64,000 nt of DNA from Chloranthus sessilifolius (Eukaryota; Streptophyta; Magnoliopsida; Chloranthales; Chloranthaceae), in the NCBI GenBank assembly GCA_021018995.1, contig CM037592.1, positions 79,425,301-79,489,300 on the forward strand, read 5' to 3'. A program made the translations under genes and the position numbers. Below, one piece after another: positions 1-64,000 of the stretch. The notes under the pieces are model-generated. The model did not search any database, was not told the origin of the DNA, and saw only the letters and a program-made list of their open reading frames with translations. Numbering within the stretch: position 1 is the first letter of the stretch; each line of letters starts with the position of its first letter.

Positions 1-62
1 GTTTTTTACACCCCTTTTCTGTATATCTGATCTGTGCAAAAAGTTATGTGTGCAAGAAGGAG

Positions 63-1660
63 TTAGCGACCCAGCTCGCGCTTCAAAGCACTAGTCTCAG
101 CATGAAGGTCATCTTCCCGGACATTCTGTTCCGTCAGCCAACGACCATGCAAGCTCTTGAACCTCTTCCGAGAAGAGTCAATGGCTCCAAAAGCAACGCT
201 CAGTGATCCCTTCAGATGGAGGACCTCACTCTCTGTTGCTTCTACTTTAACCTTTCATGTGTTAAAAGTTCATGCAAGATCCTTTTCTCGTCCACCAGTA
301 ACTCGATGCAGGCTCGGAGTGTTTTCTCTTTCTTTAACCAGGGGCCTCCAGTGTCAAAAATCTATGATAAATCTAGACCATCGGCAGCAGGCCGCTCAGT
401 CAACAGCCAGGCCTCGTACTCAGGAGAAGTCCTAACCAAGTCTCCCTGCTCCATATCACACATCAGTGTCGACTGGTGCGTCTCCCAAAGAGCAGCAATC
501 CGATCTATGTCCCTAAAGGACCCCCTAGAAAAGGTCAAATCACATAAAGGGGGTCTGGCCTTACAAGGCACCTGCTGAGGGTAGCCGAATTGACGCAACA
601 CTCGAAATGGGACGTAAAAGGTGCTGCCCATCAGTCCTAGGAGGGTGATGCCCTCGTGATCTCTACTACGAATTATCGGGAAGGTCCGGTCTAGCCAAGG
701 GAGCCTCCATGTCAGCTCAGCATCGATCAACCAAAGTTTTAGAGCTGATATATCGCCCTGGGGGAGCAGGTGGCATCGACCCAGAAAACATTGGACCACC
801 TCGCCTCGAGCAATATAAAAGCGGGGCACGGGCCCCAAAATAGCAAAATGCTCATCCAACCAGACCTAAAGCAACAAGGGGCATCCCCGAAGGCCCTCCA
901 CCTTACCCAAACCAAAGGAATCAAGGCATCGATACAGCTCGGTAAGCACTAAATGCATCATGGACTGGCCCGCCTCTAGCTCCACCAAAATATCACAAAC
1001 TGCCAATGAGAAGCTCTCTCCCCCGGTGAAGAAAAGGATTTCAGAGATGAGACCGAGCGTTAGAGCTTTCACGTTAAAAACAGTCCTTATTGGCAATTTT
1101 CAGAGGCTTTCGTCACCGAAAAGTTCTTTGAGGAATTTTAGCGAACACCTTATGGGCCCTCCAATAAGACTTTTCTTATACTCGAATTTCTTCAAACCGA
1201 GAGTAAGGTGAACGGATTTGGAATATCCCAGTCGAGGTGTGACTCTTGCAAGGCCCCTGTGAAGCTTCAAGCCAGACAGATTGGATAGCTCCTCAAGGGT
1301 TGGGGTTAGCTCTCGCTTCCCAAAATGAAATATGTGGAGATTCACATCCCAAAATGAAGTGACGGCATGAAGAAGTTCCCACCGAAGAGGAACCTCTAGG
1401 AAGGAAGGAAGGCGAGATAGCCCAAGGCGCTCAAAGTCGGCATGCTCACTCTCATTCAAGCTCCCAAACCAGGTCGTTAAAAATTTGGGCCCCAAACCCA
1501 ACAAGGGGAACAAATTGGCTCCGGGCCCTCCGCGTAAGGGAGGGCTGGAAAGCGGGTCCATGAACGTACAAGGATCTTTTGGGGAGATAAGAATCAATGT
1601 ATGATGATGGACCCGCCTTGAAAAAGTGGGGGCAAAAAAAGAACCAATCGAAGAGACCAA
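63..1660 (-). pseudogene. Accessory gene 2 of element A (DUF7745-like, antisense)
   Basis: This is an antisense reading block of about 500 codons, counterpart of 51014-52575 in element B. It starts with a short segment around the motif MDPL. A segment with the phrase RELTPTLEEL follows, then a hydrophobic helical part (near ISEILFFTGGE) and a part near EGITLLGLMGSTFYVP. These phrases resemble the plant DUF7745/plant-mobile-domain-related proteins; I recognise the family from memory only. The C-terminal part is charged and probably coiled. It is broken, about one or two breaks. Its start lies about 70 bases from a palindrome cluster and a TATA-like stretch. No biochemical function is known to me. 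Confidence 0.7.
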
Positions 1661-1697
1661 GTCAAAACAAAAGAGCTAACTTTTGGGATGACTCGGG

Positions 1698-1895
1698 CAT
1701 TTAAGGACCCACTGCCCCCCAGGTTAAACCTGGCGTAACTAATAGTTGCCCCAGTGCATTTTGACCCCTGACTTGCCTGGTGCAACTATTAGTTGCGCCA
1801 GAACAGATTGCCCCTTTTCTTGCCTGGCACAACTATTAGTTGCGCCAGAACAAATCAGCCGAGAGTCAAACTTGGCGCAACTAATAGTTGCGCCA
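1698..1895 (-). promoter_or_regulatory. Palindrome cluster and TATA-like site upstream of accessory gene 2 (A)
   Basis: Four copies of the family-A palindrome lie at 1729-1754, 1776-1801, 1823-1848 and 1871-1895. The ideal form is arm GGCGCAACTA, one central A or T, then the reverse complement of the arm, usually extended by CC-T outside. Single-base deviations occur in some arms. On the minus strand a TATA-like CCTTAAATG (1698-1706) lies between the cluster and the gene start, so the copies sit where upstream promoter elements would be. Spacing between copies is about 47 bases. Confidence 0.75.
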
Positions 1896-2280
1896 CACTC
1901 CGAGCTCCCCCTCTTCAGCCATTTCGGGACCTAACTTGGGGGACTTACACCCCTTTTGTTTGTCTACTTCACACACCCTGTTCATTTAACAACTAAGCAT
2001 TTGTTCTGTTTATTTACATACAGGACCGACCCTACATCAAGGCATGCAACCCAAGGGGGTCACTTTCCAAAGACAGTTTGGGCCAATACATCCTGCAGAG
2101 AAGTAGATTTGATACCAAGAAATCGGGGCATAAAATCAAAGCGAGACTATCTCCTAAATGAAAATAAAAATAAAATTTGTTTCCAAAGTACTACATCGAC
2201 CATTCCCCAAATTGTTTAAAACAGATCCAAATCAAATTCCAAAAAATACTGAGTTTTCCAAAAAAAAAGAAACTAATAGC

Positions 2281-5200
2281 CTATTCCTGGTTGGCGCCCT
2301 TTGACTTCTTGCGACGACGAGAAGAACTCTGAAAAGTCCACATGTCCCCCACCCTAGACCACGCCTGCGAGATCCTGATGAGCAAGGAGCGCGATTCCTT
2401 AGCACGAGCACACTGTAAAGCACAAACCAAAGTCAGGAGTCAGAATCAGTTAAAGGGCAAATGATGATAAAATTTATAAAGAGGAATAGAACAGCAGGGC
2501 ACTCACCGTCTCAACCTCCCTAAGCTCCACCAGGTGACGATGGTATGCCGCATACTCCATGGCTGAGTTGAAGTCCTATATTCAGAACAATGCAATATCA
2601 AAGGTCAGGACGACCCTAAAAGCATGTGCAGAAAGAAATCGAAATGAAAAGAGGTTGGGCCATCAAAGGACTTATCCCTGGGACCACCTCAGGAGGAGGA
2701 ACGCGAGCCGCTTCAGCAGAGAGTTGTGCCTGTCTATCTACATCAGCGCAGAGGCTCGAGAGGAAGCTATCATTAAGGCGCCGAAAGGTCCCATAGACTA
2801 CAGAGGGATCACCAATAGGGATACCAGCGTGAGAAGTCCCCGACGGACCAGCACCCGACGAGCCCTCACCCAAGGGACCCGCACCAGAGGGATCCACCCC
2901 CGACATACCAACCGCACTAGGTTCGCCTTCACCATTTGAATCATCCCCTGGGGTGAACTGTGAACAAGATAAAGATCCACTTAAAGGGGGCAAAAGCCAA
3001 ATAAAAGTAGAAAGGGAACTAATCCAAGCCAGGACAAATTACCTGACCAAGCGGGCCACCAAATGCCAGAAAATTAGCGCTGGGAACAAAGCGCAGCAGA
3101 ATGAACTGATGGGGCAAGCACTCGTACCAAAGGTGATAGTCCCCAGGCACGTGAAGGGCATGAGTAGGGAACCCATTATTGAAGAAGGCCGCTGTGAGCT
3201 CCTCAATACTGCTGAGAAGATACCAGACATCTGCCGGAGGGTCCACGGGAATGGCATAATAGCCCTGAAACTGATGCACCACTCGCTCTCCCAAATAATA
3301 AAATTTGGCCCACGCTTCGTAGGAGAACATGATGCGGCGATTATTGAATAAACCGGAGGATCTGCTCAAGTCAAAAAAGAGGAGAGAAACCAAGCAAGCA
3401 ACACCTCAGTTAAGAAAAATTCCAAGCTAAAAATGAACAAAGGTTGAGAAAAGAGGGGAGAGTTGTTACCTGCTCGGGGACCATCAAATCAAGTTGGGAC
3501 CATAGGCTCATTTCCAGGTGCTTTAGGCCCACATCACAGCATCAGGCCTGATGCCAGTTGCTGAGAAGAGGATAGGTGAGCGCCTTCGAGAAAAGGAGCG
3601 GGTGCCCGGGGTGGAAGTGGTGTTATCCCCACACCTAAAGAGACAAGCACAATAAGAACAGGTCGATAGCACATAAAGGACATGCAAAAAATGTATATGA
3701 TGTGGATGAGGGCAAAGGGATGAAGAATTACCTCCAGGACGACCCAAAAACCCATGGCAGACTTCGAGTCCCAGGTCGTAACCCGAGACAAATTATACAT
3801 CAGCCACGTGTACCCTGCTCCACCCCAGTCATGCCTAGGGACGTCACCCCAATTGTCCATCACGCTCAATAGGGCCAAGCTGACTCGGCCCCAGTTGGCA
3901 TTAGTGAGGAGGGTCTTGCCCAGCAAGAGTAGGAGCATGATACGAGCTAAGACGATTGCCCGCTCTGGCGCGATGTAGAGCACCCTATCTGGCTAACCCA
4001 AGTCCACCAACTCATCAGCAGAAAAAAGGGAGGTCAGCCAGGACATCTTGACCTCTGTGCCATGAGTCTGCCCGCGAGGAGGATAGGCCCCAATCAGTCA
4101 AATAATGTCCTCCCGACTCGGTACTGCCAGATCGGATATCTGTATCCCCCCAATCCTGATACCGATAATCATGGCCCAATCGACGGGCGTCAACGTCATC
4201 TTGGCGGCATGTGGAATGTCATGGTCTCAGGGTGGAACCTCTTAATCAGGGCCTTCAAATAGGCAGCGTCAGCCCTCATAGCGGGACAAGATAGGAACTC
4301 CCCAAAGCCCACCTGCTCCAACAAGACCTTCATCACGGGGGAAACATAGAGGTAGAACTCGTGAAAGTCGAGCCACCCCCCACGGAATACAATATTGGGC
4401 AAGTTCTACACCCAAAGAAAATGCACATCAGATTAAAGAAGCAAAAAAGGAAAGAGTGCATAATGGAAATAAATTGAACCTTTCGCTTACCTTGCCCGCT
4501 ATCCCAAAGTTTGAAATGTGAGTATGGTGCTGGTGAAGGAGGCCGACCCAGGCGGCCTCAACCTGTATCTCGAGCCATGGGCCCGCTCTCCGTTCCACCC
4601 AGACAAACTCCTCCCCTCGCGGGCCACGAATAATCTTGGGTCCCTCCCCGAGGCCCTCCTCGGGAATGTGCTCATCACCACCTAATATACTGGGGCAACA
4701 AGGCAATCACAGCTGGTCAAGTACAAAGGTACATGCACAACTTTGTTCTTTCAAAAACAACAAAAAGAAACCTTTTTACTTTACTTTGTTCTTTCTTTCA
4801 AAAAAAAAAAACAAAAAAAACAAAAACAAAACAAAAACAACACAAAAAAACCCTTTACTTTACTTTGTTTCTTTCTTTAAAAAAAAAATAAAAAAACAAA
4901 AAAACAAAAAAACAATAAAAACAACACAAAAAAACCCCTTTACTTTGCTTTGATCTTTCAAAAAAAAAAAAAAAAAAAAAAAAACCCTTTACTTTGTTTA
5001 AACGAAAAAGGGGAAGAAGAAATAAGAAAAGCAAAAAAAAAAAACCTTTACGTTTCAAAATTTTTTAAAAAAAATCCCTTTCTTCTAGGCTCCTAAAAAT
5101 CGAAAAAACCAAAAAAAAAAGGAGAAGCCTTTCATTTATAAACAAAACCACAAAAATCCTTACTATTAGAAAAACAAAAAAACAACCACAAAAATAATAA

Positions 5201-5760
5201 TAATAATGCCTTAGTTGTTTTTTTTCCAAAATCTCCTAATTCCAAAGGAAGTCAAAAACCATTCCTTTAATTTTCAAAATAAGAGATCGAAAATCCCTTC
5301 TTCTTTCTAATTTAGCGTTCAAAAATAAAAAGAAAAGACCAAATATCCAATATATGCAAAATAAAAACATACAAAAAAAAGAAGAAAAAGAAAAGATAAT
5401 AACAAAAATAAAGTCCATTCTATATACACAAATAAAAACAAACAAACAAAAAATATATATATATATATACATTAGGCACCAACAAATTTCACAAAATAAC
5501 AAAAATAGGGCACCATTCATGAAAAATTGCCAACAAATCATCAATAAACAGGCATACAATGGAGATAAACCATTATCCATCAAAGAATGCAAGATCATAG
5601 CAATATTTACAAGAAAAAAGCAAGAGAAATTAAAGGAAGTTTTAATGGTTACCCTTTGAAAGAGGATGGGTTTCTGATCTAGCGTAATCCGGCGCTCGAT
5701 CCACACAAGCAGGGCAACGGCAATGAGGCACGCAAAGAGGCAATGAAAGAAAACCCTAGG
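2281..5760 (-). pseudogene. Accessory gene 1 of element A (plant mobile domain-like, multi-block, antisense)
   Basis: This antisense gene has several coding blocks separated by short gaps with GT-AG type borders. The blocks lie at about 4495-4710, 3735-4400, 3470-3610, 3040-3400, 2670-2960, 2500-2575 and 2281-2415. A probable leader exon lies near 5650-5760, before a T-rich (sense-strand) gap. The 4196-4402 block (FRGGWLDF, RFHPETMTFHM) and the 3534-3983 block (LLLLGKTLLTN, DWGGAGYTWLM, GFWVVLE) match the plant mobile domain (aminotransferase-like, PF10536 type). The end is basic (RRRKKSKG), a possible nuclear signal. The same block order occurs in element B at 53232-55541. It appears broken about two or three times. 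The role in the element is unknown. Confidence 0.7.
4740..5240. repeat. A-rich low-complexity stretch (leader gap of accessory gene 1, A)
   Basis: Long runs of A interrupted by short CTTTACTTTG blocks. On the sense strand of accessory gene 1 this is a pyrimidine-rich stretch between the probable leader exon and the first coding block, as expected of a plant intron. Element B has a comparable A-rich stretch at the same place (55580-56380). Predicted peptides here are low complexity. Confidence 0.75.
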
Positions 5761-5837
5761 AAGAAGTGGTTTTCGGTTTCAAAGAAGGAGGGGGAGAAAA
5801 TTTTGAGATAAAGCCCCCCAGCCCAAACTCGGGCTGT

Positions 5838-5978
5838 TTAAATTCCCCAGCCAAGCCTGGCGCAACTAATAGTTACGCCAGGCGACTTTTGGCCCTCCTT
5901 TTGCTTGGCACAACTAATAGTTGCGCCAGGCTATTTTGAGGCCCCTAGTGGCCTGGCGCAACTATTAGTTGCGCCAGG
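5838..5978 (-). promoter_or_regulatory. Palindrome cluster and TATA-like site upstream of accessory gene 1 (A)
   Basis: Three copies of the family-A palindrome lie at 5856-5882, 5904-5930 and 5952-5978, with 48-base spacing between starts. The third is a perfect inverted repeat around a central T. A TATA-like TTTAAA (about 5838-5844) followed on the minus strand by CAGCCCGAG lies between the cluster and the gene. Element B has a similar TTTTAAAACTGCCC-type stretch at the equivalent place. Confidence 0.75.
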
Positions 5979-6185
5979 TACTTAGGCCGGATCTTGGGCC
6001 TGGTGCGGGCCAGATAGGAGGGCTGGTTCCCCACTTCCTCCTTATTTGTTTGTTTTATCACCCCCGGCAGATGCCCACGCTCCCGGAACAACATTTCAAT
6101 CATCCACTGACTTGCCGAGAAAGCCGTGCTAAAATAAAGGCGGACCGAGGTAGATGAGCGCCTCGATCCTACACCAGAAATATAA

Positions 6186-6520
6186 AAAGTCCAAAAAAGA
6201 GAAAAAAAATCCCCATAGAGAAGCTTCAAAATCCAAAAAAAAATCACATAAAATAATAGCTTCAAAATCCCAAAAAATTCATATAAAATAATAGCTTTAA
6301 AATCCCAAAAAAAATCCCCATAGAGAAGCTTCAAAATCCCAAAAAAATTAACATAAAATAATAGCTTCAAAATCCCAAAAAATTCACATAAAATAATAGC
6401 TTCAAAATCCCAAAAAAATCCCCATAGAGAAGCTTCAAAATCCCAAAAAAATTCACATAAAATAATAGCTTCAAAATTCTAAAAAAAATCACATAAAATA
6501 GTTTGAAAATCCAAAAAATA
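6186..6520. repeat. AT-rich tandem repeat of element A
   Basis: About ten imperfect units of roughly 35 bases. They are built from the phrases AATAGCTTCAAAATCCC, AAAAAAATTCACATAAAAT and ATCCCCATAGAGAAGCTTC. Two unit types (CACATAAAATAATAGC and CCCCATAGAGAAGC) are interspersed irregularly. It lies between the accessory gene 1 promoter and the 3' tail. I see no coding potential beyond repeat-derived frames. Confidence 0.85.
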
Positions 6521-7783
6521 GATCGGAAACAGATCTGTATTCCCCGCGGAGATGCACATGCATGTTCTGATGCAGTAAAATGTCGATATTTTATCAGCAA
6601 CACCACTGTGCTATAATAACGTCCTAAGTCTAAGGCACGCCTTGGATTCTGGATCCTTCTTCAAGGAAGGAGCAACGGTGTCAATCCCTGTCAAACAGTC
6701 AATGTTTCGATCGAGTCAACTCCACTGCTAAATCTTTTGAGCGATGAGCGCTCTGTTTTGGATTCGTGTGACCTTAAGTTGTCTTAAAAGGTCAATCGTT
6801 AGTTGAGACCAACCTGTTGAGAATGAGATTATGTGTCAATCAAACTATGTGCAACCATACATTCAAAAGGGATCATTTCCCTTTTTTTATTTTCTGCTGG
6901 CTTAAAACCTGTATGGGCAGCGGTATCCCTGTAAAGTGTACGCCATGCGTCTGGATATCTGTATGATGGTCGTTTGTCCCCACAAATTGTACCCGGGCGG
7001 GTCCAGGTCAGGGCTTTCATCACCTTTGTTGTTGCTTATTGCCCCTGATGGGTGCATGATTATGCATAGTTAATTGATGTTTATGATCATTGTCGGCGAA
7101 AGTCAGGATTGGATGCCCCTTTTTGGGAGGTGCCCAATGTTTGGCTAGATCTATTTAAGAAAGTCGAAACTGGATACTCTAGGTCATGCTGAGCTGAGGC
7201 ATGCTTTTCAAAAAATGGCACGTACTCCTAAAAAGCGTTGTGACATCTATTCACTTCGCTCAGGTGATCATGCTAAATAAACTTCGGGATTGATGGGTTC
7301 GCCCAAAGATCTCGAACCCTGCTTTCAGCAGGGGCACCCGCGAATAATCCAATGAGGTCGTCGAATGCCTTGTAGGATTGGACGCAAACTGTGGAGTCTT
7401 GCGTGTGTTTACTTCGCGCCTATCTTTGAATGTGGGACGATCACACCTCTTACTTACGAAGCTGTTGCATTCAGAATGAATCTTGAACATCAATCACCTT
7501 CAAATCATCTCGAGAAGTGGACATTTTTCCCGACTAACGGGCTTTTCCAACTCGAGAGGTGAACATTTTTCCCAGCTATTGGGCTTTTGCAACTCATTCC
7601 ACCTCGGTTATGCCCAGTAATGTCAATAAGCACTTGGGAACCGATTACCTCGAGAAACGAATGATTAGCCTGGCACCCCAGTGCTTTCGTTTTGTCACCA
7701 TGTTACTCACTCGATGTTTGTAGTTAGTTTCAAATACAACAGACCCATCAGTAATGCCTTGGGCCTCTTCGGATGTCTCTTTT
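6521..7783 (+). other. Non-coding 3' tail of element A
   Basis: I see no credible gene here. The segment from about 6810 to 7783 is recognisably related to 57700-58811 in element B. Shared phrases include CAAACTATGTGCAA, GGCTTAAAAC, GCTTATCGCCCCTGATGGGTG-like text and GTTATGCCCAGTAATGTC. Such conservation between two diverged elements suggests a role in the RNA genome rather than in protein coding, but this is inference. Confidence 0.65.
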
Positions 7784-7828
7784 CTTTGGCATACGATCAC
7801 TAGTGATCGGATACCAAAGAGGAGCATC
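7784..7828 (+). promoter_or_regulatory. 36-base stem-loop and polypurine tract before the 3' LTR (A)
   Basis: Bases 7784-7819 form a near-perfect inverted repeat: CTTTGGCATACGATCACT pairs with AGTGATCGGATACCAAAG, with only two mismatched pairs. It runs directly into a purine stretch (CCAAAGAGGAGCATC) ending at the LTR start. Purine stretches here prime plus-strand DNA synthesis in LTR elements. The same arrangement occurs in element B at 58812-58856. Confidence 0.85.
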
Positions 7829-8229
7829 TGTAGACACCCAAATTTGGCCCAAGGCCCGATCGAAACACCTTTCGAGAGAGGTGTAATTCTGAGCTTCTGA
7901 TGGCATGTATGAAACCCTTAGAAATTACCAAAAACCCTTAAGAATCACCCTAGATCCCTTAAGAACCTACCCCGAACCTTTAGAAATCAATTTCGACCCT
8001 TAGAACCCATTCCGAACCCTAAACCTAACCTTCCCGGGCAATGTATGAAGAGTGGTGCACCAGGACTAGCTGAGGTCTTTTACTAATATCAAATCATATA
8101 CCATTGAAAAGATGACTTCTCTAGCTTCTCAATGGTCCAAGAATCGCCCCAATCGAAGGTATACATCAAAAGATATGGCAAACCGAGCCTGGAGGGCATG
8201 AATGTGAAGTCATGTGGGCCCCTTAGGGA

Positions 8230-8439
8230 CTTGGCACAACTAATAGTTGCGCCAGCATTAAACTTTGCTTGGCGCAACTAATAGTTGCGCCAGGCCATTT
8301 TTCCCTTATTTTAAGCCTGGCGTAACTAATAGTTGCGCCAGATTCAAAAGTGAGCCCCATCCTCGCGAGCTGACTTCTAGGCACTATACATTACTGTTTT
8401 ATTGTACATTTACCTGGCACAACTAATAGTTGCGCCAAG
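8230..8439 (+). promoter_or_regulatory. Palindrome cluster in the U3 of the A LTR
   Basis: Four copies of the family-A palindrome lie at 8230-8255, 8268-8294, 8316-8341 and 8413-8439. They are the same unit seen near both accessory genes of this element. They lie about 280-490 bases upstream of the LTR TATA box. Confidence 0.85.
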
Positions 8440-8720
8440 CATATGAACAGTAATTGTTGGGATTTGCCCCAAATTTCATGTTTGGGGTTTGACTTGTTGA
8501 CCACCTTAACCTTTGGGGTGTGTTTTGCTAGTTCTGTTGCACCCTTTTGAAGCCTATTTGCACCCCTTTAAGTGGCTTAAGGCCTCACCCCATCATCCAC
8601 CATTGGAGGACCTTCTCACACATTTCAAGGCTCTAAAAACCCTAGGAATCCTTAAATGTGAGATTACCTAATTGCTAAATCCATTTAGCTCTTAAGTGAT
8701 CTCCTAATCCACTCATTTCC

Positions 8721-8730
8721 TATAAATAGA
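8721..8730 (+). promoter_or_regulatory. TATA box of the A LTR
   Basis: TATAAATAGA followed by GCCCCCCTCC. Both B LTRs have the same kind of box followed by a C-rich stretch, and the C/E LTR-like block has it on the minus strand. Transcription of the element probably starts about 30 bases downstream. Confidence 0.8.
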
Positions 8731-9456
8731 GCCCCCCTCCCCTTGGTTTAAGGGTTGAGAATTTTGCTTAAGAGAGAAAGAGCTCCACGTGAGAAGTTCT
8801 TCCTCCCTTTGGTGCACTATTTTCACCTAAAATCCAGAATTCAAAAACCCTTCCCAAGCTTTCTCTTACACCCAAAACCCTTAGCCCAGGTGTGTGTGAT
8901 CCCCTAGCCTCTCTTCTCCATCTCCTAGCTAGTAGGCCTTAGTGGTTAGAACCCCTTTTTCCACCATTCAAGCCTCCAAAAGCTCATCAAAAGCAAGCCA
9001 AGCAAGGCTCCTCTATCGTGCTGCAAGGGCCCGAGGGCTCTGGTTCTCCCCTTTCTTCTCCTATCTCTTTCTAGCTCTCTCCATCCTCCCATTTGTGTCG
9101 TTACGCCGCCGACTTTTCGGTAGGAACGGAGGGGCACAAATAGGATTCTAAGCCCTTTTGGGCAAGAGAAAGCTATTTTCTTTTCTTTTACTTTATTTTA
9201 TTTTTGGCCATTAGTAGAGACCGCGTTAAGCGGGTTGATCGGGTGCCCAACAACTTTCCGATCAATAACCGAAACCCCTACTTAAGAGCCTTTGATGCGG
9301 ACCGGATTCAGAGTCATATTTTTAGCACTTAGGTGCTCATAAAAATGAACTAGGTATCCCGGGACACCGAAAGCTCCGGGTGGCGACTCTATATTTTTCG
9401 TTAGAGAGTGCATCGTCGTGATGAGATCATCTCGATTCTCATGGTTGGTCTCTACA

Positions 9457-10349
9457 GCAGCCAGCAGAGAAGATTGTCAATCAAGGCATCTAGTATCTCT
9501 GAGAGTGCTAAGCAGACTACTATTCTCAAGACCCAATAAGGTCAAAGGTTTAAATGCAACCTGAATGCATCCTAAATATAGGAAGTTAAAGCGATGAAGA
9601 TCATGCAATAAATCTTTATTCGAAAGTAATTGAAAACCTTCATTTTAGCTTTCTTTATTAATTCTGAGAGTTTGCTCAGTAGTTTTGATGGACATGCCGG
9701 TAGACTAATCTTTCCATCCATATTGGTAAATTATTTTTAAATTAATGGAAAGAATTATCTATTTATTCAATTGGTTTTGTTGGTCATCAATTTTAGACCA
9801 TTTGTCTAATTATTTGTTTTTGATTGATTTTTTGGTTAAGAAATTAAAAAGAGACATTAAATTTTTTTTTTTTTTTTTTAATTAAAACAGTGAAAAAGAA
9901 AGGCTAAAAGAGAGCTTTGGTGAAAACCAATAAGACTGTCATTACATATAAGAATAGTAATGTTGAAATAGTTTTACTATAGTGAATAGTGATTCAAAAT
10001 ACTATTCATCAGCATAGTAAAATACTATTTACCTTCTTCTCCATAAGTTTTAATGAACTTCTTATATAAATCAGTTTAGATTTACTACTAAATTGCTTGT
10101 TGAAAATTGCGTTCGTCCACGATTATCTTTTACAGGGAAAAAGTCGGCAATAACGCAATCACTGCAATAATGCCTAGTCATCCTAATGCAACTTCCCACG
10201 CAACAACCAGCATAGTAGTAAATCTAACCTAACCATTATAAGTCATCCATTACAACTTCTAAAAAAGAAGATGAACAGTAATTCATATGCCCTTTAACAG
10301 GGCTCCTAACCACTATTTACTACCTCTCAAGATTCCAACACTAACCACC
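9457..10349. other. Unassigned AT-rich segment
   Basis: No gene, LTR or clear repeat is recognised. It was continuous with 23657 onwards before element D inserted, because D has target duplications at both ends. It may be the 3' tail of element C or older intergenic DNA. It holds a poly-T run near 9868 and several AT-rich stretches. Confidence 0.5.
10345..10349. repeat. Target-site duplication of D, left copy
   Basis: CCACC, identical to 23652-23656 on the other side of element D. Five bases is the usual duplication for Ty3/gypsy integrases. Confidence 0.9.
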
Positions 10350-12804
10350 TGTTGGTTATTTTTGGTGTGCTTACATTATTGGTTGGTGGTGAAAGTCATT
10401 GAAAATCAAAGGAAGAGTAAAACAGGGGGTGAATTCGGCACAACTCAGAAGTTCTAGATCTGCAAGATACAGGGTCCTTTGTAGCAAGTTTTGATAAGTA
10501 AGAGTTTGTCCCACAGGGAGAGGTGATCTACAGCTCCAAAGGAGCCATCTCTAGTAGTCCCTCCAGATCTGACTACAGATCTGGCAATCCTAAAAGGAGG
10601 GGAGTTTAAGGTCACTTATTCTAAGTATTCTAATGTCTATACTACAGAAAGGGTTGAAAGGATAGATGGAGTGTGGAAAATAAATATAAAAGGGTGAGAA
10701 GTATGTTATTGAGCCCAGATTAGAGGAGTTGTGTAACTCAGATTCATATCTGATGTTATAGAAGTCCTGTCCAGTGGCTACATTATCACCACTGAGGAGA
10801 AAGGATCCAACCCATTACTCTGCCATGATTCCACCCTTAAGGCTATAACCTGTCCACTCAAATGGTCACAGATTATCCCATAGGGGAGCCACTATCCAGG
10901 GATGGGTCAAAACACAACAAGTAAATCATTGCAGGCACTATTTCATCCAGGCTACTAGCTCAAGAATCCATAGGGAACCTCAATCTCTAAAGCTCTATAT
11001 GTGGGGCTAAGGCTGTATAGGACCATGATAGCCCAGACACATAGAACCAGCAAGAGATTGAGTACATCCTTCGATCTAGCTGTCCATTGCTTGAGTGAGG
11101 CTACAATGGTCCAGTCACCAGCCTACAATCTCTATAACCAGATCAGATCCAACATCTGATGGCGGATCTATACAAATATAGGGGAGTCTGCCTATGTACA
11201 ATCTCTCACTAGGCTTCTACAACCTCAGGTGTAAAGAAGAAGGATCCATCTTGGATCGGTGGATTAGAATTACCCTAAGGCTATAATCTGTCCACTTAAA
11301 TGGTCACAGACTATCCCAGAGGTTATCCTCCTCATGAAGCCCAAGACAAGACAAGAATATCGCTGCTACCACCATGGTCACAAGGCTACCAGCTCAAGCT
11401 CCCATGGGAATTTCAGATTTAGTGGGTCCTGTGGTGGGGCTAAGGTTGTAGAACCATGATAGCCCAAACACACAGGTCACTTGGATCTGAGTGGCCCTTA
11501 GAATTAGTCCTCCATTGCTTTGAAACACAGCCAAAGCAATGGCAGATCACAAGGCAGCAGCCTTGCACAGAGCATCTCACATTCAAACATAAATCCCATA
11601 AAATACAGATCCTATTACAGAATTTCCATTGATCTAATTCAAAAACACATACAAAGGCATAGCCAGCAAGTGCTGGACTATGGAGAGAAGGAAAGAGAAA
11701 AAGAAAACTACTTACAGATAAAAAGAAAGAGAAAAGAAAAACTATCTGAGATGTGTTCTCAGATACCTAAACCTAAGCTAGATATGGGTTTATATAGCAG
11801 TGGGCTGGCGGCGCATTAGGGTTAGAAAGCCCTAATTTTAATGATGCCACATGGCCTAACAGTGATCCTTGGATGCCTCGGGGTGCGTGCATGGAGATTT
11901 GAGCATGGGAGTGCGTGCCCTAATCGCTAGAAATTCCCAGAAGGTCCTCTGCTGAAGAGATGGAAGTTTAGGTTCAGAGCTTCGCTAGGTAGCTGTAGTT
12001 TCCCATACTTGTCGCGTGGTAGCTCTTTGCTCTTTGCTAGGATGATTTGACATTACAGCTTCAGCCATCGCGAGGTTGCCTTGGTTTGCTCTTCAGGCAA
12101 TCGTGCGGTAGAGAATTGCGCTCTCGCTGGATTGGGCTTCGCGAGGTTGAGTAGAAAACACAGTCTCAGATGTCGCGAGGTTGAAGTTCAAGCAGTCGTG
12201 AGGTTGCTTAGTCTTCGGTGGGCTGATCTTCACGAGGGTGGCTTCGCCTTCACAAGGATGTTTTCTTCTTGAATGGCGCGAGAACTGCGCGAGGAGTTCT
12301 TCTTCTGATAGTTACATCCCGCGACGATTGCGCGACAGCTGCGCGGGGAATCTTTTGAAGCTCTCTCTCCTCAATCGTTCTGAGCGAACTATGCGAGATT
12401 GAGAGAGGTCTGCTTTGAACTGTGCGACACTGCGTGATGTGTTCTACTCTTGAGCTTCGTGAGAGCTGCGCGAGTTTGAGTTTCTGAAGCTCTTCAGTCA
12501 CTCATCTACGCGAGAGGTTGCTGTAATAGTCTTGGGGAGCTCAGTTGAACTGTGCGAGGCATATTTCTCCTGAATCCTCTAAATCTTGGGTCAGCTGCGT
12601 GAGGCTCATTTCTGGTATGGATTTAGAGTTCATTCTTCTGAGGGATTTCTGGTGCCAAAGCAGGCTCCTTAACAGGAATCCTGACCTTATTTCACTGCTG
12701 ATTATTACCTACACAAAACACTTAACAAAAACTTATTAGGAGGCTAAGGGTCTAATCAAAGGTTAAGTTAAGGGGTGAAAAGTGGTACTTTTCAGGTCTT
12801 AACA
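10350..12804 (-). repeat. 3' LTR of element D (2455 bp)
   Basis: It begins TGTTGGTTATTTTTGG and ends GGTCTTAACA, matching 21197-23651 along its length. A minus-strand TATA box (CTATATAAACCC) lies at 11786-11797. Within the LTR a block containing CTGTCCACT, AATGGTCACAGA and ACCATGATAGCCCA occurs twice about 430 bases apart (near 10850 and 11285). This looks like an old internal duplication. The frame at 11520-11819 is not treated as a gene. Confidence 0.95.
12068..12500. promoter_or_regulatory. TCGCGAGG motif array in the U3 of the D 3' LTR
   Basis: TCGCGAGGTTG occurs at 12068-12078, 12139-12149 and 12173-12183. Many shorter or altered forms (GCGCGAG, TCGTGAGGTTG, GCGAGAGGTTG, TGCGCGAG) follow to about 12500. 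The array lies upstream of the minus-strand TATA box. The core TCGCGA is itself palindromic. The same motif recurs next to the second ORF of this element (18778-18966). Confidence 0.8.
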
Positions 12805-14579
12805 CACCCCCAAACCTAATCTTTGTTAGTCCCTTAGCAAAGCTACATTAAATCTACTCTAAAAATTCGTAGGGAGCACGGATACATTTAGCATATGTAC
12901 CAAACCTTTTAAACCCCTAGGTGATCCCTAGTGGAGGAGTGAAGTCTCTTGAGGGTTTTTAGTGAAGACACCCACAAACTTCTTCAATGAAACAGTTAAC
13001 AAAAGTGCAATATCATCCAATGAGCAATCAAGGAATCAGATTTAGTCTACTCTTGAATCAGTACACATAAAAGAAATTTAATTCATTGGTTGCACAGTAA
13101 CTTAAACAGCATAAACTCTACATGATTGCACAACATTTCCAAATAGTTTACAATCACAGAAAACTGCACAAGTGTGTGCCAGCACTGAGCTTATCCTTAG
13201 GTCAAAAATTAGGTTAAGGTCATACATAATGCATTCAAGTTCAGACCCAAAAACTTTGCAGGGCATACTCTCATAAGGGTTTTGTTGAGGGGTTCATTCT
13301 CTCATTGTGGCTCAGAAGCGATTACATCCCTCAAATGGGTTTGTAAGCATGAGCATAGGCAGAGTTCTTAAGTGCTGACATCATTGGCAGTTCCTCACCA
13401 TAGATTGGATAACTCTTTATCTTTACATGACAGCTCACTCAACTTTGGATCACAAGGGCTTTTAACTGGGTTGTAATGTGGCTTATGGAGTGGGGTTGAG
13501 AAGGGGTTCAAAATTGAGAAATCAGTAGGTGACAGAGGTGATTCATGACTTCACCTTCTTGAGTTTAGCTCCTTGCATCTTCTTTGAGATTTTCAGATTT
13601 GAAGTGATCAGTTTCTCTTCTTGATTTTGATTTTCCAATGAAAGTTCCTCTTGACTTCTCTCTTATTCCTCTTCATTATTATTTTTGTTTCTTTTTACTG
13701 GAGTTTCCTTCTTTTTATTTTGTTTTTGCTTTTCAGAAATGCCACCATGTTCTCAGTTACCATATTGCCAGATTTTTGAGATCCTTCTTCTCCATTCACC
13801 TAATGTTGACCATAGCTAGTCCATCTTCAACTCTTTCTCCTTTACCTTCTGAATTCTCAGAGTGAGGGTAGGTTGAATCAGGTTCATGGGTTCAGGTTCA
13901 AGTACTCAGGTGTATTTTGAAGAAATTTAGGATTTAAAGCTCAAAGAGGGTATGGACAAGGGCAGTTGCTTTAGGATTGGTCTTTTTAGGCTCAAACTGT
14001 CCAAGAGAAGGCCTTGATCCTTTCCTCAGTCTCATGAGTACTGTCAGTTATTTCAACTTGGAGTTACCTAACTTCTAGTGAGCACAGTGACTCAGTCAGT
14101 CTTTAGAATTAGAAGGGATTGCCTTGGTTACTCCTCAAAAGATGGAAAAAAATTTTATAGGCCCAATTCTCACTGGATATGGTCTTCCTTTGAATTTTCA
14201 AGTATGTCCTCACCTTTTTCTCTCTCTACTGATTCACTGAGTGCTGATACAAGTGAGTTTCCTTAGTGATATTATCATGGAAATGTGGAGTATTAAAGGT
14301 TTATAATGTCCAAGGTTTGCATAAATTTTAAACTTCTTGATTTCATGATTCTTAAGTGAACAGAGGTCTATTTCCATATTACTCAGATGAGTTTGTTGCA
14401 CTTATGTTAACTATTTCATTGGCAGGGTCTGCCTGCCATACCCCCAAACCTACGAGGAGCAGTGTCCTCACTGGTTCAAAGGTGGCGGTGCAGCAGAGTT
14501 AATGAGGCTAAAAGAAAAGGAAAGACAGGGAACAAAACACACAACAGGCAAAACAAGATAGTAATGACAGGGGAAAAGT
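12805..14579 (-). other. Non-coding 3' tail of element D, with polypurine stretch
   Basis: On the minus strand the segment ends in a G-rich run (AGGTTTGGGGGTG, 12805-12818) directly before the LTR, a candidate polypurine tract. The remaining 1.7 kb has many stops in all frames and no domain I recognise. The short frame at 13638-13865 is judged to be noise. Confidence 0.7.
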
Positions 14580-17500
14580 TTATGAAAAATTAGAAATGTA
14601 CAAAATACAAGAAAACAGAAGCAAAAGAAATAGAGAAAATCCTAGGTACAATCTAGTTAGAATCTGTCTCAAAACTTGTCCCATCCCATCTTCTTTGCAT
14701 GCTCTTGCAGGAGAGCCTCTTCTGCTTTCTTCTTTCTTCTTTTGTTCCCTCTCTACCTTTTGTTGCTCGGGAGTTTTGGGTATGGTTGGAGCCCTGACCC
14801 TCATTTTTCTCTTCTTTGGTTCAGGAGGGATCTCTGAAGATTTATCAATGGTTGGCTCAGGGGGTTTGGTGGGAGATTTTCCTTTGGGGCCCTTACCTTT
14901 GGAGGCCTGCCCTTGCTGAGGCAGAGGGGGAATAAGAGGTGGTTGGGCTGGTGCTGGCTCAGGAGGGGCAACAGGGGATCTAGCTTGTGCTTGCACCTAA
15001 GACAGGAGAGGACTTTTCCCTTTTTCTGGTTGAGGGGGAGCCACAGAAGATGGTTCTTGTACTTTGGCCGCAGGGATGGCAAGGCTTTTCCCTTTCACGC
15101 GCTGGCCTAGTGGTGGTGCCTCCTCAGACTGGGCAGATTTGTCTTTTTCAATTTTCAAAGATCCACCTGGGGGGGTAGTCCTCTTGGCAGCAACCTTCCT
15201 TCGCTGAGGATAGGATTGTTCAAAAGGTCGGATGAAGGAGCGGCAGTGGGGGCACTGGGATCCTTTGGTGGTTCAGAAGCAGAGTCGGAGTCAAAAGGAA
15301 AAAGCTCAAAGGGATCCAATCCAAGGGCAGCAGCAGCAGCCTGTCTGCGTTCCTCTTTGGAAAGTAGGCGACCATGGGGATCATCTTGAGCAGAAGCTCT
15401 GGTGACCTTTGGAGGTGGGGATGGAGGGGCCGGCCTTTTGCCTTTTTGGGCTGCAGTGGCTCTTTTAGAAGTGGGTTTTTTCTTGGAAGGGGTGCGTTTT
15501 CTTTTGGGAGCAGGAGAGGGAATAGGGGGGGCACTGAGAGAGGAGCAGGAGCTGCAGTAGGGATTTGAGCAGGAGCAACAGGTTGTGTAGGCATTTGAGG
15601 AGGAACAGGGACTGCTGTAGGCTTTTGAGGAGGAATAGAGGAGCTACCAGAGTTGGGGCTGTGGGAGGTGGGGGAACAGATTGTGTAGGTGTTGAGGTAG
15701 GGGCAGTGGAAGAAGATGGGCCTGGTTGTGTGGAAGAAGAGGGGGCCTCAGGGGGAGCTGTGGCGAGAGGGGTGGCCTGTATGGGTTGGGAAAGTAGGAA
15801 GGCAACTCGTTGTTCCAAGATTTTAATTTTCTTGTTAGCCCACAGGAGGTTGGTATCTGCAAGCTCCTTACTGAGTCGGTTGATCTCCTGAGCATTGTTC
15901 AATTTTTTCTCTAATAGCCTGTTGTGCTTTTTTGCCCTCTCTGTATTGGCCTTTTCAATCTCAGTAGTCATTTTATAATACGTTGCTGCAGCCTTGTTCG
16001 CATTTAGGGTCTCCAAAATTACCTCCCACCCTTTGGAAATATCTCTCAGCTGCTCCCTGTGAGCAAGCTTCAAGTCACTAAGTTTCTACAGCAAGGGGTA
16101 TTCAATGGCTTGGCGGAGTTGGGCCATGCCATTGAGAACATCCCTCTTTATATAGGGATTGTCCCTCATGGCATGGAGGAGGGTGAAGTAGGGGGGGTGT
16201 AATAGGAGTGTCAGGATAAGATGGGTTGAAATGGAGTGGAAGAAGTAGAAGGAGATTGATCCTGGGGGGAAAGAGTGGGTGAGTGGGTGGTGTAAGGATG
16301 AAGTCAAGAGAAGAGGTGGAAGTGACTGGGGTAGTCTGTGTTGAATGGTCAGTGAATTGGGGAGGGGGAGGGAGAAGAGGTGGAATGGAAGGTATGGGTG
16401 GAAAGTGAAATGAAGGAAGGCTGGAGGTGGATGATGAGTCGGGTAGGCGAAGAATGGGATGGAGAAGGGGGGAAAGGGAGGGGGTGGGGTTGCAAATAAG
16501 TGGGGTTGAATGGGAAGGGAATGGGATCAGTTTGGGTAGAAGTGTGGGTAAATTGAGGTGGAGGTAGTATTAGAGGGGGTAGGGTAGGTAGAGAGGGGAA
16601 GGAGTGGTAGGGTATGGTGTCATGGAGGGAGAAGGGTGTAGGTAAGTCAATGTGGGTGAGGTCTGTTGGGAACCGTGGAGTCGGTGGAAGGGGTTGGGTC
16701 AATGGGGTAGTAGGAGGTTGGGTAGGAATGATTGGGTTTGTCAATGTTTGAAGGGTGGATTGTATGGTGGTTATGTTTCATTTGGGCTTGGGTTTGTGTG
16801 GTGTTTGAGAGTTGGGTTTGGATGTCATGTATGAGGGAAAGGATATGGGTAAGGGTATCCGAGGTTGGTTGAGGTGGAGTATGAGGATAGGAAGGAACAA
16901 AGTTGGAAAGGGAAGTGGGGCATGATGGAAAGTGGTAGGGGGAGAAGGTGAAGGGTCTGGTGAATGATGTGGTGAAGGGAGAGGGGACTCAGGGAGAGGG
17001 ATGTCATGGGTGGGCAAGGTATCAAGCAGGGTAGTCATGAAGGCCTGATACCCTGAAGTGGTGGCTAAGTTAAAGCCCAGATCATGGAGAGGTTGGACTA
17101 AGGGTTGGTCAATATGGGGTGTGTCTGTGGGAAGGACAGGGGAGGTGGAAGTGGGTAAAAATATGGTAGCTGTGGTGTGAGAGGGCTTCTTTTTTAGGTA
17201 GGTTATCAGGGGAGGGCTGTCAGGGTGTGGATCAGATGATATGGGAGAGACTGGGGCTGTGTATTGAGTTGTGGGGGGTGAAGGTGGAGTGTTGTCCTGG
17301 GGTTCAACACTTTCTTCCCAGGTACGGATAATAGTGGGAAGGGGAATGGAAAAAGGAGATACAAAAGAGAAAGGGAGAGATGGAATAGGTGAAGAAACTA
17401 ATGAAGAGGCAAGTGTGGTGGATGGAGGAGTTGCTGCAGAAGCAGAGGTGACAGAAACTCGCACCACCTTCTTTGGAGCAGGGGCTTTGGCCTTCTTTTT

Positions 17501-18479
17501 AGGGGCAGGGGTGGCCTTTGCCACAGCAGCTCCCTCTCCTTGCTCGAAAACACGCTGAGCTTCAGCCTTCTTCTTCTTCTTCTGGGGATCTATTAGACTT
17601 CTGCTGATCCCCCATTGTCTTTTGGGAAAAGTGGTGGGAGTGAGGTCAGCAGATAACTCCCCCATTGGTATCTTGTATCCTCCCCTCAGAAGTAGTCTGG
17701 TGATGAGTCTTCCATAGGGGAGAGTGTGGATTTTCTTTTGCAGCCCCAGCTTCACCATTGTATCTTTCATAGCCTCGAAGATCAACCATGCGACATTAAA
17801 TCCATGGCCCAGAGAGAAGGAATAGAGAGCATCAGCAATTGGTGTCCTCCTTTCTTGCTGATGGCCGGAGCAATGGATATTCTTCCTCAGCACTTGATCG
17901 ATGAACAGCAGTTTGGGCTCCAAATCTCTTCTTTTGATGGAGTCCCCTATGGCCTTCAAAACTCTTGTAATGGCCTAGGCAATTGGGTCAATGGGGGCAC
18001 TCACAGGGGCACCATAACCGCAGTTGGGATCAAAACTGGCAGGGATGCCCATGACTTCAAAGAATTAACTCTGTATAAGCAAAGATCTCAAAATTGTCAA
18101 CTAATGCAAGGAGGCCTGGCTGCCCTTGTGTGTCTGGTCTGACCCTAAGGTGCTGGTAAAAGAGTTGCACTAACCTAGGGTAGGCTACTGCAGGAATCAT
18201 TTGCATCAAGGGGAACAATCCAGTCTTCCGCAGGAACTCAATAGCAGGTGCTGACAACGGCTCTGATTCAAAGAAAGAGATATCGAAAATGGCTTCAGGC
18301 TCTAAGGGAATGGAAATGAGGAGCTCATAGGGTGTAGAATAATTAGGTGTTTGTACAGCCACCTCAGGAACCACCTCCTTCCCTTTTTGTTGTGTCGTAG
18401 AGGACTTGGCTTTCTTAGGGGCAGGCTCCACAGTGGCCTTGTCCCTGGCTCTCTTCACAGGTGTACTTTTAGGTGCCAT
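14580..18479 (-). pseudogene. ORF2 of element D (putative plant transposon protein type, with coiled coil)
   Basis: The start is taken at about 18479 (MAPKSTPVKRARDK), a basic segment. The next part holds FPLMQMIPAV and LVQLFYQHLRV. The 17959-17500 region holds NIHCSGHQQERRTPIADAL, LPYGRLITRLLLRGGYKIP and a lysine-rich run. These match the putative plant transposon protein domain (Transposase_32/PF20167 type) as I remember it. A long Pro/Ser-rich stretch follows, then a coiled coil near 15850-16073 (ERAKKHNRLLEKKLNNAQEI) and a basic, proline-rich tail. It is broken several times. It lies on the same strand as gag but has its own promoter-like region upstream, which suggests separate expression. 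Its role is unknown. Confidence 0.7.
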
Positions 18480-18768
18480 CACGACTCTCCTTGGTGAGTG
18501 TGCAGTTGAAATTTTGAAAGGAAAGATCAACAGCTGAGTCTAACCCTAAAAGTTAGGGTTCTATTCAATTGGACACACGGTGGATCTTAAGAGCTCTTAG
18601 CAGGGGCAACTGTTGATGGAAGCTTTAAGAACAAAAATCCAAAATTTCAAAGCAAGCAATGAACTGTAGACAGGAAGCTGGAGGAGAGAGATTGAGAGAA
18701 GTGGGAGCTAGGGTTTCGCTGGAAGGAGAGGAAAGAGAAAGTAGTAAGGAAAAGCAGCGCGGGGTGGG

Positions 18769-18966
18769 ATTTAAATATCGCGAGGCTCGACGCGCTTTGA
18801 AAATATCCGCTCGCTGGCTGGGAAAGAATGGGTCGCGAGATTAGATGTTCCTTTAAACTGCATGATGCAGCTCACCCAGTTATATCTGAAACTCACGACA
18901 GCAAAACAAGTAGTTCTTTATGAACTGCGCGAGTGGGGACCAAACCCATTATTCAGAACCTCGCGA
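18769..18966 (-). promoter_or_regulatory. Promoter-like region of D ORF2 with LTR-type TCGCGAG motifs
   Basis: On the minus strand a TATA-like TATTTAAAT (about 18769-18778) lies about 290 bases before the ORF2 start. TCGCGAG sits directly upstream (18778-18784) and again at 18833-18839. TGCGCGAG lies at 18926-18933 and TCGCGA at 18961-18966. This is the motif repeated in the LTR of the same element. Such CpG-rich words are otherwise rare in this AT-rich window. Confidence 0.65.
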
Positions 18967-19291
18967 TGGCTTAACCGAGGTAGAATTCACTCACCCACTA
19001 GTCAGCTTTTTGACCCTAACTTTATGGGTGGATTCTCTCACAGACTCTCTTCCAGGGACACCCATAAGCATTATAAAGCATTCACAACTTCCCACATTCT
19101 CAAGGCATTAAATTCACACATCATGAAAAGCATTTAAATACTATATTATCATTCAATCGCTTGAAATTAGCAAACAAGGGGAACAGGAGTAAAAGTAGGC
19201 ATAAAGCACTAAACTCAGATTCCAAAAAGATTACTACACATTCCTATAAACTATAAAGTACATATTATACAAAGGTGCACAGTTCTTATCA
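18967..19291. other. Spacer between gag and ORF2 of D
   Basis: AT-rich, with no coding signal. There is no trace of protease, reverse transcriptase or integrase, which in an autonomous Athila-type element would lie between gag and the later ORF. Confidence 0.7.
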
Positions 19292-20871
19292 TCAATTCAA
19301 TGAAAGATCCCCTTCAGGGTCTGAGGATCCTTCACCAATCAAAAATTGGCCCTTGGGATTAACCACTGGTTGACTGAGCAACCTTCCCTCTTTTCGTTTG
19401 GCTAAGGTGTTCGCTAGTTGTCCAATTTGTTCTTCCATCTTCTTGATGCTCTGACCATGAGAGTTCACAGTCTGAGCCAAGGAACCCAGGTTTTACAGTG
19501 AAGTCAAGACCTGGTCCTCGAAAGAAGTATTTCTAGGTTGAGAAGGGGGTAAGACCAACTGATTTTGCTGTGGATGGGGCTGCTGATGGTGCTGGAAGGT
19601 AGACCTAGGGGCATTCCCTTGGTTTAACTGCTACTGTGGCCTTTGTGGTAAGGCCAACATCTACTGGGGCTGCATGTAGTTGTCTTGCTTCCACCTCAGA
19701 TTTGGGTGGTCTCTCCATTGATAACTAGCATTTTGGTGCTGGTATCCATATGGCTGCCTATTGTAGCCCCCAGATTGTTGCTGGCCATAAGATTGAGCAG
19801 CAGCAGCATGTTCTAAAACTAATTCAGGAAATTGCCCTGCAGATGGACATTCCTCATGTGTCTTTGTGGGGACTGGCATATCAGACATGCCTCCGCCACA
19901 TGAGCAGCCCTTCTGGGTTGCATCACAGTTAATAATTTATCAAACTTCATAGAGAGGTTTGCCATCTGCAGCTGCAGGTCATTATTCCCAGACACCTCAT
20001 AAACTTTTCCTTTTGATCCAGCAGCAGGCTCCACCTTTGACTCAGATTCCTGACTAGTTCTTGCCAGGGATGGCTTTTGAAAAGCATTCTCACTAATCAC
20101 CTCAAACAATTCCCATGCCTCCTCAGCAGTCTTGTGTATGTAGGATCCACCACAAGAGGCATCGACCATATCTCTATTTTTCTCATCAATCCCATTGTAG
20201 AAGCTTTGTACAAGCTGCCACTCAGGGATCTTGTGGTGGGGGCATTGTTTGAGCATCTCTTTAAACCTATCCCAAGACTGGTTAAAATCCTCAGTTGGGG
20301 ATTGAGCAAATGCGAGAATCTCTTTCCTCAACTGGCTAGTTTTGGTCTCAGGGAAGAACTTGGTTAGGAATCTGGTCTGCAGGTATTTCCATGAAGCAAT
20401 GCTATTGTTGGGAAGAGTGGTCAGCCAGGTACTGGCCCTATCCTTCAGAGAGAAGGGAAAGAGTCTGAGCCTAGTAGCCTCAGGTTCCAAACCAGTGATA
20501 TTAAAAGTGGTGCACAAGGCCAAGAACTAGTCAATATACTTGTAAGGGTCCTCTTTGCTAAGCCCATGGAAAGCTGGCAGCATCTGGATGATTGAAGTTT
20601 TTATCTCATAGTTCCCCTAAACATTAGGGAATTGAATGCTAAAAGGGGAGTTATAGTCATCCGGAGCATTCAACTCCTTGAGGGTTCTGGGTTGTTCTTC
20701 ACCTATAATTGTTGTCACAGATTCACTTGGGGGCTCTCCTGTGGTGTGCCTGTCTCTTCTAAGCCTCCTTCCCCTTTCTAACTCAGGGTTAAGAGGCTCT
20801 AAAGCAGGGCTGAGGGATCTCCTCCCTAGCATATAAGCACACCAACAATAAGGAAAGCTTCTTGCAGGCAC
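19292..20871 (-). pseudogene. gag: gag of element D (Athila type)
   Basis: The gag encodes the structural protein that packages element RNA. The N-terminal part contains LKELNAPDDYNSPFSIQFP. The core has RLRLFPFSLKDRASTWL, SIASWKYLQTRFLTKFFP, LRKEILAFAQ, CPHHKIPEWQLVQSFYNGI and MVDASCGGSYIHKT, a typical Athila-type Retrotrans_gag domain. The C-terminal phrase KKMEEQIGQLANTLAKRKEG is the coiled segment usual in this family. It is a fossil with about two or three breaks. Being on the minus strand just after the primer site, it fixes the orientation of D. Confidence 0.9.
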
Positions 20872-21172
20872 ATTGCAAAAGAATGATTGTACATTAACAA
20901 ATTTATCTAACTAGTTTACAACTATTCAAAGAATACATTTAAACTATCCTAGATACTGCTAGAATTTTTTTTTAAGAAAGATAGACAGAGCTTTAAAAGT
21001 CAGAGAGTTTGCAAACAGAGGTAGCTAAGCTCCAATTGCAGTCCAACTATCCTTCACTGCTGCTGTCTAGATCTACAAGAAAGGTTCAAAATTATGTCAG
21101 CAGTATCAATTATTCACATGTGCAAAGAATACTAAGAATACAAAAACTAAGGGTCTACTAATAGATCATCTC

Positions 21173-21190
21173 TCCCTGACAGCGGCGCCA
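21173..21190 (-). other. Primer binding site of D (tRNA-Asp type)
   Basis: On the minus strand it reads TGGCGCCGCTGTCAGGGA, six bases after the LTR end. This closely resembles the primer site used by Athila/Calypso-type elements, complementary to the 3' end of tRNA-Asp. Confidence 0.85.
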
Positions 21191-21196
21191 AAAACT

Positions 21197-23651
21197 TGTT
21201 GGTTATTTCTGGTGTGCTTACATTATTGGTTAGTGGTGAAAGTCATTGAAAATCAAAGGAAGAGTAAAACAGGGGGTGAATTCGTCACAACTCAGAAGTC
21301 CTAGACCTGCAAGATACAGGGTCCTTTGTAGCAGGTTTTGATAAGTAAGAGTTCGTCCCACAGGGAGAGGTGATCTACAGCTCCAAAGGAGCCATCTCTA
21401 GTAGTCCCTCCAGATCTGACTACAGATTTGGCAGTCCTAAAAGGAGGGGAGTTTAAGGTCACTTATTCTAAGTATTCTAATGTCTATACTACAGAAAGGG
21501 TTGAAAGGATAGATGGAGTGTGGAAAATAAATATAAAAGGGTGAGAAGTATGTTATTGAGCCCAGATCAGAGGAGTTGTGTAACTCAAATTCAGATATAA
21601 TGTTATAGAAGTCTTGTCTAGTGGCTACATTATCACCACTGAGGAGAAAGAATCCAACCCATTACTCTGCCATGATTCCACCCTTAAGGCTATAACCTGT
21701 CCACTCAAATGGTCACAGATTATCCCATAGGGGAGCCACTATCCAGGGATGGGTCAAAACACAACAAGTAAATCATTGCAGGCACTATTTCATCCAGGCT
21801 ACTAGCTCAAGAATCCATAGGGAACCTCAATCTCTAAAGCTCTATATGTGGGGCTAAGGCTGTATAGGACCATGATAGCCCAGACACATAGAACCAGCAA
21901 GAGATTGAGTACAACCTTCGATCTAGCTATCCATTGCTTGAGTGAGGCTACAATGGTCCAGTCACCAGCCTACAATCTCTATAACCAGATCAGATCCAAC
22001 ATCTGATGGCAGATCTATACAAATATAGGGGAGTCTGCCTCTATACAAGCTCTCACCAGGCTTCTACAAGCTCAGGTGTAAAGAAGAAGGATCCATCTTG
22101 GAACGGTGGATTAGAATCACCCTAAGGCTATAATCTGTCCACTTAAATGGTCACAGACTACCCCAGAGGTTATCCTCCTCACGGATCCTAAGATAAAACA
22201 AGAATATCGCTGCTACCACCATGGTCACAAGGCTACCAGCTCAAGCTCCCATGGGAATTTCAGATTTAGTGGGTCCTGTGGTGGGGCTAAGGCTGTAGGA
22301 CCATGATAGCCCAGACACACAGGTCACTTGGATCTGAGTGGCCCTTAGAATCAATCCTCCATTGCTTTGAAACACAGCCAAAGCAATGGCGGATCACAAG
22401 GCAGCAGCCTTGCGCAGAGCATCTCACATTCAAACATAAATCCCATAAAATACAGATCCTATTACAAAATTTCCATTGATCTAATTTAAAAACACATACA
22501 AAGGCATAGCCAGCAAGTGCTGGACTATGGAGAGAAGGAAAGAGAAAAAGAAAACTACTTACAGATAAAAAGAAAGAGAAAAGAAAAATGATCTAAGATG
22601 TGTTCCGAGATACCTAAACCTAAGCTAGGTATGGGTTTATATAGTAGTAGGGTGGCGGCGCATTAGGATTAGGAAACCCTAATTTTAATGATGCCACGTG
22701 GCCTAACAGTGATCCTTGGATGCCTCGAGGCGCGCGCACGGAGATTTGAGCATGGGAGTACATGCCCTAATCGCTGGAAATTCCCAAAAGGTCCTTTGCT
22801 GAAGAGATGGAAGTTTAGGTTCAGAGCTTCGCTAGGTAGCTGTAATTTCCCAGACTTGTCACGTGGTAGCTCTTTGCTCTTCGCTAGGATGATTTGACAT
22901 TACAGCTTCAGCCGTCGCGAGGTTGCCTTAGTTTGCTCTTCAGGCAGTCGCACGGTAGAGAATTGTGCTCTCGCTGGATTGGGCTTCGCGAGGTTAAGTA
23001 GAAAACACAGTCTCAGATGTCGCGAGGTTGAAGTTCAAGCAGTCGCGAGGTTGCTCGGTCTTCGCTGGGCTGATCTTCGTGAGAGTGGCTTCGCCTTCGC
23101 AAGGATGTTTTCTTCTTGAATGGCGTAAGAACTGCGCGAGGAGTTCCTCTTCTGATAGTTGCATCCCGCGGCGACTACGCAACAGCTATGCGGGGAATCT
23201 TCTGAAGCTCTCTCTCCTCAACCGTTCTGAGTGAACTGCGCGAGATTGAGAGAGGTCTGCTTTGAACTGTGTGACACTGCTCGATGTGTTCTACTCTTGA
23301 GCTTCGTGAGAGCTACGCGAGTTTAAGTTTTTGAAGCTCTTCAGTCACTCATCTGCGCGAGAGGTTGCTGTAAAAGTCTTGGGAAGCTCAGTTGAACTGC
23401 GCGAGGCATATTTCTCCTGAATCCTCTAAAGCTTGGGTCAGCTGCACGAGGCTCATTTCAGGTCTGGATTCAGAGTTCATTCTTCTGAGGGATTTTTGGT
23501 GCCAAAGCAGGCTCCTTAACAGGATTTCTGGCCTTATTTCACTGCTGATTATTACCTACACAAAACACTTAACAAGAACTTATTAGGAGGCTAAGGGTCT
23601 AATCAAAGGTTAAGTTAAGGGGTGAAAAGTGGTACTTTTCAGGTCTTAACA
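21197..23651 (-). repeat. 5' LTR of element D (2455 bp)
   Basis: It begins TGTTGGTTATTTCTGG and ends GGTCTTAACA. Its length equals that of 10350-12804. In the first 180 bases I count seven differences from the other LTR. A minus-strand TATA box (CTATATAAACCC) lies at 22633-22644. U3 lies to the right and R/U5 to the left. The internal duplicated block seen in the other LTR is also present here, so it predates insertion. Confidence 0.95.
22915..23440. promoter_or_regulatory. TCGCGAGG motif array in the U3 of the D 5' LTR
   Basis: TCGCGAGGTTG lies at 22915-22925, 23020-23030 and 23043-23053, with TCGCGAGGTT at 22986-22995. Altered copies continue to about 23440. The array lies about 270-800 bases upstream of the minus-strand TATA box. 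Several CG sites kept in one LTR are TG or CA in the other, as expected from deamination of methylated cytosine. Confidence 0.8.
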
Positions 23652-23656
23652 CCACC
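23652..23656. repeat. Target-site duplication of D, right copy
   Basis: CCACC, identical to 10345-10349. Confidence 0.9.
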
Positions 23657-24500
23657 CGCCATATGTAATTACCACAGGTTTAGCCAGACTTGGCTCTGAT
23701 ACTAAGTACAGATTGCTGATCGTCAAGAGGGGTGGTGTCTCAGGCCGAGGCCTAGTATTAAAGATAGATTATTGTATCATTTTTTTTCTTCTTTTTCTTT
23801 TTTTTCTTCTTTTTCTTTTTTTTCTTTTTTTTCTTTAGTACTATTATTTTTTATTACAAGAAAGGAAAAAATGATGCAATAAGGAAAGCAAATAACTGAA
23901 AGAAAAATCTAGAACTAAAAAAAGTGCCCCGCTGTAGGAGCGTGATGGAATAGGCAGTGCGGTATCTTCAACAGTCTTCCTGAGGTGATGACTTCAGTTT
24001 TCTGCATCTGTCCGTGAACAAGCAGGGGTCTCAAGCTGACTCCTTTTCCAAAATAAAAAGAATGCCCTAGTGTGAAGGTGCAATGGAGCCTTTCTGATTT
24101 TTTTGAGTACTTGGGTCTTTGAGGAGCAATATGCGTTTTGATGAATTAGTGTCAAGGAAATTCCTTAAGACTGTCACCAAATCGGGGGAGATTTTCTAGC
24201 CATATCAATCATATACTAAGGTTTTACCTTCGATAGTAATCATCTTATCCCATAGTTAGTAGTAGAGAGTGAGCGATAGATAGTAAGTGGTTGCGTCAAT
24301 CGTCATTCATGAGTTTTTGGTTTGATATCTGGGGATATCTTAGGAGGGTTCTAACTCACTGTTCGAAAATATAAATTAAGGGTGAAAGAAGGAATAAGGC
24401 TCAATGATGTGAGGGATTAGTTTATATTTGACAATTTTGAAAAGTGATAAGTAACAGTCTTTTTCTCAGGGGGATGGGGGTGACATGATTGAGCTCTCTG
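23657..24500. other. Non-coding flank downstream of the element C integrase
   Basis: I see no gene. It holds a pyrimidine microsatellite (repeated TTCTTCTTTTTCTTTT, about 23778-23836). A minus-strand phrase TAGTATCAGAGCCAAG (about 23688-23703) resembles the initiator-Met-tRNA primer site of copia-type elements, but no LTR edge supports it. Part is probably the 3' tail of element C. A C-type LTR start (minus-strand GATACCCCGATTTTGCC) is not found here. Confidence 0.5.
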
Positions 24501-25650
24501 TCATGTTTCGGTACAATCAAAGTCTCGCATTCTATGGTTAGCAGGAGTTTTTCCTCCTCCCACCAACTTGTATGTGTTTCTTGGGTATGCGGCGGCTATG
24601 ACATACAGGCCTTCGCAGTGTTGTTTTAGTTTTCCTTTTAGATGGGCGTGTTTGGAAGGCATGATTTTCTTCAAGACTAATTCTCCAATTTCAAAAGTTT
24701 GCTCGAGGACTTTCTTATCATAGGCTCTGGCCATCCTCCTCTGGTATACTTGAGCATGATCAGCTGCCCTTAGACGCGTCTCATCGAGTTGTTCTAGCTT
24801 GGCAAGTAGAGCAATCCTCCTTTCGTCTAAGGATAGCTCATCATCAAGTTGGATACTAAGGGATGGTACTTGTATTTCATAAGGTAGGACTGCTTTCATT
24901 CCATACATAAGGAGATAGGGAGTTTGGCCACTGGCCGGGTGAATAGAAGTTCTATAGGCCCAGAGTGCTTCTGGTAGTCGTTCAGGTCAGTCGACTCCAT
25001 TGCTTGTTTCCACTATTCATTTTAGAATTCGGATTAGAGTTTTATTGGTGGTCTCTGCTTATCCATTTTCCTAGGGATAGAATGGTGACGAGTGATGTAG
25101 GTCGATGCCGAATCTTTTGCATATTCTCTTCGTCTTTTATGAGATGAACTGCGGTCCATTATCCTGACGAACATCCAGGGAGCTGTAAAGTGAGTGATGA
25201 TATTCTGAATGATAAACTTCAAAAGCGTAGAAGCAATGATTCTGATATATGACTCAACTTTCGCCCATTTGGTGTAATATTCTATCGCTGTGAGTATGAA
25301 TGCATGCTTGTGAGTATTACTGACCGTGTCCGTGAAGGGTCCGATGACGTCAAAGGCCCACATCAAGAATGGCCAAGGTGAAGTTTTAGGGTTCAATGCA
25401 ACTGATGGATCTTTGATGAGTGCGACGTGTTCTTGGCATTACTTGCAGCATTATGCATAGAGGTGGCAATCCCTTGTCATCGTCGGCCAGTAGTAGCCTC
25501 GCTGTATGATTTGATCTGTGAGTCTTTGTCTACCGACGTGAGCGCCACAAGCACTAGCATGTGCTTCTCAAAAGTTATATTGTCCCTCAGCAGTCATGAC
25601 ACACCGCAGTAGTACTCCTTTGATGAAGGCTTCTTTGTATAGTGTCTCAC
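24501..25650 (-). pseudogene. int: Integrase region of element C
   Basis: Core-like phrases are PFLMWAFDVIGPFTD and AIEYYTKWAKVESY in 25034-25396. A zinc-finger-like segment lies upstream on the minus strand (about 25400-25620). The C-terminal part has MYGMKAVLPYEIQVPS, AQVYQRRMARAYDKKV and FEIGELVLKKI, the usual end of a Ty3/gypsy integrase. The enzyme inserts element DNA into the genome. It is a fossil with multiple breaks. Confidence 0.85.
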
Positions 25651-26070
25651 CCAGGATGTAAAACCTTGCGCATCAGTTTCTGATCATCTTTCTTTCAATC
25701 TTCGTAGCATAAAGAGGGACATGACGATGCTTCAGGAAGTTCCATATATTGAAGTACCATGGTTGTCTATAATCGGTTGGTGACTTCTCAGATCTGAAGG
25801 TTGCGAGGTCGGCTCCTTTCTTCATGGAATTGCTTGAGGTAGGTTGTTCTTCGTTCATGATGGCTTCTAATTCAGTCAACAGTTCTGGTTTTATTTACTA
25901 GGTGACTTCGTGTGCTGGTGTGGTTAGTCTCTTGATGAAGGACTTGGTGTTCTGTCCTGCTGGTATCCAAATGACTGAGGCTAGCGTGGCGAGAGAGTTT
26001 GCGAGCTCGTTCTCCAACCTTGGGATGTGCATGAAAGAGATTCTTTCAAATTTCTTTATCAAGAACTGAG

Positions 26071-26415
26071 CTATTTCAAGTATGCCATCAGGCTCCTTCC
26101 TTTAGTCTTCCATTCCCTGATGACTTGTGATATCACAAGCTTGGAGTCGCCTAATGTCTTCAGCTGGTTGACACCTAACTGTAGCATTGTTCGTAGTCCA
26201 ACGATGAAGGCTTCATATTCAGCAACGTTGTTAGTGACTGGAAAGTCGAGTTGAAAGGCTTTCGGTATGACAACTCCTTCTGGGCTCAGCAAGACTATCC
26301 CGATGCCTTTTCCTTTGTGATTAAGAGCATCGTCGAAGTAGAGGGTCCATGAAGTCTTGTTGGTCTCTTCATTGTGAATTGAGAGGAGATCTTCGTCGGG
26401 AAAGTCTTGGTGCAT
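26071..26415 (-). pseudogene. Archaeal-type RNase H of element C
   Basis: WTLYFDDALNHKGKGIGIVL, NNVAEYEAFIVGL and LKTLGDSKLVISQVI are phrases of the additional RNase H found in Tat/Ogre elements. The normal RNase H lies to the right, next to the reverse transcriptase, so both are represented. It is a fossil. Confidence 0.85.
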
Positions 26416-26500
26416 GGGCTCATTTCTCGGGAGTGGAAGGTTCGTGAGGTAGTCGGTGATCGCTTGTCCTTTGATGGACTTTTGTGTGGCATAAGTGATA

Positions 26501-27782
26501 TCAAACTCTTATAAGAGCATATGCCATCGGGCGATCTTTCCGGATGTAGCGGGTTTCTCGAAGATGTAGTTCAGAGGATCCATATGTGCTAGGACTAGTA
26601 TCTTGTGTGCTCTGAAGTAGTGCCATAATTTCTTTGAGGCCCATACTAGTGCGAGGCATGTCTTCTCCATTGGTCGAAAGAGATCCATATGCCACCCGCA
26701 AACTTCTTTATCAAGAACTAGCCCATCATTCTGCTGAGGTAGTAAATGGCCTTCTCTCTCTTGTCATCTTCCTTATATTGTCCGAGGATTACTCTCATAG
26801 CCTTATTATTTACTGACACATAGAGGATCAAGGGTCTTTCGGGAACTGGCGGTGATAGTATTGGCGAGTTGAGGAGGTACTTCTTGATATTGTCGAAGGC
26901 TTGCTGACACTAGTCATCTCATATGTACTCGGCCCCTCCTTTAATTAGTCTGTAGAAAGGATCGCATCTATCTAAGTGTTGGCAGATGAATCTCCTAATG
27001 AATTGCAGTCCTCCTATCAGGCCTCGTAGTTCTTTGATGTTACTGGGAGGTGGCATCTCGAGAATGGCTCTAACTTTTACCGGATAGACTTCAATCCCTC
27101 ACTTGCTAACTATGAATCCCAATAGTTTTTTGGAGGTTACTCCAAACATGTATTTCTTCGGATTCATCTTCAACTGATACTTCTCTGATCTTTGTAACAC
27201 CAGTCGTAAGGCTTCAGCATGTCCTGCCCGAGTCTGAAACTTCACTAATATGTCGTTAACGTAGACTTCCACGCATTTATGCATCATGTCATGGAAGGTA
27301 GCCATCATGGCGCGTTGATATGTGGCTCCTGTGTTATTGAGCCCAAAAGGCATGACGACGTAGCAGTATGTTCCCCATGGCATAGTGAAGGAAGTCTTTT
27401 CTTGGTCGGACTCTGCTAGTTTGATCTGATTATAATCGGAGATGCCATTCATAAAGGATAACATCTCATGTCCAATAGTGTTGTCGACCAAAGTGTCGAT
27501 GTGAGGGAGCGGGAAGTCATCTTTTGGGCATGCTTGGTTAAGGTTTTAAAGGTTGATATATACCCTTACTCTACCATCTTTTTTGGCGACAGGTACTATA
27601 TTTACAACCCATTTGGGATAGAGGACGACTCGTATGAATTTGGCTTTATGTTGCTTGTCGACTTCATCTTTTACTTGTAGCGCTGTTTGCGGGTGCATTC
27701 TTCGAAGTTTCTGCTTGACGGGTTTTGCATTGGGCTCTAGGACCAAGTGATGTTCTATTAAGCTCAGGTCTAAGCCAGGCAT
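26501..27782 (-). pseudogene. pol: Reverse transcriptase and RNase H region of element C
   Basis: The segment 27546-27782 holds PVKQKLRRMHP and AKKDGRVRVYINL. The segment 27099-27491 holds LSFMNGISDYNQIKLAESDQ, VVMPFGLNNTGATYQRAMM, VYVNDILVK and MNPKKYMFGVTSKKLLGFIV, which are successive reverse transcriptase motifs. The remaining part to about 26501 is a decayed RNase H. It copies RNA into DNA in working relatives. It is a fossil with several breaks. Confidence 0.9.
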
Positions 27783-29914
27783 ATCTTCATAGGACCATGC
27801 GAAGGAGCTGAGGTGATCTTAGAGGACTTGGATAATTTATTGTCGCTCCTTGGGGCTGAGCGTTGCACTAATTAACAGCTTCTTGGGCTTCTCTTCGGTG
27901 TCAAAATTGATTTCTTTGATAGGTTCTGTGGCAGCTTGAGTTTGCTCATCGAAGCGTTTGATGACCCGTTGGAAGTCCTATGTCTCCTCAGCAGTGAGTG
28001 CTCCTTCTTCATTGTCTGTGAGCTCATATACTGCAAAAGGGCTATACTAGGGGGTTAGTTCTATGGGAGGAAACCCTTCATCGGTATAATTTATGATCAC
28101 GAGATCCTTAGTCAGGTGTAGGTTGAGGTTATTCATCCTTCTCTCGAAGTCGTGGAGTATCTCGTCGGGTATGATTACAGGCTTATCACTTCGTCAGTGA
28201 CTAAGATGCAGTAGGATCACTTCGAACCGAGCCAAGGCAAGGTTCTTCGATGTCAAGGGTAAGATGATGACCGTCTATGATCATGTTGATTATTCCTTCC
28301 TGATTATGTTGGCGCGTCCACTACTCGTAGCCTTAGGAGAAAAGTCTCCTTATTAGTCACTGAATGGGTCTGGGATGAAGAGCTCCCTCCCTTTCCTAAG
28401 GTCTTCTGATTTTTTGGGATTTTCTATTTTAAAATTTTTATGGGTTCTAATTTTCTATTTTTTTAGTTTTTGATAAGAGATATGGTACAGGGTCGGTTGC
28501 CTGAAGAGGAATCGGCGGAGAGGCTTCTCCTAGTTGGGGAAGCTGGACGGTTGCGGGAGCCATTCATGCGAGTCTTCGAACGATGTGGACCCATTCAAAA
28601 TTTGGCATTTTTTTTAGAGTCCTCATTCGAGGTGATCCTCCTGATGAGTGAGGACGGCGATGGTCTAGCTTATGTGCTTTCTTCTTCTATTGTGTGAACT
28701 GTTTCATCCTCGAAAGGGTGGAGAGGCAGTAGTCGTCTAAGCTCTCATCTTCAGAATTAAACTAAAGATGTTCACTGCTGAGGTTGTTCGAGACATTCTT
28801 CTAGACTGGTGAGTTCTCGGCTTTGTACCTCGTAGTATGTTATGATGTGTATGCATGTGCGACAACGTGGCTGATATGGGTGAGAGATACAAGGATCTCC
28901 CTAGGGGCATTCCTAGCCTTCTTCTTCGAGGTTTTCATTGTTGATGTTGAGCTCATCTTCCTCGTCTAACTGCTCTTGAAAAACTTGGGCTAATTGTTCA
29001 GCTAATTCAAGTGCTGGAAGGTCTATCTAGTAGTCTTCATCATCGCTCGGTGGCGGTTGCCATTCCTCTTCCAGTGAGTTCCAAAATATTAGAAGTTGTG
29101 GCGCGTCCAGAGATTGGGGAGCATCGAGCTCTAGTTCTTCTTGGAATTCTATAAAGGCAACATGATGATCTTTCACCCTTATTGCTTGTCGTATATCACA
29201 GAGGATAGCTCTTTCACACTGTATCAAAATGGATGCGCACAGGCTACAATAGGGTGACTCTGGGTAAGGGCAGCAGCACGGGCACTACCAATTATCCAAT
29301 AGGGATTGATAATCAAGTTCATCATTAGTCTGTTTCTTTGCTTTGGGAGTTATTGACCTCCTCGAGGAGCTTCAGCCGTTCCGCTCTTAAGTGATCTCCA
29401 AGTTCTATATCTGTAAGACTGGTCCAATAGTCTTCTTCTGCGCTTGACATTGAGAGTCAGTCCTCTCCTTCTGGTTCATTAGGTCGGGATCACTCTGGTT
29501 CTTCCCCATTTCCCAATGCGGAGATGTGGAAGTCATCCTCGTCAGTCGACTCCCAGTCTTCTACGTGTGACTTGGATTCTGGTAGTTTTCTTCTCTCGAT
29601 AGTGCAAGGTACCTCAGTGTAAAAAAGCGGTCCTACGCCTCAAGCAGCTTGTCGATGTTGTCGTCATTTTGGTTCAAGCTTGTCAGGTTTACGAAGGCTT
29701 TGATGATCTACTCAACTTCAGTTGCCTGTGGTTTGGTGAGGGATGTTTCCTTTCTTTTTGGCACGTCAGCCTTTTCGGTAGTTTCGTAGATGAAATAATC
29801 GTAGAGTGACCATTTAGGTGAGGTTGGTAGGAGGTCAACTTGTTTACCGTCTGACTAGTAACCCAATCCTATGTGCTTATAAATTTTCTTTGGGACAACT
29901 GAACCTATTCGTCC
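27783..29914 (-). other. Linker between protease and reverse transcriptase of C
   Basis: There is no clear domain. A minus-strand acidic stretch (EEEWQPPPSDDEDY, near 29030-29227) and other Glu/Asp-rich fragments fit the variable linker in Tat polyproteins. The plus-strand frame at 28470-28697 is probably noise. Confidence 0.55.
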
Positions 29915-30532
29915 TTATCGATTCTTGTCGAGTCTCGTATGTGGGATGTATCCGAGCTGGTACAGGAGGTCCCATCCCTTCACGGTGGTGGGGTTTATAT
30001 CATACAGCCGGGTGAGGTCAGGTCCAGCTGCTCTCTTTGTTAACCTTGATCGATATGGAGGCAAGCTAGGGTGAGTGACTTCTGCTATTGCGATATTGTT
30101 AGGTGATCTTACCTTTCTGATGTGGCCAGTGGATAGGACGGAGCCATGGGCTATTCGAATACATGTCGCATAATCAGTATCTACTTCTTTAAGGGGCGCA
30201 TCAGCGTATATCCTGACAATAGAGTCTTCATGGGAGAACTTGATGCATTGATGATATGTAGATGACATAGCTTTCATGGACTCCATCCATTTCCTTCCTA
30301 GGATTAGATTGTAGGTACTAGACGAGTCGAAGACATGGAAGTTAACGCCTTTAGTGACTAATCCAAGGCAGACTTGCAGCTTGATGGTTCTTTTAACAAA
30401 ACGTTGAGACCCGTCATATGCGATGAGGGACAAAGATGAGGGTTTTATGTCATGCTCAGTATATTCCAGTGTCTTGAGTATGGTTATGGGACATATATTA
30501 AGTCTTGCTCCTGTGTCAACTAGTGCGTGCAT
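29915..30532 (-). pseudogene. Protease region of element C
   Basis: It begins MHALVDTGARLNICP, the aspartic protease active-site type, and continues with FHVFDSSSTYNLILGRKWM. This is the retropepsin-like domain that cuts the element polyprotein in working relatives. It lies between gag and reverse transcriptase, as expected. It is a fossil. Confidence 0.9.
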
Positions 30533-31410
30533 GTGATACCGAGAAGCCTCTAATCATAATGGTCAGGTATATTGGGGCGGAGCTCTCACGCAATGATTCC
30601 TTGGGCATATCAGCCTCAGTGAAAGTGAGCGTTGGGGGTTGTGCCGCCAAGGTAGTATCTTCATTTTCATGTAGCTCAGCCAAGGTAGTATCTTCATTTA
30701 CATGCGTCTCATCCAGTGTCTCTATCAATAGTCTGTGGTGTTTCGGCGACTTCTTGATGAGCTCAAGGATTGATATCTATACTGATATTTTCTTGAGGTC
30801 CCGCAGAATATTGTATTCCTGGCCTGCCTCTAAAACTGGCTCTTTGCCGGGGTGGTGAGCTTTACTAATATTTGGCAGAGGCAGTGGAGGCACTAGTCCT
30901 GGAATCTGAGGTGGTGGGATCGTATGAGCAGGTGGAGGTAAGTTTACCACTTGTTCCCTTGCTATCTTTTTCGACGACTGAATACTATCATTCTGCTTTT
31001 CTCGGGGGAATGGTGGTGGTGGATAATGGGTTTCAGATTTGAGGACTGGGCATGTTGGCTGAGGTGTCAACGAACCCGTCATAGTACTTTTTGCGAATAG
31101 AGTGAAATTTAAGGAAGGAATGCGCAGAGGAGCTATGTTGTTCCACAGTGGGAGATATTGAGTGTAATCTTCCTCTTCTAGAAAAGTGGAGATCAGGGTT
31201 TCTTCCTTGTCGAATCCTTCGCTCGGCTAACTCATCTTGGTATCAGGGCGGTGCTCTGTTATAGCCTCATGTCGTTGTCTGGAGGTATTCTGGGTGACAC
31301 TTTCCACCCATGCTGTAATTTGCTCTGTAGTTTCGAGGACCTGGTCTTCGTATTTAGGTTCAGAATCAGATGGTGAGAGAGTTGGCTGTGGGTTTGGAGG
31401 AGTGAGAGGT

Positions 31411-33406
31411 TTAAGCGGAGGTTGATGGAGGTTCAGCTTTCATGCCCTGGACGATTGGACTCGGATTCGGATAAAATTTGGGTAGGGAGGCGAGCTTGGG
31501 GGTGTGTCCCGAGTGATTGAGGTTGAAGGGTGTGGTCGAATAGCTGGAAGCTTTGGAGACTCTATTGGGTCGTCTAGAAAGGTCTACTATAGTGATGTGG
31601 GACACTGGCCCTTGGTTATGGTTTGGCATGGGGTTATTAACAATTCCCAAGTTTTGCGGTGGTTGGTAGTGAGAATTTCGGAGAGCTTCCCAATCGATCT
31701 TATTTCTATCATTCATATCATAGATCACGTCTCGGAGGACCCAGCAGTCTTCCAAATTGTATCTCGTGTATCGATGAAATGCGCAGAACTTACTATGGTC
31801 CAAATTTGTCAGCCAGGGCCAGGGCCGCAGCCGTTTTGGTGGGAATCTAAGAAGGTTTTAGTTGCTAAGGAGGTGAAAGATATTCGGGATGGTGTCGGAT
31901 AGCAAAGGATAGTGCTCTCTTCTTGGCTGGTAAGGCCCTCTAGTTTGTTGATTGAAATTTTGTGATGGAGGTACGTTATTATAATTGTGAGTGTTGATTG
32001 GCATATTATGTGTCGTGTTTTAATTCTGGTGCTGGTGGGCATTAGGATACTGGTTCCTATTTTGATACTGGTCATGATTCTGGTTTTGATTCAAATACCT
32101 TTACTGATTCTGACCTTGATTTTGATTTGGGTATCGTTGTTGGCCTTGGTTCTGATATTGATTTAGACCAGAATTCCTTGGCTGGTAGTTACCAGAGTTC
32201 TGGCCCTGATTGGTGACGATGTTGACTTGCTCTGAGTTGGAGACTTTCTTATTGTTCTTATGCTTTGAATCATTGAAGGTAGCAGTCTTCAAGGTTACTA
32301 TTGAGAAGGCGAGATCTCCTCCCTTTATATGTCGTTGGATGTGGCTGGCACGTGAGTGAAGAATAGCGAAGTCTGGACAATCGCTTATGACGAGAGCCAT
32401 TCGGAGAGGCTCCCTGACATTGTTTATAATGATATCGATCGCATCCTTCTCCTTCATCTGGCTTTCGGTGCGGGGAGCTAACTTCCTCCAGCGTGCTATG
32501 AAATACACGAAGTCTTCCTTGGATTCTTGCTTAGCTATCATCAAATCACTGAGACTAACTGTTTCTTGTATCAGATTCTTATACTAGCCCAGGAATTGTC
32601 TAGTCAGATCATCGAATGTGTCGATCTTATTGAGCAGGAGTCCGGTGAACAAGTCGAGAGCTTCCCCTTCTAGTGATCTCTGGAAGTAGTGTATCAAGAG
32701 TCCTTGATTATAGCAAATGGGTCAACAGTCGTTGCAAAAGAGCGCCAGATGGAGGTTCGAGCTTCCTGTACCATTGTATTTGTTGAACTTAGGCGGATTG
32801 AATCCTGCAAGTAAGGTGAACTCCAGGTCTTGACAAAACTTATTGAATCTCAATGAGTAGCCAGGGCATTCTCTCTTAGCCATGTATTCATTGAGCATTT
32901 TGGGGAAATCCTCTACTCTTACAGTGGCATCTTTTTGGGTAGCCCGAGGGTGAGTTCGATCTTGGCGATTGTTGTTGAAGAGGGCACGGGTGGCCCGGCC
33001 AAATGGCGACACATAAGCTGAGACTGTGCTTGGTGTGGGAGGTGACCCTTCTTGCCTTAGTTGTTCTTGCTCGTCTATCTTGTCACTCTTTGATGCTTTC
33101 GTATGCGGCTGCCAGGCCTCGGAGTAGTTCTCCGATGTCCTCGGCCCCCTTTTATAACTTCTGGACACTGAGCTCCACAAGTTGTTGAGCGGTGAAGTTA
33201 TTTTCGATACTCCCGTCTCTTCCATCGTGGTTATTGCTATTGCTTAGAGGAGTAAAGGGGTTTTCCTGTTCACTCGTCATGTTAATCTCAGGGTTGTACC
33301 GAGCGGACTCGTTAGATAGATCCTCGCCATATGCGAAGTTACTATGGTAATTCCATAATAGAGGATTGTTATAATCAATGAGATTTATTCTTCGTATTCC
33401 CGCCAT
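31411..33406 (-). pseudogene. gag: gag region of element C
   Basis: The putative start is MAGIRRINLIDYNNPLLW near 33406. The core contains FNPPKFNKYNGTGSSNLHL and VYFIARWRKLAPR. A Gln/Asn-rich run (about 32101-32250) follows. A knuckle-like segment FCAFHRYTRYNLEDCWVLRD lies at 31700-31803, as in Tat gag proteins. A proline-rich tail reaches toward the protease. It is a fossil with several breaks. Confidence 0.85.
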
Positions 33407-33829
33407 CTCGAGTCTTTGACGAATGCTTATGCACTTTCGGGAAATCCTTGGTAGTCGAGTGGGTGCGGGAAGAAATTTAATGGGAAAGAAAAAAATGAAT
33501 AAAAGAAAAACTTAAACTAAACGGAGGAGACTTTGGTGACAAGAAGTCCCATAGCGATCGCCAGTCTGTTGGTACGCGCTTTTCCTGGGTTCCTTTCGGT
33601 CCCTGGAAAGAGTGGCCCAAATTGGTCTATGTGGACTCTGACGTAAGGCGATTGATGGTAAGTGGAAAGTATATAAAAAAGAAAGGTAAATTCTAGGAAG
33701 AAAGTACATGGTTCGTTGTGATTGCTAGCTGCAACACATCACTGATCACGCCTTTCCGAGGTGTGGGTTCGACTTCTTTACTAAATCATCGACCTGCCAA
33801 TGTTAGCAGCACTGGGTCACCTGTATGTT
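33407..33829 (-). other. Leader of element C
   Basis: The untranslated stretch before gag. A primer site should lie near 33800. On the minus strand the candidate is TAACA followed by TTGGCAGGTCGATGATTT, but I cannot match it to a tRNA, so the LTR edge is uncertain. Confidence 0.4.
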
Positions 33830-35768
33830 TAGTTTATTTTCTTTCTTTTCCAATCCTACTCTAAGTTTGATTGCTTTTATCTTCCCAGTCCTACCGAGAG
33901 TCTAATTATTCTGAAAGTTTTAATTGTTCTAAAAGTTTAATTAAACTAATCTCCTAGTTCTACTAAGAGTCTGACTATCCAAAGAGTCTTAATCTTATTA
34001 GAAGTCTAATATTAATCTCCTAATTCTATTCAGAGTCTAATTAATCTAAGTATCCTAATTCTATCAGAATTCTAATTATTTTAAGTATCCTAATTTTATT
34101 AGAAATCTAATTAATTTAAATATTATAATTCTTACTAAAAGTCCAATTAACTTAAATGTCCTAATTCTATTAGGAGTGTAATTATTTTAAATATCCTATT
34201 TCTACTAGAAAGCTATTTATTTTTGGTTTCCTACTTCTACTGGAAATCTCAAAAAAAAGGGGTTTGGCCTGCTATGCTAAGGAGGATCGGCCCCGTTCTC
34301 AGGTACCCTCCGTAAGCTCCCTTAGGAAAATCAGTTGGCTAAGTGTCATTTGAAAAACTGATTTTTTTGAAAATTTAAGATTTTGGAGTTTAAGATTGAA
34401 GATGAGAAAATTATGAATTAGAATATATGCAGACTAGAATTTAAAAATAGAGGCTACGATCAAAATAAAAAAAAAACTGAGAGCTGGTTCTAGAGATTAA
34501 GAACCAAGACCGTAAATATAGAGATTAAAATTAAGAATTGGTTCTAGAAATTAGGATCTCAAACCAAAGATGAGAAAATTACGGATTTAGATTTAAAGAG
34601 TAAGAATTAAAATCGAAGATCTAAAAAATTGAGAGATTATAAACTAGAAGAGAAAAAAACTAGGAACTAGGGAAAGAACTAAAATTAAAAATTAAACTAA
34701 AATCTAGAATGAAAATCTAAGGACTAAAAGCTAAGACCTGGTTCTAGAAGCTAAGAACCAGAGACCATAATTAGAAACTAGAATTAAAAAAAAAAACCTA
34801 AAATCTAATACTAGAAATTAGAATCTAAGATCTATGAAATTAAGAACTAAAAACTAGGACTTAAGAACTAGAACCTAGAACTGGAAAGGAAATTAAAAAC
34901 TAAAGCTAAGAAATTACCTAGGCGCCAGAGAGAATCTCGAGATTCCTAAGCTCGGAAGAAAGGAACTCGAAAACTCGATTGTTGGATATCTCGAATTGTT
35001 TGTGTGTATTGTATTCGGGGTAAGGGGGTCTATTTATAGATATTTCAAAAATTGTGCGCCCTGAGGAGTGCACTTAATTAGTCGATGGAATTCAATTACG
35101 CGCCCTGTCTAGGTCACTTAATTGAATTATGCACCTTGTTCCACGCGCTTAATACACTTTGAGTCGGTCACCGACTCAGTGAGTGACCAACTGACTGGCT
35201 CAGCCGGGTGTCCTAGTTCTATTCTAATAGAACTAATTGTGCACCTTGATTGGTGCGTGCAATCCAATTAAGCGTTGTGTCCAGGACACTTAATAGGAGA
35301 GTTTAGGCGGTCTAGGGAATTAGAGTCCAATCCAAATTGGACCAATTACGCATGGGTGGTGGGGCGCGTAATCGATTGCACGCCCTATCCTAGATGCTGG
35401 ATTGAATCCTAAGGCAGACCGTGGAAAGGTGAGTCCTGGTCCAAATTGGACTAATTGCATGCTAGCTGTGTGGTTCTCAATCGAATTGGGCGTGTTGTAT
35501 AGGACGCGAAATTCGGGATTCTCCTCGGGCTAAGTCGGGTCCGAATCCACAGGGCTATTATTTCAGCCTGTGCTTCGACTATATACTATTGTTTTAGTAT
35601 ATAGTCCCTGTATTAGGGTCGTGGGGTCTGAGCCATAGAACTATTGTTTCAGTCTGTGTTCAGCCATATACTATTGTTTCAATATATGGTCCCCATATTA
35701 GGGCAAGGCCAAAGGTTGATCGAACATGTTTGTATACTCCGAGAGGGCAAAATCGGGGTATCTAAAAA
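33830..35768 (-). repeat. LTR-like block between C and E
   Basis: On the minus strand it begins near GATACCCCGATTTTGCCCTC, the style of start common in Tat LTRs, and includes a TATA box at 35031-35040. U3 (35041-35500) is full of related phrases such as TTACGCGCCCTG, CACTTAATT and GCGCTTAAT. The part 34440-34920 is a low-complexity A-rich stretch rebuilt from TAGAAATTAAGAACTAG-like words. It serves as 5' LTR for C and as 3' LTR for E, or is a fused remnant of two. Edges are approximate. Confidence 0.55.
35031..35040 (-). promoter_or_regulatory. TATA box of the C/E LTR-like block
   Basis: On the minus strand TCTATAAATA is followed by GACCCCCTTACCCC, matching the TATA plus C-rich pattern of the A and B LTRs. 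Confidence 0.7.
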
Positions 35769-36786
35769 GGGGTATATATTTTTTAGATTTTTTGGTTTTC
35801 TTGTTTTTATTGTTTTTTCTTTCTTTTCTTCTCCCTTTTTTTTTGTTTGATGCCTTAACAATGAGGTGAGAAAACAGGTCCCATTTTGAGCATAACCGAC
35901 CCCGTTCATGAGGTTGGACTTGAGTGAGGTTCAAAATTTTCCAAGGTAAGAAGGTCCATCTCTCTGGATTGAATTAACTTTGTCTCCTTACCTCAGGTCA
36001 TACGTTTGACGATGCAGTCTGAAGATACACCTGATCAGGACCTGATTTGAGCAAACATGAGCGGCCTAGTTGGTGACCAGATAATTTGCATGTGACCAAA
36101 GGAGTAACTGAATTTTTCTTTCGTTTGAACATTTTTACTCATAGCGCCCAAGACGGGTTTCACCATGCCCGTTGTTGCCCTCTTTTTTACCCGCAGTACC
36201 CTCTCGGGTTTCCACTATGTCCATGGGTTCTTGCATTTTTACCCCAAGCGCCTTTTTAGGTTTTCACCTGGTCTGCACAAGCTCACTCTTTTTACTCGTA
36301 GTGCCCTTTTGGGTTTTCACCACGTCTATTTTCCTTTGAGCTTGTATATTTTCATTTTCTTTTCTTCTCTTTTTATTTTAAAATAAAGGCCATGACATGA
36401 ACATCGATTCTATCATAGCCGACTGGATAGAGTTCTGTGTTGTCTCTGAGCTTAACTCGTGCTAACTTAACGGATATTGTGACTGATCGTAAACCTTAAA
36501 GAGGGCTTTCTCTCGGGTCGAATTGTGGCCCCGAGTTGAAAGGGGTGGGTTAGGAATTTTAAAGGTATACTTGGATTTAAAAGGCTTCCTCGATAGGGTT
36601 CCAGTTGCCATAATACACTTCTTCTTTGGAGATTTTTAATGCACACGCCCCATGATTTTTCTATCTGTTTTCTTTTATTTTTATTTTTTTCTTTGTACTT
36701 TTTTCAGACATCTTTTTTTTGGAATTATACTTTTCTGATTTTTTTAGATTTTGATGGTAAATCTTTTTATTCTTTTCTTTGGTATA
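35769..36786 (-). other. Post-integrase tail of element E
   Basis: It is non-coding. The part 36140-36350 is the reverse complement of a repeated pattern also present in B at 50030-50200: GAAAACCCGAAAGGG, CGGGTAAAAA and a spacer, three times over. This shows it follows the integrase of a Tat-type element on the minus strand. That integrase is at 62485-64000, displaced by insertion of F and then B. Confidence 0.7.
36782..36786. repeat. Target-site duplication of F, left copy
   Basis: GTATA, identical to 62480-62484 beyond the other end of the split LTR. Confidence 0.75.
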
Positions 36787-37234
36787 TGTTGGGAAATTTC
36801 AGTGTGCTGATTTATTGTGTAATGGTAAAAGCAAAATAAAATCAAAATAAAACAGAGAATGAATTCAGCACATCGAAAATATCCTAGACCTGCAAGATAT
36901 AGGGTCCTTTGTAGCAAGTTTTAATAAGTAAGAGTTTATCCCATAGGAAGTAGTGATCTAAACCTAGAAGAAGTATAGTAAACCTCCAGATCTGGCTATA
37001 GACCTAGCAATTCTATGAAAACAGGGAAAAGAAGGAGAGTTTTTTTGTGTCACTAGATCTAATTCTACCAAACTGAAATGAAACTAAACTAAAAGATGGA
37101 GGAAGATGGATGGACAAATAAAGATCAAATGGTGAGAAATAGGCAACCAGGACCTAATTTTTTAATTACAAAATAGATCAAGATCTGAGGATATACAACC
37201 ATCCCTCAACTGGCTATAAGCACAGCTGCAGGGT
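36787..37234 (-). repeat. Solo LTR F, left part
   Basis: It starts TGTTGGGAAATTTCAG. It matches the start of the D LTR through GAATTCAGCACA, TCCTAGACCTGCAAGATA and GGGTCCTTTGTAGCAAG. It is interrupted by element B and resumes at 60462. Adding both parts gives about 2.47 kb, the length of the D LTR, with no internal element sequence. It is therefore a solo LTR of a sister family, left by recombination between two LTRs. Confidence 0.85.
37230..37234. repeat. Target-site duplication of B, left copy
   Basis: AGGGT, identical to 60457-60461. Confidence 0.92.
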
Positions 37235-37619
37235 TGTAGACACCCAAATTCGGCCCAAGGCCCGATCAGTCTGTACTCCGGGAGAAATGCACCCCTGTGC
37301 TTCCGATGGCACCCCTAAACCCTTGGGAATCTATCCAGACCTTTAGGAATCACCTAAAAACTATTAGAACCATTCCCCCAACCCTTAGAGATCACCCCTA
37401 AACCCTAGGATCCCTTCCCAGACTCAACTTAAACCTTTCTGAGCATTTGATTGGAGGAGAGCTGCAAATTTTTATATAGACCACTGCTGAGGATAAGCCA
37501 CATACTATTGGAAAGAGGACTTCTCCAGCTTTCCAACGAGCTAAAGATCACCCAATTTGGAGTTGTGGTTCAAAAGTTATGACCGTTTGAAGGATCACAA
37601 AAAATCATGACTTTTTGGT

Positions 37620-37793
37620 CAGGCGTATGTATTACATACGCCCAGCAAATTTGGCCCCAGTTTAGTTAGGCGTATATAATACATACGCCCAGCATAGGTG
37701 GCCACCAACACGGGCACCCATCTTCTCAGATTTCCCCTGGTTTTCATGAAAATTACTGTACATAAATTGGGCGTATGTAATATATACGCCCAG
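37620..37793 (+). promoter_or_regulatory. Palindrome cluster in the U3 of the B 5' LTR
   Basis: Copies of the family-B palindrome lie at 37620-37645, 37667-37692 and 37769-37793. The ideal form is arm GGCGTATATA, one central A or T, then the reverse complement. All three deviate by one or two bases, usually GTATGTA for GTATATA or ACATAC for ATATAC. They lie 280-450 bases upstream of the TATA box. Confidence 0.85.
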
Positions 37794-38073
37794 CTTAGCT
37801 ACAGTATCTGTCATTAAATGCTCGAATTTCCTCCATCTGGTTAGACCCTTTGACCATCCCTTTGGTTGAGGTGAGTGTCTTAAGGTTGGTTGCACCCCCT
37901 TTGAGCTTATTGGCAACCCTTAAATCACCTATGGTCTCACCACATTATCTACCATTGAAATCAGTTTTCCAAACCTCTAGGACCCTAAAAACCTAGAAAA
38001 CCTTAGATAGAGGATTACCTAATTGCTAAACCAATTAGCTCTTAAGTGACCCACCCTTTAACCCACCTCTTCT

Positions 38074-38085
38074 CTATAAATAAAG
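38074..38085 (+). promoter_or_regulatory. TATA box of the B 5' LTR
   Basis: CTATAAATAAAG followed by AGGCCCCCCTC. The matching box in the 3' LTR is CTATAAATAGAG at 59725-59736. Confidence 0.8.
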
Positions 38086-38807
38086 AGGCCCCCCTCTTCC
38101 CAAAAGGGTTGAAAAATTAAGGTTGAGAATTAAGCTTAAGAGAGAGAGCCCTAGTGAGAGAAAAATATGTGTTATTTTGCATTCTTCAACCAGAATTCCA
38201 GCATGCTTAGTTCATCTTTTTCAACCCTTTTCAACCATTAGATCACCCCTTGTTAGTCAAGCTTAGTCTCTAGCTTCATCCCACACTTCCTATCTACCAA
38301 ATCCTAGCATTAGAATCTATTCCTCTACCATTTAAGCCATTTAAGGCTATCGGAAGCACGCCGAAGCGAAGGTCTTCTACGGTGCAACAAGAGCCCGTGA
38401 GCTCCGGCTCACCCCTCTCTTCCTCTACCTTCTTGGTGTTTCCTCCGTCCAAGGATTCAAGCCGTTACACCGCCGAAAATTTCAGTTTGGCTCAAAGCTT
38501 GATAAGACCATATTGCCTTCGGGCAAGGGGAAGCTCCGCCCATTTATTTTTATTTTTGGCCATAGATAGAGACCGCTACATGCGGATTGATCGGGTGCCT
38601 AAACCCTTCCCGATCGATAACCAAAGCCCCTACCCTAGAGCCTTTGGCAAAGATCGGTAAATCAGAGTCATATTTAACACTTCGGTGCTCAAAATATTGA
38701 TTTAAAGGTTTCCTGGGTCACCAAAAGCTCCGAGTGGTGACTCTACATTTTATTCCATCACGAGTGCATCGCCGCGAAGGGTCCGAGAGGATCCATGCTC
38801 GCACAGA

Positions 38808-38825
38808 TGGAGACTCTACTGGGGA
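38808..38825 (+). other. Primer binding site of B
   Basis: TGGAGACTCTACTGGGGA, two bases after the LTR end. Ogre-type elements use a very similar TGGCGACTCTGCTGGGGA-type site attributed to tRNA-Arg. I have not matched it against a tRNA set. Confidence 0.8.
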
Positions 38826-40230
38826 CATCACCCTAGCACTTCCCCTCTTGTTGGCCTTTCTTTTTATTTTATTTTTTACTAACCATTGCTATTTTTTGTT
38901 CTAATTTTCTGCTATTTTTCTTTATTTTTGTTGTTTTTACTAACATACTCACCCCTACGATTCACTCCTTTAAGTGCCTTAGCCGATTGGAGGGCCTACT
39001 TGCGCCTTCAAATTTCAATTTTTACGATTTTGTCATTTACGCCGCCTTAGCCGTTTGGCGGCCCTGCTCGCATCTACTTTTCACGTCATTTAAATTTCAG
39101 TCATTTACGAGCCTTAGCCGTTTGGCGGGCCTACGTGCGCTCTTTATTTCAGTCATCATATCTCACCGTTGAACGCCGGCCCGTTGAGGCGGCACGGGCT
39201 TGTCATCCCCGACCCGAACTTGTACCTAAATTTACTCCCCTTTAAAAATCTACAATTAAAAGTGAACCAACTGTGTGGGGACATAATCAAAGTTATTTTT
39301 ACGTATTTTTGATAGTTTTTTGGGGGGTTTAGGCACAGATATAATTTACCCAGTTCCCAGTAAGGCGGCAGCCCTAGTGGTGATGATCCTGAAAAGAACC
39401 ACCCCTTCTAGATCCTGAGAAGGCGCTTGCGCCGAAGGTATATCGGTGGGGTTGCCAATTCTGATCAAGCCATAAAACCCACGATGGTGAGAGCATAGAC
39501 AGCTCGAATTCAGCCGTGTATCCCTAGGAAGCGGAAAGGAGGGACCCGATAACATACACAGCAGTCCCCAAGAGCATCCCTCCCAAAAAACCAGCTCAAA
39601 AGACCCATTTTGGGCTTGCTGTTTACTGTCGAACAAGGTTGGAAAAACAGCCTCTGCCAGGCGTATATATTACATACGCCCGACAACAAATCTCCTGAAA
39701 TACTCAGGCGTATATAATATATACGCCCAGCCAAAATCCCCAGATTTAACCCAGGCGTATATAATATATACGCCCAGCCAAATTTGCTTAGTTTTGGTCA
39801 GGTGTATATAATACATACGCCCAGTATATACTAGGTTCAGGCAACCCAATCTGAGGCCCAATCCACCACCCAAGTTCTCCGATTAGCGGTATTAGTACCC
39901 ACAGAAGCCTCCCGCATTTTGTAACGCCCAATATTCCCCCGCCCAGTCAAAAGAAGGCGACTTCTCATTGATTTGCTCCGGGGGATCGGGTCGTTTGCAT
40001 GGATTCCCTCACCTTCAATAGAACGAAAGGGTTCCCTTTCGCTTCTTCCGAAGTGTGTCGGATCCCGCCGTGGGACCTACTAAGGTGCATATATCACCCG
40101 ATACGGGAATTTTCTAGGCACGGATCATCATTCATTTAAATAGGGAGATAATTTTCATTTGAAAAATCCAAAAAATAAATATATAGAAAATAAAATCCGT
40201 GTATACTCAAGACTTTTCGGTACCATCACT
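38826..40230 (+). other. Leader of element B
   Basis: An untranslated leader of 1.4 kb with no gene. It carries repeated phrases CTTAGCCGTTTGGCGG/GGGCCTAC (38975-39135) and four palindromes at 39657-39824. The second half (39900-40130) holds no signal I can name. Confidence 0.7.
39657..39824 (+). promoter_or_regulatory. Palindrome cluster in the B leader, upstream of gag
   Basis: Four family-B palindromes lie at 39657-39682, 39705-39730, 39751-39775 and 39799-39824, about 47 bases apart. The cluster is about 400 bases before the gag start. Here it lies in transcribed sequence rather than in U3, so it may mark a second promoter or act in the RNA. Confidence 0.8.
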
Positions 40231-42672
40231 ATGGCGACCTCAAACCCAACCCGTAGAGGAAGAACTAGGAAAGTGTTCGGCCCTTACCCAAGGCATCGGT
40301 ACAACACTCGTCAACAAATCATGTCGAGCGCCGATACATCCCCACCATCATCCCCATCCCATTCCCATATAGGAGAAGACCCGATCTCCAACACCTTCAC
40401 CCAAACCCGGTTCGATGTCACGGGTCCATTTGGGGCACCCGTGTTCGCATCCACCCCATCCCCCGCCCTTACATTTTCCCAACATACCCCCATCTCATCC
40501 TCCACTGAAACACCTCATTTCCCGACCGACCCATACATCCTCATCTCCCATCCATACACCCTTACCGCACCCCCCTACTCCCAAAGACCCCATCAGGAGC
40601 CACATCCCCTGCCTACCTCCCACATCCCATCCACCTCGTCATCCATGCCCCCTACATCCTATATCCCATTCACCTCATCTCACCTGCCTTCCACATCACA
40701 TGGCCCATCCACATCCCAACATACCTCCCTATTTACCCAGGTCATGCCCAACTTTTCCCAAGGTGCGACCAGTAACCCACCGTCTTCCATAGCCATACAT
40801 CCACACCCTCCAAGCGCAATCATTCATACCCCTCATACTCGGGTCATGCCCAATTTCACCCAACCCCCTCCGTCCTTGGATGAGCCATCACCCTCCAATC
40901 TCACACTTGAATCCATGCCCTCAATGGAGGACATGAGAATGACGTATGCCCTGTGGGCTACCTCTTGGAGTCCTACATTCCAAACCCCACATCTAAGTCT
41001 CCAAAACCTCCATACCTCATTCCCCCATGACCATGCCCAACCACCCATCATTCATACCATCCAAGATCCCCCACCTCAATTCCAAGCCCAAGCCCAAGCC
41101 CAACAGACCCAAGTCCACTCATCTCAGGACCAAACCCACACGAATCCATGGGCCCAAGCCCAAATGTCTTTAGAACCATGGGCCCAAGCCCAAGCCCACC
41201 AGACTCATCAGACCCAAGCCTAAAAGCCTCGAGGCCCATGGACCCAAGCCCAAACCCATCGGACTCAGGCCCAGGCCCAAAATCCTCAAGGTCCATGGGC
41301 CCAAGCCCAAACCCACCAGACTCAGGCCCAGGCCTAAAATCCTCAAGGTCCATGGGCCCAAACCCACCAAACTCAGGCCCAGGCCTAAAATCCTCAAGGT
41401 CCATGGGCCCAAACCCAAACTCAGGCCCAAAACCCTCAAGGTCCATGGCCCCAAGCCCAAACCCACAGATCCAAGCCAGTTACCCAAACCTATCAAACCC
41501 AAGCCCAAGGCCCATCATCCCACACCCAATACCCACACGGCCCATTAGCCCAAACCCAATAGGGCCCATTGGCCCAAAATCATGCCAACCCCCACACCCA
41601 GGCCCAAGGCCCATCAACCCAAGCTTTCCAAAACCATCAAGCCCAAACCCAAGGCCCATCCACCCACACTCATCAAAGCCCGTTCACAAACCCCTTACCC
41701 CCTCACCAGTACCCTTCATTCACCTATACCGCCTATGCCCCCATTCCGCCTCCAATGGAAAATCTGATCAACCCCATTCCTCAAAACCACGCCTACAACA
41801 TCCCGCCACATCAACCACACCCCCATCACCCCTAGAAAGTGCACCCAGCTCAGCACATCACTCATCCACAAACCACTAATCCATTCACTCCTCCCCATCA
41901 CTTACAAGCTTTGTGGCCCCACCAGGTCCAAATAATGGACCTCGCCCCTCACCAATACAATGACCAACAGTACGAGGAGGATGAGATCCGTAATAGTGGA
42001 GGATCTGCTAGTTTCGGCCCCCTCAGGCCCATCATCGTCACACCCAAGGCCGAACAAAATTAGAGGGAGGCAGTCCCAGCTATAGCCTCAAAAGAATCAG
42101 AGCAGCTGAAAGAACAGATAGACAGAATACAAAAGCAACTGACGAAGATGGGAGGAGTAGAACTACATTCGACAGACTTTTCAGACTTATGTCTATTCTC
42201 GGATGTCCCCTTGCCACCAAAATTTAAGATGCCATCATTCAATAAATATAATGGCATTGGAAACCCCATCGCCCACTTAAAATCTTACTGTGGGGATATG
42301 TGCCAGTACGACGGAGATGAACGACTCCTCATCAAAGTATTCCAAAAGAGTCTGACGGACCTGGCACTAAGATGGTTCACATCCCTAGAACCGTCCATGA
42401 CCAAAACTTGGAAAGATCTGACACACTTATTCCAAGAACAATATGTCTATAACATGGACATAGAGCCAAGGAAGTCGGATCTGGCCCGTTTGAAGCAAAG
42501 ACATGATGAAACTTTCAGTGCCTACTTAGGGAGGTGGAGGGCATTGGCCGCCCAGGTGACCCACCGGATTCCGGATGATGAGCAGATTGAATTGATAACC
42601 AAGGGAGCGCTCCTAGTCATCGTGAAATTCTTGGTATATCAGCAGCAGTCCAGTTTTGCTGATTTGGTCTGA
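40231..42672 (+). pseudogene. gag: gag of element B, N-terminal and core
   Basis: The start is chosen at 40231 (MATSNPTRRGRTRK), a basic segment. A long Pro/Ser/Thr-rich region follows, then a repeat region (about 41148-41480) in which GPSPNPPDSGPG-like units recur because the DNA repeats GGGCCCAAGCCCAAACCCA. The core at 42148-42672 has MPSFNKYNGIGNPIAHLKSY, LALRWFTSLEPS and YLGRWRALAAQVTHRI, a Retrotrans_gag domain. Gag packages the element RNA in working relatives. It is a fossil with a few breaks. Confidence 0.85.
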
Positions 42673-44387
42673 AATGCCAACCGTTGTGAAGACGCTGTTA
42701 GAGATGGCAAGTTGGGAAGAGCATGGCCAACGGGGCCGCTGGGGTTCGGAAAGCTGCCGAACCAAGGGTTGAAAGAAGGCCAAGGGTAGAGCTGCAGAAC
42801 ATCATTTATCCCCAGGCCAATACCACCCCGATACAGCTCTAGGCCGCACACCCACCCCCGGCCCGTTTCGAGCAAGCGCCAAGGCTGAACAATGGACCGA
42901 GGGCCTCGTTCACCCAGGAACAGATGAAAGCACGATTCGAACGGGTCTTCATGCCATTAGGGCAATCATTAAGCATCTTATTGTCAGTATTGCTATAAAA
43001 GGGTTTGGTCAATTTACTCCAGCCTCGCCCACCCCCCAATCTGATACCAAGAAACTATGACCCGAACTTACATTGTAACTTCCACCAGGGGCCAGGTCAC
43101 CCTACAGACCGGTGCTTCCCACTAAAGCAAGCAATCTAAGATTTAATAGAAGCGAGAAAAATTATTCCCCCGTCGCTTCCTCAAGGGCAGAACCAGAACA
43201 TCCATCAAGCCCCTCTGCCACCACATCCCGGAGGCCCCAGGCCTAGCATCCATTGGGTAGAAGAGGAAGAGAAACCGCTCGGATTACATCAGTAGTCAAG
43301 AGGAGTTTTCATTTCCCAGGCTGAACAAGGGCGAATCGATTGTGGGGGTGACCGAGCCGCTGTATTTAGCCGATTACTTCCCCACCCTGGCATACCAAGA
43401 GGAGCCCTTAGATTTAGGGCAGTATTTTTCCACTCCCGCTCCTGCCTATCAAATCCAAACGGGCTCAGCCCCGCCGCAATCATACGCATATCCGCCCCAC
43501 TCCTAATTTATGCCACAGTACACACCACCTCCCAATCACCCCATCCCATACACTATCCGACCATCAGCCACCCCATATACCTCTCCGTCACACCCAAATT
43601 ATCCCACGCCATGCATAACTCCACCATCCCCATACTACCCTACCCCATACACACCCCCAAATCACCCTGCCCCATGCACAACTCCATCATCCCCGGTTTA
43701 CCCCATTTTATCCACTAACCCATCATCGCCCCACCATGCCACCCCATTTACAAACCCTTCATATCAGTACCCCCTGCTCCATCCGCTACCCCCTCATACC
43801 CCTATCACCCCACTCCGACGTTTCCCAGTCACCCCATCCCAGTCACACCCCCACCATTCCTTCGCCATTTTACCCCCAATCCAACTCCACCCCCACCCAA
43901 ATAGACAACCCCTCACCCACTCCCCTTATCACCCGCTCCCAATCACCACTGGTCTTACCATGCCCCGATAGTGCCTGCACAAACCCCCTCCGCACCCTCA
44001 AACCCAACTTCGCCAATTCCCGCCAATACCATTACACCCCCTATTGGAGTCAACCTGGTCGGGCCCGAGAATCCGACATACCCAGCCCAATCCACCCCAG
44101 AATCACCATGCACTCCCTTCCTCATCCCAAAACTCGCCTATGACCCGCATCAAGTGCCATTAAGTTATGAGCAGACGGACATGAATGCTGGTCGCAACCA
44201 AGAAGAGACGGTCGAATTTATCACCCGATCAGGCAGGATTTCTACACAGCCAGAAGCATTGGGGGCCGATAGAGGAGAAGAGAAGAAGAAAGAGCAGGCC
44301 GCAGGGAACCCCTTCAAGAAAATGGCCAAAGAGCATGTGTTGGAGACACAGCTCAAGAGGACACCCACACATATTACTGTCTAAGAT
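42673..44387 (+). pseudogene. gag C-terminal region and linker of B
   Basis: A knuckle-like segment (LHCNFHQGPGHPTDRCFPLK, about 43074-43130) is of the kind following gag in Tat elements. A Pro/Tyr/Thr-rich low-complexity run follows (43510-43970). Before the protease a segment with VEFITRSGRI and KKMAKEHVLETQLK resembles the usual linker. It is a fossil. Confidence 0.65.
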
Positions 44388-44888
44388 TTGTTAATCACGT
44401 CCCCGCTCCACTTTCAAGTCTTAATGGGAGCGCTCAAAGATGCACATGTTTTCGCCCACGTGACTCCAGACGAGGTGGGAGAGATAATTGGGCAAGTATT
44501 GACCCCAAATGCCATCTCATTCACTGATGCGGATCTACCGCTCGAGGGGAACAACCACTCTAAGCCCCTGAATATAATAGTAGAAGTAGGGAACCTGGTG
44601 GTATTGTTGGTCTTAATAGACAACGAGTCGGCGTTGAACGTGTGCCCTCTAAGGACGGCAATCAAAATCGATGCAAATCCCAACACTTTTCGACCATCAA
44701 TAACAAGCGCCAAGGGATTCGATAACACCCGGAGAGAAATCATAGGAGAGGTAGACCTCGACCTGATCATCGGGCCGCAAACCTTCACTGTACCCTTCCA
44801 AGTAATGGACATCAAGTCTACATTTAATTTACTATTGGGCTGGTCGTGGCTACATGAGATCGGGGCAATACCATCAACTCTACACTAA
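44388..44888 (+). pseudogene. Protease region of element B
   Basis: It has the phrases LNIIVEVGNLVVLLVLID, NVCPLRTAIKI, PFQVMDIKSTFNLLLGWSWL and HEIGAIPSTLH, in the order seen in retropepsin-like domains of plant Ty3/gypsy elements. In working relatives the enzyme cleaves the polyprotein. It is a fossil. Confidence 0.8.
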
Positions 44889-45104
44889 AAACTTTGATTC
44901 ATTTCAGGTGGAAGAATCGTCACCATCGTAGGTGAGAGCAAAGAAGACAGGGAGTGGAGCGCTCTGCATATTGAGAATCCAAAAGTGCTTGACATGCCGC
45001 ATACAGCAGATGATACTGATCTCCATCGATTTGAGTATGACTTTTCAGCCGTTACTCTTGAGTCACCTGAGAAAACCCCTGCTAAAACTGGGGTAGGAAT
45101 TGGT

Positions 45105-45176
45105 GCAGCAGTGTTCATGCTCCACAAATGGGGCCACCAAAAAGGGAAGGGTTTGGGTCCACGCCTTCAAGGAAGA
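45105..45176 (+). pseudogene. G-patch motif of element B
   Basis: FMLHKWGHQKGKGLGPRLQG matches the glycine-rich G-patch pattern, a short RNA- or helicase-binding motif. It lies between protease and reverse transcriptase inside the larger open stretch 44985-45335. G-patches after the protease are known in some retroviruses and occur in plant Ty3/gypsy polyproteins. Confidence 0.7.
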
Positions 45177-46067
45177 AGAGACCGTCTGTCAACGACAAAC
45201 AGATTTGGCACAGGCTATAGGCCCCTTGAAGAAAAAGTCGAGAGGCCAAGGAAAGATAAGAACGGCGATGCAGCAGAGGAATCAACCTGGAAGAAGAAAC
45301 TCCCGCCTGACCCCACATCCGTCAAACCTTCGTGAGCGTCGGGGTGGTAAAGATTGATCTGAATGGGGAGACAAGGGTAACCCCGCACAAGCCTGTTTCC
45401 ACCCATCCTACCAACCCTTACATCACCCCTCCAGACCTCGAGGTGGACTTAGCCGCCCTCTCCTTATTTGAGGAAGAAGTCCCCCGGTCCACCTGTCACT
45501 TTGACACCGGCCACTTTAGGCCCATCCCAACCATAGAGGATAGGGTCCCAGAGGATCCCTCCATAAACATGCTGAGGGGGGAATTGCAAAAGCCTACTGA
45601 TGTCGCTTCCAACCAAAGAGGTAAAGGCCAAGCCTCGTAAGTAAGTAACTAGGCATCTTTGCCCCAACTCTTGGGAGCCGCCAAATGCCGTGAATACGGC
45701 ACCGGCTCTCTAAAAAAAATAACCTGTAAGAAGTGAGGTTAGCCCCTGGGACACTCTACCCTATATATATAGAGATCAACCTCGCCAGGGGCCAACCTCC
45801 GAAAAATTGTGAAAAACTATAAAAATAGAAAAAATACCAATTCTAAAAATATTGTCCTTTAAAATTCCCAATAAAATTGAAAATGATGTCGTGATACCCG
45901 TCCCACGCGAAGCCGACCCCTTCCCTGTATAAATACGAGAAGAGGTAGGAGCCACGAGTCTGGACAAGGAAGGTCAAGTCGATGAGCTCCCCAATGAGCT
46001 CCTCAAGCAATTTGTCAATTTTGAGCATGGCCCTACCCCGATCGTCGAAGAGACAGAGGACGTCAAT

Positions 46068-47000
46068 TTGGGCACCGAAGAGGTCCCTAGAATTACCAAA
46101 ATCGGATCATCGCTGTCCCCTGCGGAGAGAAAGGGTATGATAGACTTCCTCCGGTCATACCAAGGCGCCTTCGCATGGTTGTATGAAGACATGCTTAGTT
46201 TGGATACCGATTTGGTTGAACATGAGTTGCCACTTTACCCTGATTGCAAGCCGGTTAAACAGAAGCTGAGACGTCTTCGACCTGAGTGGATGTTGAAAGT
46301 CAAGGGCGAGGTCATTAAGCAGTATGACGCGGGTTTCCTCATGGTATCCAAGTACTCTCAATGGCTGGCCAATATCGTCGCCGTACCAAAGAAGGATGGG
46401 AAAGTTCGAATGTGCATTGATTTCTAAAATCTCAACAAGGCAAGCCCAAAGGATGACTTCCCATTACCCCACATAGATATCTTGGTCGATAACACTGCTA
46501 AGCACGGGATGCTTTCTTTCATGGACGGGTTCTCGGGCTATAATCAGATTAAGATGGCAGAGGCCGACCAAGAGAAGACCACATTCATCACTCCCTGAGG
46601 AACCTTCTGCTACAAGGTGATGCCATTCGGGCTCAAGAACGCTAGGGCAACCTACCAGAGAGCAATGACGACCCTATTCCACGACATGATGCACCGAGAG
46701 ATCGAAGTGTATGTCGATGACATGATTACTTAATCGCCGAAAGGGGATGACCACTTGGTAAACCTTCAGAAGCTGTTCGAGAGGTTGAGAAAGTACAGGC
46801 TACGGTTGAATCCCTAGAAGTGCCCATTCGGTGCCATGTCAGGAAAGTTATTAGGTTTTATCATCAGTAGGAGAGGCATCGAGGTCGATCTGACCAAGAT
46901 CAAGGCCATCACTGAAATGCCACCACCGTCTACAGACAAAGAGGTCAGAGGCTTTTTAGGCAGAGTCCAGTATATCAATTAGTTCATTACATAGTTAACT
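46068..47000 (+). pseudogene. pol: Reverse transcriptase region of element B
   Basis: Successive motifs are PVKQKLRRLRPEW, WLANIVAVPKKDGKVRMCID, LSFMDG/YNQIKMAEADQEK-type text, MPFGLKNA/YQRAM, YVDD near 46710 and LGFIISRRGIEVD. This is the polymerase that copies element RNA into DNA in working relatives. It is a fossil with several breaks. Confidence 0.92.
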
Positions 47001-47114
47001 CCGATATGCGCACCGATCTTCAAACTACTAAGGAAGGACTCACCAGTTGAGTGGAATGATGACTGCCAAGCTGCATTTGATAAGATCAAGGGTTACCTCC
47101 TAAATCCTCCAGTA

Positions 47115-47465
47115 TTGGTACCACCTGTACCTGGTAGACCCCTAATAATGTATCTGTCCACGACGAAATTTTCCATGGGTTATGTGCTAGGACAGCATGA
47201 TGAGACAGGAAGAAGAGAGCAGGCCATCTACTACCTGAGCAAGAAGTTCACTGATTATGAGACGCGCTACTCTCATATGGAGAAAGCATGCCTAGCGCTG
47301 GTGTGGGCTACTCAAAGGCTTCGACATTACCTCTTATCCCAAGCCGTTCTACTTCTAGCACAGATGGATCCGTTGAAGTACCTGTTTGAGAAACCTGCTC
47401 TCACTGGCCGAACTGCACGATGGCAGCTTTTATTATCCGAATTTGACATCACGTACGTCACTTAG
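47115..47465 (+). pseudogene. RNase H region of element B
   Basis: It has the phrases PLIMYLSTTKFSMGYVLGQH, REQAIYYLSKKFTDYETRY and EKACLALVWATQRLRHYLL. This is the ordinary Ty3/gypsy RNase H, directly after reverse transcriptase. It is a fossil. Confidence 0.9.
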
Positions 47466-47561
47466 AAATCAATCAAAGGGCAGGCACTTGCTGATCATCT
47501 TGCTAAGAGCCCTCTGCCTGACTACGAGCCTCTAAGGACTGAATTCTCCAATGAAGATATC

Positions 47562-47981
47562 TTGTTCATGACAGAAGATGATACAGAAGAAGCAGAAGAA
47601 TCATGGATAATGCACTTTGACGGAGCATCACATGTCGAAGGCCAAGGAGTTGATGCCATCCTGATTTCACCAAGAGGATCCCATGTACCGATCTCTATCA
47701 AGCTCAACTTCCCCTGCACTAACAATATGGCTGAGTATGAAGCTTGCGCCGCCGGTCTACAGGCAGCTCTCGATCTGAATGTAACTCACCTTCGAGTTTT
47801 TGGCGATTCACAGTTAATCATATGCCAGATGAATGGTGACTGGAAGACGAAAGACGAGAAACTGATCCCCTATCATGAACACCTCGAGGATCTGATAGCT
47901 TGCTTCCAAGATGTGACTTTCTCATATGTCCCCCGGATAAGAAATCACTTTGCCATTTGCAACTTTGGCGTCAATGATTGA
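47562..47981 (+). pseudogene. Archaeal-type RNase H of element B
   Basis: ESWIMHFDGASHVEGQGVDA, NNMAEYEACAAGLQAAL, LRVFGDSQLIICQMNGDWK and VTFSYVPRIRNHFA match the additional RNase H of the Tat lineage. Its position between RNase H and integrase supports the lineage call for B. Confidence 0.92.
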
Positions 47982-48059
47982 AATCCCCTATGGTGTTGAG
48001 ATGAAGCCGATCATGATCGAGCAGAGGAATGAGCCGGCCTTCTGCCTCTAGATTGAGGA

Positions 48060-49338
48060 ACCTACAAAGCCTGATGATGAGCCACCTTGGTTCTCAGATA
48101 TCAAGAATTTCCTCGAGACCCTGACTTTTCTAGAGGATACATCCAAAACAGACCGACGAACCATTCAACGTTTAGCAGCAGGTTACGTCATTTGCGGGGA
48201 ATGCCTCTACAAGCGATCATACAATAACATCTTACTCAGGTGCCTCACTGAAATTGAAGCAGTCAAAATTATGAAGGAAATCCATGAGGGAGTATGCGGA
48301 GCCCACGTCAGCGGCCACATGCTCGCTAAGAAAATCCTACGACAGGGATACTTTTGGACCACCATGGAATCGGATTGTTGCAAACATGTTCAAAAATGCT
48401 ACAAGTGTCAGGAACACTCCAGTCTGATACATGCTCCTGCCATTGATCTTCACTGCATGACAACTCCTTTGCCATTTGCTACCTGGGGCCTTGACATTGT
48501 AGGAATGATTAATCCGAAAGCATCGAACAGACATCGATTCATCCTCGTCGCCATTGAATACTTCACCAAGTGGGTAGAAGGGGCATCCTATGCCAATATC
48601 ACGGCCAGTCATGTCGAGAAGTTTCTCAAGAATAATATTGTGTGCCGATTCTGAGTACCCAAAGATATCATAATAGACAACGACACAAACTTTGTGAATA
48701 AGCACATCCGAGACTTCTGCGAGCAATGCATGATCAAGCATCATCGATCATCCTCGTATAGGCCTCAGACGAATGGAGCCGTAGAGGCGGCTAACAAAAC
48801 TTTGATCCGCATTCTTGAGAAGATGGTAGTCACTTACAAAGATTGGAGCGAACAGTTACCTTTTGCACTTTGGGCCTATAGAATGTCTATCCGTACTGCT
48901 ACAGGGGCAACCCCGTTCTCCCTTGTGTATGGGACCGAGGCCGTCCTCCCGGTAGAGGTTGAAGTGCCCTCGCTCCAAATCCTCATAGAATCAGGCTTAC
49001 CCGAATCAGAAAGAGAGAGATCCCGCTTTGAACAATTAAACTTATTGGACGAGAAGAGACTCCTGGCCTTATGTCACACTCAGGTTTACCAGGGGAGAAT
49101 CGCACGCGCTTATAATAAATGTGTCTGCGATCTAGATCTAAAGGTAGGAGACACTGTACTGAAGAAGATCTTCCCTTCCCTCCATGCCGATCCGAGAGGA
49201 AAGTTTAAGCCGAACTGGGAAGGACCATACGTCATTCGGGAGGTGCTGCCGAGATACGCCATCCACCTCGCCACCATGGACGGAGATCATCTTCCTGAGC
49301 CCATCAACGCTGGATATGTCCAACGGTTCTACTCTTAG
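48060..49338 (+). pseudogene. int: Integrase of element B
   Basis: The zinc-finger segment is GVCGAHVSGHMLAKKILRQG followed by HVQKCYKCQEH. The catalytic core holds FATWGLDIVGMINPK, VAIEYFTKWVEGASY and HHRSSSYRPQTNGAVEAANK. The C-terminal part has AVLPVEVEVPSL, HTQVYQGRIARAYNK and KFKPNWEGPYVI. It ends at PINAGYVQRFYS. The 48694-49338 part reads openly. In working relatives it inserts element DNA and makes the 5-bp duplication. It is a fossil with a few breaks. Confidence 0.93.
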
Positions 49339-51013
49339 TCTATCACGATAAGGTAAGTATTGATGAAACAGATATGTGACTGCTTAAGAACCACCCAAAA
49401 GAGGCCATCATTCTAAGCACAGTAGCCTAAAAGCATCCTTTAAAAAAAAAAAAAAAAAAAAAAATTTAGGATATCCTTTGCTACCCCATTTGAGCCTGGG
49501 CCTTTCTTTCAATAAACCCATCCCCCCAAAAATATATATATACATGTACGTATACTAAAAAAGAAAAAAAAAAAAGAAGAGAGAAAAGATGCATGTGTAT
49601 AAAGTTACTATCAAATCTAAAAAAAATCGAAAAAAAAAAAGTAAAACCTCAAAAAGAGATTGCCTAAAATGGAGGAAAAAGAATAACAAAAGATGTGTAT
49701 AGAAGAATCACAGGGCGTGTACAGTAAAAACCCCCAAGGAAGAAAGTATGTTGAGAAAACTGAAGCCGTATCAAGGAAACCCTTTTAGCCCAGCATACCT
49801 TCAAATCCTAACCTAACCCATGGCCAAGCTACACCCTGAAGGAAGCCCTCTTTGTAGGTTCGCAAGCAGTCATAATATCTGTTAAGTCAACATGAGCCGA
49901 GTCGTGAGACGACACCAGAACCCCATCCAGCCGGTTATGATGGAATCTTTGTCTATGTCGTGGCTTTCTGGTTCTAAAAAAAAAAGAAAAGAAAAAAAGA
50001 AAGAAAGAAAATTATTTTGAGTTCAAAGTAAGATGAACGTGGTAAAAACAGCAAACTCACGCGGACCAGGTGAAAACCTGAAAAGGTACTTGGGGTAAGA
50101 GAGCGGACCCATGGACGTAATGAAAACCCGAAAGGGTGCTACGGGTAAAAACAGGGATGGCAGGCATGGCGAAAACCCGTCTTGAGCGCTGTGAGCAAAA
50201 ATGTAAAGAAAAGAGAGATTAGGAGAGGATCTGTTCTGGCTCACCTATTTTAGTTTGAACCCCTTAGGCCCCTTCCCCCTTCTTTTGTTGGGCCGCTCAT
50301 GTTAAAATTAGATCGGATCCTAATCAAGTATGTAGTCTCTACCGCGTCGTCTAACACATGACCAAAGGTAAGGCCAGAAGACCAATCAATCTCGGGGAAG
50401 CTGACCTATCCACGTTTAAAAAGAAGCACCAAAAACTCCTAAACAGGGTTTGACCATGCTCAAAAAGAGGACCCGCCGGTTGGCCTTGAAAATACCGACA
50501 TCACAAAAAGGAGAAAATTTCAAAAAAAAGATAATGGATTTTTCTTTCCCATAAAAAGCCTCACACTGTGAGGGAGAAAATTTCAAAAAAGATAATGGAT
50601 TTTCCTTACCCATAAAAAGCCTCACACTGTGAGGGAGAAAATTTCAAAAAAGATAATAGATTTTCCTTTCCCATAAAAAGCCTCACCCTGTGTAGGAGAA
50701 AATTTTCAAAAATAGATAATAGATTTTCCTTTTCCATAAGAAAAACCTTATGTTGCGAGACGTATGGAAGAAAATTCGAATACCAAAAAAAATATGTATG
50801 TGTATATAGCAGATTTCATTTCTTTTCTTACAAGCATCACGTATGAAGTGTCACGTCCCAAAAAGATAACAACATGACACACTTTCTACTTTTTGCCTTC
50901 TGTACAAGTATAAAGCAAACAAAAAAGAAACAACCCAAAAAGGAAGGAGATCTCTGTTAAGGGGCATCAACCCCCCCTCTGTGTATATGATCTATGGTAT
51001 GTGCATGAACAGG
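49339..51013 (+). other. Non-coding segment after the B integrase
   Basis: It holds no gene. It contains an A-run (49441-49464) and the conserved post-integrase pattern at 50030-50200 (TGAAAACCCGAAAGGGTGC, ACGGGTAAAAACAG and related units). A tandem repeat of about 60 bases lies at 50500-50760 (GATAATGGATTTTCC, CATAAAAAGCCTCACACTGTG, AGGGAGAAAATTTCAAAAA). The last copies are altered. Confidence 0.75.
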
Positions 51014-52575
51014 TCAGGGGCAGGGGCCACGCTTCAAGGCACTGATCTCTACGAGAAGAGAGTCCTCACTGGCATTTCGATCAGTCAACCACCTACCATG
51101 AAGACTCTTTTATCGCCTCCACGAAGCGTCAGCTGCACTGCGAGACTCAGTCAAAAGCCCAGTCAACCGAAGAACCTCACTCTCGGCCGTAGCAGCTTTT
51201 ACCCCCGCCATCTCGGCTCTGTCCCTCTCCTTCCCCAAAGCCTCAGTCAAAGCCAGCTTCTCTACAGAAAGAGACTTAATTCTAGTCCGGAGCATCGTTT
51301 CCTTATATGGCCAGGGTCCCGTCTCTATCGCATCAATCGAAACAGGGTTAGGGGCAGGTAAGCTCTCAGATACCAGCCAAACCTTATAATCAGAAGAGAG
51401 GACGCCCCCCTGAACCAAGCTACACATGTGCGCTGAGAGAATATCAGGGAACACAAGGGCGGCCTCACAGTGCACGGCACGTGTTGGATATATCTGAATT
51501 GATGAAGCACCCAAGATGGGAAATAGTAGGTACTACCAATCAACCCCAAAAGCGTGATACCCTCACAATCCCGAGAGCGGACAATCGAAAAGGTGCCGTC
51601 CAACCAGGGAAGTTGCCAGATCAACTCCGCATCAGATAGCCACAGGCTCAGTTCCTCGATGCTCCCATGGGGCAGCCTTGAGCAGCGGGTCAGAAAGCCC
51701 TGAGCCACATCCCCTCTTACCAAGCAGAATCTCGGCACAGGCCCCATGATAGCCAAATGCTCTCCTAGCCAAATCTGAATGAGGAGTGGACTCCCGCGAA
51801 GAATCCCAACCCGGCCCGAGGCCGAGGCATCCAGGCCCCGATACAACTCAGCCAAGACTAGGTGTACCAGTGAATGACCTTCCTCCAATTTAGTCAAGAC
51901 GTCACATAACCCGAGGGAAAATGTCTCACCCCCAGTAAAGAAGAGAACTTCCGATATCAAATAAAGGGCAAAGGCCTTCACATTGAAAGGATCCCGGACA
52001 GGCAACTTTCAGAGACTTGAGTCACTAAAAAGTTCTCTCAGGAATTTCACTGAGCACCTAGTGGGCCCGCCGGCGAAGCCTTTCTCATACCCACCCTTTT
52101 TCAAACCAAGAACCGCATAGACCGCCTTGGCATGCCCCGGTTTGGGCACCACTTTGGCAAGCCCCCGATGCATCCTCAAGCCGGTAATAGAGGCTTGCTC
52201 CTCCAAGGTTGGGGTGAGCTCCCTAAACCCGAATCTGAAGACATGAGCCCCATGGTCCCATGACGCCAAAGCCGCCTGTAGGAGGTCGGGCAACAATGGA
52301 ACAGCAAGGAGAGAGGAAAGGCGGGATAACCCGAGGCAATCCAGAACAGCGAGCTCGCCCTCAGCCAAGCTAGCGCACCACTTTTGCAAATAATTAGGCC
52401 CCGAGTCCAAACAGGGAAGTACACTAACCCCATCCCTCGTATGAGAATTTGGGCCGGGAAGCGGGTCCATAGACGTACAAAGATGTCCTATATAAAGCTC
52501 AGTCAATGTAGGGCGATGGACTCGCTTGTCAAGAAAAAGGGGAAGAAAGAGAAAAGAAAGAAAAAGGAGGGGCAA
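51014..52575 (-). pseudogene. Accessory gene 2 of element B (DUF7745-like, antisense)
   Basis: A mostly open block of about 500 codons. The start is either MPLLFLSF at 52575 or, judging by A, MDPLPGPNSH near 52464. In order it holds FRFGFRELTPTLEEQASITG, GGPTRCSVKFLRELF, ALYLISEVLFFTGGETFSLG and IVRSRDCEGITLLGLIGSTY. A C-terminal coiled coil follows (LRTRIKSLSVEKLALTEAL). The pattern resembles the plant DUF7745 family, as far as I remember it. The same gene is in element A (63-1660), with close phrase matches. It has one or two breaks. A palindrome cluster lies directly upstream. It may be a DNA-binding or regulatory protein; this is inference. Confidence 0.75.
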
Positions 52576-52589
52576 AAAGGTAAAGCCCG

Positions 52590-52832
52590 GGTGAATAGTG
52601 AGGCAAAGAGGGCTGGGCGCAGATTATAAGGAACTCGTCGAGCACTAGTTAGCACCAGTTATATGAGGCGTATATAATATATACGCCAAGGAAAAAATCT
52701 ACATTTTTTTGCCAGGCATATATATTATATATGCCAGGGTAACATGGTAGATGTTTTGCTAGGCGTATATATTATATACGCCAAGGCAAAATTTTAAACT
52801 TTTTGCCAGGCGTATATAATATATACCCCCAG
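52590..52832 (-). promoter_or_regulatory. Palindrome cluster upstream of accessory gene 2 (B)
   Basis: Four family-B palindromes lie at 52665-52690, 52712-52738, 52759-52785 and 52806-52832, again 47 bases apart. The first and third have perfect 21-bp cores, and the second is a perfect inverted repeat with CATATATA-type arms. On the minus strand CCTTATAATC followed by TGCGCCCAGCCC (about 52607-52632) is TATA-like and lies between cluster and gene. Confidence 0.8.
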
Positions 52833-55579
52833 TTAATGAGGGCAGGGAAGTGTGGCTCCCCTCGCATTAGCCCATTCTTTTCCACTTTCCAAGAGCGGTA
52901 CGGATTTTGCTTAGCCTACTTTTTTATCTCGGGGCAGCCCACAGGCGGGCACGCTCACGCACCCATGGGAAACCCTCGGATGACGTGGCACCCATGGGTC
53001 ATATGCGGGTAATCACGTGAGCTCACCCCCATCATTGGAGGGGCTCTGGCCCGCTTCATGCCAAACAAACAAAAAAAAAACCATAAAGGCAAAGAGATAA
53101 ACAAACGGAGCATTCATATAAACCATAAAAGTTGTGAGACCATCCAAAAAAAATCAAAAGAAAATTATTACATATTCTCCAATATTTCAAAATCTAAACT
53201 ATTTCACTGTTTCAAATTTTCAGAAAATGAACTAATCCTGGGCAGCCCCCTTTGACTTCTTCCGGCGTCGGGTCACGCTTTGAAAGGTACGGGTCTCCCC
53301 CACCTGAGTCCACACCTGAGAGATGTGGCCAAGCAGGGAGCGCGACTCCTTTTCACGAGCACGCTGCATAAGCACACGAAGGGCCTTCAGTTAGGGAAAC
53401 AAGCAGAAAGTATATATGAGGATGACTAGATACAGTCAATATTCACTCACCACCTCAACCTCCCTAAGACCGACAATGTTGCGGTAATACTTGGCTTGGT
53501 TTACGGCTGACTCATGATCCTGCAGCAAAAAGATAAAGAGAGAGGTATCAGTCACACAGGCCATCAGCATGATCCAAGAAAACGGAAGAGCAAGGTAACA
53601 AGGGAGAGATTACCCCAGGGATCAGCTCAGGGGGTGGAATCCGAATAGCTTCAGCATGCACGCCTTCTTAGCCACATCGGCACACATACGCGACAGAAAG
53701 GCATCATCCAAGCGCTTAATTGTCGGCAGCGCCAGCACCAGTAACCTCATCAGGAACAGCTGCCTCATCCCCTCATCTGAATCGTCATCCTGTCCAAACT
53801 ATAGAGAGAAACAATCTTTGTTCAAATAGCAGGGCAATTAAGGTAATCATATGGAAGGCTGCTAATAGAAAGAGGAAAGAACATTACCTGAGATCGCAGA
53901 CCACCAAAAGCCAAAAAGTTGGCGCCAGGCACCAATCGGGGCAGCAAAGAACAATAGGGCAGAGACTCATACCACATCTGATATCCCCCAGGAAAGAGAA
54001 GGTCATCAATGGGGACCCTGTGGTGGAGAAAGCGAGCAGTAAGCATTTCGATAGAACCCTCAGGAGCCAATACATCAGCTGGAGGAGCTTGGGGCACAGT
54101 AAAAAGAGGTCGATACTGATGAATCACCCTCTCTCCTAAGTAATAGGCCCTAGCCCAGTACCCATAGAAGAAAATAATGTGTCGATCTAACAAAAGGTGA
54201 GAAGGGCCCACTGCAGCCAGGTTCCAGAAGGGGGATCCGACGTAGGGATCAAGGATGACCTGCTCAATAAAAGGAGGGATTTATACATTTGGTTAGAACC
54301 CACAGCATATAGGAGCTATCAAATTTGTGAAGAGAGAAATTGTTATACCTGCTCAGGGATCAGCAGATCAAACTGAGAGCGCAGCCCTAACTCCAGGTGC
54401 TTCATACCCACGTCCCGACGACGGTTCGCGTGCCAATTGCTCATAAGGGGGAACGTGGGAACCTCCGAGAGAAGCAGAGGGCGACCAAGTTGGAAATGTA
54501 GATACCCCGTTACCTGGGAAAGCAAGCAGATAAAAATAGATATGCCAAAAAAAAGGGGGGGACGAATTAAGACCAAAGGATAAAATACCTCAAGTGCGGG
54601 CCAGAAGCCCACAACAGAGTTGGAGCCCCCAAGAACGGCTCGCACCAAGCTAGACATGAGCACCGCGTAACCAGCACCTCCCCAATCAAACCGATGTACA
54701 GTGTCCCAGTTCACCATATGACTGAGAAGGGACAATGAGACCTGCCCTCCGCTGGTATTTGAAAGGAGAGTCTTGCCCAAGAGGAACAACAGAGAAATGC
54801 GGGCCAGCATCAACACACGCTCGAACTCGAGATAAATGGCCGCATCAGGCTGGCCCAGATCCACTAACTCCTGGGGCTCAAACAGACCAACCAGCCAAGA
54901 TAACTTGACTTCGGAACCACAAATGTTCTCGGAGGTTGGGTAGGCCCCTATCAGCCGAGTCACCTCCTCCCTATCAGGCGTGCGGGCAGGTATCACTGGC
55001 ACCCCTCCAATTCGAACCCTAGTAATCATGGACCAGTCCACGGGTGTGAGGGTCATCTCAGCCATGGCCATGTAAAATGTCATGGTCTCGGGGCGAAAGC
55101 GCTCTATCTGGGCCTTCAGATAGGACGTGTCGGCCCTCACGGCAGGGCATGAAATGAAATCCCCAAAACCAGCTTGGGCGAGCAGGTCCTTCACCACCTG
55201 GGAGAGATAAAATACGAGGCACTGGAGGTCGAACCAGCCACCCCGAAACATGATGTGTGGTAGAGGCTACAAGCAAAGAGGATCTGTCAAATGGGAGCAA
55301 AGTGGTATAATGAAGACATCAAAGGAAAAGAAAAAAAAGGGGCTCATCTGTTTACCTGACTAGCGATCCCAAAGTTGGAAATATGGGTATGCTGACAATG
55401 AAGGAGGCCAGTGCGGGCGACTTCACCTTGCATTTCATACCAAGGTTGGGAGGAGCGCTGTGAAACAATGAACTGCTCCCCATGAGGACCATAGGCCATC
55501 TCGGGCCCCTCCTGTGGATCCTGCCCTTCATAGCCAGACATCTGAAAATGTGGAGCACATCAGTATAGGAAAGGGCTGC

Positions 55580-56380
55580 TAAAAAAAAAAAAAAGAAGAG
55601 AGAAAAAAAAAGGAGAAAAGTAACAGAAATGAAAAAGAAAAAATGTGTTGATCCATCAAAAATATATATATATGAATGAAGAACGAACGATGATGAATAA
55701 TGATAAAATAAAAAAAATAAAAAAAAGAGAGGAGCATAGGCCTAAGGAATCACATATACTTGAAAAAAAATGCATCATAAAAAGGAAGAACCTCGAGCAT
55801 TTCAAACCAAAAAGAGAGAAAGAAAAAAAAGAAAGAGAGAAAAAATATATATATATCTATAACAAAAAATGTATATATATATATATGAGCACTAATCCAC
55901 CATGAAAAAAAAAAAGAAAAGAAAAAAAACAAACAAAAAACACAACACAAAAACAAACAAAAAAAAACACAAAAAAAAATAAATAAATAACAAAAAACAA
56001 ACAAAAACAACAAACAAATAGGTACCAAGATGATGATGGATGATGAACGGTGATGATACATATAATCATAATGTGATGAATGATGAATGATGATATAATA
56101 AATAACAAAAAAAGAAGCATCACATATAATAAAAACAAAAACAAAAAAGAAGCATTACATATAATAAAATAAAAAAAAAAAAAACAACAAAACAACAAAA
56201 AAGAAGCATAGGCCTAAGGAACCACATATAATAAAAAGAAAAACAAAAAAGAAGAGCATAGGCATGAGGATCACATATACCAAAAATATATATATACATC
56301 TTTCACCACAAAAAAGAAGGAACATCAAGCATTTCAAAGAAAAAAAGAATAATAATAATAACACAACATTATCAAAATTC
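55580..56380. repeat. A-rich low-complexity stretch (leader gap of accessory gene 1, B)
   Basis: Runs of A and AC with short AT microsatellites (ATATATATAT near 55660, 55845 and 56285) and recurring phrases GAAGCATAGGCCTAAGGA and TGATGATGAATGATG. On the gene's sense strand it is T-rich, as plant introns are. Peptides predicted here are low complexity and rejected. Confidence 0.75.
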
Positions 56381-56477
56381 AAAGGAAAGATCGATGATTA
56401 CCTTCAATGGGAGAGGAAATAGATCTAAAATCGGCGGAGAATAAACGTCTTTTGATCCGCACACGCAACTCCCGGTA

Positions 56478-56678
56478 ATAGAACTCAAGAAAAATCAAAT
56501 GCCAAAACCCTAAGGGGCTGTCCCGGACTTGAGAAAGAAGGAGGATAGAACTCAAGAAAAATCAAATGCCAAAACCCTAAGGGGCTGTCCCGGACTTGAG
56601 AAAGAAGGAGGATAGAACTCAAGAAAAATCAAATGCCAAAACCCTAAGGGGCTGTCCCGGACTTGAGAAAGAAGGAGG
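56478..56678. repeat. 67-bp tandem repeat, three copies
   Basis: Three near-identical direct units start at 56478, 56545 and 56612. Each holds ATAGAACTCAAGAAAAATC, AAACCCTAAGGGGCTGTCCC and GGACTTGAGAAAGAAGGAGG. The array lies in the probable leader exon of accessory gene 1. The near identity of the copies suggests recent expansion. Confidence 0.9.
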
Positions 56679-56726
56679 GAAGAAGATAGAGTTTGAAGGA
56701 GGGGGTCCCTTTTGTGCTCGGGCTTG

Positions 56727-56903
56727 GGCAGTTTTAAAAACTGCCAATTTTGGTCAGGCGTATATAATATATACGCCAGACCATTATTTTGCCAATTTTG
56801 GTCAGGCGTATATAATATATACTCCCGGCCATTTTTTGCTGCAGATTGGCTAGGCGTATATATTATATACGCCTGACCAAAAGTGGCAGTTTTAAAACTG
56901 CCC
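56727..56903 (-). promoter_or_regulatory. Palindromes and inverted repeat upstream of accessory gene 1 (B)
   Basis: Family-B palindromes lie at 56755-56779, 56803-56828 and 56851-56876. The outer two are each flanked by a second palindrome, GGCAGTTTTAAAACTGCC (about 56727-56745 and 56886-56903). The whole is an inverted repeat with arms of about 55 bases. TTTTAAAACTGCCC on the minus strand is a TATA-like candidate and matches the equivalent site in A. Confidence 0.8.
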
Positions 56904-58811
56904 GGCCATTTTTTCAGCTTTGAGGCCCGACGGACCCCCCTGTATGCTATGGACCAAGGCCCGGTCCCTCTTAGAAGCCCACGTACCATCAAGCGATGGT
57001 GCACACATCCCCAAATGGCCCTTCGAGCTCTCTTCGATTGGCCCAAAGGGACCGTGCTATAATAAACGAATCTAAATCTGTAAGCACCCGCTGAGTGCTC
57101 CATAAAATCATAAAATCAAAGAAGGAGAAAAAAAAAATGCTGAAAAATGACAGCAGTTCCCAAGGGAGCGTTGCAACGACTGTTTTCCCCACTCCAACAG
57201 CCGTGTTAAATCAATTTGGAATGATCGGGTTCACCCGAAAGTTCTCAAACCCCATTTTACACAGGGACACCTCATACCTGATCCGGTAGGCAAATGAACT
57301 CATCCATCACCGGTCGCTCCTAAGAACGTACACCTAGCCCAAGATCTTCCCCAGCAGAAGTCGAGACCTGATCCGGCAGGCAAACCAAGGACCTATCACT
57401 GGAATGTGCACGCCCTTAAGGTATATCAACATGGCAAGTTGATTCGCCTAAGGATACATGCAAAAATAAAAGCAGTTTGAGCATGCTCAAAATCTCGAAC
57501 TGACATGTAAGAAGAAAAAAAGAGAAAAAGAAAAAGGAAAAAGAGAGGAAATAATGACCTTTTGTTATGAAGTAAAAATCCTGAGTAGGTTGACCCCACC
57601 TTCCAAGCGTTAGCTCTGATCATCCACCTTCGGATCTATGTTGACCAAGAGTATACCCGACTTCAGACCATTCGAAAAGTCTATTGTCAGTCGAAATTGA
57701 CCCGTCAAAAATGAAATTACAACCAACCAAACTATGTGCAAATATACAGACCGAAGGGCTCATTCCCTTTTATTTCCTTTTACACAGGCTTAAAACTTGT
57801 ATAGGAACGGTGTCCCTGTTGAATGTATGCACTTGCGTCTGGGTATCAGCAGGATGGTCATTTGTCCTCGTAAATTATACCTTAGGGTCGAGGCTTTCGT
57901 TCGCACCTATTTGCTGCTTATCGCCCCTGATGGGTGTCTGTCTGTGCATAGTTAGTAAGATGTGATTTCATTAGGGATGGAGGCTAGAATTGACTATCTC
58001 TTTCGATGGATGTTTGGTTCTAGCCGGATCCTTTTTAGCTTTGTCTCGAGCTAAAGTACCCTGGTTCATGTGAATCAGGAGCACCTCGCCACCGAAACGA
58101 GCACATCCCCAAGGCGCACCCATCCCCGGCGGAGCGCACGCATTCTTAAAGCGTATCAACTGACATTTGATCGACTTAAAGAGTTGTGCAAGAATAAAAT
58201 TACCAGAGGTCCTTGATCTTTGCTTAGACGCTTTGAAACAAAAGAAAATTTTAAAAAAAAAAAAAAAAAACACAAAAAAAATTACTCTGAAAATGGGCAT
58301 GCATTCCCAAGAAGTTTTGCAACATCAATATTCGCTCCACTCGAGTAAATCATGCTAAAGCAACCTTGAGGTTGATGGGTTCACCTAGAAACTCCGAGCC
58401 TTACCTAGGTAAGGGCACCCATGGCCAATCCAATGGAGCTGTCAATACCCCATAGGATTGGACACATTGTTTAGGCCTTCGCCTTGTGTACTTCACGTTG
58501 ATCCCGAAGCATAGATCGATCACCTCGTTTCATGGAGCTGTTTGGTTCAGATTAATACTCAACATCACAAATCTATAATTTCCCTCAGGAAGTGGACGAT
58601 ATCCCAGCTAGCGGGCTTACACTTTTTGTGATCATCGCAGTTATGCCCAGTAATGTCGCAATGCGCTTGGGGACTGTTAGCTTTGAGGTACGAACAATAT
58701 CCCGAAATAAGAGGGCTTACGTATACTCACCATCACCATGAATGTTTGAGAATTGAGTTGAACCAGGTGGACCCATCAAACATGCCTTGGACCTCCTCGG
58801 ATGTCCCTTGT
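56904..58811 (+). other. Non-coding 3' tail of element B
   Basis: No gene is credible. From about 57700 it aligns by eye with 6810-7783 in element A. An A-run at about 58250-58280 is low complexity. Confidence 0.65.
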
Positions 58812-58856
58812 CTTTGGCATCCGATCATTAGTGATCGAATACCAAAGAGGGGCATC
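58812..58856 (+). promoter_or_regulatory. 36-base stem-loop and polypurine tract before the 3' LTR (B)
   Basis: Bases 58812-58847 pair as CTTTGGCATCCGATCATT with AGTGATCGAATACCAAAG, with a few mismatches. The purine stretch CCAAAGAGGGGCATC ends at the LTR start. Position and size equal those in element A (7784-7828). Confidence 0.88.
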
Positions 58857-60456
58857 TGTAGACACCCAAATTCGGCCCAAGGCCCGATTAGTCTGTACTC
58901 CGGGAGAAATGCACTCCTGTGCTTCCGATGGCACCCCTGAACCCTTGGGAATCTATCCAAACCTTTAGGAATCACCTAAAAACTATTAGAACCATTCCCC
59001 CAACCCTTAGAGAGCACCCCTAAACCCTAGGATCCCTTCCTGGGCTCAACTTAAACCCTTCTGAGCATTTGATGGGAGGAGAGATGCAAATTTTTATGCA
59101 GACTACTACTGAGGATGAACCATATACCGTTGGAAAGAAGACTTCCCCAGCTTTCCAACGAGCCAAAGATCACCCAATATAGAGTTGTGGTTCAAAAGTT
59201 ATGGCCGTTTGAAGGATCACATAAAATCATGACTTTTTGCTCAGGCGTATGTATTACATACGCCCAGCAAATTTGGCCCCAGTTTGGTCAGGCGTATGTA
59301 ATATATACGCTTGACATTTTTAGGCTAAATTTGTCTGGGTGTATATAATACATACACCCAGCATTGGCGGCCACCAACACGGGCACCCATCTTCTCAGAT
59401 TCCCCCTGGTTTTCATGAAAATTACTGTACATAAATTGGGCGTATGTAATATATAACAGTTTCTGTCATTAAATGCTCGAATTTCCTTCATCTGGTTTAA
59501 CCCTTTGACCATCCCCTTAGTTGAGGTGGGTGTCTTAAGGTTGGTTGCACCCCCTTTGAGCTTATTGGCAACCCTTAAGTCACCCATGGTCTCACCCCAT
59601 CATCTACCATTGAAATCAGTTTCCCAAACCTCTAGGACCCTAAAAACCTAGAAAACCTTAGATAGAGGGTTACCTAATTGCTAAACCAATTAGCTCTTAA
59701 GTGACCCTCTAACCCACCTCTTCTCTATAAATAGAGAGGCCCCCCTATTCCCAAAAGGGTTGAAAAATTAAGGTTGAGAATTAAGCATAAGAGAGAGAGC
59801 CCTAGTGAGAGAAAAATATGTGTTATTTTACATTCTTCAACAAGAATTCCAGCATGCTTAGTTCATCATTTTCAATCCTTTTCAACCATTAGATCACCCC
59901 TTGTTAATCAAGCTTAGTCCCTAGCTTCATCCCACACTTCCTATCTACCGAATCCTAGCATTAGAACCTATTCCTCTACCGTTTAAGCCATTTAAAGCCA
60001 TCAAAAGCACGCCGAAGCGAAGGTCTTCTACGGTGCAACAAGGGCCCGTGAGCTCCGGCTCACCCCTCTCTTCCTCTACCTTCTTGGTGTTTCCTCCGTC
60101 CAAGGATTCAAGCCGTTATACCATCAAAAATTTTGGTTTGGCTCAAAGCTTGATAGGACCGTATTACCTTCGGGCAAGGGGAAGCTCCGCCCATTTATTT
60201 TTATTTTTGGCCATAGATAGAGACCGCTACATGCGGGTTTATCGGGTGCCTAAACCCTTCCCGATCGATAACCGAAGCCCCTACCCTAGAGCCTTTGGCA
60301 AAGACCGGTAAATCAGAGTCATATTTAGCACTTCGGTGCTCAAAATATTGATTTAAAGGTTTCCCGAGTCACCAAAAGCTCCGAGTGGCGACTCTACATT
60401 TTATTCCATCGCGAGTGCATCGCCGCGAAGGGTCCGAGAGGATCCATGCTCGCACA
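58857..60456 (+). repeat. 3' LTR of element B (1600 bp)
   Basis: It starts TGTAGACACCC and ends CTCGCACA. It matches the 5' LTR along its length but is 29 bases longer, mainly because the palindrome region differs. The TATA box is at 59725-59736 and the primer-site-like relic TGGCGACTCTA at 60386-60396. Differences from the 5' LTR are mostly C/T and G/A. Confidence 0.95.
59242..59458 (+). promoter_or_regulatory. Palindrome cluster in the U3 of the B 3' LTR
   Basis: Copies lie at 59242-59267, 59289-59313 and 59336-59361, with a truncated half at about 59437-59458. The copy at 59289-59313 has no counterpart in the 5' LTR. The third 5'-LTR copy is here reduced to one arm. Confidence 0.8.
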
Positions 60457-60461
60457 AGGGT
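60457..60461. repeat. Target-site duplication of B, right copy
   Basis: AGGGT, identical to 37230-37234. Confidence 0.92.
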
Positions 60462-62479
60462 ATAAACTCCACTCCAAATCACAGGATCCACCTGGTTTTA
60501 AGGCTATGATCTGTCCACTTTAATGGTCACAGACCATCCTATAGACTTTATCGAATCCATGGATTGCAGCAAACAAATCCAATTGGAGCCCGAGCTTGGA
60601 CTCATCTTAAGGTTATGATCTATCCACTTTAATGGTCACAGACCATCCTAGGGATCTCCTCCAAAGCCAAACCATCAATCAGAACAATTAAAATCACTAC
60701 AGATGCTTCAATTCCAAGGTCACAGACTCAAGGAATCATAGGCATGTCAAACCCAGGGAGATCGGGTGGTATCCAAGAGGTCTACCAGTTAAGTGGGTGA
60801 GCTGATTAACAAACTCCTCTACACAAATCCGATCGATCACCTAATGGGACCACAAGATCTTTAGATCTAACTAAGCTTTAAAATCGACAATTTATTACTT
60901 CAAACAAAACCACTTACAATAAACTTGTTCCCTGATTTGAAGTTTGTGCATCGATCCATATTTCTTCATGCCGAAATTACAATTACAAACCAGATATGAG
61001 CAACTATCTAGATCTAATCCAACATGCTAGATTAGAGAGAGAAGGGAGAAGAAGAAAAAAAGAAAATAAAAACCTAAACTAAACCTAAATGAGCTAAGGA
61101 GAACTCATGCTATTCCTTTGTTCCTACTTTCCTTGCTAAAGAAAAATAGCAGAATAGATGGGTATTTATACATATGCATCGATCCATGTGCCTTGAGTTG
61201 CAGCCAATTAGAGAGCAGAAGACTCAGTTCTGTTATGCACAGCTGAGGTGTCTTCATTTCGGCCAAGGAAAATCACATGTGGACTGTTGTCCCATGTGCA
61301 GAAGCTTATGCCCAGCTAATGTATTTTTGTAGCTCTCAAAAATGCCCCTACCGGCCACAGATATTTGCTGAGATAAATCCCTGAGATGTGTGGGACATTG
61401 GGATGTGTGCCCTAGAAGCATTAGAATCTCCAAAATGTCCCTAAAGTGTGAAATAGATGGCTGGAACCCGTGCCTCGATAGGTTGGAGCTTCATAACTTC
61501 GATCTCGATAGGTTCAGGCATCTGTTCGATAGGTTGGAGCTTCAGAACTTCTATCTCGATAGGTTCAAGCCTCTGTTCAATAGGTTGGATGGCTTCAAGT
61601 GTGCATTCGACAGGATCTCAACAGGTTCATTCAACCATTCGACAGGATGCTCGATAGGTTCATTTTCAGCATCAGAACCTCTCGACAGGTTCAAACAACC
61701 ATTCGATAGGTTGCGACAGGTTCAATTTTAGCCTTTTTCAGCACTGTAGCTTGATTTCAGCACATACCAGCTCGTGGGGTTCAAAACAACCCTCGTGGAG
61801 TCTATTTTCAGCACATAACAGCTCTACAATCCACATTCCAGCTTTGACATCTTCTCTAGTCCTTCAAATGCAGAATTTGTGCTACTAATGTGGCTCATTT
61901 TCCAGCAATAAAACTGCTTGAAGGTCATGGTTTAAGACAAAATCTTTGAGTGAGTGATGACACTTCAGCCAACTGTTCGAGTTCTTCAAGGCAGCTATGC
62001 ATGCTGGCTTTGCAGTTTTATGGCTTGGTGCATCAGCACTAAAGTGCTCACATCTTTAATGGTATCAGCTACTCTTATGCTTCAAAGATTGCTTTAACCA
62101 ACGCTGCACAAGTGCCACTTGAACTGCTGCACTGCTGAGTATATAAATTGTTGAATTGCCGGTTTGCTCAATTCGTTGCAGCAGTAGTCCATAAAACTTG
62201 GGCTTCACCACTCTCTCTCAGCAGGTCTTCAAAGGCCCCCAAAGCATGCTAAAAAGCCCCAATGGTGTGAACCACCATGGTTCATTTTCAATAAATCCAT
62301 TAGCTCCACTGCTAAACACAAAATTCCTTCTTCTTGGCTTCAAAAGCATGGATTGCAACATTAAGCTCTTATTTTGCTGTTATCTGTAAAAACACACTTA
62401 AAAGACATTATTAACATGCTCAAAGGTCCATCATAGGTCAGGTTAAGGGGTAGAAAGTGGTATATTTCAGTGCTCAATA
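60462..62479 (-). repeat. Solo LTR F, right part
   Basis: It continues the LTR begun at 36787. D-type phrases AAGGCTATGATCTGTCCACT and AATGGTCACAGACCATCC occur twice, as in the D LTR. A minus-strand TATA box (TATAAATACC) lies at 61161-61170. The end AAGGGGTAGAAAGTGGTATA is close to the D LTR end. No internal element sequence is present. It is more diverged from D than the two D LTRs are from each other, so it represents a separate family. Confidence 0.85.
61475..61730. promoter_or_regulatory. TCGATAGGTT motif array in F
   Basis: TCGATAGGTTG lies at 61475-61485, TCGATAGGTTC at 61505-61515, and about eight more TCGATAGGTT or TCGACAGGTTC copies follow to about 61725. It occupies the place taken by the TCGCGAGGTTG array in D, upstream of the minus-strand TATA box. 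Neighbouring words GGAGCTTC and TTCAAGC are also related. Confidence 0.85.
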
Positions 62480-62484
62480 GTATA
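62480..62484. repeat. Target-site duplication of F, right copy
   Basis: GTATA, identical to 36782-36786. Confidence 0.75.
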
Positions 62485-64000
62485 TACACACATATTTCCT
62501 TTTTCTAGGAGGGGTTAATGAAGGAAAGAACATTAGCTCTAATGGGATAGCAAAGGGTATGATCATTCAGGACGCTTTTTAGCTACTTGGCTTTGAAATG
62601 ATGGCCTATTTTATAAGGTCCTTTAACAGTCACGTATCCATCTTATTAATACTTATCTTGCCATGGGAGACTAGGAGTAGAATCGTCGCATGTATCCAGC
62701 GTTGATGGGCTCGAGAAAATGATCTCCGTCCATAGTGGCAAGACTGAGCGTGTATCAAGGGAGTACTTCTTGGATGATATAGGGTCGTTCCCAATTGGGT
62801 TTGAATTTTCCTCTTGGGTCATTGTGGAGAGAAGGGAAGATTTTCTTGAGTACCGTGTCACTATTTTTAAATCTCGAACGTGAACACGCTTATTGTAACC
62901 ATGTGCGATCCTTCCTTGGTAGACCTGGGTGTGACACAAGACTAGAAGCCTTTTCTCATTGATCATGTTTAGTTATTCAAAACGAGATCTCTCTCTTGGC
63001 TTCTGGCAGATTGGTCTCAATGAGGGCATGGAGGGAGGGTACTTCGACCTCAACTAGTAACATGGCCTCGATTCCATACACGAGAAAACGATGTTGCCCT
63101 TTAGTGGTATGGATCGACGTTCGATAGGCCCATAGTGCGAAAGGTAACTTTTCACTCCAATCTCGGTAAGTGATGATAATCTTCTCAAGGATGTGGACAA
63201 CTGCCTTGTTGGTGGCTTTGACGGCTCCGTTGGTTTGCGATCGGTATGGTGAAGAGCGGTGATGTTTGATCTTGTACTGCTCGCATAAGGCTCTAATGCG
63301 ATTATTCGCAAAGTTGGTGTCATTATTGTGATGAAGTCCTTGGGCATGCCGAATTGACATACGATGTTGTTCTTGATAAACTTCTCGATATGACTGGCCA
63401 TAATGTTTGTGTACGACGCTGCCTCTACCCATTTAGTGAAGTACTCAATGGCAACGAGGATGAACTAATGCCCGTTGGATGCCTTTGGATTAGCCTTTCT
63501 GATGACGTCGAGGCCCCATATAGCGAATGGCCATAGAGTGGTCATGTTGTGTTGATCTATGGTAGGGTCATGTGTCAGACTGGAGTGTTCTTAACATTTA
63601 TAGCACTTCTGAACGTGTTTGCAATAGTCAGTTTCCATGGTAGTCTAAAAATATCCTTGTCATAGGATCTTTTTAGCGAGCATGTGTCCATTGACGTGTG
63701 CCCTGCATACTCCTTCATAGATTTCCTTTATGACGATGGCTGCCTCGCTTTCATTTAGGCATCAGAGCGAGATATTATTATATGCCCACTTGTAGAGGCA
63801 GTCGCCACAAATGACGTAATTAGTCGCTAAACGTTGGATGGTATGCCTGTCGACCTCAGATGTGCCCTCAAGAATTGCCCGAGTTTTAAGGAAATTCTTT
63901 ATATCTGAGAACCATGGAGGCTCATCATTTGTCTTTGTGAATCCTTCAATTTGAAGGAAGAAAGCAGGCTCGTTTCTTTATCCAAACATGATGGACTTCA
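62485..64000 (-). pseudogene. int: Element E: integrase region, cut by the window end
   Basis: On the minus strand phrases match B integrase in order: zinc-finger text near 63600-63720, FANNRIRALCEQYKIKHHRS, TNGAVKATNK, WSEKLPFALWAYRTSIHT, VEVEVPSLHALIETNLPEA and LVLCHTQVYQGRIAHGYNKR. The rest of pol lies beyond the window and the tail is at 35769-36786. It is the oldest layer of the nest F-in-E, B-in-F. It is broken several times. Confidence 0.88.

Follow-up and report, generated by a model that had tools for sequence, protein, structure and literature searches.

Two distantly related retrotransposons, which we call A and B, lie in the 64,000-nucleotide window of Chloranthus sessilifolius DNA analysed here, and both carry arrays of a 21-bp palindrome whose letters differ between the elements and are consistent within each. 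The sequences of this A/B pair give good support to a concerted change of the recognised sequence in the homologous promoter arrays, which is best fitted by a coordinated change in the target of a trans-acting factor. Our explanation, to which we give a probability of roughly 0.6, is that the arrays would be the sites of a lineage-specific regulator that binds the dyad, likely the element's own plant mobile domain (PMD) protein, whose specificity shifted and whose sites followed. The first-pass annotation had proposed co-evolution of a DNA-binding protein with its sites; what holds of this proposal is the coordinated and uniform switch across homologous arrays, in two elements of which A is a fragment.

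Element B spans 37235-60456, is flanked on both sides by the target repeat AGGGT, and is, by its domain content, a Tat/Ogre-type Ty3/gypsy retrotransposon (Ogre or Retand). Its domain order is of the gypsy type, with RNase H preceding integrase: Pfam matches were obtained to RT_RNaseH (7.6e-27, 46995-47465), to RVT_3, the extra RNase H (4e-18, 47466-47981), and to the integrase zinc-binding domain Integrase_H2C2 (4.9e-07, 48052-48654), while three other pieces of the gag-pol region, the pol piece at 45933-46427 included, were without a Pfam match. An extra RNase H (aRH) between RT-RNaseH and integrase, which is the Tat/Ogre criterion (PMC6317226), is thus present in B. So is the PMD extra ORF, which 57% of Ogre elements are reported to carry, in the form of two antisense genes, g1 and g2, that match PF10536. 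Element A consists of the 3' half only (1 to about 9430) and is a distant collinear relative of B, with PMD proteins about 57-62% identical. Another relative, D, occupies the reverse strand at 62569-64000 and 36111-36664; it gave no match to g1 or g2 of B and has no palindromes of the A/B kind.

Table 1. Features of elements A and B, in positions of the window.
Feature	Position	Strand	Remarks
A g1, PMD protein with in-frame stops	78..1561	-	ATG placed at 1561 by reading; C-terminal conservation with B to 78
A array upstream of antisense g1	1732..1894	.	4 sites, spacing 47,47,48
A g2, PMD-like, broken, several exons	2275..4646	-	conserved basic end RRRKKSKG
A array upstream of antisense g2	5859..5975	.	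3 sites, spacing 48,48
A 3' LTR	7829..9430	+	start TGTAGACACCC; end inexact
A array in 3' LTR	8233..8436	.	4 sites, spacing 38,48,97; upstream of TATA box at 8721
B 5' LTR	37235..38805	+	AGGGT directly before
B array in 5' LTR	37622..37790	.	3 sites, one unit missing relative to 3' LTR; TATA box at 38075
B array between 5' LTR and first sense ORF	39660..39821	.	4 sites, spacing 47,47,47
B sense ORF region ahead of gag	40231..41879	+	proline-rich; two overlapping frames; no Pfam match
B gag-pol region	42064..49338	+	frames interrupted; gag, RT-type RNase H, RVT_3, integrase zinc-binding
B g1, PMD protein	51029..52470	-	ATG placed at 52470 by reading; TGA in frame at 52009-52011; frame lost beyond about 51433
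B array upstream of g1	52667..52829	.	4 sites, spacing 48,47,47
B g2, PMD protein, several exons by reading	53226..55541	-	conserved basic end RRRKKSKG
B g2 array	56757..56873	.	3 sites, spacing 48,48; about 1.2 kb upstream of first conserved g2 exon
B 3' LTR	58857..60456	+	AGGGT directly after
B array in 3' LTR	59244..59358	.	3 whole sites; left half of fourth at 59439

The palindromes are genuine, and chance does not account for them. A pattern scan allowing up to three mismatches found 11 A-type sites, all inside 1732-8436, and 17 B-type sites, all inside 37622-59358, and neither pattern was matched in 100 shuffles. A listing of dyad symmetries recovered the same 28 sites. When odd palindromes were sought without reference to a motif, with 9 or more of the 10 arm pairs required, 25 of the 27 returned were A or B sites, the other three of the 28 falling under the arm-pair limit.

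Letters were counted over 50 half-sites (22 from A and 28 from B), leaving aside the three whole sites of the B 3' LTR as copies of the 5' LTR; these are of the B type too. The initial description of 21-bp motifs with outer GGCG/CGCC and inner TA-W-TA is borne out, the inner part being present in 50/50 half-sites and the outer GGCG departing in 11 of 200 letters, every one at positions 3 and 4. The same description placed the difference at four half-site positions, 5-8, reading CAAC in A and TATA in B. Four diagnostic positions are indeed found, but they are 5, 7, 8 and the flanking position 0, just outside the 21-mer. Positions 7-8 are A,C in 22/22 A half-sites and T followed by A (22) or G (6) in 28/28 B half-sites, as claimed apart from the G, which makes the B half-site TATR rather than TATA alone; this uniformity also upholds the claim that one type runs through all clusters of an element. 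Position 5 mostly agrees (C19/T3 in A, T28 in B), position 6 is A in both elements, and position 0 is T in 22/22 for A and A14/G10/T4 for B. Because position 6 is shared and position 5 overlaps, only positions 7 and 8 split the types completely. Deamination was rejected as the origin of the difference, since the change at position 7, A throughout one type and T throughout the other, is a transversion and position 8 sets an invariant C against A or G.

Array placement is common to the two elements: upstream of both antisense genes and, within the LTR, ahead of the TATA box. In B there is also an array between the LTR and the first sense ORF. Site numbers per array agree (A/B: g1 4/4, g2 3/3, LTR 4/4), the four of the B LTR following from three whole sites per LTR and a fourth place that is intact in the 5' LTR but has lost one half in the 3' LTR. 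Centre-to-centre spans are equal in A and B (142 bp for the g1 arrays, 96 bp for the g2 arrays), as is the distance of 295 bp from the fourth LTR site to the TATA box, and the centre base is the same in 10 of 11 A/B site pairs, which is modestly significant (permutation p 0.025). Other stretches between anchors changed in length by up to 196 bp. With both B LTRs included, 17 of 20 neighbour distances are 47 or 48 bp, the LTR spacings of 38 bp and 97/101 bp departing from this rule. Given the match in array numbers, g1 and g2 array lengths, centre bases and TATA-box distance, the A and B sites look orthologous, and these matched site sets suggest that each element has a DNA-binding regulator of its own.

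Some neighbouring features deserve mention. The B LTR holds further TATAWA matches, and the box at 38075 was picked because it has a counterpart in A at 8721. We rejected the idea that the B sites are plain TATA boxes, as the LTR box is separate from the last site and the A sites contain no TATAWA. The B g2 array sits within a stop-to-stop frame of 187 aa (56552-57115, - strand), and a frame of 177 aa (5945-6478) overlaps one A g2 site; both are taken as chance frames.

The genes behind the arrays provide candidates for the regulator. Three of the four antisense genes (g1 of A, g1 and g2 of B) lie above the Pfam cut-off for PMD, with PF10536 matches in B of 3.3e-13 for g1 (one stop read through) and 8.7e-19 for g2; pieces of A g2 gave E-values of 0.0007 and 0.14, under the cut-off. 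Comparison of A with B shows, on codon evidence, that the g1 and g2 proteins have been kept by selection. The g1 proteins are 60% identical with 114/82/210 differences at the three codon positions of 346 codons, and synonymous differences are at or near saturation (pS 0.79 for g1, 0.74 and 0.63 for stretches of g2). A PDB sequence search gave no match to g1 or g2, nor did g1 find a match among the best 8000 candidates scored from a protein collection that we infer to be without plants. No relative of g1 was seen among 41 candidate stretches of prokaryote contigs, and exact scans of viral contigs for the A and B motifs gave 0 and 0. For g1, AlphaFold with an alignment of two rows gave a low-confidence model (mean pLDDT 31).

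A trans-acting factor that binds the dyad would be the simplest cause of the switch, and it is plausible that the element encodes it, because both antisense genes are selected PMD genes placed behind arrays. The arrays would then be putative binding sites for a sequence-specific, dyad-symmetric regulator common to the copies of one element lineage, most likely the PMD protein or proteins of g1 and/or g2. From sites in the LTR U3, ahead of each antisense gene and close to the first sense ORF, this regulator may turn on the element's transcription units or shield them from silencing; with its own gene among the targets, positive feedback would result. After the split of A and B, specificity would have moved between TGGCGCAACTA and RGGCGTATRTA half-sites, in one direction or the other, and the orthologous sites would have followed, with array number, place and most spacings unchanged. 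More tentatively, and with the balance slightly against so general a statement, a Ty3/gypsy lineage may encode a PMD-pair transcription or anti-silencing factor acting on 21-bp dyads about 4.5 helical turns apart in the element's promoters, its specificity and sites changing together to yield private, non-crossing systems.

A host transcription factor might bind the sites instead, the A and B lineages having adapted to two host factors or two members of one family. Repeated host-factor boxes are frequent in plant LTRs, stress-factor boxes for example, and binding by the element's protein is for now our inference. The palindromes of Sireviruses chiefly match stress-related PLACE boxes (PMC2829016). 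The host factor would, however, be needed in the LTR as well as at each antisense gene, and every array would have had to reach one new host site without mixed types, types being uniform per element. For a single plant factor, moreover, a dyad of 21 bp with extended flanks is long; we regard this explanation as unlikely.

The spacers bear on another way of obtaining uniform arrays, namely that an array type of single origin overwrote the others within the element, by recombination or template switching, with no change of specificity. Spacers are alike within arrays (mean z 3.76 whole, 2.29 inner parts), whole spacers are somewhat closer between arrays of one element (mean z 2.56, identity 0.56) than from A to B (2.10 and 1.75, identity 0.52, shuffled 0.45), and tandem repeat turnover is how VANDAL arrays evolve (PMC5735166). 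The whole-spacer excess is partly the flank motif, leaving room for some homogenisation. Inner spacers, in contrast, give no clear sign of array copying: the mean z is 1.46 between arrays of one element (n=48) against 1.21 (same place, n=15) and 1.41 (other places, n=45) between A and B. Copying from promoter to promoter would moreover erase the array-specific counts, centre bases and spacings that A and B share. A recent spread of one array onto other promoters is therefore disfavoured by the inner spacers, if less so by the whole ones, and homogenisation as the full account appears improbable.

That the palindromes act as RNA hairpins (in packaging, dimerisation or as a small-RNA source) or DNA cruciforms is very improbable: 25 sites do fold as RNA hairpins, at -4.4 to -13.9 kcal/mol (values without a shuffled control), and maize Sirevirus LTR palindromes are linked to small RNAs, but position 8 in the 17 B sites is an A-C mismatch in 4, a G-U wobble in 2 and paired in 11 (two of the six unpaired or wobbling being LTR copies), so that we rejected RNA pairing as what is conserved. 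It seems instead to be the letters of the half-site, and a role in DNA agrees better with sites that mostly keep a 47-48 bp spacing and stand upstream of genes on either strand.

If the regulator is indeed the element's PMD protein, then a function would be gained for a group of proteins that, in Gypsy elements, is widespread among flowering plants. Among host PMD proteins, MAIN and MAIL1 are controllers of silencing, and for the Arabidopsis complex MAIN/MAIL1/PP7L direct chromatin contact is given as not known in the portion of PMC9899485 covered; the PMD literature covered establishes no DNA as the direct target of a PMD. Should the cognate sites adjoin the genes, the question of what a PMD does would become a direct binding test, in which the two naturally diverged protein/site pairs would serve as each other's control.

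Among known systems, Sirevirus LTRs and foamy virus Tas make the first-pass statement that no such case was known in LTR elements too strong (PMC2829016, PMC4929722). Sireviruses, which are Ty1/copia, carry palindromes specific to each family, clustered ahead of the TATA box in the LTR. Nine elements with env have linker palindromes as well, 77/79 of them upstream of the env-like gene; four Sireviruses without env have no linker copies (PMC2829016). Their palindromes are 10-20 bp with a CGG-CCG core, except in Tnd-1, and up to 32 copies, and the covered text of that paper names no element-encoded DNA-binding candidate (PMC2829016). Here, in contrast, we find gypsy domain order, GGCG...CGCC around TAWTA, sites mostly 47-48 bp apart and a change of type at orthologous places. 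Tas is an element-encoded activator that binds both the LTR and an internal promoter (PMC4929722). It differs in being an unrelated protein of an unrelated virus. To our knowledge, foamy virus has no palindromic array of the A/B kind.

Ogre/Tat Ty3/gypsy elements with PMD ORFs share the extra RNase H, the PMD ORFs and long non-coding regions (PMC6317226, PMC5418596), and the word 'palindrome' has 0 occurrences in the main text of these two papers; it is absent, too, from the main text of the VANDAL/VANC paper PMC5735166. The Arabidopsis VANDALs have short element-specific noncoding motifs in tandem repeats that differ between related elements, and an accessory protein proposed to co-evolve with them (PMC5735166, PMC10398659). 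Element-specific motif arrays in noncoding DNA are likewise found in A and B. VANDALs, however, are MULE DNA transposons, whereas LTRs, gag, pol domains and a target repeat are seen here, and the VANC21 motif YAGTATTAY is a 9-mer (PMC5735166) rather than a 21-bp palindrome. VANC carries DUF1985/DUF287 where A and B carry PMD, DUF1985 in g2 scoring below its cut-off (E=0.031, 14.7 bits against 35.1). Binding by VANC21 has been demonstrated in vivo and in vitro (PMC5735166, PMC10398659), and in that anti-silencing system the protein that binds the motif strips DNA methylation; binding by the PMD proteins is here a proposal drawn from sequence. If that proposal is true, the Gypsy-encoded PMD proteins would be a plant LTR counterpart of VANC, and private, sequence-specific self-activation would appear in plant DNA transposons and LTR retrotransposons alike.

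The 21-bp palindromic sites of element B, a Tat/Ogre-type retrotransposon, and of element A, the 3' half of a distant relative, stand in arrays whose frame was retained while the recognised letters switched at every site. We found 11 sites of the A type and 17 of the B type (shuffled matches, 0 in 100 shuffles per pattern). Both elements have them upstream of g1, upstream of g2 and, within the LTR, upstream of the TATA box; B has a further array located after its 5' LTR and before the first sense ORF. The gag-pol region and the plant mobile domain (PMD) genes, as delimited here, contain none of the 28. Two long stop-to-stop frames overlap sites of the g2 arrays, and we take these to be chance frames. 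Letters were compared over 22 A half-sites and 28 B half-sites, the latter from 14 sites with three whole 3' LTR sites omitted as LTR duplicates. G1, G2, A6, T9 and A10 are invariant in both elements, and four positions are diagnostic: 0 (T22 in A vs A14/G10/T4 in B), 5 (C19/T3 vs T28), 7 (A vs T) and 8 (C vs A22/G6). The first-pass annotation had placed the difference at positions 5-8, CAAC in A and TATA in B, which holds for the strings but not as a list of changes, since A6 is invariant and position 0 also differs. A weaker GYY directly outside the sites is common to the flanks of both elements.

The retained frame is seen in the site numbers at the three corresponding places (A/B 4/4, 3/3 and 4/4), where the B LTR number of 4 is put together from both LTRs, each with three whole sites: one unit present in the 3' LTR is missing from the 5' LTR, and the last site, complete in the 5' LTR, has lost half in the 3' LTR. 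From first to last centre, the g1 arrays span 142 bp and the g2 arrays 96 bp, identically in A and B; LTR array spacings are unequal (38, 48, 97 in A; 47, 47, about 101 in B), and the last LTR palindrome centre stands 295 bp from the TATA box in both. Of 11 A-B site pairs, 10 share their centre base (permutation p 0.025); the letters are A,T,T,A and A,A,T in two arrays, and the one mismatch lies in the LTR, where the B letters come from the 3' LTR for all sites but the fourth, which was read from the 5' LTR. Synonymous divergence between the elements is saturated in g1 (pS 0.79) and reaches 0.74 and 0.63 in two g2 stretches. Stretches between other anchors underwent length changes ranging from 0 to 196 bp, with no change in the anchored exons or in the 87 bp before the 3' LTR, the latter aligning without gaps. 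A hairpin-forming sequence and a further conserved block are also kept between A and B (Table).

The argument for a trans-acting factor starts from three homologous arrays with each element uniform for one type, which makes independent drift of single sites very unlikely. Copying of arrays within an element predicts that one element's spacers should be more alike than those of A vs B. With B LTR spacers from the 3' LTR and 5 bases trimmed per end, mean z was 1.46 for spacers from different arrays of the same element (n=48) and 2.29 for spacers sharing an array (n=12), against A-B values of 1.21 at matching places (n=15) and 1.41 at non-matching ones (n=45); without trimming, the four means in this order were 2.56, 3.76, 2.10 and 1.75. 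Plain identity was 0.62 among spacers of one array, 0.56 across arrays within an element and 0.52 for A-B at matching places, with 0.45 after shuffling. Thus, turnover within arrays is visible, and copying between arrays is not clearly visible. RNA pairing was rejected as the retained feature, since position 8 gives A-C in 4 and G-U in 2 of the 17 B sites. Neighbour distances are 47-48 bp in 17 of 20 cases (both B LTRs counted), near 4.5 turns at 10.5 bp, and this spacing would fit protein assembly on alternating DNA faces.

The site binder may be the product of g1, of g2 or of the sense ORF, g1 and g2 being the only extra genes found in the region common to A and B. The comparison is between two elements, one truncated, with several genes broken. 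A-B differences by codon position are highest at the third in every stretch compared: they number 114/82/210 of 346 in g1, 60/42/93 of 159, 23/9/36 of 70 and 34/33/58 of 107 in g2 stretches, and at the gene ends 17/17/34 of 58 (g1) and 18/14/25 of 56 (g2). Two g2 stretches gave dN/dS values of 0.13 and 0.29; for g1 the ratio was not computable. Kept between A and B are a g1 C-terminal stretch resembling a coiled coil by eye and a basic g2 end, RRRKKSKG, judged by eye to be a nuclear signal; a dimer on the dyad would fit. The in-frame TGA common to both g1 genes could be a stop that the two share, the result of CpG decay striking CGA more than once, or a site of readthrough. B g1 matches the PMD at 3.3e-13 when read through one stop (taken singly, one half matches at 1.2e-08 and the other does not) and B g2 at 8.7e-19; A g1, read through, matches at 3.3e-15, and A g2 pieces match below cut-off only (0.0007 and 0.14). 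In the excerpted text of PMC7156037 and PMC9899485, MAIN and MAIL1, which are PMD proteins of the host, are tied to the promoter motif 'DOWN', a link that may or may not involve direct contact.

Judging by its elements, the window is plant DNA. The body plan of B is Tat/Ogre: in interrupted gag-pol frames, the + strand carries gag, an RT-type RNase H as well as an extra one (RVT_3), and the zinc-binding domain of an integrase; a proline-rich sense ORF region precedes gag, and two genes are antisense. A is collinear with B from g1 through the 3' LTR. The two B LTRs align over 1553 sites and differ at 83, of which 68 are transitions; the K2P distance of 0.056, at an assumed substitution rate of 1.3e-8, gives an insertion age of about 2 million years. 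B may have inserted into element D, another Tat-like element.

Positions of features of elements A, B and D in the window
Feature	Element A	Element B	Remark
LTRs		37235-38805; 58857-60456	flanked by 5-bp target repeat AGGGT
Last LTR palindrome centre to TATA box	8426-8721	37780-38075
g1 in-frame TGA (- strand)	1100-1102	52009-52011	same codon; frame conserved both sides
g2 piece	3534-3992		no PMD match; overlaps first A g2 piece
Further pol pieces		44385-44888; 45933-46427; 48655-49338	no Pfam match
67-bp tandem repeat		56478-56678	three perfect copies; adjoins g2 array
Palindromes GGCAGTTTT(A)AAAACTGCC		56727-56745; 56885-56902	either side of g2 array
Conserved block between g2 promoter and 3' LTR	6787-7072	57675-57954	no frame open in both
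Hairpin-forming sequence	about 7784-7819	about 58812-58847	directly before 3' LTR
Pieces related to element D (reverse strand), at 36111-36664 and 62569-64000			both sides of B

PMD ORFs occur in 57% of Ogre elements according to the portion of PMC6317226 available, and the PMDs that Gypsy elements encode make up clades A1 and A2 in that of PMC5418596. Among titles and abstract openings of the top-listed matches in the open-licence literature, none described arrays of palindromes in Ogre elements that carry a PMD. Retand antisense accessory proteins have been proposed as regulatory in the passages available from PMC11963269 and PMC7264820; 'palindrome' occurs in the former paper in one reference title only and in the latter not at all. 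The A and B arrays would work like the VANC system, for which the extracts of PMC5735166 and PMC10398659 describe motif arrays specific to an element, with a partner protein that is proposed to evolve alongside them. A and B are, however, not VANC members, being LTR elements with PMD in place of DUF1985/DUF287; g2 matches DUF1985 weakly (E=0.031), which serves as a lead only. The palindromes of Sirevirus, as described in section 9 of PMC2829016, have a similar cis layout.
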